A DNA stretch of 64,000 nt from Medicago truncatula (lineage: Eukaryota; Streptophyta; Magnoliopsida; Fabales; Fabaceae): assembly GCF_003473485.1 (NCBI RefSeq), contig NC_053044.1:31996091-32060090 (forward strand), written 5' to 3'. Below, one piece after another: positions 1 to 64,000 of this stretch. Position numbers and translations under genes: made by a program. Position 1 is the stretch's first letter, and every line of letters begins with the position of its first letter. Below the pieces are notes generated by a model. The model did not search any database. It was given only the letters and a program-made list of their open reading frames with translations, and was not told the origin of the DNA.

Positions 1-145
1 ACTAATAACGGGCGACTAATTCGACTCATGCGTAGAGACATGCACACTAGTCAAGCATCTTTATAATTGAATCTAGTATTGTCCAAATACATCCTTGAAT
101 GAGTTCCTTGTCATTGGAGCCCAAACAACTTATTCGTTAATTTAT
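1..145 (-). repeat. Decayed tRNA-derived SINE, cut by the window edge
   Basis: This stretch aligns base for base, with many changes, to the much better preserved SINE at 34,015-34,187. Both share a run reading GGGCGACTAATNCG, then CGTAGAG, a GAATC box-B remnant, and an end reading CAACTTA. The internal promoter box is eroded, so this is an old copy. The poly(A) side lies outside the window. Confidence 0.6.
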
Positions 146-2738
146 AGTTTAGTTAGTGGGGGTTAGTGGGGCACTATCTATGCATGCCAATATGTCATTA
201 ATGGTAGTTAACGGCTTTGTAATTAACGGGGATACTCCGTGTTAAGCACGTGGGTGGGTCCCTTCTAGGGATTGAATTGAATTGACCACCCACGTCGACT
301 ACGCGAAAATACTACACCGCCTGCTCCTTTTATGTGGTCTTTTTTGTTGTCTCGTTTGGTCTCATGTCCCACGTGTAAAGGCTTAATAACATTCTCTACT
401 AATCTTTTAAGACAATAGTAAATCATGTGTTTTTGTATCCAACATCTACATTGCAGTAATTATATTAAAATAATTAAATTTTAAAGGATTAGATATATGA
501 GTCGGTTATGTTGTATATTCATCATTTTATCCATTTTTAATAGTCTTCCTTTTAAGTTTGGGGCTCTCACATCAAGTTGAAGTAGAGCTTTAATACCAAT
601 TGTTGAGAAGTTTGGGAAACATCTCGAAAGCAACAAGTGTCAATGTTTTTGGAGTGTTAGAGTGTGTAGGTGAGAAATAGGAAGATGCGTAAAGATTTTT
701 GTCTTATTTGACACGCTGCAATTTAGGTGATGTGGAGTCTTAGAAATTAAAGAATCTTTAAAAAAAAAATGAGGTAAAGGAAGCAGAAGAGTTAGTGAAG
801 GATATTAAGGTGTTATCTTAACATTGGACATTGAGTGGACTTAAGATTCCATCTTTTTTGTTTCATGAGTGGCGTTGGAATCTAAAGGATTGTCTCGTGA
901 GGTAGTTTTGGTTCTAGGAGAGATTTTTAGAGGGTGGGGGTCGTTTTGGTCCTTGTCATGTCTCTTGCAGAAATAACATAATCAGTTCTTTAAATTAGCA
1001 CATTTATAATTAGTTATGGATGTATAGTAATGAGATGATGATGATGTTGATGGTTGTTATTTCTTAAATTTTTTCTGTAATTTTTTATGAATATTGTAGA
1101 AGATGATGAAAAAAGTGGAAGGAAGATGAAGAAAAAAAAAATTGTCATTTAACAGCCAAAACAAACGGAGAGGATAATTGACTAACGTTTAACAATTTTA
1201 TGGGGGTTTTGAAGTTTCTTAAAAATCAGGAGGATTTTTTATAAAAGTCACGATTTTATGGTGGTTTTTGCCTATTGACTCAAACATTTTCTCATTTAGT
1301 CAACACAAGAAAATGTTCCCATTCTTTTTTTTTTGAGGGGAACCTATTCTCATTCTTTTGACATGGTAGTAGTTGAGTATTGTTTTTCTTCTTTAAGCTT
1401 TATCTTAGTTTTATTTTAAAGTTGTGTTATTTGAACATCCATTTAGATGATAACTTTTGTGATAACCAAAATTTTGCAAAGAAAATGATGTTTTGGCACA
1501 AAAGTCAAAGCAATAGAGAGAGAAAGTAAAAACATAATATGAGTGTGAGAAAGAAAATTGTCACAAAAATTATAAAAAATAGTTGTTCAAATATCATTTC
1601 TCCTTATTTAATTCTAGCAAAAGCATTATCCTAGTTGGTTTGTAAAGGTCAGACTCAGAGGTGGGAATATGTCACGATGGTCGACTGGATCCTATAGTCT
1701 AGTTTCCATACCATGTTAGGCCTTTTCTTAGATAGATAAAGCTAAAGTTTTTTTTTTTTTTTTATTTAACTAAAAAAATATGCTACTAGCCATAAAAAAA
1801 ATCTTTTTAGATCCACGAAGTCGATTTATTTAAATAAATATTAATAGTGTTTTTTTACTATTATTATATTGAATTGTATTTTATATTAAATTATGAATTT
1901 GTCGTCTTTTTCATTGAGATGTTTATTAGTGTACATTGATTTGTTTCACATATTTAAATGTAGTATTATTTAAAAATTAGAATTGACATATGATCATATA
2001 TAGTTAAATTTTGTAAAATATCATATTAAATATTAAAATGGAGTTTAATATCTTTAGTTTATTAGCTCATTAGTCTGTTTAAATATAGATTTATTTTTTT
2101 GAAAGAAGTCTATTTAAATATAGATGAAATCATGAAATTACTTATTTAAATACTTTATATGGTTGTTTATGTGTAATTGTATCTAGATTGTTTTTGGTGT
2201 GAGATGCTCTCTTGTTTTGGCATTGCTAACTTGCCTTTGTACAAATTTTGGATGCTCATCTCTCACGTCTTGTGCGAGGTGAAACACTTATTTTTGTTAG
2301 TAATATATTTTATTTTGGTTTGTTTAAAAAAATATGAAATAAACCTCTAAACATACTAACATGTCATGTTAGACTTTCGAAAGACTAGACTTAGAGTCTT
2401 AGACCTTAAATATTTTGTCAAACTAGATTTATGCCCTTACAAAGTTTAACTCAACACAACCTGTTTCCACTCCTATGTAAGGGGTATTAGTTTAATTTAT
2501 TTATCATAAAAAAATGTATGCATTTTTAGTCAAAGAGACCAAAAGCATATACTAATTTTTATTAAATTATCTTTATAATTGTTGATATGCATTGTCATTA
2601 TCATAATCGTAAAATGAAAAATAATAACTCGAGAGATAAACACGGTAATAATTAGGTGGTGCAGTTAGAAGCGAAAAAAAATCAATTAAAACTATTTTAA
2701 AAATTGAAACAATGCTCTTTTTTGACATTTTTTTAAAG
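146..2738. other. Intergenic DNA, no gene recognised
   Basis: AT-rich sequence with A and T runs and no open frame resembling a protein. I see no splice-linked coding segments, RNA gene or clear transposon ends here. Short AG/GT-rich stretches around 600-950 could be old repeat DNA but match nothing else in the window. Confidence 0.5.
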
Positions 2739-2968
2739 GGTTAATTAAGTAAATGGTCCTTATAAATATTCAGAATTTTGTTTTTAATCCCTACAAAATA
2801 AAATCATACTTTTTAGTCCCTATAAAATTTTCCATCAACATTTTTTGCCCCTATAAAATTTTCCATCAGCATTTTTAATCCCTAAAATGCTTAAAAAGTG
2901 TGATTTTATTTTGTAGGGACTAAAAATAAAACTGTGAATATTTATAGGGATTAAAAACTTAATTAACC
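2739..2968. mobile_element. MITE with long terminal inverted repeats (MULE-like)
   Basis: The two ends are inverted copies of each other, starting GGTTAATTAAGT and ending ACTTAATTAACC. The inner arms repeat phrases such as TTTTTAATCCCTA and its complement. A T7A3 run flanks both ends and fits a 9-10 base target duplication with one mismatch, which suggests a Mutator-type MITE. No coding capacity. Confidence 0.6.
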
Positions 2969-3018
2969 TTTTTTTAAAATGCGATAAATATTATGAAAAA
3001 GAGTGATTACTTGCTCAA

Positions 3019-4134
3019 TTTTTTTTTTAAGCAAATTTTTTTATAAATAAAAGTAAAATGATCCGGGGCATTAGACCTGACCCAGGTACAACCAAAACGG
3101 GGATACAACATGATAATACAGACCATGCAATCAACCTTAGTCAATCCTAACAAAACTAACACAAACACACGGATGCAACTAAGCGAACCCGCGTACGAGC
3201 ACGCAACCAGATTACAAAAAAAGATGTGAAGTGAACACTCGTAAGAATCGAAAAGGGTTTTAAAGTAGATGAATGGATCGACCGCCAACACGGTATCAAA
3301 TCCATGTACCATCAACCCCCTGAACAAAGTAGCAGGCATAGGAGCTCTTTCGAGCCAAACACTCTGAGATCAATCACAAGAACTAAGACGAAAAATAAGA
3401 CAAACCAGTTCAGAGGTAGGCCTGACGACTTGAGACCTACATATATCAACATACCTGAAACATCAGAGAATCAATCACAAAACCACGAACTCAACCAGTT
3501 TCAGACGTGTTTGAACCCATATCGAGGGATGAGTTCAACACGTTAGTTACCAACATCCCTTTTGGGTTTATAGAACCAGACCCTTTTGAGTTTACGAAAC
3601 AAATCACCGCAAAACAGTCCACATCTGATACCACCCACAATCTCCGATCCGAAACATAAAAACAAACATAAAAAAAAAAAATAAAAAAAAAAAAACAGAA
3701 AAGCCACCGTCGCTGCAACATGAGCAGGAACCGACGCAACACCAACAAAGAGCAATCCAACAACAAGCATACCCATAACCACAACCGAATGTGAACATTG
3801 ACCGCGATCTGAAAGTAGCAAACCACCGCCAAATTTGGCACAGAGAAAACGAAACAAAGAGGTAGGGACGCTCAAGGAGAGCTTGACAGCGGCGCACCAA
3901 AACAAACAGCGACGGCAAGCCAGAACATCTCAAAAAAGATCTCATCAAGACATCAAGAGCTAACCCGGAAAACGAACTAAAACAACAACCCTTCACCGGA
4001 AAACGGAGCACGGCGGCGCCAGAAAACAGGTTAAGGCGGTGGATCTAGCAAGTAAACCAAAAGCAAACCCAACTCCGACGGGAAAAAGGGTGGTGCGACC
4101 GTAAGAACTCAATGTAGAGGTGATTTTGACCGTG
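3019..4134 (-). mobile_element. Poly(A)-tailed retroinsertion, probably LINE-derived
   Basis: On the minus strand this 1.1-kb block is GC-richer than its surroundings and ends in a run of A. It is bounded by CTTGCTCAA on both sides (3,010-3,018 and 4,135-4,143), as expected for target-primed reverse transcription. Three overlapping minus-strand open frames of 116-135 codons are low-complexity and match no family I know. A related phrase, CTCAATGTAGAGG, occurs at its 5' end and again near 4,180, so the 5' boundary is less certain. It could be a LINE 5' and 3' end joined after internal loss, or a long non-autonomous retroelement. Confidence 0.45.
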
Positions 4135-4899
4135 CTTGCTCAAATGCAACAAACTTTTTTTTTTCACTGTCACTTTCAAGCTCAATGTAGAGGCGATTGC
4201 TTGCTCATCTCATCCCCTTAATACACTACCGAAAGCTCGCTTCCGGTAGAATGCTGCATTTAGAAGGGGCTGGATGAGCAACCATCATCTAGTGCTGTAT
4301 CCATCATCTAGTGCTTTCAACAAACGAAAGTATTGTAAACAAAATGTGTTCAGTCGGTTGTTGAAGTTTTGTTATCAATGAACTACAAGAAAATATGTAC
4401 CAGAGATTTAAGGAAATAAGATATTTTGTGAGAAGTGTTGACATTAAAGATAAAGAAAACGAATTTAGGAAAATATATACTACAGAAAAGCATAATAATG
4501 TAGAAACAAAATACATTTTTATTTGCACACAAAATACATGTTATACTTTTGGATGCTGTTAAGTTGAAAACTGAAAAATATTATCTTCTTTTTTCTTTTC
4601 ATTTTTTGCCTCTATAATATATTATTTGTTTGCTTTTGGTCCCTGTAATTTTTTTCCATCCCAATCAAGTTACAACCACCCATTTGATGCTGACAATTTT
4701 TAAATTATACTTAAGAATAAATTTAATCATGAAAATAAAAATTATTCAATTCAGTAAGGCCAAATATACAATTCTACTGAATCATACAAGTATTGTAATT
4801 TGTAAGTGAAAAGAAAAACTGTTGATTGCAACTGTACTGAAGCAATGCGATGATGACCGTTTGATCGATCATCAAGCAGCAGGAAATGTGGTGGAATCA
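4135..4899. other. Intergenic DNA downstream of the TLC gene
   Basis: No gene seen. It contains a short hairpin around 4,230-4,250 (CGAAAGC/GCTTCCG) and a 15-base direct repeat, CCATCATCTAGTGCT, at 4,282 and 4,301. The part next to 4,900 should include the 3' UTR and polyadenylation region of the TLC gene; several AATAAA-like signals on the minus strand could serve. Confidence 0.4.
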
Positions 4900-7800
4900 T
4901 CACTTGCTATGTTTTGCTTTTGAAAGAGTTTTGACCATACCCTTGGCAATCTTCCAGAACCAAAATAAATTCATCATTGACAACACAGGAGGCACCACCA
5001 GCAAACTGTAGAAACCCATTGGGAAGACCTGCTTCACCTGAAGTAAGGGAGAAAAAGTTTAGACTTATTCACCAGATTACAGTCATAGGGAAACCATTAA
5101 ATATATATGCGATGAGGAATCACAGAAAGCATGCAGACCTCATCAAAATGGGTCCACATGTGTGTAAACAAGAACATGAACAAGAAAATCCTTGCTACCT
5201 GCAGGATAAATAAAAACAGTTGTGTTATTTGAAATCAAAATACATAACCGTGTGCGTTTAAACCAGTTTTCAATGAAAAACATAAAGGAGTAAAGCATTC
5301 CATACATCAAATGACTCAAATTCACAATCTGTTGTTTAAAAGCAAATTTCTACAGCATTCAAAGCATGCATGTGTCGAGAACCAGCATTTTGTACTTTAA
5401 ATCCTGATTTTAACTTTCGCCGTACATAACATAGAACATGACTGGCGATCTGTTTTCTCGTGTTCTAACCTTTCTATCAAACGCTGCCTATGTTTCTTAC
5501 TGGATGAGAATATGAGATAGTAATACAATTCTAACATCATTGATTTATCATACAACATGCAGTATTCATTTCGTCAGAACCCTTTGGATAATCCTTTTTT
5601 AATTATCTTTGTCACTGTTGCTACTTGCATCTTTTACCAAAACATAGCTCATTCATAACCAGAAGAGAAAACTAAATGAAGATAGTACCAAGATAAAAGC
5701 ATGACCAAAATATAAGCAACTTCTTCAAGTACTACAATGGAATTTAAATTGAGACCAAGAGTATAATAGACAGTACCAACCACCCGAAGAACAATGCAAC
5801 ACCATTCCAGATGTAAAGTTTTGAGCTCTTAAGACCGGCGGTGTCCAAGTACCTGTATATGTGATTAAAGTAATGAATCAATGTTGCCAAAAGTACAAGC
5901 AAGCAAATTGATGTATTTACAAGAGATTTACCATCTTAGATTTACAAAAGGAGTTGTGCCCTCGGTGAAAAGAACCATTAATATGTAGATATGTGCTTGA
6001 CCACTTAGCAAAGATTGGATAATTGAAAACAACGACAGCCCGTGGTGTAGAACCTTAAAAATGAATGAAGTTAGTTAGCATAACTAAGATGTGGAGTTCA
6101 ATGTATTATGAAGTAAACAATCTGCAAATATATAAATATGTAAAAAAAAATAAACAATTTAATGACCAGTTTGGTTTGAGAAAGCATTTTCTACTTTTGT
6201 TTCATGTTTCACTCTTAATTACAAAAATACCACCTTGTTTTCATTTTGTTTCCAGTGTTTTTGGTGAAGTATAGGAAATATTGAAATCAAAAGGCAAACA
6301 AGACTATTGTTTTCGTTGTTTGCTACACAAATCATTAAAAACAAGATATAAATGAAAACAAGGAGACACTTTAGTATTGTTTTCTTTGTTTCTTACACAA
6401 AATTTTGAAAGCAGGTAAATGAAAACAAGGTTGAAATTTCATAATTAGAAGTGAAAATAAGAAATGAAGATATGAAACATTTTTACAACGTAAATAGGCC
6501 CTAATATCTTTTTGACTTACATATTCCAGACCTCCCAAAGCTGGAAAATTCCAAATAATAAAAGCCAGATCTGTTAGAAAATAACCTGTAGAGAACTGTT
6601 CAAAGAATGACGAAAAAAATTAACAAATAAGCCAACTATATAGTCATTCTTTCCATAATGCCTAAAGAATAATGTTACTAAAGAGAATAACAGAGACAAG
6701 AGATATCAAACAAGAAGAAACAGGAAGATTGAAATCTAACAGAAACGGGACATTATAAATACACTACTAGCATATGATCGGTTTATCTGTAGATTAAAAA
6801 GACGTATACATCTCTTCTTCCATTGATGGAAAACTTATCATGATGATTGATTCAATATTCACTACAAACTATTTCTTTTTGAGAAAAAAGAACAGCAAAC
6901 AATATCATTGTCAAAAAGAACTAAAATACAATCACCTTTTAGGCCTGCATAGTTTATCACTCCCTTCTCACGAGTACCGTTTTTGCCTAAATCTAGTTAA
7001 AATGTAAAAAGAACTAAAAAATCAACTTCTGCCAAATCAAATTTTGCTCTATCTTGGTCAACCTACCGACAATACTGAATTTGAGAAAGTAGAAGTTCTG
7101 TTAACAACAAGTTTTTCTTGTGAATCATCTTTGAATAGATCTGATAAGATCAAGAGGTAAAGTGAAGTGAAGGATGCAAAAAATGCATGGAATGTTGAGA
7201 ATCCCCTGCATTGAAAAACGAAATAAAGTTAATATAAAAGTCAATTATGGACAAAATCAATTCAAACAGAAATTGTTATACAAAGGCATTACCGGTTATT
7301 CCATTCAACTTTCCCAGCACTGCTCAATTTTCTGTATCCGATGAATAACCGTGAACTAAAAGCAGCAGTCAATTGATAAACCTTCAAGAAGATCAATAAA
7401 AATGATCAAATTTCACAATAATTAAATAAAGTGAACTTAATATGACCAGAATTCTTGAAGCATTATCAACCAATTCAGATAAGTTTGACAAATATTTAAC
7501 AAAAATAAACTAGAAAAGGAGATGAAAGAACACCATGTATATCTGAACCTAACAGTTCAAAGTTCAAACTCTGACTCCATTCATACTACCCTCTCAAATA
7601 ACAACAACTTCAGGAAGTGAAGCTACAAAAACAAATAGTCAGAGCTCAATTCTACCTAGACCAAGACTTAACCAATAAAAACTAAACTCAGAGCAGTGTT
7701 ATCAATAGCAGATTGTGGAAAATAGAAACGCACAAAATCCGCCAGGTGAAATAGCAAATAGCGTTGCGGGAAAATTGCAGAAGCCGCATAGCAGTTGAAA

Positions 7801-9267
7801 TAAGACAATTATATAGAAAATTAGGCAGACTGCATAGATTTAAATACGGGAATGATGGAAAAGGCAGCTTTCATACTGAAAGGTTTACGCATTACGCTGA
7901 ATATAGGAGTAAAACTCAATAATTTTCAGTTTTTCTATATTTATAATAGGTCACGTTTGGTACATGACCACCCGTGCAGATTGTTCAATTTTATTATTTT
8001 TAAAAACATTTTAATATTCTCCTTTTTCTGCTATTACCGCTATATTAGCTTATAAAAATTGGAATAGCGGTTGCTATTTCCCTAATAGCAAAACTAGGAT
8101 AGCACCGTTCGCGGTTTTCGTAGCAGATTCATCAAAATTCGCAATGCTGTAGTGCTTTAGGGCCGCTATTTGACAACACTGACTCAGGGACATTACAGGC
8201 TTCTATAAAGACCAATCCAATTTGATATAAAAGCCATAAAGGAATATTCACTAACTCATTTGAAGTTCAAAATATAATGTTAAAGTGCATAGAAAAAAAA
8301 AAATATGGATGTAGTAAAATGCACTAAACACTAATGCCAAATACCATCTTTAATTGTTAAATTGACGAGACAACTTATTTATGCACAACATCTTTTGCTG
8401 ACTGGTAAAGCAGTTTTCGTTCAAATTACTTTTGAAGGAATGATGTCCATATTTATGAAAAACTATTTTGGGAGTAATATAAACTATACAACAAGATTGA
8501 ACCATATTTCTATGAACTAAAGAAACCAGCAGAACACTAAACAAATACTTCTTCCTATACCAGAGTAAGCACAATTGCAATTTCTGTCATTGATATCCCA
8601 AAACTACCCAATTGACCCTCCACCGCACACAAAGTCTTTACCAGTAATTTCGTCAAAAAATGCTGCAACGCAAGCTCTTCCACCCAATGGATTATTTTTT
8701 TCTTCTTTTTTTGCTTTTTCGCCATAAACCACATGTTACCGAGTTATATTATAGATATTATCGTTACAAAGAAATACTACTCTCCAAATTACATTCAAAA
8801 CAAGGAAAAGAACTAATTCTATAGACTAGCAGTAATTAGTCCATAATGAATTTCATACTCAACAACCGATCCTACTTACATAAATGATTGATAAATATTG
8901 ATTTCTTCACATATTTTAGGTTAACCCTTCCATTTAATTTATCCAATTTCTGAAATGATATTCAGCATTTCTGCTCCTCCACCATAAAAGCTAATAATTT
9001 GAAAAAAAGATATAATTGACTCTGATCACATGTGTCGGTGTCGTGTCAGACACACCATCGATAAAAGACATAAAAATCCTAATTTGGTTCATTAATTTCT
9101 AAATCCTCAAGAACCATTTACAACATATAAATCAGTAACAAATTATTGAAAAAAAAAAAGATATTACTTACAATAAGACTGAAGATGATACCAGAAAACA
9201 CAGACAGCAGCCATTGAGCTTCTTTGCTTTGAGTAGCCAAGAAACCAAAAGAAAAAGAAATTTCCAT
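4900..9267 (-). CDS. TLC-domain (TRAM/LAG1/CLN8) membrane protein, 264 aa, 8 exons
   Basis: Exons, in coding order: 9172-9267, 7293-7381, 7067-7205, 6521-6595, 5932-6053, 5777-5852, 5139-5198 and 4900-5037. All junctions are GT-AG, phases agree, and the joined frame is 795 bases with no internal stop. The protein has several hydrophobic segments. It carries the TLC-family signatures KVEWNNRGFSTFHA (about residues 54-67), GYFLTDLAFIIWNFP (from residue 112), a VLHHGLS double histidine (136-137), TTPFVNLRWYLDTAGL (165-180) and a C-terminal MNLFWFWKIAKGMVKTLSK. The basic tail after the last helix fits an ER or other endomembrane orientation. TLC proteins are multipass and linked to lipid sensing or ceramide metabolism; this small TMEM56/TLCD4-like branch lacks a settled plant function. 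Exon 4 uses the acceptor that restores the FSTGYFL frame; a closer AG 10 bases downstream would break it. Confidence 0.9.
7694..8181. mobile_element. hAT-type MITE in intron 1 of the TLC gene
   Basis: The ends are near-perfect inverted repeats: CAGTGTTATCAATAGC on the left, and CAGTGTTGTCAAATAGCGG read inward from the right. It is flanked by the 8-base duplication ACTCAGAG / ACTCAGGG (7,686-7,693 and 8,182-8,189), and an 8-base duplication is the hAT signature. The interior has no transposase. A 67-codon open frame at 7,852 lies inside it and is not a gene. Confidence 0.75.
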
Positions 9268-9880
9268 TCAACCCCACTTGTTGAATATCACAAAATCAAA
9301 TCAGACTGCATCAAAACCATAAACTTATAACATAAGAGCCATAAAAATTCCCCAAAAAAAAAGTCTTTTTTAAAGCATAGAATAATTGAGGGTGGAAATA
9401 GGAATCTCAATAAACAAAATAAAAACTAGAATATAGAAAATAATAAAAATCAATGACCCTTTTGAATAAAAAAAAAACGTGTCTAACAAACAATGGTGAC
9501 TCATTATAATATTTGGTCAATTAATATGACTTTTAACAAAAGCTAGCTTATAATAATCATAAGCAGAAAGCAGAAGAAGATGAAAATAGAGGTACCCAAA
9601 AGGAGTATATGTAGCCATTGAGTTAAAGTTTGAAACTTTATTATATATGGTAGAAAGTTGAAGGTTGAAAGTGAAGAGACAAAGAGATAGAAAGAGAGTG
9701 AGAAATAGAAGTATAGAACTGACCTGAGCGGAAAATGAGGCGAAATAGACAACAGGAAAAGAGTCTGTTAATAGATTTGAATTAAATACACTTCGTATTG
9801 AATTTCAATGCAACAATTAAGTCTCACCATGTATAATGAATGATTGATACTTTTATCCGTCCTTTTGACTCTGCCCATTT
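9268..9880 (-). promoter_or_regulatory. 5' leader and probable promoter region of the TLC gene
   Basis: This lies directly upstream of the TLC start codon. On the minus strand, 9,600-9,740 is rich in CTTTCT/CTCTTT pyrimidine tracts, typical of plant core promoters and leaders. No clear TATA box was picked out, and the transcription start is not determined. A 69-codon minus frame at 9,543-9,752 is low-complexity and not believed. Confidence 0.35.
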
Positions 9881-10430
9881 CAAGCCCTGGATACTTCAAA
9901 ATAGATACGTATCGTATCCCGCGTATTTTGTACTGATATCTGCATGATACTTCTCTATACGTATCAGGAGAGTATCCGAAGAATCGGTTTTATTTAAAAT
10001 AATAATAATTATATGATACTTCACGATACATATTAGTAGAATATCCGATAAATGTTAACTAAAATAACTTAACTCTTGAGTCTTAATGTGTTCTTTTTTG
10101 GATCGATATAGCATAGCACTAACAATGTTCTTTTTGAATATAGCATATCACTGATGTTGCTCTTTTTGAGTTATAGTGTATATGTAATTGACTAATTATC
10201 ACTCTCTTAATCGGTAATATTATTTATATTTATGTTGATGTGCTACGAGCCTATGACTAGTTTCTTATGTTTGTTAATATATTTGCATATAAAAAATGGT
10301 TATAATTATATTGTACATTTAATTATGTAATTTTTTTTATTAACGTATCCCAACCATATCGTATCTTGATTTTTGAAATTTTTTCCTATCGGTACAGTAT
10401 CGTATCTCGTATCCGGGCTTCCCAGCCCAA
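9880..10430. mobile_element. Probable MITE with GGATAC-rich inverted ends
   Basis: The left arm reads GCCCTGGATAC followed by ATACGTATCGTATCC. The right arm, read inward, gives AAGCCCGGATACGAGATACGATAC. The ends are imperfect inverted repeats and the middle is AT-rich with no coding potential. The exact edges and target duplication are not clear. Confidence 0.45.
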
Positions 10431-10936
10431 ACCTTTTTTAAGAAATATATTTATTTCTTCTATTTGGTTTGTAAAGAGTCTCTAAATATTTTAGTTAAAA
10501 CATTTTTAATGAAGAGTCATTTACTTAACAAAGATTTCATTAGACTTTTATTGGAGGAAGACAAATATGGCTACCTATTAGTTACCAGCAAATATATAAA
10601 GACTATCTCTCTTAAGTAATTAACAGGTCCCACGATTAAAATAGAGAATAAAGTATTTAAAAATTGGTTTCATCATCTCAAGTTGATGAGATTCTTTCTC
10701 TTTTCAATTTCTTTTCGTTTATTTTCTAAATGCGCATGTTAAAAGCACATGTTAGAAGACTTGTTTAAGGATATTTTTTTTTAGTTTAGCATCATTTGTG
10801 TCATCGAGTCCTTAATAAATAGTTTTGTTTTGAAAATTATAAATAAATGACATGTACACGTGGGACCGTCTAAAGATCCTTGTTAATTTGCTACAATTGT
10901 AGTTGCTCTTGATGTTCTATGAAGACCCAAATTCTG
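10431..10936. other. Intergenic DNA, no gene recognised
   Basis: AT-rich sequence between the MITE-like element and the first NCR-neighbourhood repeat. No coding segment, RNA gene or clear repeat boundary was seen. Confidence 0.4.
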
Positions 10937-11408
10937 AAACCAAGCTCGCATGAAATTTCACTTAACAAAAAATATGAATTACAATTATTTTCTTCTTCTC
11001 GTAAACTTCCTTGGTGGGAGATTATAATATTTGAGGTGTGCACTAAATGTGAATACCTCTTAAGTTGGGATTAAAGGCTCGTGTGGGAAACTAGACATCT
11101 ATGCTAGTTTTGTAGAGTTACATTTTTTTAAGGTAAATATCTTTTAGAGTCTTTTAAATTTGATATTTGTTACAAATTAGTTCTCTAAATTTTTTTTTGT
11201 AATCAATTGATCGTTTAAGTCATAAAATGTTTACTCTCTTATCCTTTTTCATCAAATTTTGTTGAAAATGCTTATGTGGTCATTTAACTTTGAGGTGGCT
11301 AGTACAAACTTATGACATCAAACTTGATTGTTTACACATGTCTTTTTTTTTTTCTTGTTTTCAAATTAAAACCTAATTTTACAAATAAATATTTCGTAAA
11401 CAACATTA
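10937..11408. repeat. NCR-neighbourhood repeat block, copy 1
   Basis: It starts at ACCAAGCTCGCATGAAATTTC and runs through GGGATTAAAGGCTCGTGTGGG to a TTTCGTAAACAACATT end. The same text, with scattered changes, recurs at 11,411 and 13,680. No gene is found inside; it seems to be flanking sequence that duplicated with the NCR genes. Confidence 0.6.
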
Positions 11409-11410
11409 AA

Positions 11411-11745
11411 AACCAAACTCGCATAAAATTTCACTTAACAAAAGATATGAATTACAATTTTTTTCTTCTTCTCATAAACTTCCTTTGAGGGATATTATAA
11501 TATCTTAGGTGTACATTAAATGTGAATACCTTTTAAGTTGGGATTAATGGCTCGTGTGGGAAATTAGAGATCTATGTTAGTTTTGTAGAGTTATATTTTT
11601 TTAGGCCAAATACCTCTTATAGTCTTTTAAATTTGATATTTGTCACAAGTTAGTCCTTTGTAGTTTTTTTGTAATAAATTGATCGTTTAAGTCATAAAAT
11701 GTTTACGGTGTTATCCTTTTTCATCCAATTTTGTAGAAATTCATT
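11411..11745. repeat. NCR-neighbourhood repeat block, copy 2
   Basis: Directly follows copy 1 in the same orientation and matches its first two-thirds. It lacks the final part (the segment with TTTGAGGTGGCTA). At its end it passes into the 3' flank shared by both NCR loci. Confidence 0.6.
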
Positions 11746-12028
11746 TACATTTCTACATTTACTTTTAACAATTCAAATTTTAAGTTAATACTTATTTTAA
11801 ACCATTTTAAATCGAATCATTCACTTTTATGCATTAAAAATTGTAGATTGTTTTTGTTTTCATGGATAACTTTGATATTATTAATTTTCATGAAATATAT
11901 AAATTTTGAGTCCATCACAATTAATATTCTTTACCAACCATATTTTGAAACACCATTCAAACTAAATACATTGAATCTTTTTAACTTACTAAGATCTCAC
12001 ATTAAACGTTCTATTTGTTGATAATTGT

Positions 12029-12029
<1 letters not shown>

Positions 12030-12092
<63 letters not shown>
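12030..12092. repeat. (AT)n microsatellite
   Basis: About 31 uninterrupted AT units beside a SINE. The matching position near the second NCR locus (about 17,270) has no such run, so it probably expanded at the SINE tail. Confidence 0.9.
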
Positions 12093-12095
<3 letters not shown>

Positions 12096-12232
12096 GATCA
12101 AGTAGACTAGTGGCTAGAGCTCACACAATTTAATTGTGGAGAAGTGGGGTTGGGGTGTCCGGAGTTCGAACTTCGGCCCCTGCATATAATATGCAATATC
12201 CCTACCAACTGAGCTAAGCTCACGGGGATGTT
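12093..12232 (-). mobile_element. tRNA-derived SINE
   Basis: Read on the minus strand it has a pol III box A (TAGCTCAGTTGGTAGGG) near the start and a box B (GAAGTTCGAACTCC) about 40 bases later. A non-tRNA body then leads into the AT repeat. The equivalent spot at the second NCR locus reads straight through (GATAATTGTT then ATTCCTATTCCAATAAT) without it, which gives an empty-site comparison. Confidence 0.65.
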
Positions 12233-12336
12233 AAAAAATATTCTTATTCCAATAATAAATAAATAAAATCAACTTCAACATGACATCAATTAATAAATGA
12301 TATTTTGCAATAGGATCAGTTAGGCTTATCACTCAA

Positions 12337-12944
12337 ACCGAAAAAGTATCTAACTTTGTTTGGTTCGGTTCAAATCCGAACCGAACCAACTTAAACGGAT
12401 CTAGTTTGGTTCGATTCTCGGTTTTTAATTTTGAGATCTAAAGAACCGATGAACCGAATCGATGTTAACCTCACTCCCTATTTTGGCAATATTATCTCTC
12501 CTCACACACACTTATGATTAAACTCAAAATTAAAGTCCAACGTAAAATACTTCTCAATTCATTCACTTTCTCCCATCATCATCTCATCTCATCACTCACA
12601 TTCTATTTCGTTTCTATTAAAAAAGAACACTAGCCGCCGCTGGGATCCATCTCTTGTTAGTTTTTTCATGTTAGTTATATAAAGTAGTTTGAAGAATAGA
12701 GAATATGGAAAATAAAGTTCTATGAAATATTTAAGTATGTTGTATGAATGAAATATAAATTTATGAAAATATGGATTTTTTTAATTATATGTTCAAACAA
12801 ATCGATCAACCGAACCGATCCAAACCGACTAATTTGGTTTGGTTTCTTTTTTAAAAAACAGTAAAAACTGAACAGATGAAAATTTCATTGGTTTGGACAT
12901 TTTTTTGACCAAAAACCGATCCAAATCAAACCGTTACACCCCTA
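12337..12944. mobile_element. hAT-like MITE at the 3' end of the broken NCR gene
   Basis: The intact NCR locus reads ACTCAAACACATAAAC at this point. Here the matching text is split after ACTCAAAC and resumes about 600 bases later at ACACATATACATG. The inserted DNA is rich in AACCGAACC/GGTTCGGTT inverted phrases and ends ACGGTTTGATTTGGATCGG read inward, with a GGGGTGTAACGG tip of hAT-like type. Edges are accurate to a few bases. Confidence 0.5.
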
Positions 12945-13244
12945 CACATATACATGTGCCTGTTGAGAATAAGTGGGCTAATTCAAAACTAACCAAACAC
13001 TTTACTACCCTATTTTCCGGGCAAAACCCTTATGCTCTACATTGATCTGTAGTACATTCATAATAGCCTGCTATAATGAAAAAGGAGAATAAAAAGATCT
13101 TATTATAAGTGAAAATATTATGTAGGAAATAAATAAGAAAAATTGAAAAGGATAAAAAAATGGTTTACCATTATTATTCATTGCAACTGAAAATGAGGAG
13201 AGAAAGATAATTATAACATAAACAAACTTGAGAATCTGAGCCAT
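12945..13244 (-). pseudogene. Broken NCR (nodule-specific cysteine-rich) gene
   Basis: Exon 1 (13,169-13,244) encodes an NCR signal peptide, MAQILKFVYVIIIFLSSF, ending at a GTAAAC donor. Exon 2 starts at 13,067 after TTATAG/CAG and reads GYYECTTDQCRA. A TAA at 13,030-13,032 then stops the frame. Downstream, the same frame still shows GFCPENRVVKC and a terminal CIC that align with the intact NCR at 17,351. There is also one residue fewer between the first two cysteines. A mature peptide with only two cysteines would not be a normal NCR, so I call it a pseudogene; a very short expressed form cannot be excluded. A hAT-like element sits at its 3' end. Confidence 0.8.
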
Positions 13245-13610
13245 ATATTTTCCCATTTGCATGTATGAAATAGAATATGGTTTTATCACTTTATAATTTA
13301 TAAAGCTCGTCCACTCCTTATATACATTAAATGTGTTTTAGGGCTTATGAAGTTAAAAACAACTTTCTTAAAATATGAATTATTATTAAATGTCTCTTAA
13401 TTACATCAAATGTTTTGTTTGCTCCTTTAGCATGCTTAATAGAGGTCGCATAAAAACTTACCAATTATGAAAATTCATTCTTATTATTTTTCAAGTTTTC
13501 ATTATTTTATAACCTTTTCGTACGACACAAAAGGGAAAATGATAGGCTTCAAACAAACAATGTTTAAACGTCTTTTGGTGCACTATTGAATCTAACCTCA
13601 TCTCTAAAAT
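13245..13610 (-). promoter_or_regulatory. NCR-type promoter block (broken gene)
   Basis: A conserved upstream block shared with the intact NCR gene (17,662-17,970) and with an orphan copy (about 18,400-18,635). It includes a minus-strand TATATAAG box near 13,318 and conserved phrases such as TTACCAATTATGAAAATTCATTC and CATGCTTAATAGAGGTCGCATA. Conservation across three copies suggests it holds the nodule expression elements described for NCR promoters, though I have not matched named motifs. Confidence 0.55.
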
Positions 13611-13679
13611 CTTTGTTAGGGTTTTATGAACGAGTTTTAAAGCCTTTCTTTGATGAACTTAATTTAGGGAACCAAACTT

Positions 13680-14470
13680 TGAAACCTAACACATAAAATT
13701 TCACTTAACAAAAAAAATATGAATTGCAATTTTTTTCTTCTTCTCTTATAATATCTAGGCTAAAATATGGTTTTGGTCCCTGCAAATATGCCTCGTTTTG
13801 GTTTTAGTCCCTGCAAAAAAAATTTGTTGTTTTTGGTCCCTGCAAAATATTTTGTTTTTGGAAATAGTCCCCAGGGACTATTTCCAAAAACAAAATATTT
13901 TGCAGGGACCTTTTTCAAAATCAAAAGATTTTGCAGGGACTATTTCTCTAATAAATAGTTAAGTCATCATGTGACACATGTGCAAATTATCACAAAAGTG
14001 GAGCCAGGGACCAAAACCAAAATGAGACATATTTGCAGGGACCAAAAACAACAAAAAATTTTTGCAGGGACTAAAACCAAAACGAGGCATATTTGCAGGG
14101 ACCAAAACCATATTTTAGCCTAATATCTAAGATGTACACTAAATGGGATTAAAGGCTCGTGTCAGAAACTAGACATATCCGTGATTTTTTTTTTAGGTCA
14201 AATACCTTTTAGAGTCCTTAAATTAGATGTTTGTCACAAATTAGTCCTTTAAAGTTTTTTTGTAAACAATTGATTTGTTTAAGTCATAAAATGTTACACT
14301 TTTATCCTTTTTCATTCAATTTTGTTGAAAATGCTTATGTGATCGCTTAACTTTGAGGTGGCTAATACAAACAATGCTTATGACACCAAACTTGATTACT
14401 TACACATGTTTTCTTTTTCTTGTTTTCAAATTAAAACCTATTTTTATAGATAAATATTTCATAAGCAACA
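13680..14470. repeat. NCR-neighbourhood repeat block, copy 3, split by a MITE
   Basis: It matches copies 1 and 2 (10,937 and 11,411) on both sides of the MITE at 13,758-14,120, ending in TAAATATTTCATAAGCAAC. The comparison shows the repeat was already duplicated before the MITE landed. Confidence 0.6.
13758..14120. mobile_element. MULE-type MITE with long TIRs
   Basis: The terminal repeats begin GGCTAAAATATGGTTTTGG and continue TCCCTGCAAATATG, with a matching inverted copy at the right end. A perfect 9-base duplication, TAATATCTA, flanks it (13,749-13,757 and 14,121-14,129), as Mutator-like elements make. It interrupts a repeat whose uninterrupted copies lie at 11,020 and 11,490. A 63-codon frame at 13,767 is a by-product of the repeat. 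Confidence 0.8.
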
Positions 14471-14529
14471 TTTTTTTTTTGAGCAAATTTCATAAGCAAC
14501 ATTATAAATCAAGTAATCGATCAATTGCA

Positions 14530-14840
14530 GATATGCTTAGCAGCAAGGTCAAAGTTTCAGTCATGGTACCTGGACAATGGCTGCTCACGACACATGACAG
14601 GAGAAAAACTTAACTTCCAAACCCTAACTCTATAAAAGGGAGGAAATGTAGGATTTTGAGGAAACCAAAAAGGGGAGATAATTGGTATGGATATTATTGA
14701 CAACTCTTCTTACCCTTATATTGAAAATGTTTGGTTAGTTGATGGACTAAAATATAACCTTCTGAGCAAGTTAATTATATGACAGTGATATGAAGTAGTG
14801 GTTGATAAGAACAACTGCACGGTCATCAAGGTCTTTTGTT
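14530..14840 (+). mobile_element. Ty1/copia fossil fragment, protease region
   Basis: A short broken piece of a copia polyprotein around the aspartic protease. It has a recognisable GCSRHMTGE-like stretch and, further on, an NVWLVDGLKYNLLS stretch of the kind that follows the protease in copia elements. No LTRs are attached. It carries several breaks and is an old fragment. Confidence 0.6.
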
Positions 14841-16284
14841 TTATGTCTTTTTTGTGTTTCGTTGAACATTTTATGTTGTGTACTTTGTTTTATGACTTGT
14901 TCTGATGTGTACCTTTTGACTTAATTTGGTTTTATATGAATATTTTTATGGTATTCTATTTTACTGGCTACTGCCACACCAGATTTGTTCCCCATTTTTT
15001 TCATCATGTTATACCTTATGGTTTATATTTCAGAATTTACAAAATTTTTAAGTGTAGCTCTATAAAAGTGTAGACATGAAGGAGAAATGAGCAATATGTC
15101 GTTGCTCATTTTGTGTAAACATCCTGATCCCATTGTTTGTGGATGTCTTTGAAAGAGTAAAGAAGAAGAAGAAGAAGATGAACAGTGTTGTTTCTGACAG
15201 AGGCAAACAGCTGTGTATAAAATGAAATGTGAGCTCTGTGTCTTTAAATTCATTAATTTGAGCTCTTTCTTGTTCACATAGGTCCAACAATAATTAAGTA
15301 AACAATGATAAATTAATTTAAAAAATTCTCTAATTATATTAAATTAACAACTTTCTTTCACCAATTTTTTTTAACAACTTTCTTTATAAAATCATTTGAT
15401 AATTTTTTTTTTAACTATTAATTATTTTCTTATTTTCCTTTAATCGACTATATTTGAATTGAAAAGGGTTAAATGAAAAGTTTAATGAAGAAAATACTAA
15501 ATTTTTACAATGTGTTTATGATTGAGTCCAATTTCTTCATTTGAAGTTTTTGTTTTCAATAAAATTTAGCCACACCAAAAAGACGATCCTAGATCTGCCC
15601 CTGCCTCAACCAATAAGCTTTTTCACTTTCAACTCGGATACTTGTGTGTGTGTAACGACTCTTGTTTTACAAAGTCCGTGAATTGTGAAGAACTAATTGT
15701 TGAAAAATGATTTGTTAAAGGTGGCTTTTATTTTGGTCATCATTTTTGGAAAATATTTTTGAAAGAAAACTTTTACCCTGATTTTAAAAAGAAACAAATG
15801 CATTCTCTATATAAAAAAGTTTGGATGTTAAATTTATCTTTATTGTAACTTACTTGCAATTTATGTTTGGGAAATGTTAACTTGTGTCCTTAAGGGCACA
15901 GATTAATGATTCAAATATAGAAATAATTTATTGAAATGTGTGTATTGTATTTAATTTTAACTTTTTGATCAATTAAATGCACAAAATTTTAAAAAATATT
16001 TCTTCTTTTAGAAGTCTTAACATGTGCCCTGAGGGCACAAATTAACACTACCCTTTAAGTTTTCTACGATTTAGTTTTCTGTGATTTTTTACTTTTCAAA
16101 TTCATTTACATTTTTGCACTTTTCAAATTCTTTTGCTTTACATTTTTAGCACTTCAAATTTCAAGTTAATACTTATTTAAAAATGTTTTAAATCAAAGCA
16201 TACACTTTTAAGCATTAAAAATTGTAGATTGTTTTTGTTTTCATGGACAATTTCGACATTATTAATTTTCATGAAATATATAAA
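14841..16284. other. Intergenic DNA with a short MITE-like hairpin pair
   Basis: No gene seen. A GAA triplet run lies at about 15,162-15,179. Around 15,875-16,050 two palindromic tips, TGTCCTTAAGGGCACA and TGTGCCCTGAGGGCACA, face each other about 130 bases apart, which fits a small inverted-repeat element. From about 16,090 the sequence is the NCR 3' flank also seen at 11,750. Confidence 0.4.
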
Positions 16285-17135
16285 GACTGGTGCTAGTCAC
16301 ACTTCAAAAAAAACAAGTTACACTATAGAATGACTAATATACCCCTAAATTGAACATAAGTAAATTTAATTTACATTAACCTAGATTTAACGTAAGTAAA
16401 CTGAATTTACACTACTAACCTCTTATATACATACTATATACATACGTAAACTAAATAACCTAAATTGAACGTAAGTAAACTTAATTTACATTAACCTATA
16501 TTGAACGTAAGTAAACTGAATTTAAACTAACCTCTTATATACATACTATATACACTCGTAAACTAAATTTACATTAACCTAAATTGAACATAAGTAAACT
16601 TAATTTACATTAACCTAGATTGAACGTAAGTAAACTGAATTTACATTAACCTAAATTGAACATAAGTAAACTTAATTTACATTAACCTAAATTGAACGCA
16701 AGTAAACTGAATTTACACTAACCTAAATTGAACATACGTAAATTTGAATTTACATTAACCTGCATACGTAAACTACACTAACCCCTTTTATATACATATA
16801 CGTAAACTTAATTTACACTAACCTCTCACTTAAAATCAAATTGACAAGCATATTTCATACCAAAACAAACAATAAACAAATAGAAACTCATCGAAAATGA
16901 AATTCGAAATTCACTAACCTTTATGAATATAGTACATATCAATAACAAAGATGTTGATTCAGATCTTGGTTGCACATCTATGGTGATTTGTGGATGAAAG
17001 AGGTAAGGGTTCAGAATGATCATAAAAGATAAGTTTTTAGAAATTTACATGAAGAAGACAATTTTGGTATTATTGTAAAATTTTAAATAAATTTGGGTGT
17101 AACTTATTTTTTTTTTGGTGTGATTAGCACCAGTC
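16285..17135. mobile_element. MULE-like element carrying an internal minisatellite
   Basis: The ends are inverted repeats: GACTGGTGCTAGTCACAC on the left and GGTGTGATTAGCACCAGTC on the right. A perfect 9-base duplication, ATATATAAA, flanks it (16,276-16,284 and 17,136-17,144). The paralogous sequence at about 11,890 (GAAATATATAAATTTTGAG) is the empty site. The interior holds a tandem array and no transposase. A 65-codon minus frame at 16,826 lies in non-coding parts. Confidence 0.8.
16345..16830. repeat. 36-base minisatellite inside the MULE-like element
   Basis: The repeated unit is about 36 bases and contains the phrases TAAATTGAACATAAGTAAAC and TTAATTTACATTAACC. It alternates between versions with AACATAAG/CTTAA and AACGTAAG/CTGAA, and some units are interrupted by TATATACATACTATATAC. 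About a dozen full or partial units are visible. There are no spacers of unrelated sequence, so this is not a CRISPR. Confidence 0.8.
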
Positions 17136-17350
17136 ATATATAAATTATGAGTCAATCATAATCATTATTCTTTTACAACCCAATTATGAAACTACATTCA
17201 AAATTAACACGTTGAATCTTACTTTTTAACTTGTTAAGATCTCACATTAAACATTCTATTTGTTGATAATTGTTAATTGTTAATAGATATTCCTATTCCA
17301 ATAATTGATAGCTCTTGATATTTTGTAATAGAATCAATTAGGCTTATCAC

Positions 17351-17661
17351 TCAAACACATAAACATTTTCCTTTTGAGAGGAAGCGGGCTAAAGCAAAAC
17401 TAACAAAACACTTTGCTTCCATATCTGGCGGGCACAACCATTCTTCTCTACAATCATAGTCTGTAGTACATTCAAGATAGCCTGTTGTAATGAAAAAAGA
17501 GAGTGAAAATATCTTATTAAAATATGATAATATTATGTAGAAAAGTAACCAAGAAAATTTGAAAAGGATAAAAAAAATGGTTTACCGTCACTATTTATTG
17601 CAACAACAAATGAGGAGAGTACGATAATCATAACATAAACAAACTTGACAATCTGAACCAT
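17351..17661 (-). CDS. NCR peptide, 68 aa precursor, six cysteines
   Basis: Exon 1 (17,586-17,661) encodes the secretion signal MVQIVKFVYVMIIVLSSF and ends at a GTAAAC donor after one base of a split codon. Exon 2 (17,351-17,481) follows an ACAACAG acceptor and encodes the mature part. That part reads ECTTDYDC, then C at five residues, C seven later, and a C-terminal KCLCV; cysteine spacing is C-X5-C-X5-C-X7-C-X14-C-X-C. The two-exon layout, with the signal peptide alone in exon 1, is diagnostic of the family. In IRLC legumes NCR peptides pass through the secretory pathway to the symbiosome, where they drive bacteroid differentiation. I start at the methionine beginning the family signal; an upstream in-frame ATG would add residues not typical of NCRs. 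The mature peptide is acidic near its start. Confidence 0.88.
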
Positions 17662-17970
17662 ACTTTTGTCTTTTTGCATGTAAGAAATAGAATATGGTTT
17701 TATCAATTTATAATTTATAAAGCTCATCCTGTCCTTATATACATTAAATGGGTTTTATAGGGCTTAAAAAGTTGCAAAAAAACTTTTTAAAATAGGAATT
17801 ATTATAAAATGTCTCTTAAGTACATCAAAGTATTTTGTTTGCCTTTTTAACATGCTTAATAAAGAGGTCCCATAAAAAACTTACCAATCATAAAAATTCA
17901 TTTTTATTTTTCAAGTTTCCATTATTTTATAACCTTTTCGAAAGCCACAAGAGGGAAAATGATAAGCTTC
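17662..17970 (-). promoter_or_regulatory. NCR promoter block (intact gene)
   Basis: Directly upstream of the NCR gene. A minus-strand TATATAAGG box lies near 17,735-17,743. Conserved blocks shared with the other two copies include CATGCTTAATAAAGAGGTC and TTACCAATCATAAAAATTCA. Such long conserved upstream blocks are usual in NCR genes, which are expressed almost only in nodule cells. Confidence 0.6.
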
Positions 17971-18244
17971 AAGCACGAAGAGTTTACATTTCTAGGATAT
18001 TTGTGTATCATGTTATCAAGTGATTGAAATGTTTATGTTTTTGCCATATGACATGCCATGCATGCTTTACATGGTTTTTTTTTGTATATTCTTAGATCTT
18101 GACCCTCTACTTTCTTTGTACATGTGGAAATATATGAGCTCCTTTTTTTTTAGAGTCTTAAGTTACGCAAGAATCACATATATGTTTAGGGTGTGGCAAG
18201 GAGATGACTTGGTTAGGGATAAGAAGTAGTAGCATTTGTAGGTC

Positions 18245-18385
18245 TTTAAATTTCATTTAAATTTATTTTTCAAGTCATCTACATTTATTTTACTTTACAT
18301 TTTTCATCACTTCAAGTTTCAAGTTAATACACTTGTTTAGAAATACATTTTAAACTCAAATAGTACACTTTTATGCATTAAAAGT
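18245..18385 (-). repeat. Remnant of a third NCR 3' flank
   Basis: Matches the NCR 3' flanks at 11,746 and 16,090 (TTTCAAGTTAATAC and CACTTTTATGCATTAAAA). It then changes abruptly at about 18,385 into sequence of the NCR promoter block. The coding region that should lie between them is missing. Confidence 0.55.
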
Positions 18386-18399
18386 TGAACTTTTTGACA

Positions 18400-18635
18400 A
18401 AAAAAGACATTATGGCTTGTAAAGTTGTAAAAAACCTTCATAAAATATAAATTATTATTAAATATCTCTTAAGTACAACAAAATATCTTGTTTTCCCCAT
18501 TAGAATGGTTAATAAAGAGGTCGTATAAAAAACTTACCAATCATAAGAATTCATTCTTACTTTCCAAGTTTTCATTATTATATGACCTTTTCAAAAGACA
18601 CAAAATGAAATATGATAGGCTACAAGTGCAAGATT
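18400..18635 (-). promoter_or_regulatory. Orphan NCR promoter block without a gene
   Basis: Contains the same ordered phrases as the other two NCR upstream regions: AATTATTATTAAATATCTCTTAAG, then GGTTAATAAAGAGGTCGTATAA, then TTACCAATCATAAGAATTC, then ACACAAAATGAAATATGATAGGC. No signal-peptide exon follows on the minus strand. The gene was probably lost by deletion after a third duplication. Confidence 0.6.
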
Positions 18636-18651
18636 GTAATAAAAATTAGGG

Positions 18652-18950
18652 TTAATAATGTTTTTAGCCTCCTATAATATAGTGCACTTTTGGTTTTAAC
18701 TCTTGTAAATATTTTTTTTTAGATTTCACCCTTGAAAAATAAAGATTCTTCAGGATTGGCCCCTCACTACAATGTGTCGGCAGAATCTCCTACGTGGCAG
18801 TGACGTGTCAATTTCTTTTCTTTTTTTTTTTTAAATTTTTTTTCATGTCACGCGTGTAAATGAACGCCACGTGGCATTTGTGATTTTTTTAAAAAAAAAA
18901 ACGAAAAAAACTTAAAAAATACTGGTTTTTTTTTTAATAAAATGGAAAAA
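18652..18950. repeat. One-ended MITE-like fragment
   Basis: It starts GGGTTAATAATGTTTTTAGCC and runs through phrases common at the ends of MULE-type MITEs (CTCCTATAATATAG). A low-complexity stretch containing ACGTGGCA boxes follows. I cannot find the matching inverted end, so it may be truncated by the neighbouring LTR-like sequence. Confidence 0.35.
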
Positions 18951-18954
18951 TTAA

Positions 18955-20880
18955 TAATGATTAAAAAAATCTGGAAAAATTAGCTCAAAATCCGTTTTCA
19001 CCGATTCAACTCTGCCCAAAATATTCTTAAACCATCAACACATTCCCAAATACATAAATGCATACTCAATTATTCACTCTAAGTACTTCATTAGATCCAA
19101 TATCAAGTTTGGAAAAGTTCCACGGCTCATAGAAAAAGTTACGATAAGTTTTCACAAAAATCCACATGACCCATGTGTAGTAATTTGATCATAACTCAAG
19201 TTCTAAAAATCATTTGGACGTCAAATCAAAGCCATTAGAAAGCTAACATAATTATCTAAAACTTTCATGTTTACACCAAAATCCAATTCAAAGCGAAAAG
19301 AGGTGAAAAATAGTGAAATATGAAGGATCTGGTTCACAAAAATCGTGTCACATTTTGTGTCCAGAATCATTGAACATTCTGCCATCAAAATCGTGACGCG
19401 CCTGCAAAAGTTGTGACGCGTTTTGACAACATCAGGTCCAAAAATCAGCTTTTCAAAAAGTGCATTTTTCACCATTTCGCGCGTAAAATTCAAACCGTTA
19501 ATCGGATTTTGATGCCGTTTTCGCCTACACGCTCCTGACACTTGACTCTAACATAATCTACAGAAATTCCACATTTCAACCATCCCAAAAGTCATTTTCC
19601 AAAATCTCACATAAACACTTATTGGCGAAAATGCTTAAACATCGACATTTCACACGAAAGACCCGTTTTCTCCCAAAGGACTCAACTAACACAACCACAA
19701 CATGAAAACAGAAATTCTTCTAGGTTCAATTCATCCAACAATAACAAAATTTCAGTCAACAACCTTATATATATCAAAAGTTCATTTTGGTCCTTCACAT
19801 GAACACTTAACTCGACTTCACCAATTCAAACCACAACTTCACAAAATGGAATACACATGGTATAATTCAACAACAACAACATATCTAATTCAACAACACT
19901 TCATTTAGACATGAATTCAACCATAATTCAACAACATAATATCTCAATCCAACAATTGAGCAAAACTCATAAGTACTCATTTTCACCAAACAAACAACAA
20001 CAATTTATTTCTCAACAACAAATTATGAATCATGCATACCCAAGCCATGAATTATCATCAACCATATGACTAAACAACAATCAACAACCATGCATAATTC
20101 ACCAATTGAGCATCATTTACAAACTACCCATTTTCATACATCATGAACTTGCAATTTCATCATCAACAATTTATTTAACATCAAATTAACATATTCAAAC
20201 ATATCTCTATCACATAAGCACGAATTTCAAAGATTAGGTTCATGATAATCACTTATTCTCATAATCAATTATGCATGGAACAAGAGAAAAAGAATTAACT
20301 AAATGATTATGATAAAAACTAACCCTCTTACCTTAGATAAAGATTAATCCCAACTTAGGCTTCAATTTTGCTCCTATGATTCTTCAAACCCTTGAATTCT
20401 TCAAGTTCCTCTTCTCTCTCTAACCCTTGTTCTTCTCTTCTCCCACTTTCTCTCTCTACCTCTCTCTAGAAAATATCTTATGAAATGAATGAAGTGATAT
20501 TTTCCTAAACAACTCATTAGGTATAACCCTTAGTGGGCTTAACCTAGTTTCTAGTGGGCTTAACCCATTTCTATTCAAACCAAAAATATTTCTACACTCC
20601 AAACGATATTTAACTAATAACGGTAAAATGTCACTAACGGTCACTAAACGGTAAAATCTCAATTTACTCTAGTAACTTAATAAAACCACGGTTCTCACTA
20701 ATCACTAAAAGTAATTCCCACCAAAAATATAATTTTACCCGTTCTCACAAAATGACCAAAATACCCTTCTAACACGGAAACCCATGAAAATGCACCCAAT
20801 GATGAATAATCACACACAAACACATAAAACACATAATAAAAGTAATTAAAATAAATCTAGCTAAAAATCGGGTTGTTACA
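18955..20880 (-). mobile_element. Probable solo LTR of a Ty3/gypsy-type element
   Basis: On the minus strand it begins TGTAACAACCCGATTTTTAGC, a common start for large plant gypsy LTRs. It runs for almost 2 kb without coding sequence. No internal region or second LTR is present, so it looks like a solo LTR fossil. The far end is not sharply defined, and the family assignment rests on its start and length only. Confidence 0.45.
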
Positions 20881-20884
20881 CTAT

Positions 20885-23800
20885 GCACCAAGAATAAGGT
20901 CATCCGTGGAAGTCAATGCTTATGTACGTAAGATCATTTGTACTAATCATCTGATTCTAGTGTAACATCGTTGTTGCACACAATGGCTAGTATGTGAAAT
21001 AAGGAAAGTTTATTTTGACTTATTCAAGATAATAAAACTCTTTTATGATCTCATTGATGGAATTGAATGACGGAAGTGCTGACCTCCAAATCTTCAAGAT
21101 ATCTTAGCATTCATTCAGGCATTCAAAGAGAAGGATTTCTTCGTCAACAGTCATCTACATCTCTGATATATGGGAAGACCAATGTTGTTTGAAGAAGGTT
21201 ACGACACAATACTGCATTCAAGCTTACATACCAAGTCTAAATTGTTCATATATACTAGTTTATAGTATATACCTTATCTAGCAAATATAAAAGAAACCTA
21301 TGTAAGGCTACACTCTAAGTGTATTGTGCTTCATATCTAATTACTACTCCTAGACTTTATTAAAATACTATTTTATGTAAATAAAATAAAATAAACTTGT
21401 TGTATCTCTAAAGTGAGAGTAGGAAATCCACTGGCTTAAGGGAAGGAAATTTATGACAAGGTTGTCTTAGTGTTGTTGTTGTAAGTAATCTTGGATTGTG
21501 GGGTGAACCATGATACACATTTTGTATTGTCTCTTTCATTTATCTCTTTACTTTCTACTATCATCTTTGTTTTGAAAGAGTTGCAAAAAGCGTCAAACAC
21601 AATTCAATCATCTTATTGTGTTTTTCTCACCTTCAATTGGCATCAAAGCAAGGTCACTGAAGTTTCACTTAATTGTGTTAGAGAACTGATCTTGAGAAAC
21701 ACATCTCTTCCTTTGTGTCCTCTACTTCCACTTCTAAGAGTGATTCCAAGATTTATTCCTATTTCAACCTCCTATGTTTAGTGGTGATGTAAAACAATTT
21801 ATTTGGTGGAAAAACAAGCTATACAATTTTTGCATTACTCGAGATGAAGACATTTGGGATTTCATTGAAGATGGCACAACTGATGTTGTGAACAAAGATG
21901 GTAAAGCAATAAACAAGAAGTGTTTGACTACGGATGAAAAGAAGGAATACAAAAAGCATCACAAAGCGAGAAACATTTAGGTGAATGTTTTGGAATTCAA
22001 GGAATTCAACAAGATTGTTGATAAATCTACTCCTAAGAGTACGTTTGATGCTCTCTATGCTACATATGAAGGAAATTAGCAAATCAAGGAGGCAATGGCC
22101 AATTTGCTAGTGCCACGGTATGAAACCCTGAAGATAAAGGAAGATGAAGATATCGAAAACCATGTTCTCTAGGTTTCATGTTTTGATATCTAGAATGCAT
22201 GTACTTGACAAAAGCTATTCTTCTAAGGATCATGTTAACAAGATTCTCATAAGTTTACTAGTCAAGTGGAGGCCCAAGGTTACATCTATCCAAGAAGCTA
22301 AAAATATGAACAAACTGGGACTTGAGTCCCTTATTAGCAGCCCGGTGAGTCATGAGTTAGAGTTGAATCATGATGATGATAAACCTAAAGTCAAGTCTAT
22401 AACACTCAAATCCAAAAGGCAAAATGGTGAAAGCTCTGCAGGCTAAAGATGAAGCTCTATAGGAAGCTGATGAAGATGTTGAGGTATCTGGTGATGATGA
22501 ACTACGTTTCTAACCATAAGAGTTCAACAATTATGGAAGCAGATAGTTAAAGCTCCCATGAAAGGTGGTTTTCCCTCTAGAGGTTCAAGCTTTACAGAGA
22601 AGAAGGAAGAAACAAAGAATTGCTTTCACTACAAGAGGCCTGGTCATTTCAAAGCTGATTATCCTTATTTCTAGAATGACAAATCCAAGAAGGTAAGCTT
22701 CAAAAACAAAGTGAAGAAGAGTCTCATGGCTACACGGGAAGATCTTGATGAAGAATCATAAAATGATGAAGAAGTTATCTTGGTACTCATGGCAACATCC
22801 TATGGTTAAAACACTTCTCAAAATTAAGAGCATTGTTTCTACCTCCAAACCATTGGAGCTTCTGCACATTGATCTCTTTAGGCCAGTGAATACTAACTCG
22901 ATCAATAGAAGAAAAAAAATGGATTAGTCATTATTGATGACTTTAGCAGGTGGACTTAGGTGAAATTCCTTAGAAGCAAGGACGAGTCTTAAGAGGTGTT
23001 TAATGTTTTTTGCAAACAAATTCAAAATGAAAAAGAAACAACTATTTTGAAAATAAGAAGTGATCATGGTGGTGAATTTGAAATCGAACCTTTTGAAAAC
23101 TTTTGCGAAACACATGGAATTCTCCATGATTTTTCTTCTCCTATAACTCCACATAACAATGGGTCTGTAGAAAGCAAAAATAGATCTTTGCAAGAGATGG
23201 CACACACCATGATCAATGAATCTAAATTTGCAAAACGTTTTTGGGAAGAAGCAGTAAATACAACATGCTATGTTCAAAATAAAATCTATATTAGAACTAT
23301 GTTGAACAAGACTCCATATGAATTTCGCAAAGGAAGAAATCCCAATATCTCTTATTTTCACCATTTTGGATGCACATGTTATATCTTGAACACCAAAGTT
23401 CATCTTAAGAAATTTGATGCCAAAGCTCAAAAGCGTATCCTCTTAGGATATTTTGAATGCTCAATGTAACACCCAAGACTGACGAGGGCGGGGAGTGGTC
23501 GCCGGTGCACAAGGCACGACAATGAGCGGCTACTGACAACTTCTAGAGGAACTGAATCACACCGGAATGAGAGGGTTCCTGAGGCCGTGCAGGTATGGGA
23601 CTGCATGGTTGAAGGAAGGCTTATAAGAATTGTTTGGTACTACCTATATCAACAAGATGCATCTTCTTTTCGGTAGCTCATTCCATAAGAACTCCACAGT
23701 TAAGCGTGCTTGACTTGGAGCAATTTTGGGATGGTGACCTACGGGGAAGTTTCCCGGTAAGCGTGCGAGTGAGGACAAAACACGCTGAAAAGACTCGTGT

Positions 23801-23995
23801 TGGTTTGTGGGGTCAGTCGGTAATCTTGAAAGCAGTATGAGATGTTACACTCAAAGGTTTACTTACGGTAATATGTAGTTCAATCAAGAGATGAGTAAAG
23901 TCTACCTAAGAATAATTTCATCGAACGATCAAGCTCAGGTACTTCTTATGAACAATTCGTCATTGGTGGAGCTCATTAACCACTTGAGTCCAATT
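20885..23995 (+). mobile_element. Ty1/copia retrotransposon fossil, 3'-truncated
   Basis: Parts seen in order: a probable 5' LTR remnant with a TATA-like box near 21,281; a decayed primer-binding site near 21,637; a gag region from about 21,774 with a CCHC-type knuckle near 22,620; and an integrase region from about 22,830 to 23,470 with the usual RSDHGGEFE and ITPHNNGSVES-like stretches. Reverse transcriptase, RNase H and the 3' LTR are absent. The element is broken, with at least several interruptions, and is old. It is itself interrupted by a solo Cassandra LTR at 23,465. Confidence 0.8.
23465..23849 (+). mobile_element. Solo LTR of a Cassandra (TRIM) element
   Basis: It begins TGTAACACCC, ends GATGTTACA, and is flanked by the 5-base duplication CTCAA (23,460-23,464 and 23,850-23,854). 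Inside, about 23,637-23,755 resembles plant 5S rRNA, including AGTTAAGCGTGCTTG and GGATGGTGACCTACGGGGAAG, the box A and box C region. LTRs with embedded 5S sequence are the hallmark of Cassandra. It lies within the copia fossil, so it is the younger of the two. Confidence 0.88.
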
Positions 23996-24230
23996 ACTTG
24001 GATTTTCCCCATATTTTTCTACTAATATATGTAGACAAATGATAACATGTAAGATGTTGTTGGATTTGTCTCGATGAATATTTTTAAAATATCAAATTTT
24101 ATAATTTTTGATAATAGATGATTAAAGACATTAAAGGTCGAAATGTGCCTTCACTCACTATGAAACGAATGAAGTATCATTTAGGAACAAATATAAGAAA
24201 GTGACAATATGATATCATTTAATTAGATAC

Positions 24231-24355
24231 ATGTGAACCCCTTTGGAGTGGCCTAGTGGTATTGACTTGGGACGAGACAATGTACTTCTTCTCAAGGTCT
24301 CACATTGGATTCTATGATGCTGATTTAAGTGAGCTAATTTAACTTCTTCAAAAAA
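24231..24355 (+). mobile_element. Decayed tRNA-derived SINE
   Basis: It contains a box-A-like GGAGTGGCCTAGTGGTATTG, a weaker box-B region (TCACATTGGATTC), and an A-rich tail. AATTAGATACA flanks both sides (left copy near 24,219, right copy near 24,359), consistent with an L1-type target duplication. It is a different family from the SINE at 34,015. Confidence 0.55.
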
Positions 24356-24866
24356 ATAAAATTAGATACACTTAAAAAAAAATGACAGTCAACAGATAAA
24401 AATTAATCTATATTTTTATTACATACACTAAATTGATTAAGAATTAAATTTTTAATAAGTTGATGAAGAGTAAATTATTAGACTCATTTATATATTTAAT
24501 AATTAAGCAAATTAATTTTATTCAAATTCCAAGTTACAATGTTTAATTTTTTACTTTTTTTTTTTAAAAAATTGGAGGGCTAAACTTTAGACAGACATCA
24601 TTCTTATGGTAATTGTATGATTAGCACAGAATAAAAAAAATCAAAATTGTCAACAATGAAGAATGAAGATGATTCTTAGAAAGTATTACAAACAATTATA
24701 CATTTTTTTTGGTGGTAATTACAAAAACAATTATTCAAACAAGTCTAATTTTTGAAAATAGAAAAACAATTTTTAAAAAGGCAATGAAACAATTTTAATT
24801 TTAATTTTTCTTTTCTTTTATTTTCTTCAACTCATCATCAATCGGAAGTAATTAGAAACGAATGTA
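24356..24866. other. Intergenic DNA upstream of the dUTPase gene
   Basis: AT-rich with long A and T runs. No gene or clear repeat edge was seen. The last part presumably holds distal promoter sequence of the dUTPase gene. Confidence 0.4.
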
Positions 24867-24883
24867 GCGGGAAAATTTGGCGC
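24867..24883. promoter_or_regulatory. Paired E2F sites of the dUTPase promoter
   Basis: GCGGGAAA at 24,867-24,874 (E2F site on the minus strand) and TTTGGCGC at 24,876-24,883 (plus strand) lie one base apart. Both match the E2F consensus TTTSSCGC. E2F control fits a nucleotide-pool enzyme needed in S phase. Confidence 0.7.
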
Positions 24884-24918
24884 CATGAACACACTCTTAC
24901 ACTCCTCTTCTCACTTTC

Positions 24919-24926
24919 TATATAAA
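24919..24926 (+). promoter_or_regulatory. TATA box of the dUTPase gene
   Basis: TATATAAA, 36 bases downstream of the E2F pair. It places transcription start near 24,950, between the first in-frame ATG (24,885) and the second (24,996). Confidence 0.65.
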
Positions 24927-24995
24927 CAACTCAACTCTCATCTCACTCTTCACATTCACACACACTTTCAATTTTCGTTCTTACGCTTTTCAACA

Positions 24996-25539
24996 ATGTC
25001 CAACTTAAACGGCGTCGTTTCATCCAATTTTCTCCGAGTGAAGAAACTCTCCGACAAAGCCGTTATACCTTCCCGCGGCTCCCCTCTCTCCGCCGGATAC
25101 GATCTTTCCAGCGCCGCCGATTCAAAGGTTCCGGCTCGCGGCAAAGCTCTCATCCCCACAGATCTCTCCGTCGCCGTCCCTGAAGGAACCTATGCTCGTG
25201 TTGGTAATTAATTACTGTTTTCCCCTTTCCCAATTTTTGAATTTTAGGGTTTCTGGAATTTAGGGTTTTTGATTGAATTGAATGATTTTTGCAGCTCCGA
25301 GATCTGGTTTGACATGGAAGCATTCGATTGATGTTGGTGCTGGTGTGATTGATGCTGATTACAGAGGACCTGTTGGGGTTATACTGTTTAATCATTCTGA
25401 TGTTGATTTTGAAGTGAAAGTTGGTGATAGAGTTGCTCAGTTGATTATTGAGAAGATTATTACTCCGGAAGTTTCTGAGGTTTTGGATTTGGATTCTACT
25501 GTTAGAGGTGAAGGTGGTTTTGGATCTACTGGGGTTTGA
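24996..25539 (+). CDS. DUT: dUTP diphosphatase (dUTPase), 150 aa
   Basis: It hydrolyses dUTP to dUMP and diphosphate, keeping uracil out of DNA and supplying dUMP for thymidylate synthesis. Two exons, 24,996-25,203 and 25,295-25,539, are joined by a GT-AG intron that splits an alanine codon. All five motifs of the trimeric family are present: [11 protein letters not shown] (motif 1), PRSGL (motif 2), [12 protein letters not shown] with the catalytic aspartate (motif 3), RVAQLIIEK (motif 4) and the C-terminal [10 protein letters not shown] (motif 5). Length is normal for a eukaryotic dUTPase. An in-frame ATG at 24,885 would give a 187-residue form with a basic, organelle-like N-terminus, but it lies upstream of the TATA box and abuts the E2F sites. 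I therefore prefer 24,996; a minor longer form from another start is possible. Confidence 0.93.
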
Positions 25540-26744
25540 GTTTGAGCTTGAGTTTGAGTTAGAAAATGATTAATTTTAATAGTTTTATAATCATATAGGT
25601 GTGTGTACTTGGGGTATTAAAGTGTTAATCTTTACTATTTTGCTGTGTTAAGGAACCTATTCTGAGAATATTATTGAGTATTTTCTCATTTTATGTTCTT
25701 GTTTATCCTTGATTGTTCCCTGTATATTTTTCACATGATGATATGAAAGGATTAATTAACCAATAGTTTGATATAATCACTGCAATTATGCAGACCAACC
25801 AAATAGCAATAACAGTAAACATACACTATATTGAAAGGCAACCAATAATACAGAACCAATAGATCAATCTAAACCAATGCCGAGCACATCACCCTTCGCT
25901 ATTTATCATGTTGTACACCTTAATAATCAGGCCAACAACATTTCATTGAACCCCAAATATGAATTTGGATTGTGGTAATCCCTGTGTTCATGCTGTCGGA
26001 TTAGAGCTGCTATAGTATTGTATTTAAATTTGGACAATCTGGTTTTTCCCAACTGTTAATAAGGGGCTGTCAACAATCCCTTCAGCTCCCTTGGTAGGTC
26101 TGATTTTTCCCAACTGTGAATGAGGGGTTGTCAACAATCCCTTCAGGTCATTTAGTATACCATGATGATACATAGTCTCGATAAACAACACCCCTGTATT
26201 TAGCTAGCAATGTATCGTTGATTATTCAAAACCAGGGGAGATCTTGATTGTCTTGGCTGGGTCAATGTCTTGAAATGTTGCCACAGAGCCTTGCTCTATC
26301 AGGATTAGTAACTGCTCTATGCACACAGCACTTTTTCATTTGTTATAATCTGGTGACAAAGTAAACCAACCTTGTTAACAACTTCAATTTCATGAATGCA
26401 TCATTTATCAGGTAAACACAAAGAAATCACTAGCCATCATAATACAATGCTAGCCAACCACATATCCTAGACTGCTAAATCCCATATTTTAAAGAAATAT
26501 GACAGTGACCATTGCTTCTAATACATGAGCAAACATCCTATAAAAGCTTGGTTTCATGAATAGATACTGTTGTAAACTCAAAAACATTATAGAATGATAG
26601 ATAATAAACTTTTATGCTTTCTTGTATAGATACATGAGTATGCATCCTATAAAAGCTTGGTATATTTTCTTGTGCTTCACCTGAAGTTATGGATTTGCTA
26701 AGAACCTTGACCAAACCACACTCAACGTCCATCCTGCAATGAAA
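25540..26744. other. Intergenic DNA; the right part is a diverged TPS-array spacer module
   Basis: The first few hundred bases should carry the dUTPase 3' UTR. From about 26,150 the text (AACAACACCCCTGTATTTAGCTA, then CTTGGCTGGGTCAATG and GAGCCTTGCTCTATCA) matches the spacers below the other TPS genes, for example about 40,500-40,620 and 45,670-45,790. The TPS array's repeated block therefore begins here, well downstream of copy A. No gene is seen. Confidence 0.55.
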
Positions 26745-26891
26745 CTCCCTCCGGTCCTATTTACAAGAGAAAATTGACTTTTTATATACATTGAATAATG
26801 TATGTATCTAGTCAAGAATCTAAACCAAATACATAAATTATTTAATGCATCTAAAAAATAAATTGTCTCTTGTAAATAGGACCGAAGGGAG
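26745..26891. mobile_element. Stowaway-like MITE
   Basis: Inverted ends CTCCCTCCGGTCCTATTTAC and CTCCCTTCGGTCCTATTTAC (the second read inward) enclose 147 AT-rich bases. The paralogous spacer at about 40,857 reads CAATGATCTTAAACACAATCAG without the insert, a clean empty site. Confidence 0.75.
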
Positions 26892-28156
26892 TATTAAACA
26901 CAATCAGAAAAATACAGTTCGCATAATTAGTTGTAATTGAAAGTGTGCCTCGATATCTAAACAAGTAACATTTACAATAATTGAATAATCGACTTATACT
27001 GATTAAATGCATCTCAACAATGTGATGACAATCAAAAACCCTTTAGTGTCATTTACTTTAGTCACCTTCACATTATGGTATAAGATTCATTCTAGTTACT
27101 TGGCACGGGAATTTTTTAATTTTTTTCCCGTTAGTAACAGTAACAACCAAGTAACATCACAGGTGAAGAAACATCAGCTCTCATTACTGGTTCTTCTCTT
27201 TCTCTTTATTTTCCATCTCTTCTCTAGTGTTCCAACATAAGAGAAAATCCCACCTAGAAATTATTATTTTTTGTCTAAATTACGAGCTGAACCATATTGA
27301 AGCATATCCTTCTTTAAGTTTTGGTAGTTATTAGTTTCCCTTTTCTGCTATGATTGGCAATTAGGCAGATGCCTTAAGCACTTGCGGTTATGAGTCTGTT
27401 CTGTTCACAATTTTATTTGTGCCTTTTCCTTATCCCCCCTCCTTATTGTTGATGGATCTTAGTGATCTTATATAGTAATGCATCTTCAGCTTATTACTAG
27501 TCCCCTGATTCAATAACTTCATTCTTTTATGGTTTGGTTAGAGGTAAGATTTCAACTTTTTGTAAATATTAACAGAGCTAGAGAAACAAAAATTTCTACA
27601 TGCAATTTTCAGAACTAGATACTTAATCTAATTTTATAAGGGGATTTTTTAGATTATGAAGTTTGACAATATTCTTGATTTCAGGACTTTGCTTCTGGTG
27701 ACTCATCAAAACTACTCCTCTGGTGCTCATGTTATTCCATATTTGAAATATACTACTATCTTTTAGCATTGGTTTCCTTCTTCTAGATGAATTCTTATTT
27801 TCATTGTTTCTTTTGTATGGGCCAAATCAAGGAACCAGGATAATTTTTTTTTTTTTTGAAATTCCACTTGTTCATTCAATAGAAGACAGGAATCAGGATA
27901 GTTTAGTGCTGACCTTAATGGTGTAGTTAGCTGTAAGATTAAGAAAGTATAAATGCAATGCTTATAATTTCATTGAAGTACACAGTTTGAGTACCAATAA
28001 ACAAATGGGAAATTAGTACTACATTTTTGGTTTAGTTCCAAATGTAGATCGATATAATATACTAAAGTATTGAAATAATCTGAAGAACCATGAAACAATA
28101 TTGCCCAATATAAATTACAAAATGAATAACATCATATCACAAAATTTAAAGATGTA
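26892..28156. other. TPS-array spacer module below copy A
   Basis: Diverged copy of the spacer found below the other TPS genes, with shared phrases such as ATGGTATAAGATTCATT and TGAAGAAACATCAGCTCTC. At 27,843-27,887 a 45-base poly(T)-headed scrap is flanked by AGGAACCAGGATA / AGGAATCAGGATA and looks like a tiny retroinsertion. The last part should include the 3' UTR of TPS copy A. No other gene is seen. Confidence 0.5.
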
Positions 28157-30340
28157 CTAATTGCACCCAACACTAACATTAATCAATGAGTTAACATGTT
28201 CCTGGAGATTAGAGAGGCTCGGGTTGCTCTTATAGTGGTACATGAGGGGAACCATTCTAGCAGCATTGAGACAAAAATTGGAAAATGATGATGAAAACTG
28301 ATTTGTGACCAGAATTTCTTGATTGAGACATTTCCATTCATTTGAAATCATGTGAGCAACATGTCGTTGCACGTCTTCACTGGAAATATCTTGGTGTTCA
28401 CTCATGTAGCAATCAAGGTATGACCCATCAAGACCATTTTGATCTCCACTCTGCATTCATCCATGATAACTCTTATCATTAGAACTTTACATTTAACAGT
28501 TGAGTTAATTGGTTGAAAAATTTAATCAAATACTTGTGTAATATATATTCTAATTTAGGAGACATATTTCTTACCTTAGCTCCTTCTAAATCATCAGAGA
28601 GACGAAGAATTTTTGCCACTGAATATATAACATTTGGGAAATTTTCATCCAAGATATCAATTGTCTCCTTTGTTATACCACTAACATGATCCAAAAGGAA
28701 GAATGCATGTTCAAGCACAACATGCACTCCAGTGCTCACTATTCCATTGTTTAAGTAATCCTCTGCTTTTGGTAAGTGACCAGAATTCAACCAATGAGCC
28801 TCTTCCATGAAAGCGTTCAATAAGCGTATCCACTGTTTCACGCAAATATTATTATATAATCAGCCGTTTGAAAAAAATAATTTATATATATGATGAAATA
28901 AAAAAGACGGATAGTAAGTGTACCGATTTTTTGAGTGTGTCTATAGGGTTAAATCCATGCTTCTTGTAGACATTTTCAGCAAAATTATTGGTAATGTCGT
29001 AAAGTGCATTCAAAGATATTTTCATGAAGTTTGGAAGTTGCTCTGTGCCAGTGGTTTCCCACCTGAATCAAAAATCATTTCATAGTAAGTATTAGAGTGA
29101 AGCATCAATGTAATATTTGTATATCTTTGCATAGGTATATGTATGTATTAACTAACTAATGAGATGTATAAATTTATTCAAAATTGAATACCTGTTAATA
29201 GCATCTGTGAATATTGTAAGTTGATCCAATGTCCCGTGAACATCGAAAATGTCGTCAATAACATAAATTAAAGAGATGGGTTTTGTGAGCTCAATCCTTT
29301 GTTCTGAAAAGTTTGGATCTGTAAAGCATGCCATAGGCCATGTGTACCATTTCAGAGGTTGATACCCTGAAAACTTCACCTCCTTGTCTAGTCCAAGTTC
29401 TTTCCACCATCTATTAAATGAGGGTATAGTTACGTTAGTTACCCCTATGTAAAATTTGAATAATTATAAAGTCAACATCTATTTTTAACCAGAAAACATA
29501 CTTGGAAACTTCAATGGTTTCATTCTGGTTCATGAACCTAACTATGCCAGAATTGATTTTAGCAAGTTCCTCTAAACATATCAAATCCTTCTCAGCCTTC
29601 AAATCATGCATGAATGTGTTTTTATCCATAAATCTTGACAATCCATAGTGAAGTGGATTCTGAAGAGTGTTTGCAACATATAAAGCTTTGTTATGTTCTT
29701 GGTTTCTTGACAACCATGCATGTAGAAGCTCACAGCAGAGATATCCTACATCGTTAAGACTATCTTCTCCTTCAATACTTAGTTGCGATGCTTCGTAAAG
29801 GGCAATGAGACCTTTCACATCCTCACCATGTTTTTCTTCAAACATTCTTTTGTTACACTTCAAGCTGTCAAATAAATCTACACAACAATTATAGTTAGTC
29901 ATTTTATTACTAAATATATATATTCAAATATGGAGAGGATCTGTATTAAACAAACCTGCATTTACGTAATGGCCTCCTTGTCTCAGCAAGCGGAATGCAA
30001 GTGCAACTTCATAGAGTTCATGGCTACTCACAAAATCAATTATAGGATTGGTGTTCAATATCAAATGCAGATTTTCAAGAGCCACTTTTATTTCCTCAGC
30101 AAAATAGTGCTCAATACCAAACCTTTGGATAATATCCATCAAATAAAAACTCTCCATCGGATCTTCGATTTTAACAAGTTTCTTATAAACTTGCTTAAAT
30201 ATTAAAGCTTGTTTGACATATACAACATCCTAAAATTGTAAGAGTGCAGATTGATCAGAATATTGAAATAAAGCTATATATGTTGTAACTAAATTTAGAA
30301 TAGCTGTATATATTCGTACTTCAATTAAAATACTTACCAT
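28157..30340 (-). CDS. Terpene synthase copy A, TPS-g (linalool/nerolidol synthase-like), 520 aa
   Basis: Exons in coding order: 30338-30340, 29956-30229, 29502-29877, 29192-29410, 28924-29062, 28575-28832 and 28157-28450. The joined frame is 1,563 bases with no internal stop. The N-terminal alpha-barrel domain lacks the RRX8W motif and a transit peptide. The class I domain has DDIFD (residues 270-274), which binds Mg and the prenyl diphosphate. The run [18 protein letters not shown] and the C-terminal DGSYLDCYM and [11 protein letters not shown] are typical of subfamily g, which makes acyclic alcohols such as linalool or nerolidol. Without a plastid signal the enzyme should be cytosolic, favouring farnesyl diphosphate. 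Oddities: the RxR position reads GYQPLKW (residues 233-239), and the NSE/DTE position reads DDLEGAKSG (417-425), with glycine where Ser/Thr and Glu are expected. Activity is therefore unproven. Confidence 0.88.
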
Positions 30341-30381
30341 TCTAGAAATTAATGCTTTGATAGTAAATTAAAACAGACTCG

Positions 30382-30475
30382 CACTAGTACAGAAAACACT
30401 TTTTAAATCAGGTAAAAATGACTTTTTAAATCGGTTCAAGATCCGACTTATAGGTGGCCGATTTAAAAAACTGTC
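30382..30475. mobile_element. Small CACTA-tipped insertion in the leader of TPS copy A
   Basis: Between AAAACAGACT and ATAGCTGGGGATATTG, copy C has only about 12 bases, whereas copy A has about 95 extra. The insert begins CACTAGTACAGAAAACAC and contains inverted CTTTTTAAATC / GATTTAAAAA arms. This fits a small CACTA-like remnant. It lies between the TATA box and the start codon, lengthening the leader. Confidence 0.5.
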
Positions 30476-30533
30476 TTTGATAGCTGGGGATATTGTTAAG
30501 ATATGAAGTGGTTTGCTATAGCTCAAGAAAGAT

Positions 30534-30546
30534 GGTTATTTATAGC
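30534..30546 (-). promoter_or_regulatory. TATA box of TPS copy A
   Basis: Minus-strand GCTATAAATAACC, in the position equivalent to the TATA boxes of the other TPS copies. It lies about 200 bases upstream of the start codon because of the inserted element. Confidence 0.6.
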
Positions 30547-30604
30547 TGAACATTGCACATAGTTGATATTTGTTAGTTTGAGCTACTGAATGATTGAAGG
30601 TCAG

Positions 30605-30850
30605 CATATGTATGCTGCATATGTGTATTGTAAGACATTAATTTATTAGTTATAGTTTGCCAATGCTTGTTATAGTATGTTGCATATGTGTATTGTAACA
30701 CATTATTTTATTAGTAGTTTTTCTTTTGTAAGACATTAATTTATTAGTTATAGTTTTCCAATGCTTGTTATAGTATGCTGCATATGTGTATTGTAACATA
30801 TTATTTTATTAGTTATAGTTGGGCAATGCTTGTTATAGTATGTTGCTGAT
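30605..30850. repeat. Three tandem units in the TPS copy A upstream region
   Basis: The unit GCATATGTGTATTGTAA, then ACATTAATTTATTAGTTATAG, then CCAATGCTTGTTATAGTAT occurs three times, the middle one longer. Copy C has a single reduced version near 43,840-43,950. This is local expansion upstream of the promoter. Confidence 0.65.
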
Positions 30851-31494
30851 GTGCTGTTGTCTATTCATGACTATTTAACATTAATTAAATAACAACGATT
30901 AATTTAAAGGAGAACATGTTTCTTATATTCCATGTTTATTTTGTGAGGAACTTTAGATCAATCTTAATTTATTGCTTATATATATTGAACGTCCAAATGT
31001 AATATAATATGTTTAGTCGATCGTGCAAGTAGTAAAGGTCAAGAAGCCACGTTGGTTCATTTTTCTTCATTTTTTGGTAAACACGTGATTGTATGCAGCT
31101 TGGGACACGATACTAAATATGGACACTTCTTACAATTCAAATTTGAATTTTATCCCGTCATGCTGTGAGAGGCTAAGCGCTTGTGCTTTACCAAACTTCC
31201 TTTGTTTTTTTCTTTTTCTTATAAAATAGTAGTAATATGTTGAATCAAGAATGACATATTAAAAACTTATTTGGTGTTGGTTTCAAGAATGACATATTTT
31301 TAATTTCGAGAATAGTATAACTACATAGATTAAATTTGAAGAATTCATATAAACCTCTTCAATTCCAGTTTTGAGTTCCTCCAAATCAGGAGGATTTTGT
31401 ATTACGAAGAAAATGAACCCTTCGAAGTCTTTTACTCTCAATGTCATCTATTTATTCCTCCCGGATCTTCCTTTTTCTCCAAACCTCTCCCCTC
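30851..31494. other. Intergenic DNA between TPS copy A and the LTR/LINE debris
   Basis: AT-rich. The first part continues the TPS upstream flank shared with copies B and C (AACAACGATTAATTTAAAGGAGAACATG). No gene is seen. Confidence 0.4.
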
Positions 31495-31775
31495 CCTTCC
31501 CCCAAACTCGCAAACAATGCCTCGATGAATTAGAGAGAAAGAAGTATATGAAAGACACTTGTTATTAAATTAGAGAGAAAGAAGTATATGAAATACACTT
31601 GTTATTGAATGACATTGTTGAGGGAAGAAGTGGTTGTTAAAACTGTGTATTACCCCTTTTATAGAGGAGGATAACATTCACTAACCGTAGTTACTTGTAT
31701 GGCAAGTAACCATTCAAATTAACAACCTTGTAAGCAACATCTACTTCCTATTTTCTAGTTTGAATTACAATCAAC
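31495..31775 (-). mobile_element. LTR remnant, copia-like
   Basis: On the minus strand it begins TGTTGATTGTAATTC and has an LTR-like TATA region (CCTCTATAAAAGGGG). It then has a tract reading CAAGTGTATTTCATATACTTC followed by TTTCTCTCTAATT, present twice. Related remnants lie at about 38,665-38,825, 40,160-40,440 and 45,450-45,610 and in their duplicates. No internal region is attached; an old fossil. Confidence 0.45.
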
Positions 31776-31817
31776 AGAAATAAAAAACACTAACTCAAGA
31801 ATCAATAATTGTGCTTT

Positions 31818-33980
31818 GTTTGATTTTCAAGGTGGATTTCGAGAAAGCCTATGATTCGGTGGATTGGAGTTTTTTAGAGTGTCCGAATTGGGTGGCTTGA
31901 ATGAAGGTGTGTGTGTGGGGGGGAAGTATGTCGATCCTTGTCAATGGTAGCCCTACAAAGGAGATTAATATTAAAAGAGGCCTTAAACAAGGAGATCCCT
32001 TAGCTCCTTTTCTCTTTTTGCTAGTGGCGGAAGACTTTAGTAGGGTAATGAGGAATGTGGTTTCACTTAATCTCTTTTAAGGGTTTGAGTTTAGAAGAAA
32101 TGGTTTAGTGGTTTCTCACCTACAATATGCCGATGTCACTCTTTGTATTGGTAAGGCAATGGTTGATAATCTTTGATCCTTGAAGACGGTGTTAAGAGGT
32201 TTTGAGACGGCGTCGCGTCTTAAGATTAATTTTTTTAAGAGATGTTTGATTGGTGTTAATGTTCCAAATGATATTTTGGAAATGGCTTGTAATTTCTTGA
32301 TTATTTGGGGTTACCGGTTGGAGCTAATCCGAGAAGTTTCATGACTTGGGAGCCGTTGGTGGAGCATTTGGGAATCTTGGGGGGCATAAATACATTAGTT
32401 TGGGAGGTAGGATTATCCTCCTAAATTCGGTGTTAAATGTGATTCCTATTTTCTACTTGTCTTTCTTGAAGATGCCAGTGAAAGCTTGGCGGAGAATAGT
32501 GAGAATTCAAAGAGAATTCCTTTGGGGAGGTGTGGGAGCCGGTAGAAAGATTAGTTGGGTGAGATGGAAATGGGTTTGTCAACACAAGGATATAATGGTG
32601 GTCTAGGTGTGCGCGATGTTAGAATCCTAAATGTTAGGTTGTTGGCAAAGTGGAAGTGGAGGTTGTTGGATGGGGAAGAAGCCTTATGGAAGAATGTTTT
32701 GGTGGAGATATATGGTCCAAGTATTACTAGGATGTTGGATGGTGGGATGACTTAAAATTGGAGGTGTGCTTCTCTTTGGTGGAAGGATGTGGTAAATTTA
32801 GAAAACTTTGGTGCCCAAGGGTGGTTTAATTTGGAGTTAACTAGAATCATTGGCAATGGAAGGAACTCTAGTTTTTGGAATATTAAGTGGCGAGGGGATA
32901 CAACTTTTAGGAGTAAATACCCAAGACTCTTCTCGATTTCAAACCAAAAAGAATCGATGGTAGGTGATATAGGGGAGGTGGTAGGCTCTTCAACGGAGTC
33001 GCGTTTTGAGTGGAGGCGGGACATTTTTGATTGGGAGGAGCAACTCTTCCAAATCTATTGCTAGATTTGGAAGGTATGTTTTGGTCTCATGAGGAAGATA
33101 GGTGGAAGTGGGGTTTGGAGGAGTCGGGGATGTTTTCCGTTAAGTCATCATATGGAAAATTAGAGGGCATTGTGTTGACGGAAGATTTCTGGAGTGAGAC
33201 GGACAAAAGAGTGTTTAGAAAAATATGGAAAAGTCCGGCACCTTCGAGGGTGGTGGCTTTCTCATGGAAGCTCCTTTATGATAGAATTCCAACAAAGGTT
33301 AATCTCGCGGTTAGGAATGTCTTACCCATGGAGGCTTCTCGGTTGTGAGCTTTATGTGAAAGGGTGGATGAATCCTCAACTCACCTTTTCCTTCATTGTG
33401 ATGTAGCAGGTAGGGTGTGGCAAGGTATTATGCGGTGGTGGGAGAGGATTCTCTTAATTCCGCCTAATTTATTTGTGCATTGGGAGTGTTGGGTTAGGGT
33501 GTGCGGAATAAGAAAATTTGTAAGGGCCTAAGACTCATTTGGCATGCAACGATGTGGGTGTTGTGGATTGCGAGGAACAATAAAGTGTTTAATACCCGGA
33601 ACCCGGATGTGGACGAAATTGTGCATGACATCAAGATTTTGCCGTGGCGTTGGTCTTTGTAGAGAATCCCTATGCCTACGTGCATGTACTATGAATGGTG
33701 TTGGTGCTCAACGGAATGTCTTTTGCGGCTGGTTTAGCTGGTAGGGGCTGGTTCGGTCTAGTGAGAGGGGGGCTGTTGTTAGTTTTCTATAGCAGCTGCT
33801 GTTTGGTGCTGCGGTGTCTGCTATTGTGCCCGAACAGCTGCTGTGGGGCATCTGTTTTTGCTGTTCTGCTCTCGGCTCTGGGAGTGTTGGTGCGGTTGTG
33901 TGAGTCTGTGTATAGTTTGAGCAATGGCTGTGTATTTTGGTGGTGTTTTGACTGGATTACAGGCACATAGCTTTTGCTTC
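31818..33980 (+). mobile_element. 5'-truncated L1-type LINE, reverse transcriptase pseudogene
   Basis: Starts inside the reverse transcriptase domain with VDFEKAYDSVDW. It continues with RGLKQGDPLAPFLFLLVAED and a YADV in place of the catalytic YADD, so the polymerase site is lost. Further on come GGHKYISLGGRIILLNSVLN and FLWGGVGAGRKISWVRWKW. A zinc-finger reverse-transcriptase-associated region follows (KIWKSPAPSRVVAFSWKLL), its HCD remnant near 33,395. Several stops and frame changes interrupt it: after VVSLNLF near 32,080, near 32,177, around 32,280-32,340, near 32,605, near 32,755 and near 33,062. The last 290 bases are GC-rich 3' UTR. No poly(A) tail is seen at the 3' junction. Confidence 0.85.
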
Positions 33981-34014
33981 TGTCACCTTGACAACATGGT
34001 ATAAGATTCATTTT

Positions 34015-34187
34015 TTTTTTTGGCTTTCGCACCGGTTTCCGACCCACCAAAGGTGGGCGACTAATCCGGCTCGTGCGTAGAGGCATGCATACTGGCCAAG
34101 CGTTGTTTCCCCTGGGAATCGAACCCAGTATTCCCCGGGTGCGTTCTTGAAAGGAGCTCCTTGCCACTGGAGCACAAGCAACTTAGT
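34015..34187 (-). mobile_element. tRNA-derived SINE with a perfect target duplication
   Basis: On the minus strand it starts TAAGTTGCTTGTGCTCCAGT and has a box B, GGGTTCGATTCCC. It ends with a GGTGCGAAAGCC phrase and an A tail (the T run at 34,011-34,020). The 18-base TGGTATAAGATTCATTTT flanks it on both sides (33,997-34,014 and 34,188-34,205). The uninterrupted target is seen in the paralogous spacers at about 41,047, 46,268 and 53,450. The pol III promoter looks whole, so the insertion is fairly recent. Confidence 0.85.
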
Positions 34188-34205
34188 TGGTATAAGATTC
34201 ATTTT

Positions 34206-34726
34206 AGTCATGTGGCACAAGAACTGTTTCTTTTTTTCTCAGAAAGGAATTTTACACAAAAATTATCTGTCTGATAGTAAAAATAACAACCAAATAACAC
34301 CGTTAGTCTGAACATCATAGGAGAAGAAACATCCGCTCTCATTATCGGTCCCTCACTTTCCCTTATTTTTGTCATGATTACTTTTCTTTATCATCTTACT
34401 CCTACCACTGTGATATTAAAAAAGCATTGTTGATGGTTCTTCGTGACGTTAAATAAATTGGCACCATTTAGGCATTTTCCTTCATAAGTTAGTAATGCAT
34501 CTTCAACTTATTACTAGTGCCCTGAATAATACCTTTTAGAATTGGTTTCCTTCTTCTAGATGAATTCTTATATGTATATATTATGCTTTTGATAGAAACA
34601 TGGCACACTTCACTTTCACCAATATTTTCATTGTTTCTTTCGTATGGGCCAAATCAAGGAACCTGTAGGTTGGCTGTAAGATTATTTTCGCTATTATTTT
34701 CTAGATGACCATAATAGTGTAGTTAG
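34206..34726. repeat. Diverged TPS spacer below copy B, left of the 12.4-kb repeat
   Basis: Matches the spacers at about 41,060 and 46,620-47,130 with many differences. At 34,590-34,726 it already matches 46,995-47,130 closely, with only about three substitutions. From 34,727 on it matches 47,131 onward almost perfectly, so the repeat boundary falls here. Confidence 0.6.
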
Positions 34727-34905
34727 CTGTAAGATTAAGAAAGTCCAATTGCAATGCTTATAATTTCATTGAAGTACAAGGTTTGAGTACCAATAAACAA
34801 ATGGGTCATTAGTACCAAGAGAACCATGAGAACAATATTGCCTAATTTAAATTACAAAATCAATATGTTGTACATAAACAACAGAACACAATATCTGAAA
34901 ATGTA

Positions 34906-37176
34906 CTAATTACACCCAACACTAACATTAATCAATGACTTGACATGTTCCTGGAGATTAGAGAGGCTTGGGTTGCTCTTATAGTGGTACATGAGGGGAA
35001 CCATTCTTGCAGCATTGAGACAAAAGTTGGAAAATGACGATGAAAACTGATTTGCAACCAGAATTTCTTGATTGAGACATTTCCATTCATTTGAAATCAT
35101 GTGAGCAACATGTCTTTGCACGTCTTCACCGGAAATATCTTGGTGTTCACTCATGTAGCAATCAAGGTATGACCCATCAAGACCATTTTGCTCTCCACTC
35201 TGCATTCATTCATGGATAATAATTCTTATCATTAGAACTTTACATTTTACAATTGCGTTAATTGGTTGAACAATTTAATCAAATATTTGTTTAATATAAT
35301 TTAGGAGACATATTTCATACCTTAGCTCCTTCTAAATCATCAGAGAGACGAAGAATTTTGGCCACTGAATATATGACATTTGGAAACTTTTCATCCAAGA
35401 TATCAATTGTCTCCTTTGTTATACCATTAACATGATCCAACAGGAAGAATGCATGTATAAGCACAACATGAACTCCAGTGCTCACGATTCCATTATTCAA
35501 GTAATCCTCTGCTCTTGGCAAGTGTCCAGAATTCAACCAATGGGCCTCTTCCATGAAAGCGTTCAATAAGAGTATCCACTGTTTCGCACAAATATTTTTA
35601 TATACTCAGTTGTTTGAAAAAATAATTTATATATATGATGAAATAAAGAAGACAGATAGCTAGTGTACCGATTTTTTGAGAGTGTCTATAGGGTTAAATC
35701 CATGCTTTTTGTAGACCATTTCAGCAAAACTATTGGTAATGTCGTAAAGTGCATTCAAAGCTATTTTCATGAAGTTTGGAAGTTGCTCTGTACCAGTGAA
35801 TTCCCACCTGAATTAAAAAATTGCATAGTAAGTATTACTGTAAAGCATGAATGTAATATTTATATATATTTGTATATAGGAGGTATATTTTTTATAGATC
35901 ATGCGCTACAAACCCTTTGTGGAAAATTATGATATTAAGCCTCACTTAGTTTATGACTATAATTATATATATGAATTAACTAAATTATGAGATGTATATA
36001 TTTATTCAAAATTGAATACCTGTTAACAGCGTCTGTGAATATTGTAAGTTGATCCAATGTCGCGTGAACGTCGAAAATGTCATCAATGACATAAATTAGA
36101 GAGATAGGTTTGGTGAGCTCAATCCTTTGTTCTGAAAAGTTTGGATCTGTAAAGCATGCCATGGGCCATGTGTACCATTTCAGAGGTTGATACTCCGAAA
36201 ACTTCACCTCCTTGGCTAGTCCAAGTTCTTTCCACCATCTATCATTTGAGAGAATAATTACATTAGTGATTTCTATCTAAATTTTGAATAGTTATAAGGT
36301 CAACATAGATTTTTAATTAGAAAACATACTTGGAAACTTCAATGGTCTCATTCTGATTCCTGAACCTAACTATGGTGGAATTGATTTTAGCAAGTTCCTC
36401 TAAACATATCAAATCCTTCTCAGCCTTCAAATCATGGATGAATGTGCTTTTATCCATAAATCTTGACAAGCCATAGTGAAGAGGATTCTGAAGAGTGTTT
36501 ACAACATGTATAGCTTCATTATGTTCTTGGTTTCTTGATAGCCAATTATGTAGAAGCTCACGGCAGAGATATCCTACATCGTTAAGACTATCTTCTCCGT
36601 CAATACTTAGTTGTGATGCTTCGTAAAGGGCAATGAGGCCTTTCAAATCCTCACCATGTTTTTCTTCAAACATTCTTTTGTTGCACTTCAAGCTGTCAAA
36701 TAAATCTACACAACAATTATAGTTAGTCACTATATTACTAAATACTCCTATAGTAAAATTATGTATTCAAATGTAGAGAGGGTACGAATTAAACTAACCT
36801 GCATTGACATAGTGGCCTCCTTGTCTCAGCAAGCGGAATGCAAGTGAAAATTCATAGAGTTCATGGCTATTCACAAAATCAATAGGATTGGTGTTCAATA
36901 TCAAATGTAGCTTTTCAAGAGCCACTTTGATCTCCTCAGCAAAATAGTGTTCAATGCCAAACCTTTGGATGATATCGATCAAATAAAAACTCTCCATCGA
37001 ATCTTCGATTTTAACAAGTTTCTTATAAACTTGCTTAAATATCAAAGCTTGCTTAACATATGTAACATCCTGAAAAAGTCAAAGTGCAGATTGATCAGAA
37101 CATTGAAATAAAGCTATGTTGTAACTAAGTTTAGAATAACTGTATATATTTGTACTTCAGTTAAAATACTTACCAT
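34906..37176 (-). CDS. Terpene synthase copy B, TPS-g type, 519 aa
   Basis: Exons in coding order: 37174-37176, 36799-37069, 36330-36705, 36020-36238, 35669-35807, 35321-35578 and 34906-35199, all GT-AG and in phase (1,560 bases). It is one codon shorter than copies A and C because exon 2 reads NPIDF instead of NPIIDF. DDIFD is kept. The RxR position reads SEYQPLKW, with glutamate where A and C have glycine. Exon 7 starts SGEQNG rather than SGDQNG, so an acid residue lies one place beyond the canonical NSE/DTE glutamate position. Exon 6 begins [14 protein letters not shown]. The neighbouring spacers and TATA box match the other copies. B is clearly distinct from A and C at many residues, so it is a separate lineage and not a recent copy of C. 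Confidence 0.88.
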
Positions 37177-37280
37177 TCTAGAAATTAATGCTTTGATAAT
37201 AAAACAGACTTGATTCGGTGTTTATAGCTGGGGATTGTTAAGATGATTATTTTGAAGAAATGGGAATGATATGTTGAGCT

Positions 37281-37288
37281 ATTTATAG
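37281..37288 (-). promoter_or_regulatory. TATA box of TPS copy B (same in D and F)
   Basis: Minus-strand CTATAAAT about 105 bases upstream of the start codon; the identical box is at 49,684-49,691 (D) and 62,088-62,095 (F). The distance leaves room only for a short leader, which argues that no upstream coding exon is missing. Confidence 0.6.
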
Positions 37289-37339
37289 TTTAACATTGCA
37301 CTCGTTTCATATTTGCTCTTTTGAGCTACTGGTAGATTG

Positions 37340-37910
37340 AAGGTCAGCATGTGTATGCAGCATGTGCATTGTAACACATTAATTTATTTAGTTATAATAT
37401 TGATGCATTATGTCGCTGACTTCATGTTGTCTATTCATGACTTTTCAACACTAAATAACAAAACAAATATTAATTTAAAGGAGAACATGTTTCTTTTATT
37501 AAAATATATAATCAATGCCCATTCTTCCACACAAAAAATGTGCCTTACGTTAATACTTGTTTATTTTGTGAGGCACTCTAGATTGATCTGAATTTGTTGG
37601 TTTAATTTAAAGTTTCTATTGAACATTCAAATATAATATAAAGAATTATGCAAGAACCACACTCTTTTCAACAAACTCTCTTTAGTTGGTTGGATTTTAA
37701 ATGGGCCTCACTAAATTAATGGGAGCTACATGATTTAATATAACTCATTTGACTTGCAACAAATTAGAGAATGTGTTGGAGATAGTGTATTAAATAGTGT
37801 GTTACTATCGCTCCTCGTAATGTATTTGTTTAGAAGATAAAGTAAATTGTAAAGGTAAAGAAGCCGCTTTGGTTGATGTTCTTGATAAATTTCTATATGA
37901 TTTTTCTTTA
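37340..37910. other. Upstream flank of TPS B
   Basis: Continues the TPS 5' flank shared with A and C (ATTAATTTAAAGGAGAACATG), then unique AT-rich sequence. No gene is seen; an 84-codon plus-strand frame at 37,337 matches no family and is not credited. Repeated at 49,740 and 62,144. Confidence 0.4.
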
Positions 37911-37913
37911 TGA

Positions 37914-38240
37914 GAATGTTAACAACACTCTCTCTAATACTTACTCTCTTATTGGTGGGTAATTTACCTTAATCAATGAGCATTCACCTTTTTAGATGGT
38001 ATCCATAAACTATCTTGACCCCACCAATAAATTGTTCATTTTCATCGGTTGATGGGTAAATTACCCATCATACTTCAAAGGTAATCTAGAAAAAACCTTA
38101 TGTTAAATATCCACGTGATCGCTACTTTAAGTGGTACTCATTTCTAAAATATTTGACTTATATTAATTTCATTCAATAAAAAATAAGTGTTAGAGCATAG
38201 TGTGTTAGAATGAAAATGTTTTTAACATTTCTCTTTTCTT
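37914..38240. mobile_element. Probable MITE in the TPS spacer
   Basis: The left end reads GAGAATGTTAACAACACTCTC and the right end, read inward, gives AATGTTAAAAACATTTTCATTC; these are imperfect inverted repeats. Inner palindromes include GGGTAAATTACCC. The same element sits at about 50,317 and 62,720 through the large duplication. Confidence 0.4.
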
Positions 38241-39585
38241 CACTATATAGTAAGAGCAATGCTAGTAACACATATTTTAACACACTTTAATCGGTTAAAA
38301 TTCACATGGACCCCAAAAAAGACTCCTAAACATACTCTGCTGAAGCGAAAAAGTGATTCTAAATGAATGCCAATATAACAGTGATTCTATAAAATGTTTG
38401 GTTCATATATATAAACAGAATACATCACACAAAAAGCAAACATATCACATATTCAACTAATTTTCCATATCCACAGCTTGAGTTAAAACCTATGAAGCAT
38501 TAACACATACACGATCATGTAACACGTGGACACCGGTAATAATTTGAGAAAATGACAAAATTGAATGTAATTACATGTGTCGGTATCAGAAACAAGCATG
38601 TGTCAGACACCGGACACGTCTTCCGTTAGAAGTGTCGGTGTTACAAAGGTCAATTTATTTGGGAAATGGAGAGAGAAAGAAGTATATGAAAGACACTTGT
38701 TATTCAATAACATTCAAGTTCAGCGAAAAACTCTAACTAACTTCTAGTCTCTATTAACAACCTTGTAAGCTACATTACAAGCAACAATTACTTCCTATTT
38801 TCTACTTTGAATTACAATCAACAGAAAGAAAAAACACTAACTCAAGATTCAATTACAAGTGCATCCATATTTTGTTTTCCTTCAGGTTATTTGGTATAAC
38901 ATGATTACACATAGGATCCATAAACAGCACCCCCGTATTTACCTTGTCATGAATCATTTATTATAGAATGAAAAATGATATTCTGAGACGAAACTTTTAT
39001 GCTTTGTTGATTAATGATTATTAGAACCGAGATGCATATTTTTCCTGTGCTTCACATGTAGTTAAAAATTTGCCAAGAACCATGACCGATCACCCTGTAA
39101 TGAGAGTAAACTCTAATTTAATAATGCTTATCACCAGGCCCCTGATTTAATAACTTCATTCCTTTATGGTTTGGTTAGGGTAAGCTTTTAACTTGTTTAA
39201 AATATTAACAGAGCTAGAAAAACAAAAATTTCAGCATAAAAATTTCAGAACTAGACCCTTAATGTTATTTTATGTTTAGTGCAAAAGGGAAATGAGGATC
39301 TAATGAGATTTTTTAGGTTTTGACTTTTGGTTCTTTGATTTCAAGCTTGGTATTACAGACCTTAGTCTGCACTCTGGAATTTTCAAATATTTAGATAATT
39401 GCAAGTTTAAAGGAGTTTTGTCAACATGTTGTAACTAGTAATTGTTTGCCTCCTTCCATGGAACCAAAACTCAAAGCAAATGCCCGAGTAATTTTAATAA
39501 CTTCATTCCTTTATGGTTTGGTTAGCTCCTTTCTTCTTTGATGGTCTCTCAGCGTTTCTCTGTTTAACTCTCTCTAAAATAAGTG
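38241..39585. other. TPS spacer with LTR scraps and a GTGTCGG repeat
   Basis: No gene. Around 38,575-38,645 short inverted phrases (ATGTGTCGGTATC, ACACCGGACACG, AGTGTCGGTGTT) suggest a small repeat; a related phrase is at 9,030. About 38,665-38,825 is a copia-like LTR scrap related to 31,495-31,775. The rest is AT-rich spacer. Confidence 0.4.
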
Positions 39586-39589
39586 ATAT

Positions 39590-39960
39590 CCGCTGGAAAT
39601 GACTTGGAAGCTATTTATACCATGTCTGGTAAGTAACTGCTCACTTAGCCATGCCCAGGCTCACCGTGGCGAGCGAAGCTTTCTTCACCAATGGGTTTCT
39701 GCCACATCAGCAAAGTGGCCCTCAAACCACCTTAGCTCCCGTGGCGAGCTCATGTCTTTCTCAGCCACGCCTTGTTTTTCTGATTTTCCTTGCTCTCTGT
39801 CTACCCTCACTGCAGCTTCGCTATGGCGAGCCTCTTGGCCATGACCTCATTGTGGGCTCGTTGTGGCCATGGTGACAGCATCTGATTTTCTTCACTTTCT
39901 GACTTGCCTTCGCTTTGGTCTCGCTTTGAGCTTGCTTAGCAAACCTCTTGACATATTTTT
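39590..39960. repeat. GC-richer island of unknown origin in the TPS spacer
   Basis: This stretch is clearly richer in G and C than its surroundings and repeats phrases such as CGTGGCGAGC, CTATGGCGAGCC and GTGGCCATGG. Two overlapping plus-strand frames of about 75-80 codons exist but show no domain. It looks like part of a retrotransposon LTR or untranslated region. Copied at 51,993-52,363. Confidence 0.35.
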
Positions 39961-40159
39961 CTTTCCTTTTTTATCTTAAAGTCCATGGCAAGTGAATTTT
40001 ACCTACATAAATGTTGGTATTAGACATAAAACGCACATATTGCTATTTTTCTATTAATTTGGAGCTTTTACATAGATAATTTGCAAAACAAGTTAATAAG
40101 TGCCTTAATTATACATGTGATTTATCCAATTTCTGGCACTTACCAACTCGCAAACAAAA

Positions 40160-40440
40160 CCTTGTTGAATTAGAGAGAAAGAACTATATGAAATTAAAGA
40201 CACTTGTTATTAAATTAGAGAGAAAGAAGTATATGAAAGACACTTATTATTGAATGGAATTGTTGAGTGAAGAAGTGGTTGTTAAAACTGTGTATTACTC
40301 CTTTTATAGAGGAGGATAACACTCACTCACCGTAGTTCCTTGTCAGGCAAGTAACCATTCAAATTAACAACCTTGTAAGCACCATTACAAGAAACAGCTA
40401 CTTCCTATTTTATAGTTTGAATTACAATCGATAGAAATAA
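40160..40440 (-). mobile_element. LTR remnant, copia-like, in the TPS spacer
   Basis: Same family and orientation as 31,495-31,775, with the CCTCTATAAAAGGAG core and the CATATACTTC/CTCTCTAATT tract present twice. Fossil without internal region; duplicated at 52,563-52,843. Confidence 0.45.
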
Positions 40441-40479
40441 AAAAACACTAACCCAAGATTCAATAACTGTGCTTTGGTA

Positions 40480-41467
40480 TACCACGATTACACATAGGCT
40501 CCATAAACAACACCCTGGAATTTAGCTGGTGATGAATCATTGAATAGTTCAGAAACAAGCGAGGTTTTGTCTGTCTTGGCTGGGTCATGAAATGTTGCTA
40601 CAGAGAGCCTTGCTCTATCATAATACAATGCTAGTCAGCCACATATCCTATAAAAGCTTGGTTTCATGTATGGATATTGTTGTAAACTCAAAAATCACTA
40701 TGAATGAAAGATAATATTTTGATATGAAACTTTTATTCTTTCATACATAGATACATGAGCAAACATCCTATACAAGCATGGCATATTTTCCTGTGCTTCA
40801 CGTGAAGTTATGGGTTTTCTATGAACCTTGACCCAACCACACTCAACGTCCTTCCTACAATGATCTTAAACACAATCAGAAAAACACAATTGTTCGCATG
40901 ATTAGTCGTAATTGAAAGCTTGCCTCGATGTCTAAATAAGTAAATTACATTATTGAATAATTGACTTGCACTGATTAATTGGATCTCAGTAATGTGATGA
41001 CACTCAGAAACTCTTAGTTTCATGTACTTTAGTCACCTTGACAACATGGTATAAGATTCATTTTAGTCATGTGGCACAAGAACTGTTTCTTTTTTTCTTA
41101 AAAGGGATTTTACACAAAATATTTCTGACAGTAAAAATAACAACCAAGTAACACTGTTAGTCTGAACATCACAGGGGCACCATGGTATAAGATTTTTAGT
41201 CATGTGGCACCATTTAGGCATTTTCCTTCATAATTTAGTAATGCATCTTCAGCTTATTACTAGAGCCCTGAAGTACAATAGCAGTTAGCTGGAAGATTAA
41301 GAAAGTCCAATTGCAATGCCTATAATTTCATTGAAATACAAGGTTTGAGTACAAATAAACAAATGGGAAATTAGTACCAAGCGAACAATGAAAACAATAT
41401 TTCCTAATTTAAATTACAAAATCAATATGTTGTGCAGAAACAACATAACACAATGTTTGAAAATGTA
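40480..41467. repeat. TPS spacer module below copy C
   Basis: Homologous to 26,150-28,156 (below A) and 45,640-47,309 (below D). It is the clean reference for three insertions seen elsewhere: the Stowaway-like MITE (26,745), the SINE (34,015) and the LTR-like element (46,339). The spacer below B lacks the left 540 bases, which are replaced there by the LINE. Confidence 0.65.
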
Positions 41468-43643
41468 CTAATTGCGTCCAACACCAACGTTAATCAATGA
41501 CTTGACATGTTCCTGGAGATTAGAGAGGCTTGGATTGCTCTTATAGTGGTACATGAGGGGAACCATTCTAGCAGCATTCAGACAAAAGTTGGAAAATGAT
41601 GATGAAAACTGATTTGCAACCAGAATTTCTTGATTGAGAAATTTCCATTCATTTGAAATCATGTGAGCAACATGTCCTTGCACGTCTTCACTGGAAATAT
41701 CTTGGTGTTCACTCATGTAGCAATCAAGGTATGACCCATCAAGACCATTTTGATCTCCACTCTGCATTCATCCATGATAATTCTTATCATTAGAACTTTA
41801 CATTTAACAATCGAGTTAAGTGGTTGAACAATTTAATCGAATACTTGTTTAATATTCTAATTTAGGAGACATATTTCATACCTTAGCTCCTTCTAAATCA
41901 TCAGAGAGACGAAGAATTTTTGCCACTGAATATATGACATTTGGAAACTTTTCATCCAAGATATCAATTGTTTGCTTTGTTATACCATTAACATGATCCA
42001 ACAGGAAGAATGCATGTTCAAGCACAACATGCACTCCAGTGCTCACAATTCCATTGTTCAAGTAATCCTCTGCCTTTGGTAAGTGACCAGAATTCAACCA
42101 ATGAGCCTCTTCCATGAAAGCGTTCAATAAGCGTATCCACTGTTTCACCAAAATAATTTTATATATACTCAGTCATTTGAAAGAATAATTTATATATATG
42201 ATAAAATATAAAAGACGGTTAGTTAGTATACCGATTTTTTAAGAGTATCTATAGGGTTGAATCCATGCTTCTTGTAGACCTTTTCAGCAAAATTATTGGT
42301 AATGTCGTAAAGTGCATTCAAAGATATTTTCATGAACTTTGGAAGTAGCTCTGTGCCAGTGATTTCCCACCTGAATCAAAAATCATTTCATAGTAAGTAT
42401 CAAAGTGAAGCATCAATGTAATATTTGTATATCTTTGCAGAGGCATATGTATGTATTAATGAGATGTATATAATTATTCAAAATTTAATACCTGTTAACA
42501 GCGTCTGTGAATATTGTCAGTTGATCTAATGTCGCGTGAACATCGAAAATGTCATCAATGACATAAATTAAAGAGATAGGTTTGGTGAGCTCAATCCTTT
42601 GTTCGGAAAAGTTTGGATCTGTAAAGCATGCCATCGGCCATGTGTACCATTTGAGAGGTTGATACCCCGAAAACTTCACCTCCTTGTCTAGTCCAAGTTC
42701 TTTCCACCATCTGTCATTTGAGAGAACAATTACGTTAGTGATCTCTATCTAAATTTTGAATAGTTTTAAGTTCAACATAGAGTTTTAATTAGAAAACATA
42801 CTTGGAAACTTCAGTGGTCTCATTCTGATTCATGAACCTAACTATGGTGGAGTTGATTTTAGCAAGTTCCTCTAAACATATCAAATCCTTCTCTTCCTTC
42901 AAATCATGATTGAATGTGCTTTTATCCATAAATCTTGACAAGCCATAGTGAAGTGGATTCTGAAGAGTGTTTGCAACATATAAAGCATCCTTATGTTCTT
43001 GGTTTCTTGACAACCATGCATGTAGAAGCTCACAACAAAGGTATCCTACATCGTTAAGACAATCTTCTCCTTCAATACTTAGTTGCGATGCTTCGTAAAG
43101 GGCAATGAGACCTTTCACATCCTCACCATGTTTTTCTTCGAACATTCTTTTTGTACACTTCAAGTTGTCAAACAAATCTACACAACAATTATAGTTAGGC
43201 ACTATATTACTAATTAATACTAGTAAACTCGTATATATTCAAATGTAGTGAGGGTATGTATTAAACAAACCTGGATTTACGTAATGGCCTCCTTGTCTCA
43301 GCAAGCGGAATGCAAGTGCAACTTCATAGAGTTCATGGCTACTCACAAAATCAATTATAGGATTGGTGTTTAATATCAAATGTAGCTTTTCAAGAGCCAC
43401 TTTGATCTCCTCAGCAAAGTAGTGTTCAATGCCAAACCTTTGGATAATATCTATCAAATAAAAACTCTCCATGGGATCTTCGATTTTAACAAGTTTCTTA
43501 TAAACTTGCTTAAATATCAAAGCTTGTTTGACATATGTAGCATCCTGAAAATGTAAAAGTGCAGATTGATCAGTACTTTGAAATAAAATATTTTAAATTT
43601 GAACAGCTGTATATATTTGTACTTCAATTAAAATACTTACCAT
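41468..43643 (-). CDS. Terpene synthase copy C, TPS-g type, 520 aa
   Basis: Exons in coding order: 43641-43643, 43271-43544, 42802-43177, 42492-42710, about 42232-42370, 41882-42139 and 41468-41761, giving 1,563 bases in frame. It resembles copy A more than B at several sites, for example FSGYQPLKW and [10 protein letters not shown]. It differs elsewhere: [13 protein letters not shown] in exon 6, [11 protein letters not shown] in exon 3, and a C-terminus ending VGVGRN. DDIFD is intact. The first exon again supplies only the initiator ATG before GTAAGT. Its promoter has a TATA box at 43,763-43,770. Confidence 0.88.
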
Positions 43644-43762
43644 TCTGGAAATTAATGCTTTGATAGTAAATTAAAACAGACTTGATTCAGTGTTTATAGC
43701 TGGGGATATTGTTAAGATGTGAAGATGATTATTTTGAAGAAATGGGAATGATATGTGGAGCT

Positions 43763-43770
43763 ATTTATAG
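43763..43770 (-). promoter_or_regulatory. TATA box of TPS copy C (same in E)
   Basis: Minus-strand CTATAAAT about 120 bases upstream of the start codon; the duplicate is at 56,166-56,173. The region between box and ATG lacks the insertion found in copy A. Confidence 0.6.
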
Positions 43771-43799
43771 TTTAACATTGCACACGATTCTTATTTGTT

Positions 43800-46338
43800 A
43801 TTTTGGGTTACTGAATGATTGAAGGTCAACATATGTATGCTGCATATGTGTATTGTAACACATTAATTTATTAGTAGTTTTTCTTTTGTATTTATTAGTT
43901 ATATTTTGCCAATGCTTGTTATAGTAGTTTTTTTTTGGTAGAAGTTATAGTATGTTGTTGATGTGCTGTTGTCTATTCATGACTATTTAACATTAATTAA
44001 ATAACAACGATTAATTTAAAGAACATGTTTCTTGTTTATTTTGTGAGAGGCTAACATGCATGATTTTTACTTATAAAATAGTAGTAATACGTGGAATAAG
44101 AATGAAACATAAAATACATCACTGAGTTAGTATAGTGTTGCTTCTATTAATGAGCTTAAGGTCAATTTTGACGTGAGTTCATCTCAGTAAATTGTTTTTT
44201 TTTTTTTTTATCTCTCTTTTAATCAAATAAATGATATTCATATACTTTTTGAGTGTTCATTCGTATAATTTTGTGATTAGGCCATCTTAGCATAATATTG
44301 TTTGTTTTGATCTCCGGTCTTTGTGTGATGTTTTTTGATTTTTTTCGTTTTAATTCGTTGTTTATTTCATTAAAGTTAAAAGGTTATCTTAATCCAATGA
44401 AGATTCAACCAATAATTTTTGTGTCGTCATTGTTTTCAATCATATTTACTGGTTTATATACTTTGTTGTTTTATACTATTAATATGGATATTGTGAATTT
44501 GTTCGCAACTTCATTGTTTTTTATTTTATTTTAGCGACGTAATGTATTGATGTATATCAACTTGAATGAATAATAGTTTATTTTGTCGTCAACAATAATA
44601 ATTATAATAAGGTTTAGATAAGATTTTAATTTTGTAAATATAATATTCATTGTAAAAACCTTATTTTTATTTTTAGTCCTTGCAAACATGCAACTTTTTG
44701 TTTTTGGTCCCTTGTTCTTTTGCTTAGTCCATGCAAACTTGGTTTATTTATGTAATTTGTCCTTCCAAATATGCGTCATTTGAGTTTTTCGTCCTTGAAA
44801 TAGCTAATCTTTACAAATAGCCATTCTATTTACTAATCAATTTAGTTTTGGTTCTTAATCTCATTTTCTAGCTGACGTGGAATGTGATTACTGACATGAC
44901 ACACGTTGACTGGGAAACAATGAGGATGAGTCAGCAAATAACACTTGAATGGACATCTTTGCCCTTAATATGTATAGGAAAAGACAAAAAAACCTTCTTG
45001 CTTCTCCTAAACTTGCTTCAATCTTCTTCTCCAAGATCAGTTCGTCATCTCTTCCGCTCTCTCCACACCAGTTCAAGCTCGTCAACAATTGAAAAATCCG
45101 TAACGAACAGAAAGAAAAGCTTTGAAGTTTTAATTTTCTTTCTTCATTGCCATCGTCTTTGCCTTTGTATTCAGCTACATAACCTATAGTTGAAGAAAAT
45201 AAAACAATCGTTTATTGGAGAAAGATTAAGCTTGAAATCAACATTAGAAGATTCTGAGAAACCTCTCTTTCCACAACTATTTTTAACCAGGGATTCTTCG
45301 TTATCACTTTATCTGGGAAGATTGAGTCGTAATTCCACCGACAAGGTGGCCACCGTCGCCCCTCGACTTCTCTAACACTTCTTCCCTTTCTTAAATTTTT
45401 GGTTCTGCCTCGATAGAGTAAGAGCATCCACAATGGGTCTTATGTGTACACATCACTAAAACTGTGCATTACTCCTTTTATAGATGAGAATAACACTCAC
45501 TAACCGAAGTTACTTGTCAGGCAAGTAACCATTCAAATTAACAACCTTGTAAGCTACATTACAAGCAACAGATACTTCCTATTTTCTAGTTTGAATTACA
45601 ATCAACAGAATAAAAAAGACTAACTCAAGATTCAAAAGCTGTGCTTTGGTATATACACATAGGCTCCATAAACAACACCCTGGTATTTAGCTGGTGATGA
45701 ATCATTGATTAGTTCAGAAACAAGGGTGGTTTTGACTGTCTTAACTGGGTTGATGAAGTGTTGCCACAGAGAGCCTTGCTTTATCAAAATAAATCAAACT
45801 TGTTGACAACTTCAAGTTCACGAATGAGTCATTTATCAGGAAAATATAAAGAAGTCGCTAACCGCCATAATACAATGCTAGCCAGCCACATATCCTATAA
45901 AAGCTTGATTTCATGTATTGATATTGTTGTTAACTCAAAAATCATTAAAGAATGAAGATAAACTTTGAAATTAAACTTTTATGCTTTCATGTATAGATAC
46001 ATGAGCAAACATCGTACAAAAGCATGTCATATTTTTTTGTGCTTCACGTGAAGTTATGAGTTTTCAATGAACCTTGACCCGACCACACTCAACGTCCATC
46101 TGGCAATGATCGTAAACACAATCAGAAAAACACAATTGTTCGCATAATTAGTTTTAATTGAATAATTGACTTGCACTGATTAATTGGATCTCAGCAATGT
46201 GATGACAGTCAGAAACTCTTACCAAACCTTTAAAATGTAGTGTCATGTACTTTAGTCACCTAGCAACATGGTATAAGATTCATTTTAGTCACGTGGCACA
46301 AGAACTGTTTCTTTTTTTCTTAGAAGGGATTTTACACA
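43800..46338. other. Spacer between TPS C and D
   Basis: No credible gene. The first 250 bases are the shared TPS upstream flank. About 44,660-44,880 carries TTAGTCCTTGCAAACATGC-type phrases common at the ends of MULE-type elements. About 44,900-45,400 has several small frames on both strands, none with a recognisable domain. About 45,450-45,610 is a copia-like LTR scrap. From 45,640 the shared TPS spacer module begins. Copied at 56,203-58,741. Confidence 0.4.
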
Positions 46339-46619
46339 TGTTAAACTGTGTAATTACTAGAAACAATAGATAGCTTGTAGAGCAAGGTATCCTGCCATAC
46401 CAAGGAACTTTACCATGCACTGGCTTTAGATGATTCTAGTCCTAGCTAATAGTTAGTTACAATTAGTTATGATTATATGAAGCTATATATAGCTATGTTG
46501 TAACAAACTCTTTTCAGTTGAATGAATCAATAGATTTTCTCTCATTTTCTCTATTTCTTCTTCCTCAAGCTTCTACATTTTCTCTGAATTCACCATGATT
46601 ATGGTGAAGTTTATGAACA
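46339..46619. mobile_element. 281-base solo-LTR-like insertion in the spacer below TPS D
   Basis: It begins TGTTAAACTG and ends TATGAACA, so the tips are inverted (TGTT/AACA), and a T/C-rich tract precedes the end. The paralogous sequences at about 34,250 and 41,110 run ATTTTACACAAAA without it. Probably a small copia-like solo LTR. The exact target duplication is blurred by ACACA repeats at the junction. Confidence 0.5.
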
Positions 46620-47309
46620 CAAAAATTGTCTGATAGTAAAAATAATAACCAAGTACATTGTTAGTCTGAACATCATAGGAGAAGAAACATCAGCTCTCAT
46701 TATCGGTTCCTCTCTTTCTCTTTATTTAGGCACTAGCGGTTAGGAGTCAGCTCGGTTCACAATTTTATTTATGTACATGATAGGGTGAGTGGCCATTTTA
46801 TTTTTCCTTATCTCCCCCTTCTTATTTTTCTCATGATTACTTTTCTTTACCAACTTACTTCTATCACTGTGATATTAAAAACACATTGTTGGTGGTACTT
46901 CATGACCTTAAATAAATTGGCCTCCTTTAGGCATTTTCCTTCATAATACTGCTATCTTTTAGAATTGGTTTCCTTCCTCTATTATTAAATTTTTGATAGA
47001 AACATGGCACACTTCACTTTCACCAATATTTTCATTGTTTCTTTCGTATGGGCCAAATCAAGGAACCTGTAGGTTGGCTGTAAGATTACTTTCGCTATTA
47101 TTTTCTAGATGACCTTAATAGTGTAGTTAACTGTAAGATTAAGAAAGTCCAATTGCAATGCTTATAATTTCATTGAAGTACAAGGTTTGAGTACCAATAA
47201 ACAAATGGGTCATTAGTACCAAGAGAACCATGAGAACAATATTGCCTAATTTAAATTACAAAATCAATATGTTGTACATAAACAACAGAACACAATATCT
47301 GAAAATGTA
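46620..47309. repeat. TPS spacer module below copy D, right part
   Basis: Homologous to 34,206-34,905 and 41,130-41,467. It contains the left boundary of tandem unit 2 at 47,131 and presumably the 3' UTR of copy D. No gene is seen. Confidence 0.5.
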
Positions 47310-49580
47310 CTAATTACACCCAACACTAACATTAATCAATGACTTGACATGTTCCTGGAGATTAGAGAGGCTTGGGTTGCTCTTATAGTGGTACATGAGG
47401 GGAACCATTCTTGCAGCATTGAGACAAAAGTTGGAAAATGACGATGAAAACTGATTTGCAACCAGAATTTCTTGATTGAGACATTTCCATTCATTTGAAA
47501 TCATGTGAGCAACATGTCTTTGCACGTCTTCACCGGAAATATCTTGGTGTTCACTCATGTAGCAATCAAGGTATGACCCATCAAGACCATTTTGCTCTCC
47601 ACTCTGCATTCATTCATGGATAATAATTCTTATCATTAGAACTTTACATTTTACAATTGCGTTAATTGGTTGAACAATTTAATCAAATATTTGTTTAATA
47701 TAATTTAGGAGACATATTTCATACCTTAGCTCCTTCTAAATCATCAGAGAGACGAAGAATTTTGGCCACTGAATATATGACATTTGGAAACTTTTCATCC
47801 AAGATATCAATTGTCTCCTTTGTTATACCATTAACATGATCCAACAGGAAGAATGCATGTATAAGCACAACATGAACTCCAGTGCTCACGATTCCATTAT
47901 TCAAGTAATCCTCTGCTCTTGGCAAGTGTCCAGAATTCAACCAATGGGCCTCTTCCATGAAAGCGTTCAATAAGAGTATCCACTGTTTCGCACAAATATT
48001 TTTATATACTCAGTTGTTTGAAAAAATAATTTATATATATGATGAAATAAAGAAGACAGATAGCTAGTGTACCGATTTTTTGAGAGTGTCTATAGGGTTA
48101 AATCCATGCTTTTTGTAGACCATTTCAGCAAAACTATTGGTAATGTCGTAAAGTGCATTCAAAGCTATTTTCATGAAGTTTGGAAGTTGCTCTGTACCAG
48201 TGAATTCCCACCTGAATTAAAAAATTGCATAGTAAGTATTACTGTAAAGCATGAATGTAATATTTATATATATTTGTATATAGGAGGTATATTTTTTATA
48301 GATCATGCGCTACAAACCCTTTGTGGAAAATTATGATATTAAGCCTCACTTAGTTTATGACTATAATTATATATATGAATTAACTAAATTATGAGATGTA
48401 TATATTTATTCAAAATTGAATACCTGTTAACAGCGTCTGTGAATATTGTAAGTTGATCCAATGTCGCGTGAACGTCGAAAATGTCATCAATGACATAAAT
48501 TAGAGAGATAGGTTTGGTGAGCTCAATCCTTTGTTCTGAAAAGTTTGGATCTGTAAAGCATGCCATGGGCCATGTGTACCATTTCAGAGGTTGATACTCC
48601 GAAAACTTCACCTCCTTGGCTAGTCCAAGTTCTTTCCACCATCTATCATTTGAGAGAATAATTACATTAGTGATTTCTATCTAAATTTTGAATAGTTATA
48701 AGGTCAACATAGATTTTTAATTAGAAAACATACTTGGAAACTTCAATGGTCTCATTCTGATTCCTGAACCTAACTATGGTGGAATTGATTTTAGCAAGTT
48801 CCTCTAAACATATCAAATCCTTCTCAGCCTTCAAATCATGGATGAATGTGCTTTTATCCATAAATCTTGACAAGCCATAGTGAAGAGGATTCTGAAGAGT
48901 GTTTACAACATGTATAGCTTCATTATGTTCTTGGTTTCTTGATAGCCAATTATGTAGAAGCTCACGGCAGAGATATCCTACATCGTTAAGACTATCTTCT
49001 CCGTCAATACTTAGTTGTGATGCTTCGTAAAGGGCAATGAGGCCTTTCAAATCCTCACCATGTTTTTCTTCAAACATTCTTTTGTTGCACTTCAAGCTGT
49101 CAAATAAATCTACACAACAATTATAGTTAGTCACTATATTACTAAATACTCCTATAGTAAAATTATGTATTCAAATGTAGAGAGGGTACGAATTAAACTA
49201 ACCTGCATTGACATAGTGGCCTCCTTGTCTCAGCAAGCGGAATGCAAGTGAAAATTCATAGAGTTCATGGCTATTCACAAAATCAATAGGATTGGTGTTC
49301 AATATCAAATGTAGCTTTTCAAGAGCCACTTTGATCTCCTCAGCAAAATAGTGTTCAATGCCAAACCTTTGGATGATATCGATCAAATAAAAACTCTCCA
49401 TCGAATCTTCGATTTTAACAAGTTTCTTATAAACTTGCTTAAATATCAAAGCTTGCTTAACATATGTAACATCCTGAAAAAGTCAAAGTGCAGATTGATC
49501 AGAACATTGAAATAAAGCTATGTTGTAACTAAGTTTAGAATAACTGTATATATTTGTACTTCAGTTAAAATACTTACCAT
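47310..49580 (-). CDS. Terpene synthase copy D, identical protein to B
   Basis: Exons in coding order: 49578-49580, 49203-49473, 48734-49109, 48424-48642, 48073-48211, 47725-47982 and 47310-47603. All visible exon translations equal those of copy B. A one-base difference in an A-run lies upstream of the start codon, near 49,603. With identical promoters and products, B, D and F would act as extra dosage of one enzyme. Confidence 0.88.
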
Positions 49581-49743
49581 TCTAGAAATTAATGCTTTGA
49601 TAATAAACAGACTTGATTCGGTGTTTATAGCTGGGGATTGTTAAGATGATTATTTTGAAGAAATGGGAATGATATGTTGAGCTATTTATAGTTTAACATT
49701 GCACTCGTTTCATATTTGCTCTTTTGAGCTACTGGTAGATTGA

Positions 49744-52700
49744 AGGTCAGCATGTGTATGCAGCATGTGCATTGTAACACATTAATTTATTTAGTTATAA
49801 TATTGATGCATTATGTCGCTGACTTCATGTTGTCTATTCATGACTTTTCAACACTAAATAACAAAACAAATATTAATTTAAAGGAGAACATGTTTCTTTT
49901 ATTAAAATATATAATCAATGCCCATTCTTCCACACAAAAAATGTGCCTTACGTTAATACTTGTTTATTTTGTGAGGCACTCTAGATTGATCTGAATTTGT
50001 TGGTTTAATTTAAAGTTTCTATTGAACATTCAAATATAATATAAAGAATTATGCAAGAACCACACTCTTTTCAACAAACTCTCTTTAGTTGGTTGGATTT
50101 TAAATGGGCCTCACTAAATTAATGGGAGCTACATGATTTAATATAACTCATTTGACTTGCAACAAATTAGAGAATGTGTTGGAGATAGTGTATTAAATAG
50201 TGTGTTACTATCGCTCCTCGTAATGTATTTGTTTAGAAGATAAAGTAAATTGTAAAGGTAAAGAAGCCGCTTTGGTTGATGTTCTTGATAAATTTCTATA
50301 TGATTTTTCTTTATGAGAATGTTAACAACACTCTCTCTAATACTTACTCTCTTATTGGTGGGTAATTTACCTTAATCAATGAGCATTCACCTTTTTAGAT
50401 GGTATCCATAAACTATCTTGACCCCACCAATAAATTGTTCATTTTCATCGGTTGATGGGTAAATTACCCATCATACTTCAAAGGTAATCTAGAAAAAACC
50501 TTATGTTAAATATCCACGTGATCGCTACTTTAAGTGGTACTCATTTCTAAAATATTTGACTTATATTAATTTCATTCAATAAAAAATAAGTGTTAGAGCA
50601 TAGTGTGTTAGAATGAAAATGTTTTTAACATTTCTCTTTTCTTCACTATATAGTAAGAGCAATGCTAGTAACACATATTTTAACACACTTTAATCGGTTA
50701 AAATTCACATGGACCCCAAAAAAGACTCCTAAACATACTCTGCTGAAGCGAAAAAGTGATTCTAAATGAATGCCAATATAACAGTGATTCTATAAAATGT
50801 TTGGTTCATATATATAAACAGAATACATCACACAAAAAGCAAACATATCACATATTCAACTAATTTTCCATATCCACAGCTTGAGTTAAAACCTATGAAG
50901 CATTAACACATACACGATCATGTAACACGTGGACACCGGTAATAATTTGAGAAAATGACAAAATTGAATGTAATTACATGTGTCGGTATCAGAAACAAGC
51001 ATGTGTCAGACACCGGACACGTCTTCCGTTAGAAGTGTCGGTGTTACAAAGGTCAATTTATTTGGGAAATGGAGAGAGAAAGAAGTATATGAAAGACACT
51101 TGTTATTCAATAACATTCAAGTTCAGCGAAAAACTCTAACTAACTTCTAGTCTCTATTAACAACCTTGTAAGCTACATTACAAGCAACAATTACTTCCTA
51201 TTTTCTACTTTGAATTACAATCAACAGAAAGAAAAAACACTAACTCAAGATTCAATTACAAGTGCATCCATATTTTGTTTTCCTTCAGGTTATTTGGTAT
51301 AACATGATTACACATAGGATCCATAAACAGCACCCCCGTATTTACCTTGTCATGAATCATTTATTATAGAATGAAAAATGATATTCTGAGACGAAACTTT
51401 TATGCTTTGTTGATTAATGATTATTAGAACCGAGATGCATATTTTTCCTGTGCTTCACATGTAGTTAAAAATTTGCCAAGAACCATGACCGATCACCCTG
51501 TAATGAGAGTAAACTCTAATTTAATAATGCTTATCACCAGGCCCCTGATTTAATAACTTCATTCCTTTATGGTTTGGTTAGGGTAAGCTTTTAACTTGTT
51601 TAAAATATTAACAGAGCTAGAAAAACAAAAATTTCAGCATAAAAATTTCAGAACTAGACCCTTAATGTTATTTTATGTTTAGTGCAAAAGGGAAATGAGG
51701 ATCTAATGAGATTTTTTAGGTTTTGACTTTTGGTTCTTTGATTTCAAGCTTGGTATTACAGACCTTAGTCTGCACTCTGGAATTTTCAAATATTTAGATA
51801 ATTGCAAGTTTAAAGGAGTTTTGTCAACATGTTGTAACTAGTAATTGTTTGCCTCCTTCCATGGAACCAAAACTCAAAGCAAATGCCCGAGTAATTTTAA
51901 TAACTTCATTCCTTTATGGTTTGGTTAGCTCCTTTCTTCTTTGATGGTCTCTCAGCGTTTCTCTGTTTAACTCTCTCTAAAATAAGTGATATCCGCTGGA
52001 AATGACTTGGAAGCTATTTATACCATGTCTGGTAAGTAACTGCTCACTTAGCCATGCCCAGGCTCACCGTGGCGAGCGAAGCTTTCTTCACCAATGGGTT
52101 TCTGCCACATCAGCAAAGTGGCCCTCAAACCACCTTAGCTCCCGTGGCGAGCTCATGTCTTTCTCAGCCACGCCTTGTTTTTCTGATTTTCCTTGCTCTC
52201 TGTCTACCCTCACTGCAGCTTCGCTATGGCGAGCCTCTTGGCCATGACCTCATTGTGGGCTCGTTGTGGCCATGGTGACAGCATCTGATTTTCTTCACTT
52301 TCTGACTTGCCTTCGCTTTGGTCTCGCTTTGAGCTTGCTTAGCAAACCTCTTGACATATTTTTCTTTCCTTTTTTATCTTAAAGTCCATGGCAAGTGAAT
52401 TTTACCTACATAAATGTTGGTATTAGACATAAAACGCACATATTGCTATTTTTCTATTAATTTGGAGCTTTTACATAGATAATTTGCAAAACAAGTTAAT
52501 AAGTGCCTTAATTATACATGTGATTTATCCAATTTCTGGCACTTACCAACTCGCAAACAAAACCTTGTTGAATTAGAGAGAAAGAACTATATGAAATTAA
52601 AGACACTTGTTATTAAATTAGAGAGAAAGAAGTATATGAAAGACACTTATTATTGAATGGAATTGTTGAGTGAAGAAGTGGTTGTTAAAACTGTGTATTA

Positions 52701-53870
52701 CTCCTTTTATAGAGGAGGATAACACTCACTCACCGTAGTTCCTTGTCAGGCAAGTAACCATTCAAATTAACAACCTTGTAAGCACCATTACAAGAAACAG
52801 CTACTTCCTATTTTATAGTTTGAATTACAATCGATAGAAATAAAAAAACACTAACCCAAGATTCAATAACTGTGCTTTGGTATACCACGATTACACATAG
52901 GCTCCATAAACAACACCCTGGAATTTAGCTGGTGATGAATCATTGAATAGTTCAGAAACAAGCGAGGTTTTGTCTGTCTTGGCTGGGTCATGAAATGTTG
53001 CTACAGAGAGCCTTGCTCTATCATAATACAATGCTAGTCAGCCACATATCCTATAAAAGCTTGGTTTCATGTATGGATATTGTTGTAAACTCAAAAATCA
53101 CTATGAATGAAAGATAATATTTTGATATGAAACTTTTATTCTTTCATACATAGATACATGAGCAAACATCCTATACAAGCATGGCATATTTTCTTGTGCT
53201 TCACGTGAAGTTATGGGTTTTCTATGAACCTTGACCCAACCACACTCAACGTCCTTCCTACAATGATCTTAAACACAATCAGAAAAACACAATTGTTCGC
53301 ATGATTAGTCGTAATTGAAAGCTTGCCTCGATGTCTAAATAAGTAAATTACATTATTGAATAATTGACTTGCACTGATTAATTGGATCTCAGTAATGTGA
53401 TGACACTCAGAAACTCTTAGTTTCATGTACTTTAGTCACCTTGACAACATGGTATAAGATTCATTTTAGTCATGTGGCACAAGAACTGTTTCTTTTTTTC
53501 TTAAAAGGGATTTTACACAAAATATTTCTGACAGTAAAAATAACAACCAAGTAACACTGTTAGTCTGAACATCACAGGGGCACCATGGTATAAGATTTTT
53601 AGTCATGTGGCACCATTTAGGCATTTTCCTTCATAATTTAGTAATGCATCTTCAGCTTATTACTAGAGCCCTGAAGTACAATAGCAGTTAGCTGGAAGAT
53701 TAAGAAAGTCCAATTGCAATGCCTATAATTTCATTGAAATACAAGGTTTGAGTACAAATAAACAAATGGGAAATTAGTACCAAGCGAACAATGAAAACAA
53801 TATTTCCTAATTTAAATTACAAAATCAATATGTTGTGCAGAAACAACATAACACAATGTTTGAAAATGTA
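49744..53870. other. Spacer between TPS D and E, copy of 37,340-41,467
   Basis: Same contents as in unit 1: the MITE-like element (about 50,317-50,643), LTR scraps (about 51,068-51,228 and 52,563-52,843), the GC-richer island (51,993-52,363) and the TPS spacer module (from 52,883). No gene is seen. Confidence 0.6.
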
Positions 53871-56046
53871 CTAATTGCGTCCAACACCAACGTTAATCAA
53901 TGACTTGACATGTTCCTGGAGATTAGAGAGGCTTGGATTGCTCTTATAGTGGTACATGAGGGGAACCATTCTAGCAGCATTCAGACAAAAGTTGGAAAAT
54001 GATGATGAAAACTGATTTGCAACCAGAATTTCTTGATTGAGAAATTTCCATTCATTTGAAATCATGTGAGCAACATGTCCTTGCACGTCTTCACTGGAAA
54101 TATCTTGGTGTTCACTCATGTAGCAATCAAGGTATGACCCATCAAGACCATTTTGATCTCCACTCTGCATTCATCCATGATAATTCTTATCATTAGAACT
54201 TTACATTTAACAATCGAGTTAAGTGGTTGAACAATTTAATCGAATACTTGTTTAATATTCTAATTTAGGAGACATATTTCATACCTTAGCTCCTTCTAAA
54301 TCATCAGAGAGACGAAGAATTTTTGCCACTGAATATATGACATTTGGAAACTTTTCATCCAAGATATCAATTGTTTGCTTTGTTATACCATTAACATGAT
54401 CCAACAGGAAGAATGCATGTTCAAGCACAACATGCACTCCAGTGCTCACAATTCCATTGTTCAAGTAATCCTCTGCCTTTGGTAAGTGACCAGAATTCAA
54501 CCAATGAGCCTCTTCCATGAAAGCGTTCAATAAGCGTATCCACTGTTTCACCAAAATAATTTTATATATACTCAGTCATTTGAAAGAATAATTTATATAT
54601 ATGATAAAATATAAAAGACGGTTAGTTAGTATACCGATTTTTTAAGAGTATCTATAGGGTTGAATCCATGCTTCTTGTAGACCTTTTCAGCAAAATTATT
54701 GGTAATGTCGTAAAGTGCATTCAAAGATATTTTCATGAACTTTGGAAGTAGCTCTGTGCCAGTGATTTCCCACCTGAATCAAAAATCATTTCATAGTAAG
54801 TATCAAAGTGAAGCATCAATGTAATATTTGTATATCTTTGCAGAGGCATATGTATGTATTAATGAGATGTATATAATTATTCAAAATTTAATACCTGTTA
54901 ACAGCGTCTGTGAATATTGTCAGTTGATCTAATGTCGCGTGAACATCGAAAATGTCATCAATGACATAAATTAAAGAGATAGGTTTGGTGAGCTCAATCC
55001 TTTGTTCGGAAAAGTTTGGATCTGTAAAGCATGCCATCGGCCATGTGTACCATTTGAGAGGTTGATACCCCGAAAACTTCACCTCCTTGTCTAGTCCAAG
55101 TTCTTTCCACCATCTGTCATTTGAGAGAACAATTACGTTAGTGATCTCTATCTAAATTTTGAATAGTTTTAAGTTCAACATAGAGTTTTAATTAGAAAAC
55201 ATACTTGGAAACTTCAGTGGTCTCATTCTGATTCATGAACCTAACTATGGTGGAGTTGATTTTAGCAAGTTCCTCTAAACATATCAAATCCTTCTCTTCC
55301 TTCAAATCATGATTGAATGTGCTTTTATCCATAAATCTTGACAAGCCATAGTGAAGTGGATTCTGAAGAGTGTTTGCAACATATAAAGCATCCTTATGTT
55401 CTTGGTTTCTTGACAACCATGCATGTAGAAGCTCACAACAAAGGTATCCTACATCGTTAAGACAATCTTCTCCTTCAATACTTAGTTGCGATGCTTCGTA
55501 AAGGGCAATGAGACCTTTCACATCCTCACCATGTTTTTCTTCGAACATTCTTTTTGTACACTTCAAGTTGTCAAACAAATCTACACAACAATTATAGTTA
55601 GGCACTATATTACTAATTAATACTAGTAAACTCGTATATATTCAAATGTAGTGAGGGTATGTATTAAACAAACCTGGATTTACGTAATGGCCTCCTTGTC
55701 TCAGCAAGCGGAATGCAAGTGCAACTTCATAGAGTTCATGGCTACTCACAAAATCAATTATAGGATTGGTGTTTAATATCAAATGTAGCTTTTCAAGAGC
55801 CACTTTGATCTCCTCAGCAAAGTAGTGTTCAATGCCAAACCTTTGGATAATATCTATCAAATAAAAACTCTCCATGGGATCTTCGATTTTAACAAGTTTC
55901 TTATAAACTTGCTTAAATATCAAAGCTTGTTTGACATATGTAGCATCCTGAAAATGTAAAAGTGCAGATTGATCAGTACTTTGAAATAAAATATTTTAAA
56001 TTTGAACAGCTGTATATATTTGTACTTCAATTAAAATACTTACCAT
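53871..56046 (-). CDS. Terpene synthase copy E, identical protein to C
   Basis: Exons in coding order: 56044-56046, 55674-55947, 55205-55580, 54895-55113, 54635-54773, 54285-54542 and 53871-54164. Exon translations match copy C residue for residue. It lies 12,403 bases from C with the same splice sites and promoter. Confidence 0.88.
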
Positions 56047-58741
56047 TCTGGAAATTAATGCTTTGATAGTAAATTAAAACAGACTTGATTCAGTGTTTAT
56101 AGCTGGGGATATTGTTAAGATGTGAAGATGATTATTTTGAAGAAATGGGAATGATATGTGGAGCTATTTATAGTTTAACATTGCACACGATTCTTATTTG
56201 TTATTTTGGGTTACTGAATGATTGAAGGTCAACATATGTATGCTGCATATGTGTATTGTAACACATTAATTTATTAGTAGTTTTTCTTTTGTATTTATTA
56301 GTTATATTTTGCCAATGCTTGTTATAGTAGTTTTTTTTTGGTAGAAGTTATAGTATGTTGTTGATGTGCTGTTGTCTATTCATGACTATTTAACATTAAT
56401 TAAATAACAACGATTAATTTAAAGAACATGTTTCTTGTTTATTTTGTGAGAGGCTAACATGCATGATTTTTACTTATAAAATAGTAGTAATACGTGGAAT
56501 AAGAATGAAACATAAAATACATCACTGAGTTAGTATAGTGTTGCTTCTATTAATGAGCTTAAGGTCAATTTTGACGTGAGTTCATCTCAGTAAATTGTTT
56601 TTTTTTTTTTTTATCTCTCTTTTAATCAAATAAATGATATTCATATACTTTTTGAGTGTTCATTCGTATAATTTTGTGATTAGGCCATCTTAGCATAATA
56701 TTTTTTGTTTTGATCTCCGGTCTTTGTGTGATGTTTTTTGATTTTTTTCGTTTTAATTCGTTGTTTATTTCATTAAAGTTAAAAGGTTATCTTAATCCAA
56801 TGAAGATTCAACCAATAATTTTTGTGTCGTCATTGTTTTCAATCATATTTACTGGTTTATATACTTTGTTGTTTTATACTATTAATATGGATATTGTGAA
56901 TTTGTTCGCAACTTCATTGTTTTTTATTTTATTTTAGCGACGTAATGTATTGATGTATATCAACTTGAATGAATAATAGTTTATTTTGTCGTCAACAATA
57001 ATAATTATAATAAGGTTTAGATAAGATTTTAATTTTGTAAATATAATATTCATTGTAAAAACCTTATTTTTATTTTTAGTCCTTGCAAACATGCAACTTT
57101 TTGTTTTTGGTCCCTTGTTCTTTTGCTTAGTCCATGCAAACTTGGTTTATTTATGTAATTTGTCCTTCCAAATATGCGTCATTTGAGTTTTTCGTCCTTG
57201 AAATAGCTAATCTTTACAAATAGCCATTCTATTTACTAATCAATTTAGTTTTGGTTCTTAATCTCATTTTCTAGCTGACGTGGAATGTGATTACTGACAT
57301 GACACACGTTGACTGGGAAACAATGAGGATGAGTCAGCAAATAACACTTGAATGGACATCTTTGCCCTTAATATGTATAGGAAAAGACAAAAAAACCTTC
57401 TTGCTTCTCCTAAACTTGCTTCAATCTTCTTCTCCAAGATCAGTTCGTCATCTCTTCCGCTCTCTCCACACCAGTTCAAGCTCGTCAACAATTGAAAAAT
57501 CCGTAACGAACAGAAAGAAAAGCTTTGAAGTTTTAATTTTCTTTCTTCATTGCCATCGTCTTTGCCTTTGTATTCAGCTACATAACCTATAGTTGAAGAA
57601 AATAAAACAATCGTTTATTGGAGAAAGATTAAGCTTGAAATCAACATTAGAAGATTCTGAGAAACCTCTCTTTCCACAACTATTTTTAACCAGGGATTCT
57701 TCGTTATCACTTTATCTGGGAAGATTGAGTCGTAATTCCACCGACAAGGTGGCCACCGTCGCCCCTCGACTTCTCTAACACTTCTTCCCTTTCTTAAATT
57801 TTTGGTTCTGCCTCGATAGAGTAAGAGCATCCACAATGGGTCTTATGTGTACACATCACTAAAACTGTGCATTACTCCTTTTATAGATGAGAATAACACT
57901 CACTAACCGAAGTTACTTGTCAGGCAAGTAACCATTCAAATTAACAACCTTGTAAGCTACATTACAAGCAACAGATACTTCCTATTTTCTAGTTTGAATT
58001 ACAATCAACAGAATAAAAAAGACTAACTCAAGATTCAAAAGCTGTGCTTTGGTATATACACATAGGCTCCATAAACAACACCCTGGTATTTAGCTGGTGA
58101 TGAATCATTGATTAGTTCAGAAACAAGGGTGGTTTTGACTGTCTTAACTGGGTTGATGAAGTGTTGCCACAGAGAGCCTTGCTTTATCAAAATAAATCAA
58201 ACTTGTTGACAACTTCAAGTTCACGAATGAGTCATTTATCAGGAAAATATAAAGAAGTCGCTAACCGCCATAATACAATGCTAGCCAGCCACATATCCTA
58301 CAAAAGCTTGATTTCATGTATTGATATTGTTGTTAACTCAAAAATCATTAAAGAATGAAGATAAACTTTGAAATTAAACTTTTATGCTTTCATGTATAGA
58401 TACATGAGCAAACATCGTACAAAAGCATGTCATATTTTTTTGTGCTTCACGTGAAGTTATGAGTTTTCAATGAACCTTGACCCGACCACACTCAACGTCC
58501 ATCTGGCAATGATCGTAAACACAATCAGAAAAACACAATTGTTCGCATAATTAGTTTTAATTGAATAATTGACTTGCACTGATTAATTGGATCTCAGCAA
58601 TGTGATGACAGTCAGAAACTCTTACCAAACCTTTAAAATGTAGTGTCATGTACTTTAGTCACCTAGCAACATGGTATAAGATTCATTTTAGTCACGTGGC
58701 ACAAGAACTGTTTCTTTTTTTCTTAGAAGGGATTTTACACA

Positions 58742-59022
58742 TGTTAAACTGTGTAATTACTAGAAACAATAGATAGCTTGTAGAGCAAGGTATCCTGCCA
58801 TACCAAGGAACTTTACCATGCACTGGCTTTAGATGATTCTAGTCCTAGCTAATAGTTAGTTACAATTAGTTATGATTATATGAAGCTATATATAGCTATG
58901 TTGTAACAAACTCTTTTCAGTTGAATGAATCAATAGATTTTCTCTCATTTTCTCTATTTCTTCTTCCTCAAGCTTCTACATTTTCTCTGAATTCACCATG
59001 ATTATGGTGAAGTTTATGAACA
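58742..59022. mobile_element. Duplicate of the 281-base solo-LTR-like insertion
   Basis: Copy of 46,339-46,619 carried along by the 12.4-kb duplication, with the same flanks, so it was in place before the array expanded. Confidence 0.5.
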
Positions 59023-59712
59023 CAAAAATTGTCTGATAGTAAAAATAATAACCAAGTACATTGTTAGTCTGAACATCATAGGAGAAGAAACATCAGCTCT
59101 CATTATCGGTTCCTCTCTTTCTCTTTATTTAGGCACTAGCGGTTAGGAGTCAGCTCGGTTCACAATTTTATTTATGTACATGATAGGGTGAGTGGCCATT
59201 TTATTTTTCCTTATCTCCCCCTTCTTATTTTTCTCATGATTACTTTTCTTTACCAACTTACTTCTATCACTGTGATATTAAAAACACATTGTTGGTGGTA
59301 CTTCATGACCTTAAATAAATTGGCCTCCTTTAGGCATTTTCCTTCATAATACTGCTATCTTTTAGAATTGGTTTCCTTCCTCTATTATTAAATTTTTGAT
59401 AGAAACATGGCACACTTCACTTTCACCAATATTTTCATTGTTTCTTTCGTATGGGCCAAATCAAGGAACCTGTAGGTTGGCTGTAAGATTACTTTCGCTA
59501 TTATTTTCTAGATGACCTTAATAGTGTAGTTAACTGTAAGATTAAGAAAGTCCAATTGCAATGCTTATAATTTCATTGAAGTACAAGGTTTGAGTACCAA
59601 TAAACAAATGGGTCATTAGTACCAAGAGAACCATGAGAACAATATTGCCTAATTTAAATTACAAAATCAATATGTTGTACATAAACAACAGAACACAATA
59701 TCTGAAAATGTA

Positions 59713-61983
59713 CTAATTACACCCAACACTAACATTAATCAATGACTTGACATGTTCCTGGAGATTAGAGAGGCTTGGGTTGCTCTTATAGTGGTACATG
59801 AGGGGAACCATTCTTGCAGCATTGAGACAAAAGTTGGAAAATGACGATGAAAACTGATTTGCAACCAGAATTTCTTGATTGAGACATTTCCATTCATTTG
59901 AAATCATGTGAGCAACATGTCTTTGCACGTCTTCACCGGAAATATCTTGGTGTTCACTCATGTAGCAATCAAGGTATGACCCATCAAGACCATTTTGCTC
60001 TCCACTCTGCATTCATTCATGGATAATAATTCTTATCATTAGAACTTTACATTTTACAATTGCGTTAATTGGTTGAACAATTTAATCAAATATTTGTTTA
60101 ATATAATTTAGGAGACATATTTCATACCTTAGCTCCTTCTAAATCATCAGAGAGACGAAGAATTTTGGCCACTGAATATATGACATTTGGAAACTTTTCA
60201 TCCAAGATATCAATTGTCTCCTTTGTTATACCATTAACATGATCCAACAGGAAGAATGCATGTATAAGCACAACATGAACTCCAGTGCTCACGATTCCAT
60301 TATTCAAGTAATCCTCTGCTCTTGGCAAGTGTCCAGAATTCAACCAATGGGCCTCTTCCATGAAAGCGTTCAATAAGAGTATCCACTGTTTCGCACAAAT
60401 ATTTTTATATACTCAGTTGTTTGAAAAAATAATTTATATATATGATGAAATAAAGAAGACAGATAGCTAGTGTACCGATTTTTTGAGAGTGTCTATAGGG
60501 TTAAATCCATGCTTTTTGTAGACCATTTCAGCAAAACTATTGGTAATGTCGTAAAGTGCATTCAAAGCTATTTTCATGAAGTTTGGAAGTTGCTCTGTAC
60601 CAGTGAATTCCCACCTGAATTAAAAAATTGCATAGTAAGTATTACTGTAAAGCATGAATGTAATATTTATATATATTTGTATATAGGAGGTATATTTTTT
60701 ATAGATCATGCGCTACAAACCCTTTGTGGAAAATTATGATATTAAGCCTCACTTAGTTTATGACTATAATTATATATATGAATTAACTAAATTATGAGAT
60801 GTATATATTTATTCAAAATTGAATACCTGTTAACAGCGTCTGTGAATATTGTAAGTTGATCCAATGTCGCGTGAACGTCGAAAATGTCATCAATGACATA
60901 AATTAGAGAGATAGGTTTGGTGAGCTCAATCCTTTGTTCTGAAAAGTTTGGATCTGTAAAGCATGCCATGGGCCATGTGTACCATTTCAGAGGTTGATAC
61001 TCCGAAAACTTCACCTCCTTGGCTAGTCCAAGTTCTTTCCACCATCTATCATTTGAGAGAATAATTACATTAGTGATTTCTATCTAAATTTTGAATAGTT
61101 ATAAGGTCAACATAGATTTTTAATTAGAAAACATACTTGGAAACTTCAATGGTCTCATTCTGATTCCTGAACCTAACTATGGTGGAATTGATTTTAGCAA
61201 GTTCCTCTAAACATATCAAATCCTTCTCAGCCTTCAAATCATGGATGAATGTGCTTTTATCCATAAATCTTGACAAGCCATAGTGAAGAGGATTCTGAAG
61301 AGTGTTTACAACATGTATAGCTTCATTATGTTCTTGGTTTCTTGATAGCCAATTATGTAGAAGCTCACGGCAGAGATATCCTACATCGTTAAGACTATCT
61401 TCTCCGTCAATACTTAGTTGTGATGCTTCGTAAAGGGCAATGAGGCCTTTCAAATCCTCACCATGTTTTTCTTCAAACATTCTTTTGTTGCACTTCAAGC
61501 TGTCAAATAAATCTACACAACAATTATAGTTAGTCACTATATTACTAAATACTCCTATAGTAAAATTATGTATTCAAATGTAGAGAGGGTACGAATTAAA
61601 CTAACCTGCATTGACATAGTGGCCTCCTTGTCTCAGCAAGCGGAATGCAAGTGAAAATTCATAGAGTTCATGGCTATTCACAAAATCAATAGGATTGGTG
61701 TTCAATATCAAATGTAGCTTTTCAAGAGCCACTTTGATCTCCTCAGCAAAATAGTGTTCAATGCCAAACCTTTGGATGATATCGATCAAATAAAAACTCT
61801 CCATCGAATCTTCGATTTTAACAAGTTTCTTATAAACTTGCTTAAATATCAAAGCTTGCTTAACATATGTAACATCCTGAAAAAGTCAAAGTGCAGATTG
61901 ATCAGAACATTGAAATAAAGCTATGTTGTAACTAAGTTTAGAATAACTGTATATATTTGTACTTCAGTTAAAATACTTACCAT
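59713..61983 (-). CDS. Terpene synthase copy F, identical protein to B and D
   Basis: Exons in coding order: 61981-61983, 61606-61876, 61137-61512, 60827-61045, 60476-60614, 60128-60385 and 59713-60006. It is the only gene of unit 3 inside the window. Its upstream A-run matches B rather than D. Confidence 0.88.
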
Positions 61984-62146
61984 TCTAGAAATTAATGCTT
62001 TGATAATAAAACAGACTTGATTCGGTGTTTATAGCTGGGGATTGTTAAGATGATTATTTTGAAGAAATGGGAATGATATGTTGAGCTATTTATAGTTTAA
62101 CATTGCACTCGTTTCATATTTGCTCTTTTGAGCTACTGGTAGATTG

Positions 62147-64000
62147 AAGGTCAGCATGTGTATGCAGCATGTGCATTGTAACACATTAATTTATTTAGTT
62201 ATAATATTGATGCATTATGTCGCTGACTTCATGTTGTCTATTCATGACTTTTCAACACTAAATAACAAAACAAATATTAATTTAAAGGAGAACATGTTTC
62301 TTTTATTAAAATATATAATCAATGCCCATTCTTCCACACAAAAAATGTGCCTTACGTTAATACTTGTTTATTTTGTGAGGCACTCTAGATTGATCTGAAT
62401 TTGTTGGTTTAATTTAAAGTTTCTATTGAACATTCAAATATAATATAAAGAATTATGCAAGAACCACACTCTTTTCAACAAACTCTCTTTAGTTGGTTGG
62501 ATTTTAAATGGGCCTCACTAAATTAATGGGAGCTACATGATTTAATATAACTCATTTGACTTGCAACAAATTAGAGAATGTGTTGGAGATAGTGTATTAA
62601 ATAGTGTGTTACTATCGCTCCTCGTAATGTATTTGTTTAGAAGATAAAGTAAATTGTAAAGGTAAAGAAGCCGCTTTGGTTGATGTTCTTGATAAATTTC
62701 TATATGATTTTTCTTTATGAGAATGTTAACAACACTCTCTCTAATACTTACTCTCTTATTGGTGGGTAATTTACCTTAATCAATGAGCATTCACCTTTTT
62801 AGATGGTATCCATAAACTATCTTGACCCCACCAATAAATTGTTCATTTTCATCGGTTGATGGGTAAATTACCCATCATACTTCAAAGGTAATCTAGAAAA
62901 AACCTTATGTTAAATATCCACGTGATCGCTACTTTAAGTGGTACTCATTTCTAAAATATTTGACTTATATTAATTTCATTCAATAAAAAATAAGTGTTAG
63001 AGCATAGTGTGTTAGAATGAAAATGTTTTTAACATTTCTCTTTTCTTCACTATATAGTAAGAGCAATGCTAGTAACACATATTTTAACACACTTTAATCG
63101 GTTAAAATTCACATGGACCCCAAAAAAGACTCCTAAACATACTCTGCTGAAGCGAAAAAGTGATTCTAAATGAATGCCAATATAACAGTGATTCTATAAA
63201 ATGTTTGGTTCATATATATAAACAGAATACATCACACAAAAAGCAAACATATCACATATTCAACTAATTTTCCATATCCACAGCTTGAGTTAAAACCTAT
63301 GAAGCATTAACACATACACGATCATGTAACACGTGGACACCGGTAATAATTTGAGAAAATGACAAAATTGAATGTAATTACATGTGTCGGTATCAGAAAC
63401 AAGCATGTGTCAGACACCGGACACGTCTTCCGTTAGAAGTGTCGGTGTTACAAAGGTCAATTTATTTGGGAAATGGAGAGAGAAAGAAGTATATGAAAGA
63501 CACTTGTTATTCAATAACATTCAAGTTCAGCGAAAAACTCTAACTAACTTCTAGTCTCTATTAACAACCTTGTAAGCTACATTACAAGCAACAATTACTT
63601 CCTATTTTCTACTTTGAATTACAATCAACAGAAAGAAAAAACACTAACTCAAGATTCAATTACAAGTGCATCCATATTTTGTTTTCCTTCAGGTTATTTG
63701 GTATAACATGATTACACATAGGATCCATAAACAGCACCCCCGTATTTACCTTGTCATGAATCATTTATTATAGAATGAAAAATGATATTCTGAGACGAAA
63801 CTTTTATGCTTTGTTGATTAATGATTATTAGAACCGAGATGCATATTTTTCCTGTGCTTCACATGTAGTTAAAAATTTGCCAAGAACCATGACCGATCAC
63901 CCTGTAATGAGAGTAAACTCTAATTTAATAATGCTTATCACCAGGCCCCTGATTTAATAACTTCATTCCTTTATGGTTTGGTTAGGGTAAGCTTTTAACT
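62147..64000. other. Upstream spacer of TPS F, cut by the window end
   Basis: Copy of 37,340-39,196, including the MITE-like element (about 62,720-63,046) and an LTR scrap (about 63,471-63,631). No gene is seen. Confidence 0.5.

Follow-up and report, generated by a model that had tools for sequence, protein, structure and literature searches.

The window analysed here, a 64,000-nucleotide stretch of Medicago truncatula DNA, reads as plant DNA, with a GC content of 32.7%, split genes, a two-exon dUTPase gene, terpene synthases and retrotransposon remains. We identified six terpene synthase (TPS) genes, all on the minus strand. Gene A (28157..30340) is a paralogue that lies outside, and to the left of, a tandem array that holds the other five: B1 (34906..37176), C1 (41468..43643), B2 (47310..49580), C2 (53871..56046) and B3 (59713..61983). 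B and C are local gene names and do not denote the subfamilies TPS-b and TPS-c; the same applies to the B-type and C-type genes of an earlier reading made from the letters alone (the sequence-only reading). The gene models are predictions, of which B1 was built first and the others were projected from it. The seven exons of B1 (37176-37174, 37069-36799, 36705-36330, 36238-36020, 35807-35669, 35578-35321 and 35199-34906, minus strand) encode a protein of 519 aa, and the GT-AG introns, open frame and Pfam matches indicate an intact terpene synthase gene. Genes A and C1 are also intact, each encoding 520 aa. All six genes have seven exons and GT-AG introns, and in all of them exon 1 supplies the ATG alone, directly followed by GTAAGT of the first intron. 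The coding sequences of B1, B2 and B3 are the same, as are those of C1 and C2, in agreement with the earlier claim that the encoded proteins are identical from unit to unit. TPS relics beyond the six genes were sought by tblastn and found in 0 of 72 rows.

The B protein matches both PF03936 (E 8.4e-68) and PF01397 (E 1.3e-30), and the A and C proteins are 93% and 92% identical to it, respectively. By these two domains the predicted products belong to the plant terpene synthase family. A search of NCBIfam, a library for prokaryotes, gave no match with B. Among the 44 distinct sequences of solved structure listed for B, the best scoring are named as limonene, camphene/tricyclene, cineole and isoprene synthases, which we take to be TPS-b enzymes. 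The metal-binding DDxxD motif is present as DDIFD in A, B and C. The second motif, NSE/DTE, was sought in what we take to be its usual form, [ND]D[LIV]x[STG]xxxE, and no strict match was found in A, B or C. Its site reads DDLEGAKSG, followed one place late by E (in B) or D (in A and C). The ninth-place Glu is present in all four of the solved relatives for which alignments were printed, among the 44 listed. This non-canonical motif falls at the joint of exons 6 and 7 of B1 (35321-35199) and at the corresponding position in A, C1, B2, C2 and B3.

The RR(X)8W motif had no match in A, B or C. The cited passages on subfamily TPS-g describe its members as being without RR(X)8W (PMC6681836, PMC11901113) and report seven exons in most rose TPS-g members (PMC11901113), a number shared with TPS-a and TPS-b. 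An assignment of A, B and C to TPS-g would fit the lack of RR(X)8W, the DDIFD motif and the seven exons. TPS-g enzymes are further characterised by acyclic products and by grouping together in a phylogenetic tree. The proteins presumably also resemble strawberry FaNES1. The open frames and a dN/dS of about 0.2 (0.16-0.23) among A, B and C point to constraint on the proteins, and class I terpene synthase activity is predicted for them.

From 34,727 to the end of the window, self-BLAST reveals a unit of 12,404 or 12,403 bases repeated head to tail 2.36 times, which confirms the arrangement proposed in the sequence-only reading. This copy number is a minimum, given that the array continues past the window end. 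Unit 1 (34727..47130; 12,404 bases) contains gene B1, the B-C spacer (S2), gene C1 and the C-B spacer (S3). Unit 2 (47131..59533; 12,403 bases) contains B2, S2, C2 and S3 in the same order, and unit 3 (59534..64000), cut by the window end after 4,467 bases, contains B3 and part of S2. Positions 34587-51596 match 46991-64000 with 99.95% identity over 17,011 columns (six mismatches and two gap openings), and three of the six mismatches, at 34685, 34711 and 34726, lie to the left of the unit proper. Thus, the units are in direct orientation and nearly identical, the form that a tandem array made by unequal crossing-over takes. When units 1 and 2 were each shuffled once, the longest exact match between them was 14 bases, compared with perfect stretches of 1,597-3,709 bases in the real alignment, so chance is excluded as the source of the repeat. 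The near-identity extends over genes and spacers alike for the full 12.4 kb, and nowhere is it broken by remnants of older divergence.

Compared over their full length, units 1 and 2 show four differences, namely three SNPs and a 1-base indel, the same count that had earlier been made on parts of the units. The substitutions, given as unit 1/unit 2, are C/T at 40791/53194, G/T at 44300/56703 and T/C at 45898/58301. At the indel (37204/49608) unit 2 is without one A; the site is 28 bases upstream of the B ATG, in a putative 5' UTR, and no protein is altered. The indel is also the sole difference between units 2 and 3 over the 4,467 bases available, and there unit 3 matches unit 1, which bears out the remark that unit 3 shares a base with unit 1 and not with unit 2. 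Comparison with paralogues shows that polarisable changes occur in both units. The change at 40791 is apparently derived in unit 1 (T in the three nearest paralogues, C in three more distantly related repeat copies), and those at 58301 and at the indel (where the A is present in B1, B3, C1 and C2) apparently in unit 2. Paralogues give no polarity at 44300. Three substitutions per 12.4 kb correspond to a divergence of about 0.024%, for an age of about 17,000 years (95% interval 3,600-50,000) at 7e-9 substitutions per site per year, or 48,000 years (10,000-141,000) at 2.5e-9. Both rates are assumed values, so the dating claim is limited to "recent".

So close a likeness raises the question of whether one or two real units were written repeatedly during assembly, through a graph loop or by placing haplotypes in series. 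The near-identity itself would be expected of such an artefact, and the indel, which is one A within a run of A, is of a kind typical of consensus error. However, the other three differences are substitutions. Furthermore, short reads can hardly resolve a near-identical 12.4-kb repeat, and a repeat of this length with distinct SNPs could hardly have been written from them. The sequence-only reading had taken the few differences, and the base that unit 3 has in common with unit 1, as mild evidence against assembly duplication. Both observations are real, but the argument built on them is weak because an error in the consensus could account for the one A. The anatomy of the junctions, considered below, is the stronger argument.

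The duplications that separate genes A, B and C are much older. They are about equidistant, with dS of 0.16-0.20 (by two methods) and exons that are 5.4-6.2% different, and the aligned introns and close flanks are 12-13% different. B and C, only 6 kb apart, have dS of 0.17-0.19 and 12% noncoding difference. Because these neighbours have diverged, the cluster at large has not been homogenised by conversion. If mutation alone sets the difference, amplification of the B-C dimer would be hundreds of times younger than its gene pair. A check for mosaicism in windows of 250 columns found A, B and C near-equidistant overall. In one of these windows (36167-36416) there are 23 A-only differences compared with 8 C-only and 5 B-only, which may be due either to fast change in A or to local exchange between B and C.

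The spacers are related as well. Those to the left of A (S0), between A and B (S1), between B and C (S2) and between C and B (S3) share homologous blocks in all six pairs, with 75-100% identity and mostly in collinear order; several blocks of S2 near 38.7-39.5 kb depart from this order and match as a second, partial copy. Thus, the flanks that recombined are part of an ancient monomeric repeat. The early growth of the cluster seems to have been by such monomers, each consisting of one TPS gene with its spacer, and growth by the B-C dimer seems to be recent.

The left flank of B1 (J1, 34188..34726) is blockwise paralogous to the left flanks of B2 (J2, 46821..47130), C1 and A. J1 and J2 are 88.9% identical over 126 bases (34362-34487/46821-46946), and blastn of the two spacers gives 83.4% over 459 columns, the final 94 bases of which are the unit itself. 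A tract of 98 identical bases (34587-34684) is followed by the last differences, at 34685, 34711 and 34726, and the sequences are identical rightward of 34,726/47,130. The flank of gene A agrees with J2 at 34711 and with J1 at 34726, and is not confidently alignable at 34685. Since it sides once with each, J1 and J2 appear to have long been distinct lineages as far as 34726. The left flank of B3 (J3, 58707..59533, where 58707 is the start of the alignment) is of the same type as J2. It had been claimed that the left junction at 34,727 is unlike those at 47,131 and 59,534, and this is correct: J1 and J2 are distinct paralogues, and J3 is a copy of the J2 type. Just left of the crossover only 3 of 139 columns differ, which is less than in the flank further left; together with the 98-base tract, this may reflect a short conversion tract at the break.

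This anatomy bears directly on the question of assembly. J1 and J2 differ as flanks, and if J2 is real there must be at least two B genes. The longest exact matches in the three pairs formed by the A, B1 and C1 segments are 60, 103 and 63 bases. These lengths stand in for the match between B and a probable further TPS gene right of C (D), which would lie outside the window and is the relevant one for a false join. Since no exact match seen exceeds 103 bases (98 in the flanks), which is too short for long-read overlap, a wrong long-read join is unlikely. On the other hand, J3 only repeats the J2 junction, so the anatomy offers no separate evidence for going from two units to three, and this step is less well supported than the first. 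Overall, we regard repeated writing of one or two units by the assembler as unlikely, while granting it a modest share of the probability.

The assembled sequence contains near-identical units in direct orientation, their intact genes, and two paralogous flanks that converge at a junction. We consider it probable that these features result from recent amplification of a B-C dimer within an old TPS cluster, by unequal crossing-over between paralogous 3' flanks. The old cluster would have consisted of monomers, namely A, B, C and probably the further gene D to the right. In a first step, on one chromatid, the 3' flank of B would have aligned with its paralogous counterpart, the 3' flank of the TPS gene that follows C on the right, and crossing-over immediately to the right of 34,726/47,130 would have produced the order B-C-B'-C-D. 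J2 would then be the other parental 3' flank, with the crossover to the right of 47130. The left parental flank (J1) and the junction (J2), which are paralogous to each other, are in the window, and the right parental site would be beyond it. In a second step, the direct repeat so formed could have undergone in-register unequal exchange to yield a third unit, and perhaps more. Most simply, the effect would be an extra dose of the same enzymes. We infer the correctness of the assembly, the identity of D, the number of units in the array and the order of these events from the pattern rather than see them in the sequence. The sequence-only reading had suggested unequal crossing-over between TPS 3' flanks, and the break between paralogous 3' flanks, with J1 and J2 distinct and then identical, supports this. 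Among the three origins that it offered (recent expansion, homogenisation or duplication by the assembly), the first is favoured by the break in the flanks, the near-identity of genes and spacers and the divergence of A, B and C.

Homogenisation would require an old array whose units have been kept alike by gene conversion. Such concerted evolution is real in plants, as recurrent ectopic conversion of the tandem HMA4 genes has been described in Arabidopsis halleri (PMC3749932). In the cited account, however, conversion is reported among protein-coding sequences, whereas here whole units are alike, spacers included, without patches of old divergence over the full 12.4 kb. In addition, the near-identity starts at the paralogous crossover point, and A, B and C of the same cluster have not been homogenised. 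We therefore judge concerted evolution of an old array to be very improbable. The resemblance of the recent B-C amplification to the HMA4 triplication otherwise lies in tandem genes whose coding sequences are nearly the same, in a gene-dosage setting (PMC3749932).

The locus is a young and well-delimited example of a known process, growth of the TPS family by unequal crossing-over, and is in this sense ordinary biology; it leaves the understanding of how the family grows unchanged. In Quercus rubra, tandem TPS arrays have been attributed to unequal crossing-over, and one has 23 putative functional genes within 2 Mb (PMC10627279). The likeness to the present locus is in the tandem TPS genes and the proposed mechanism. 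The Quercus rubra arrays named are TPS-a and TPS-b, and the cited passages describe neither a near-identical two-gene unit nor a mapped crossover (PMC10627279). In grapevine, the passages cited report that TPS copy number (VvTer/VvGer) varies among cultivars and that VvTer copy number correlates with expression (PMC10061021), and 17 VviTPS-g members of Chardonnay are on one contig as tandem duplicates (PMC7216305). Tandem TPS clusters are common to grapevine and this locus, and in grapevine TPS-g members also lie in tandem; the grapevine accounts are based on qPCR and contig annotation, whereas here there is one assembled sequence with a mapped junction (PMC10061021, PMC7216305). What this locus may offer is a clear view of a TPS cluster shortly after its amplification, in which the crossover is mapped to a gene's 3' flank. 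The array could serve as a marker of copy-number variation, and could be used to test whether TPS dosage alters volatile output. A more speculative possibility, which we consider doubtful, is a coding higher-order repeat: among old TPS monomers with divergence of about 6% in exons and 12% elsewhere, only one dimer would be undergoing amplification, and the amplified unit would be kept because a higher dose of enzymes with an altered NSE metal-binding motif is favoured.

Several other features were identified in the window. An insert in the A-B spacer (33997..34201) has a copy of the 14-base direct repeat TGGTATAAGATTCA on each side, at 33997 and 34188. It interrupts the homologous block left of B1, and the repeat is single at the paralogous places 27076, 41047 and 46269. 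From its tRNA-like boxes we take the insert to be SINE-like, without a library match. Rfam at gathering scores and a tRNA scan found nothing in the window. A zf-RVT match in the same spacer (33031-33345) points to a LINE-type remnant, and the adjacent frames at 32328-32603 and 32555-32752 had no Pfam match. At 22993-23466, a match to PF25597 (retroviral-polymerase SH3-like) is above the cut-off and one to an integrase core is below it; this is presumably a Copia-type remnant. Apart from the zf-RVT, Copia and dUTPase frames, six open frames of the window had no Pfam match at E 0.1, so we name no further gene in the unit spacers, for which the search was non-exhaustive. The two-exon dUTPase gene (24996-25539) is apparently intact, with PF00692 matched by its second exon, and is a possible control for read depth. 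Short tandem arrays occur at 16344-16761 and 30610-30906, with periods of 36/119 and 163 bases, respectively, and there is an (AT)31 run at 12031-12092.
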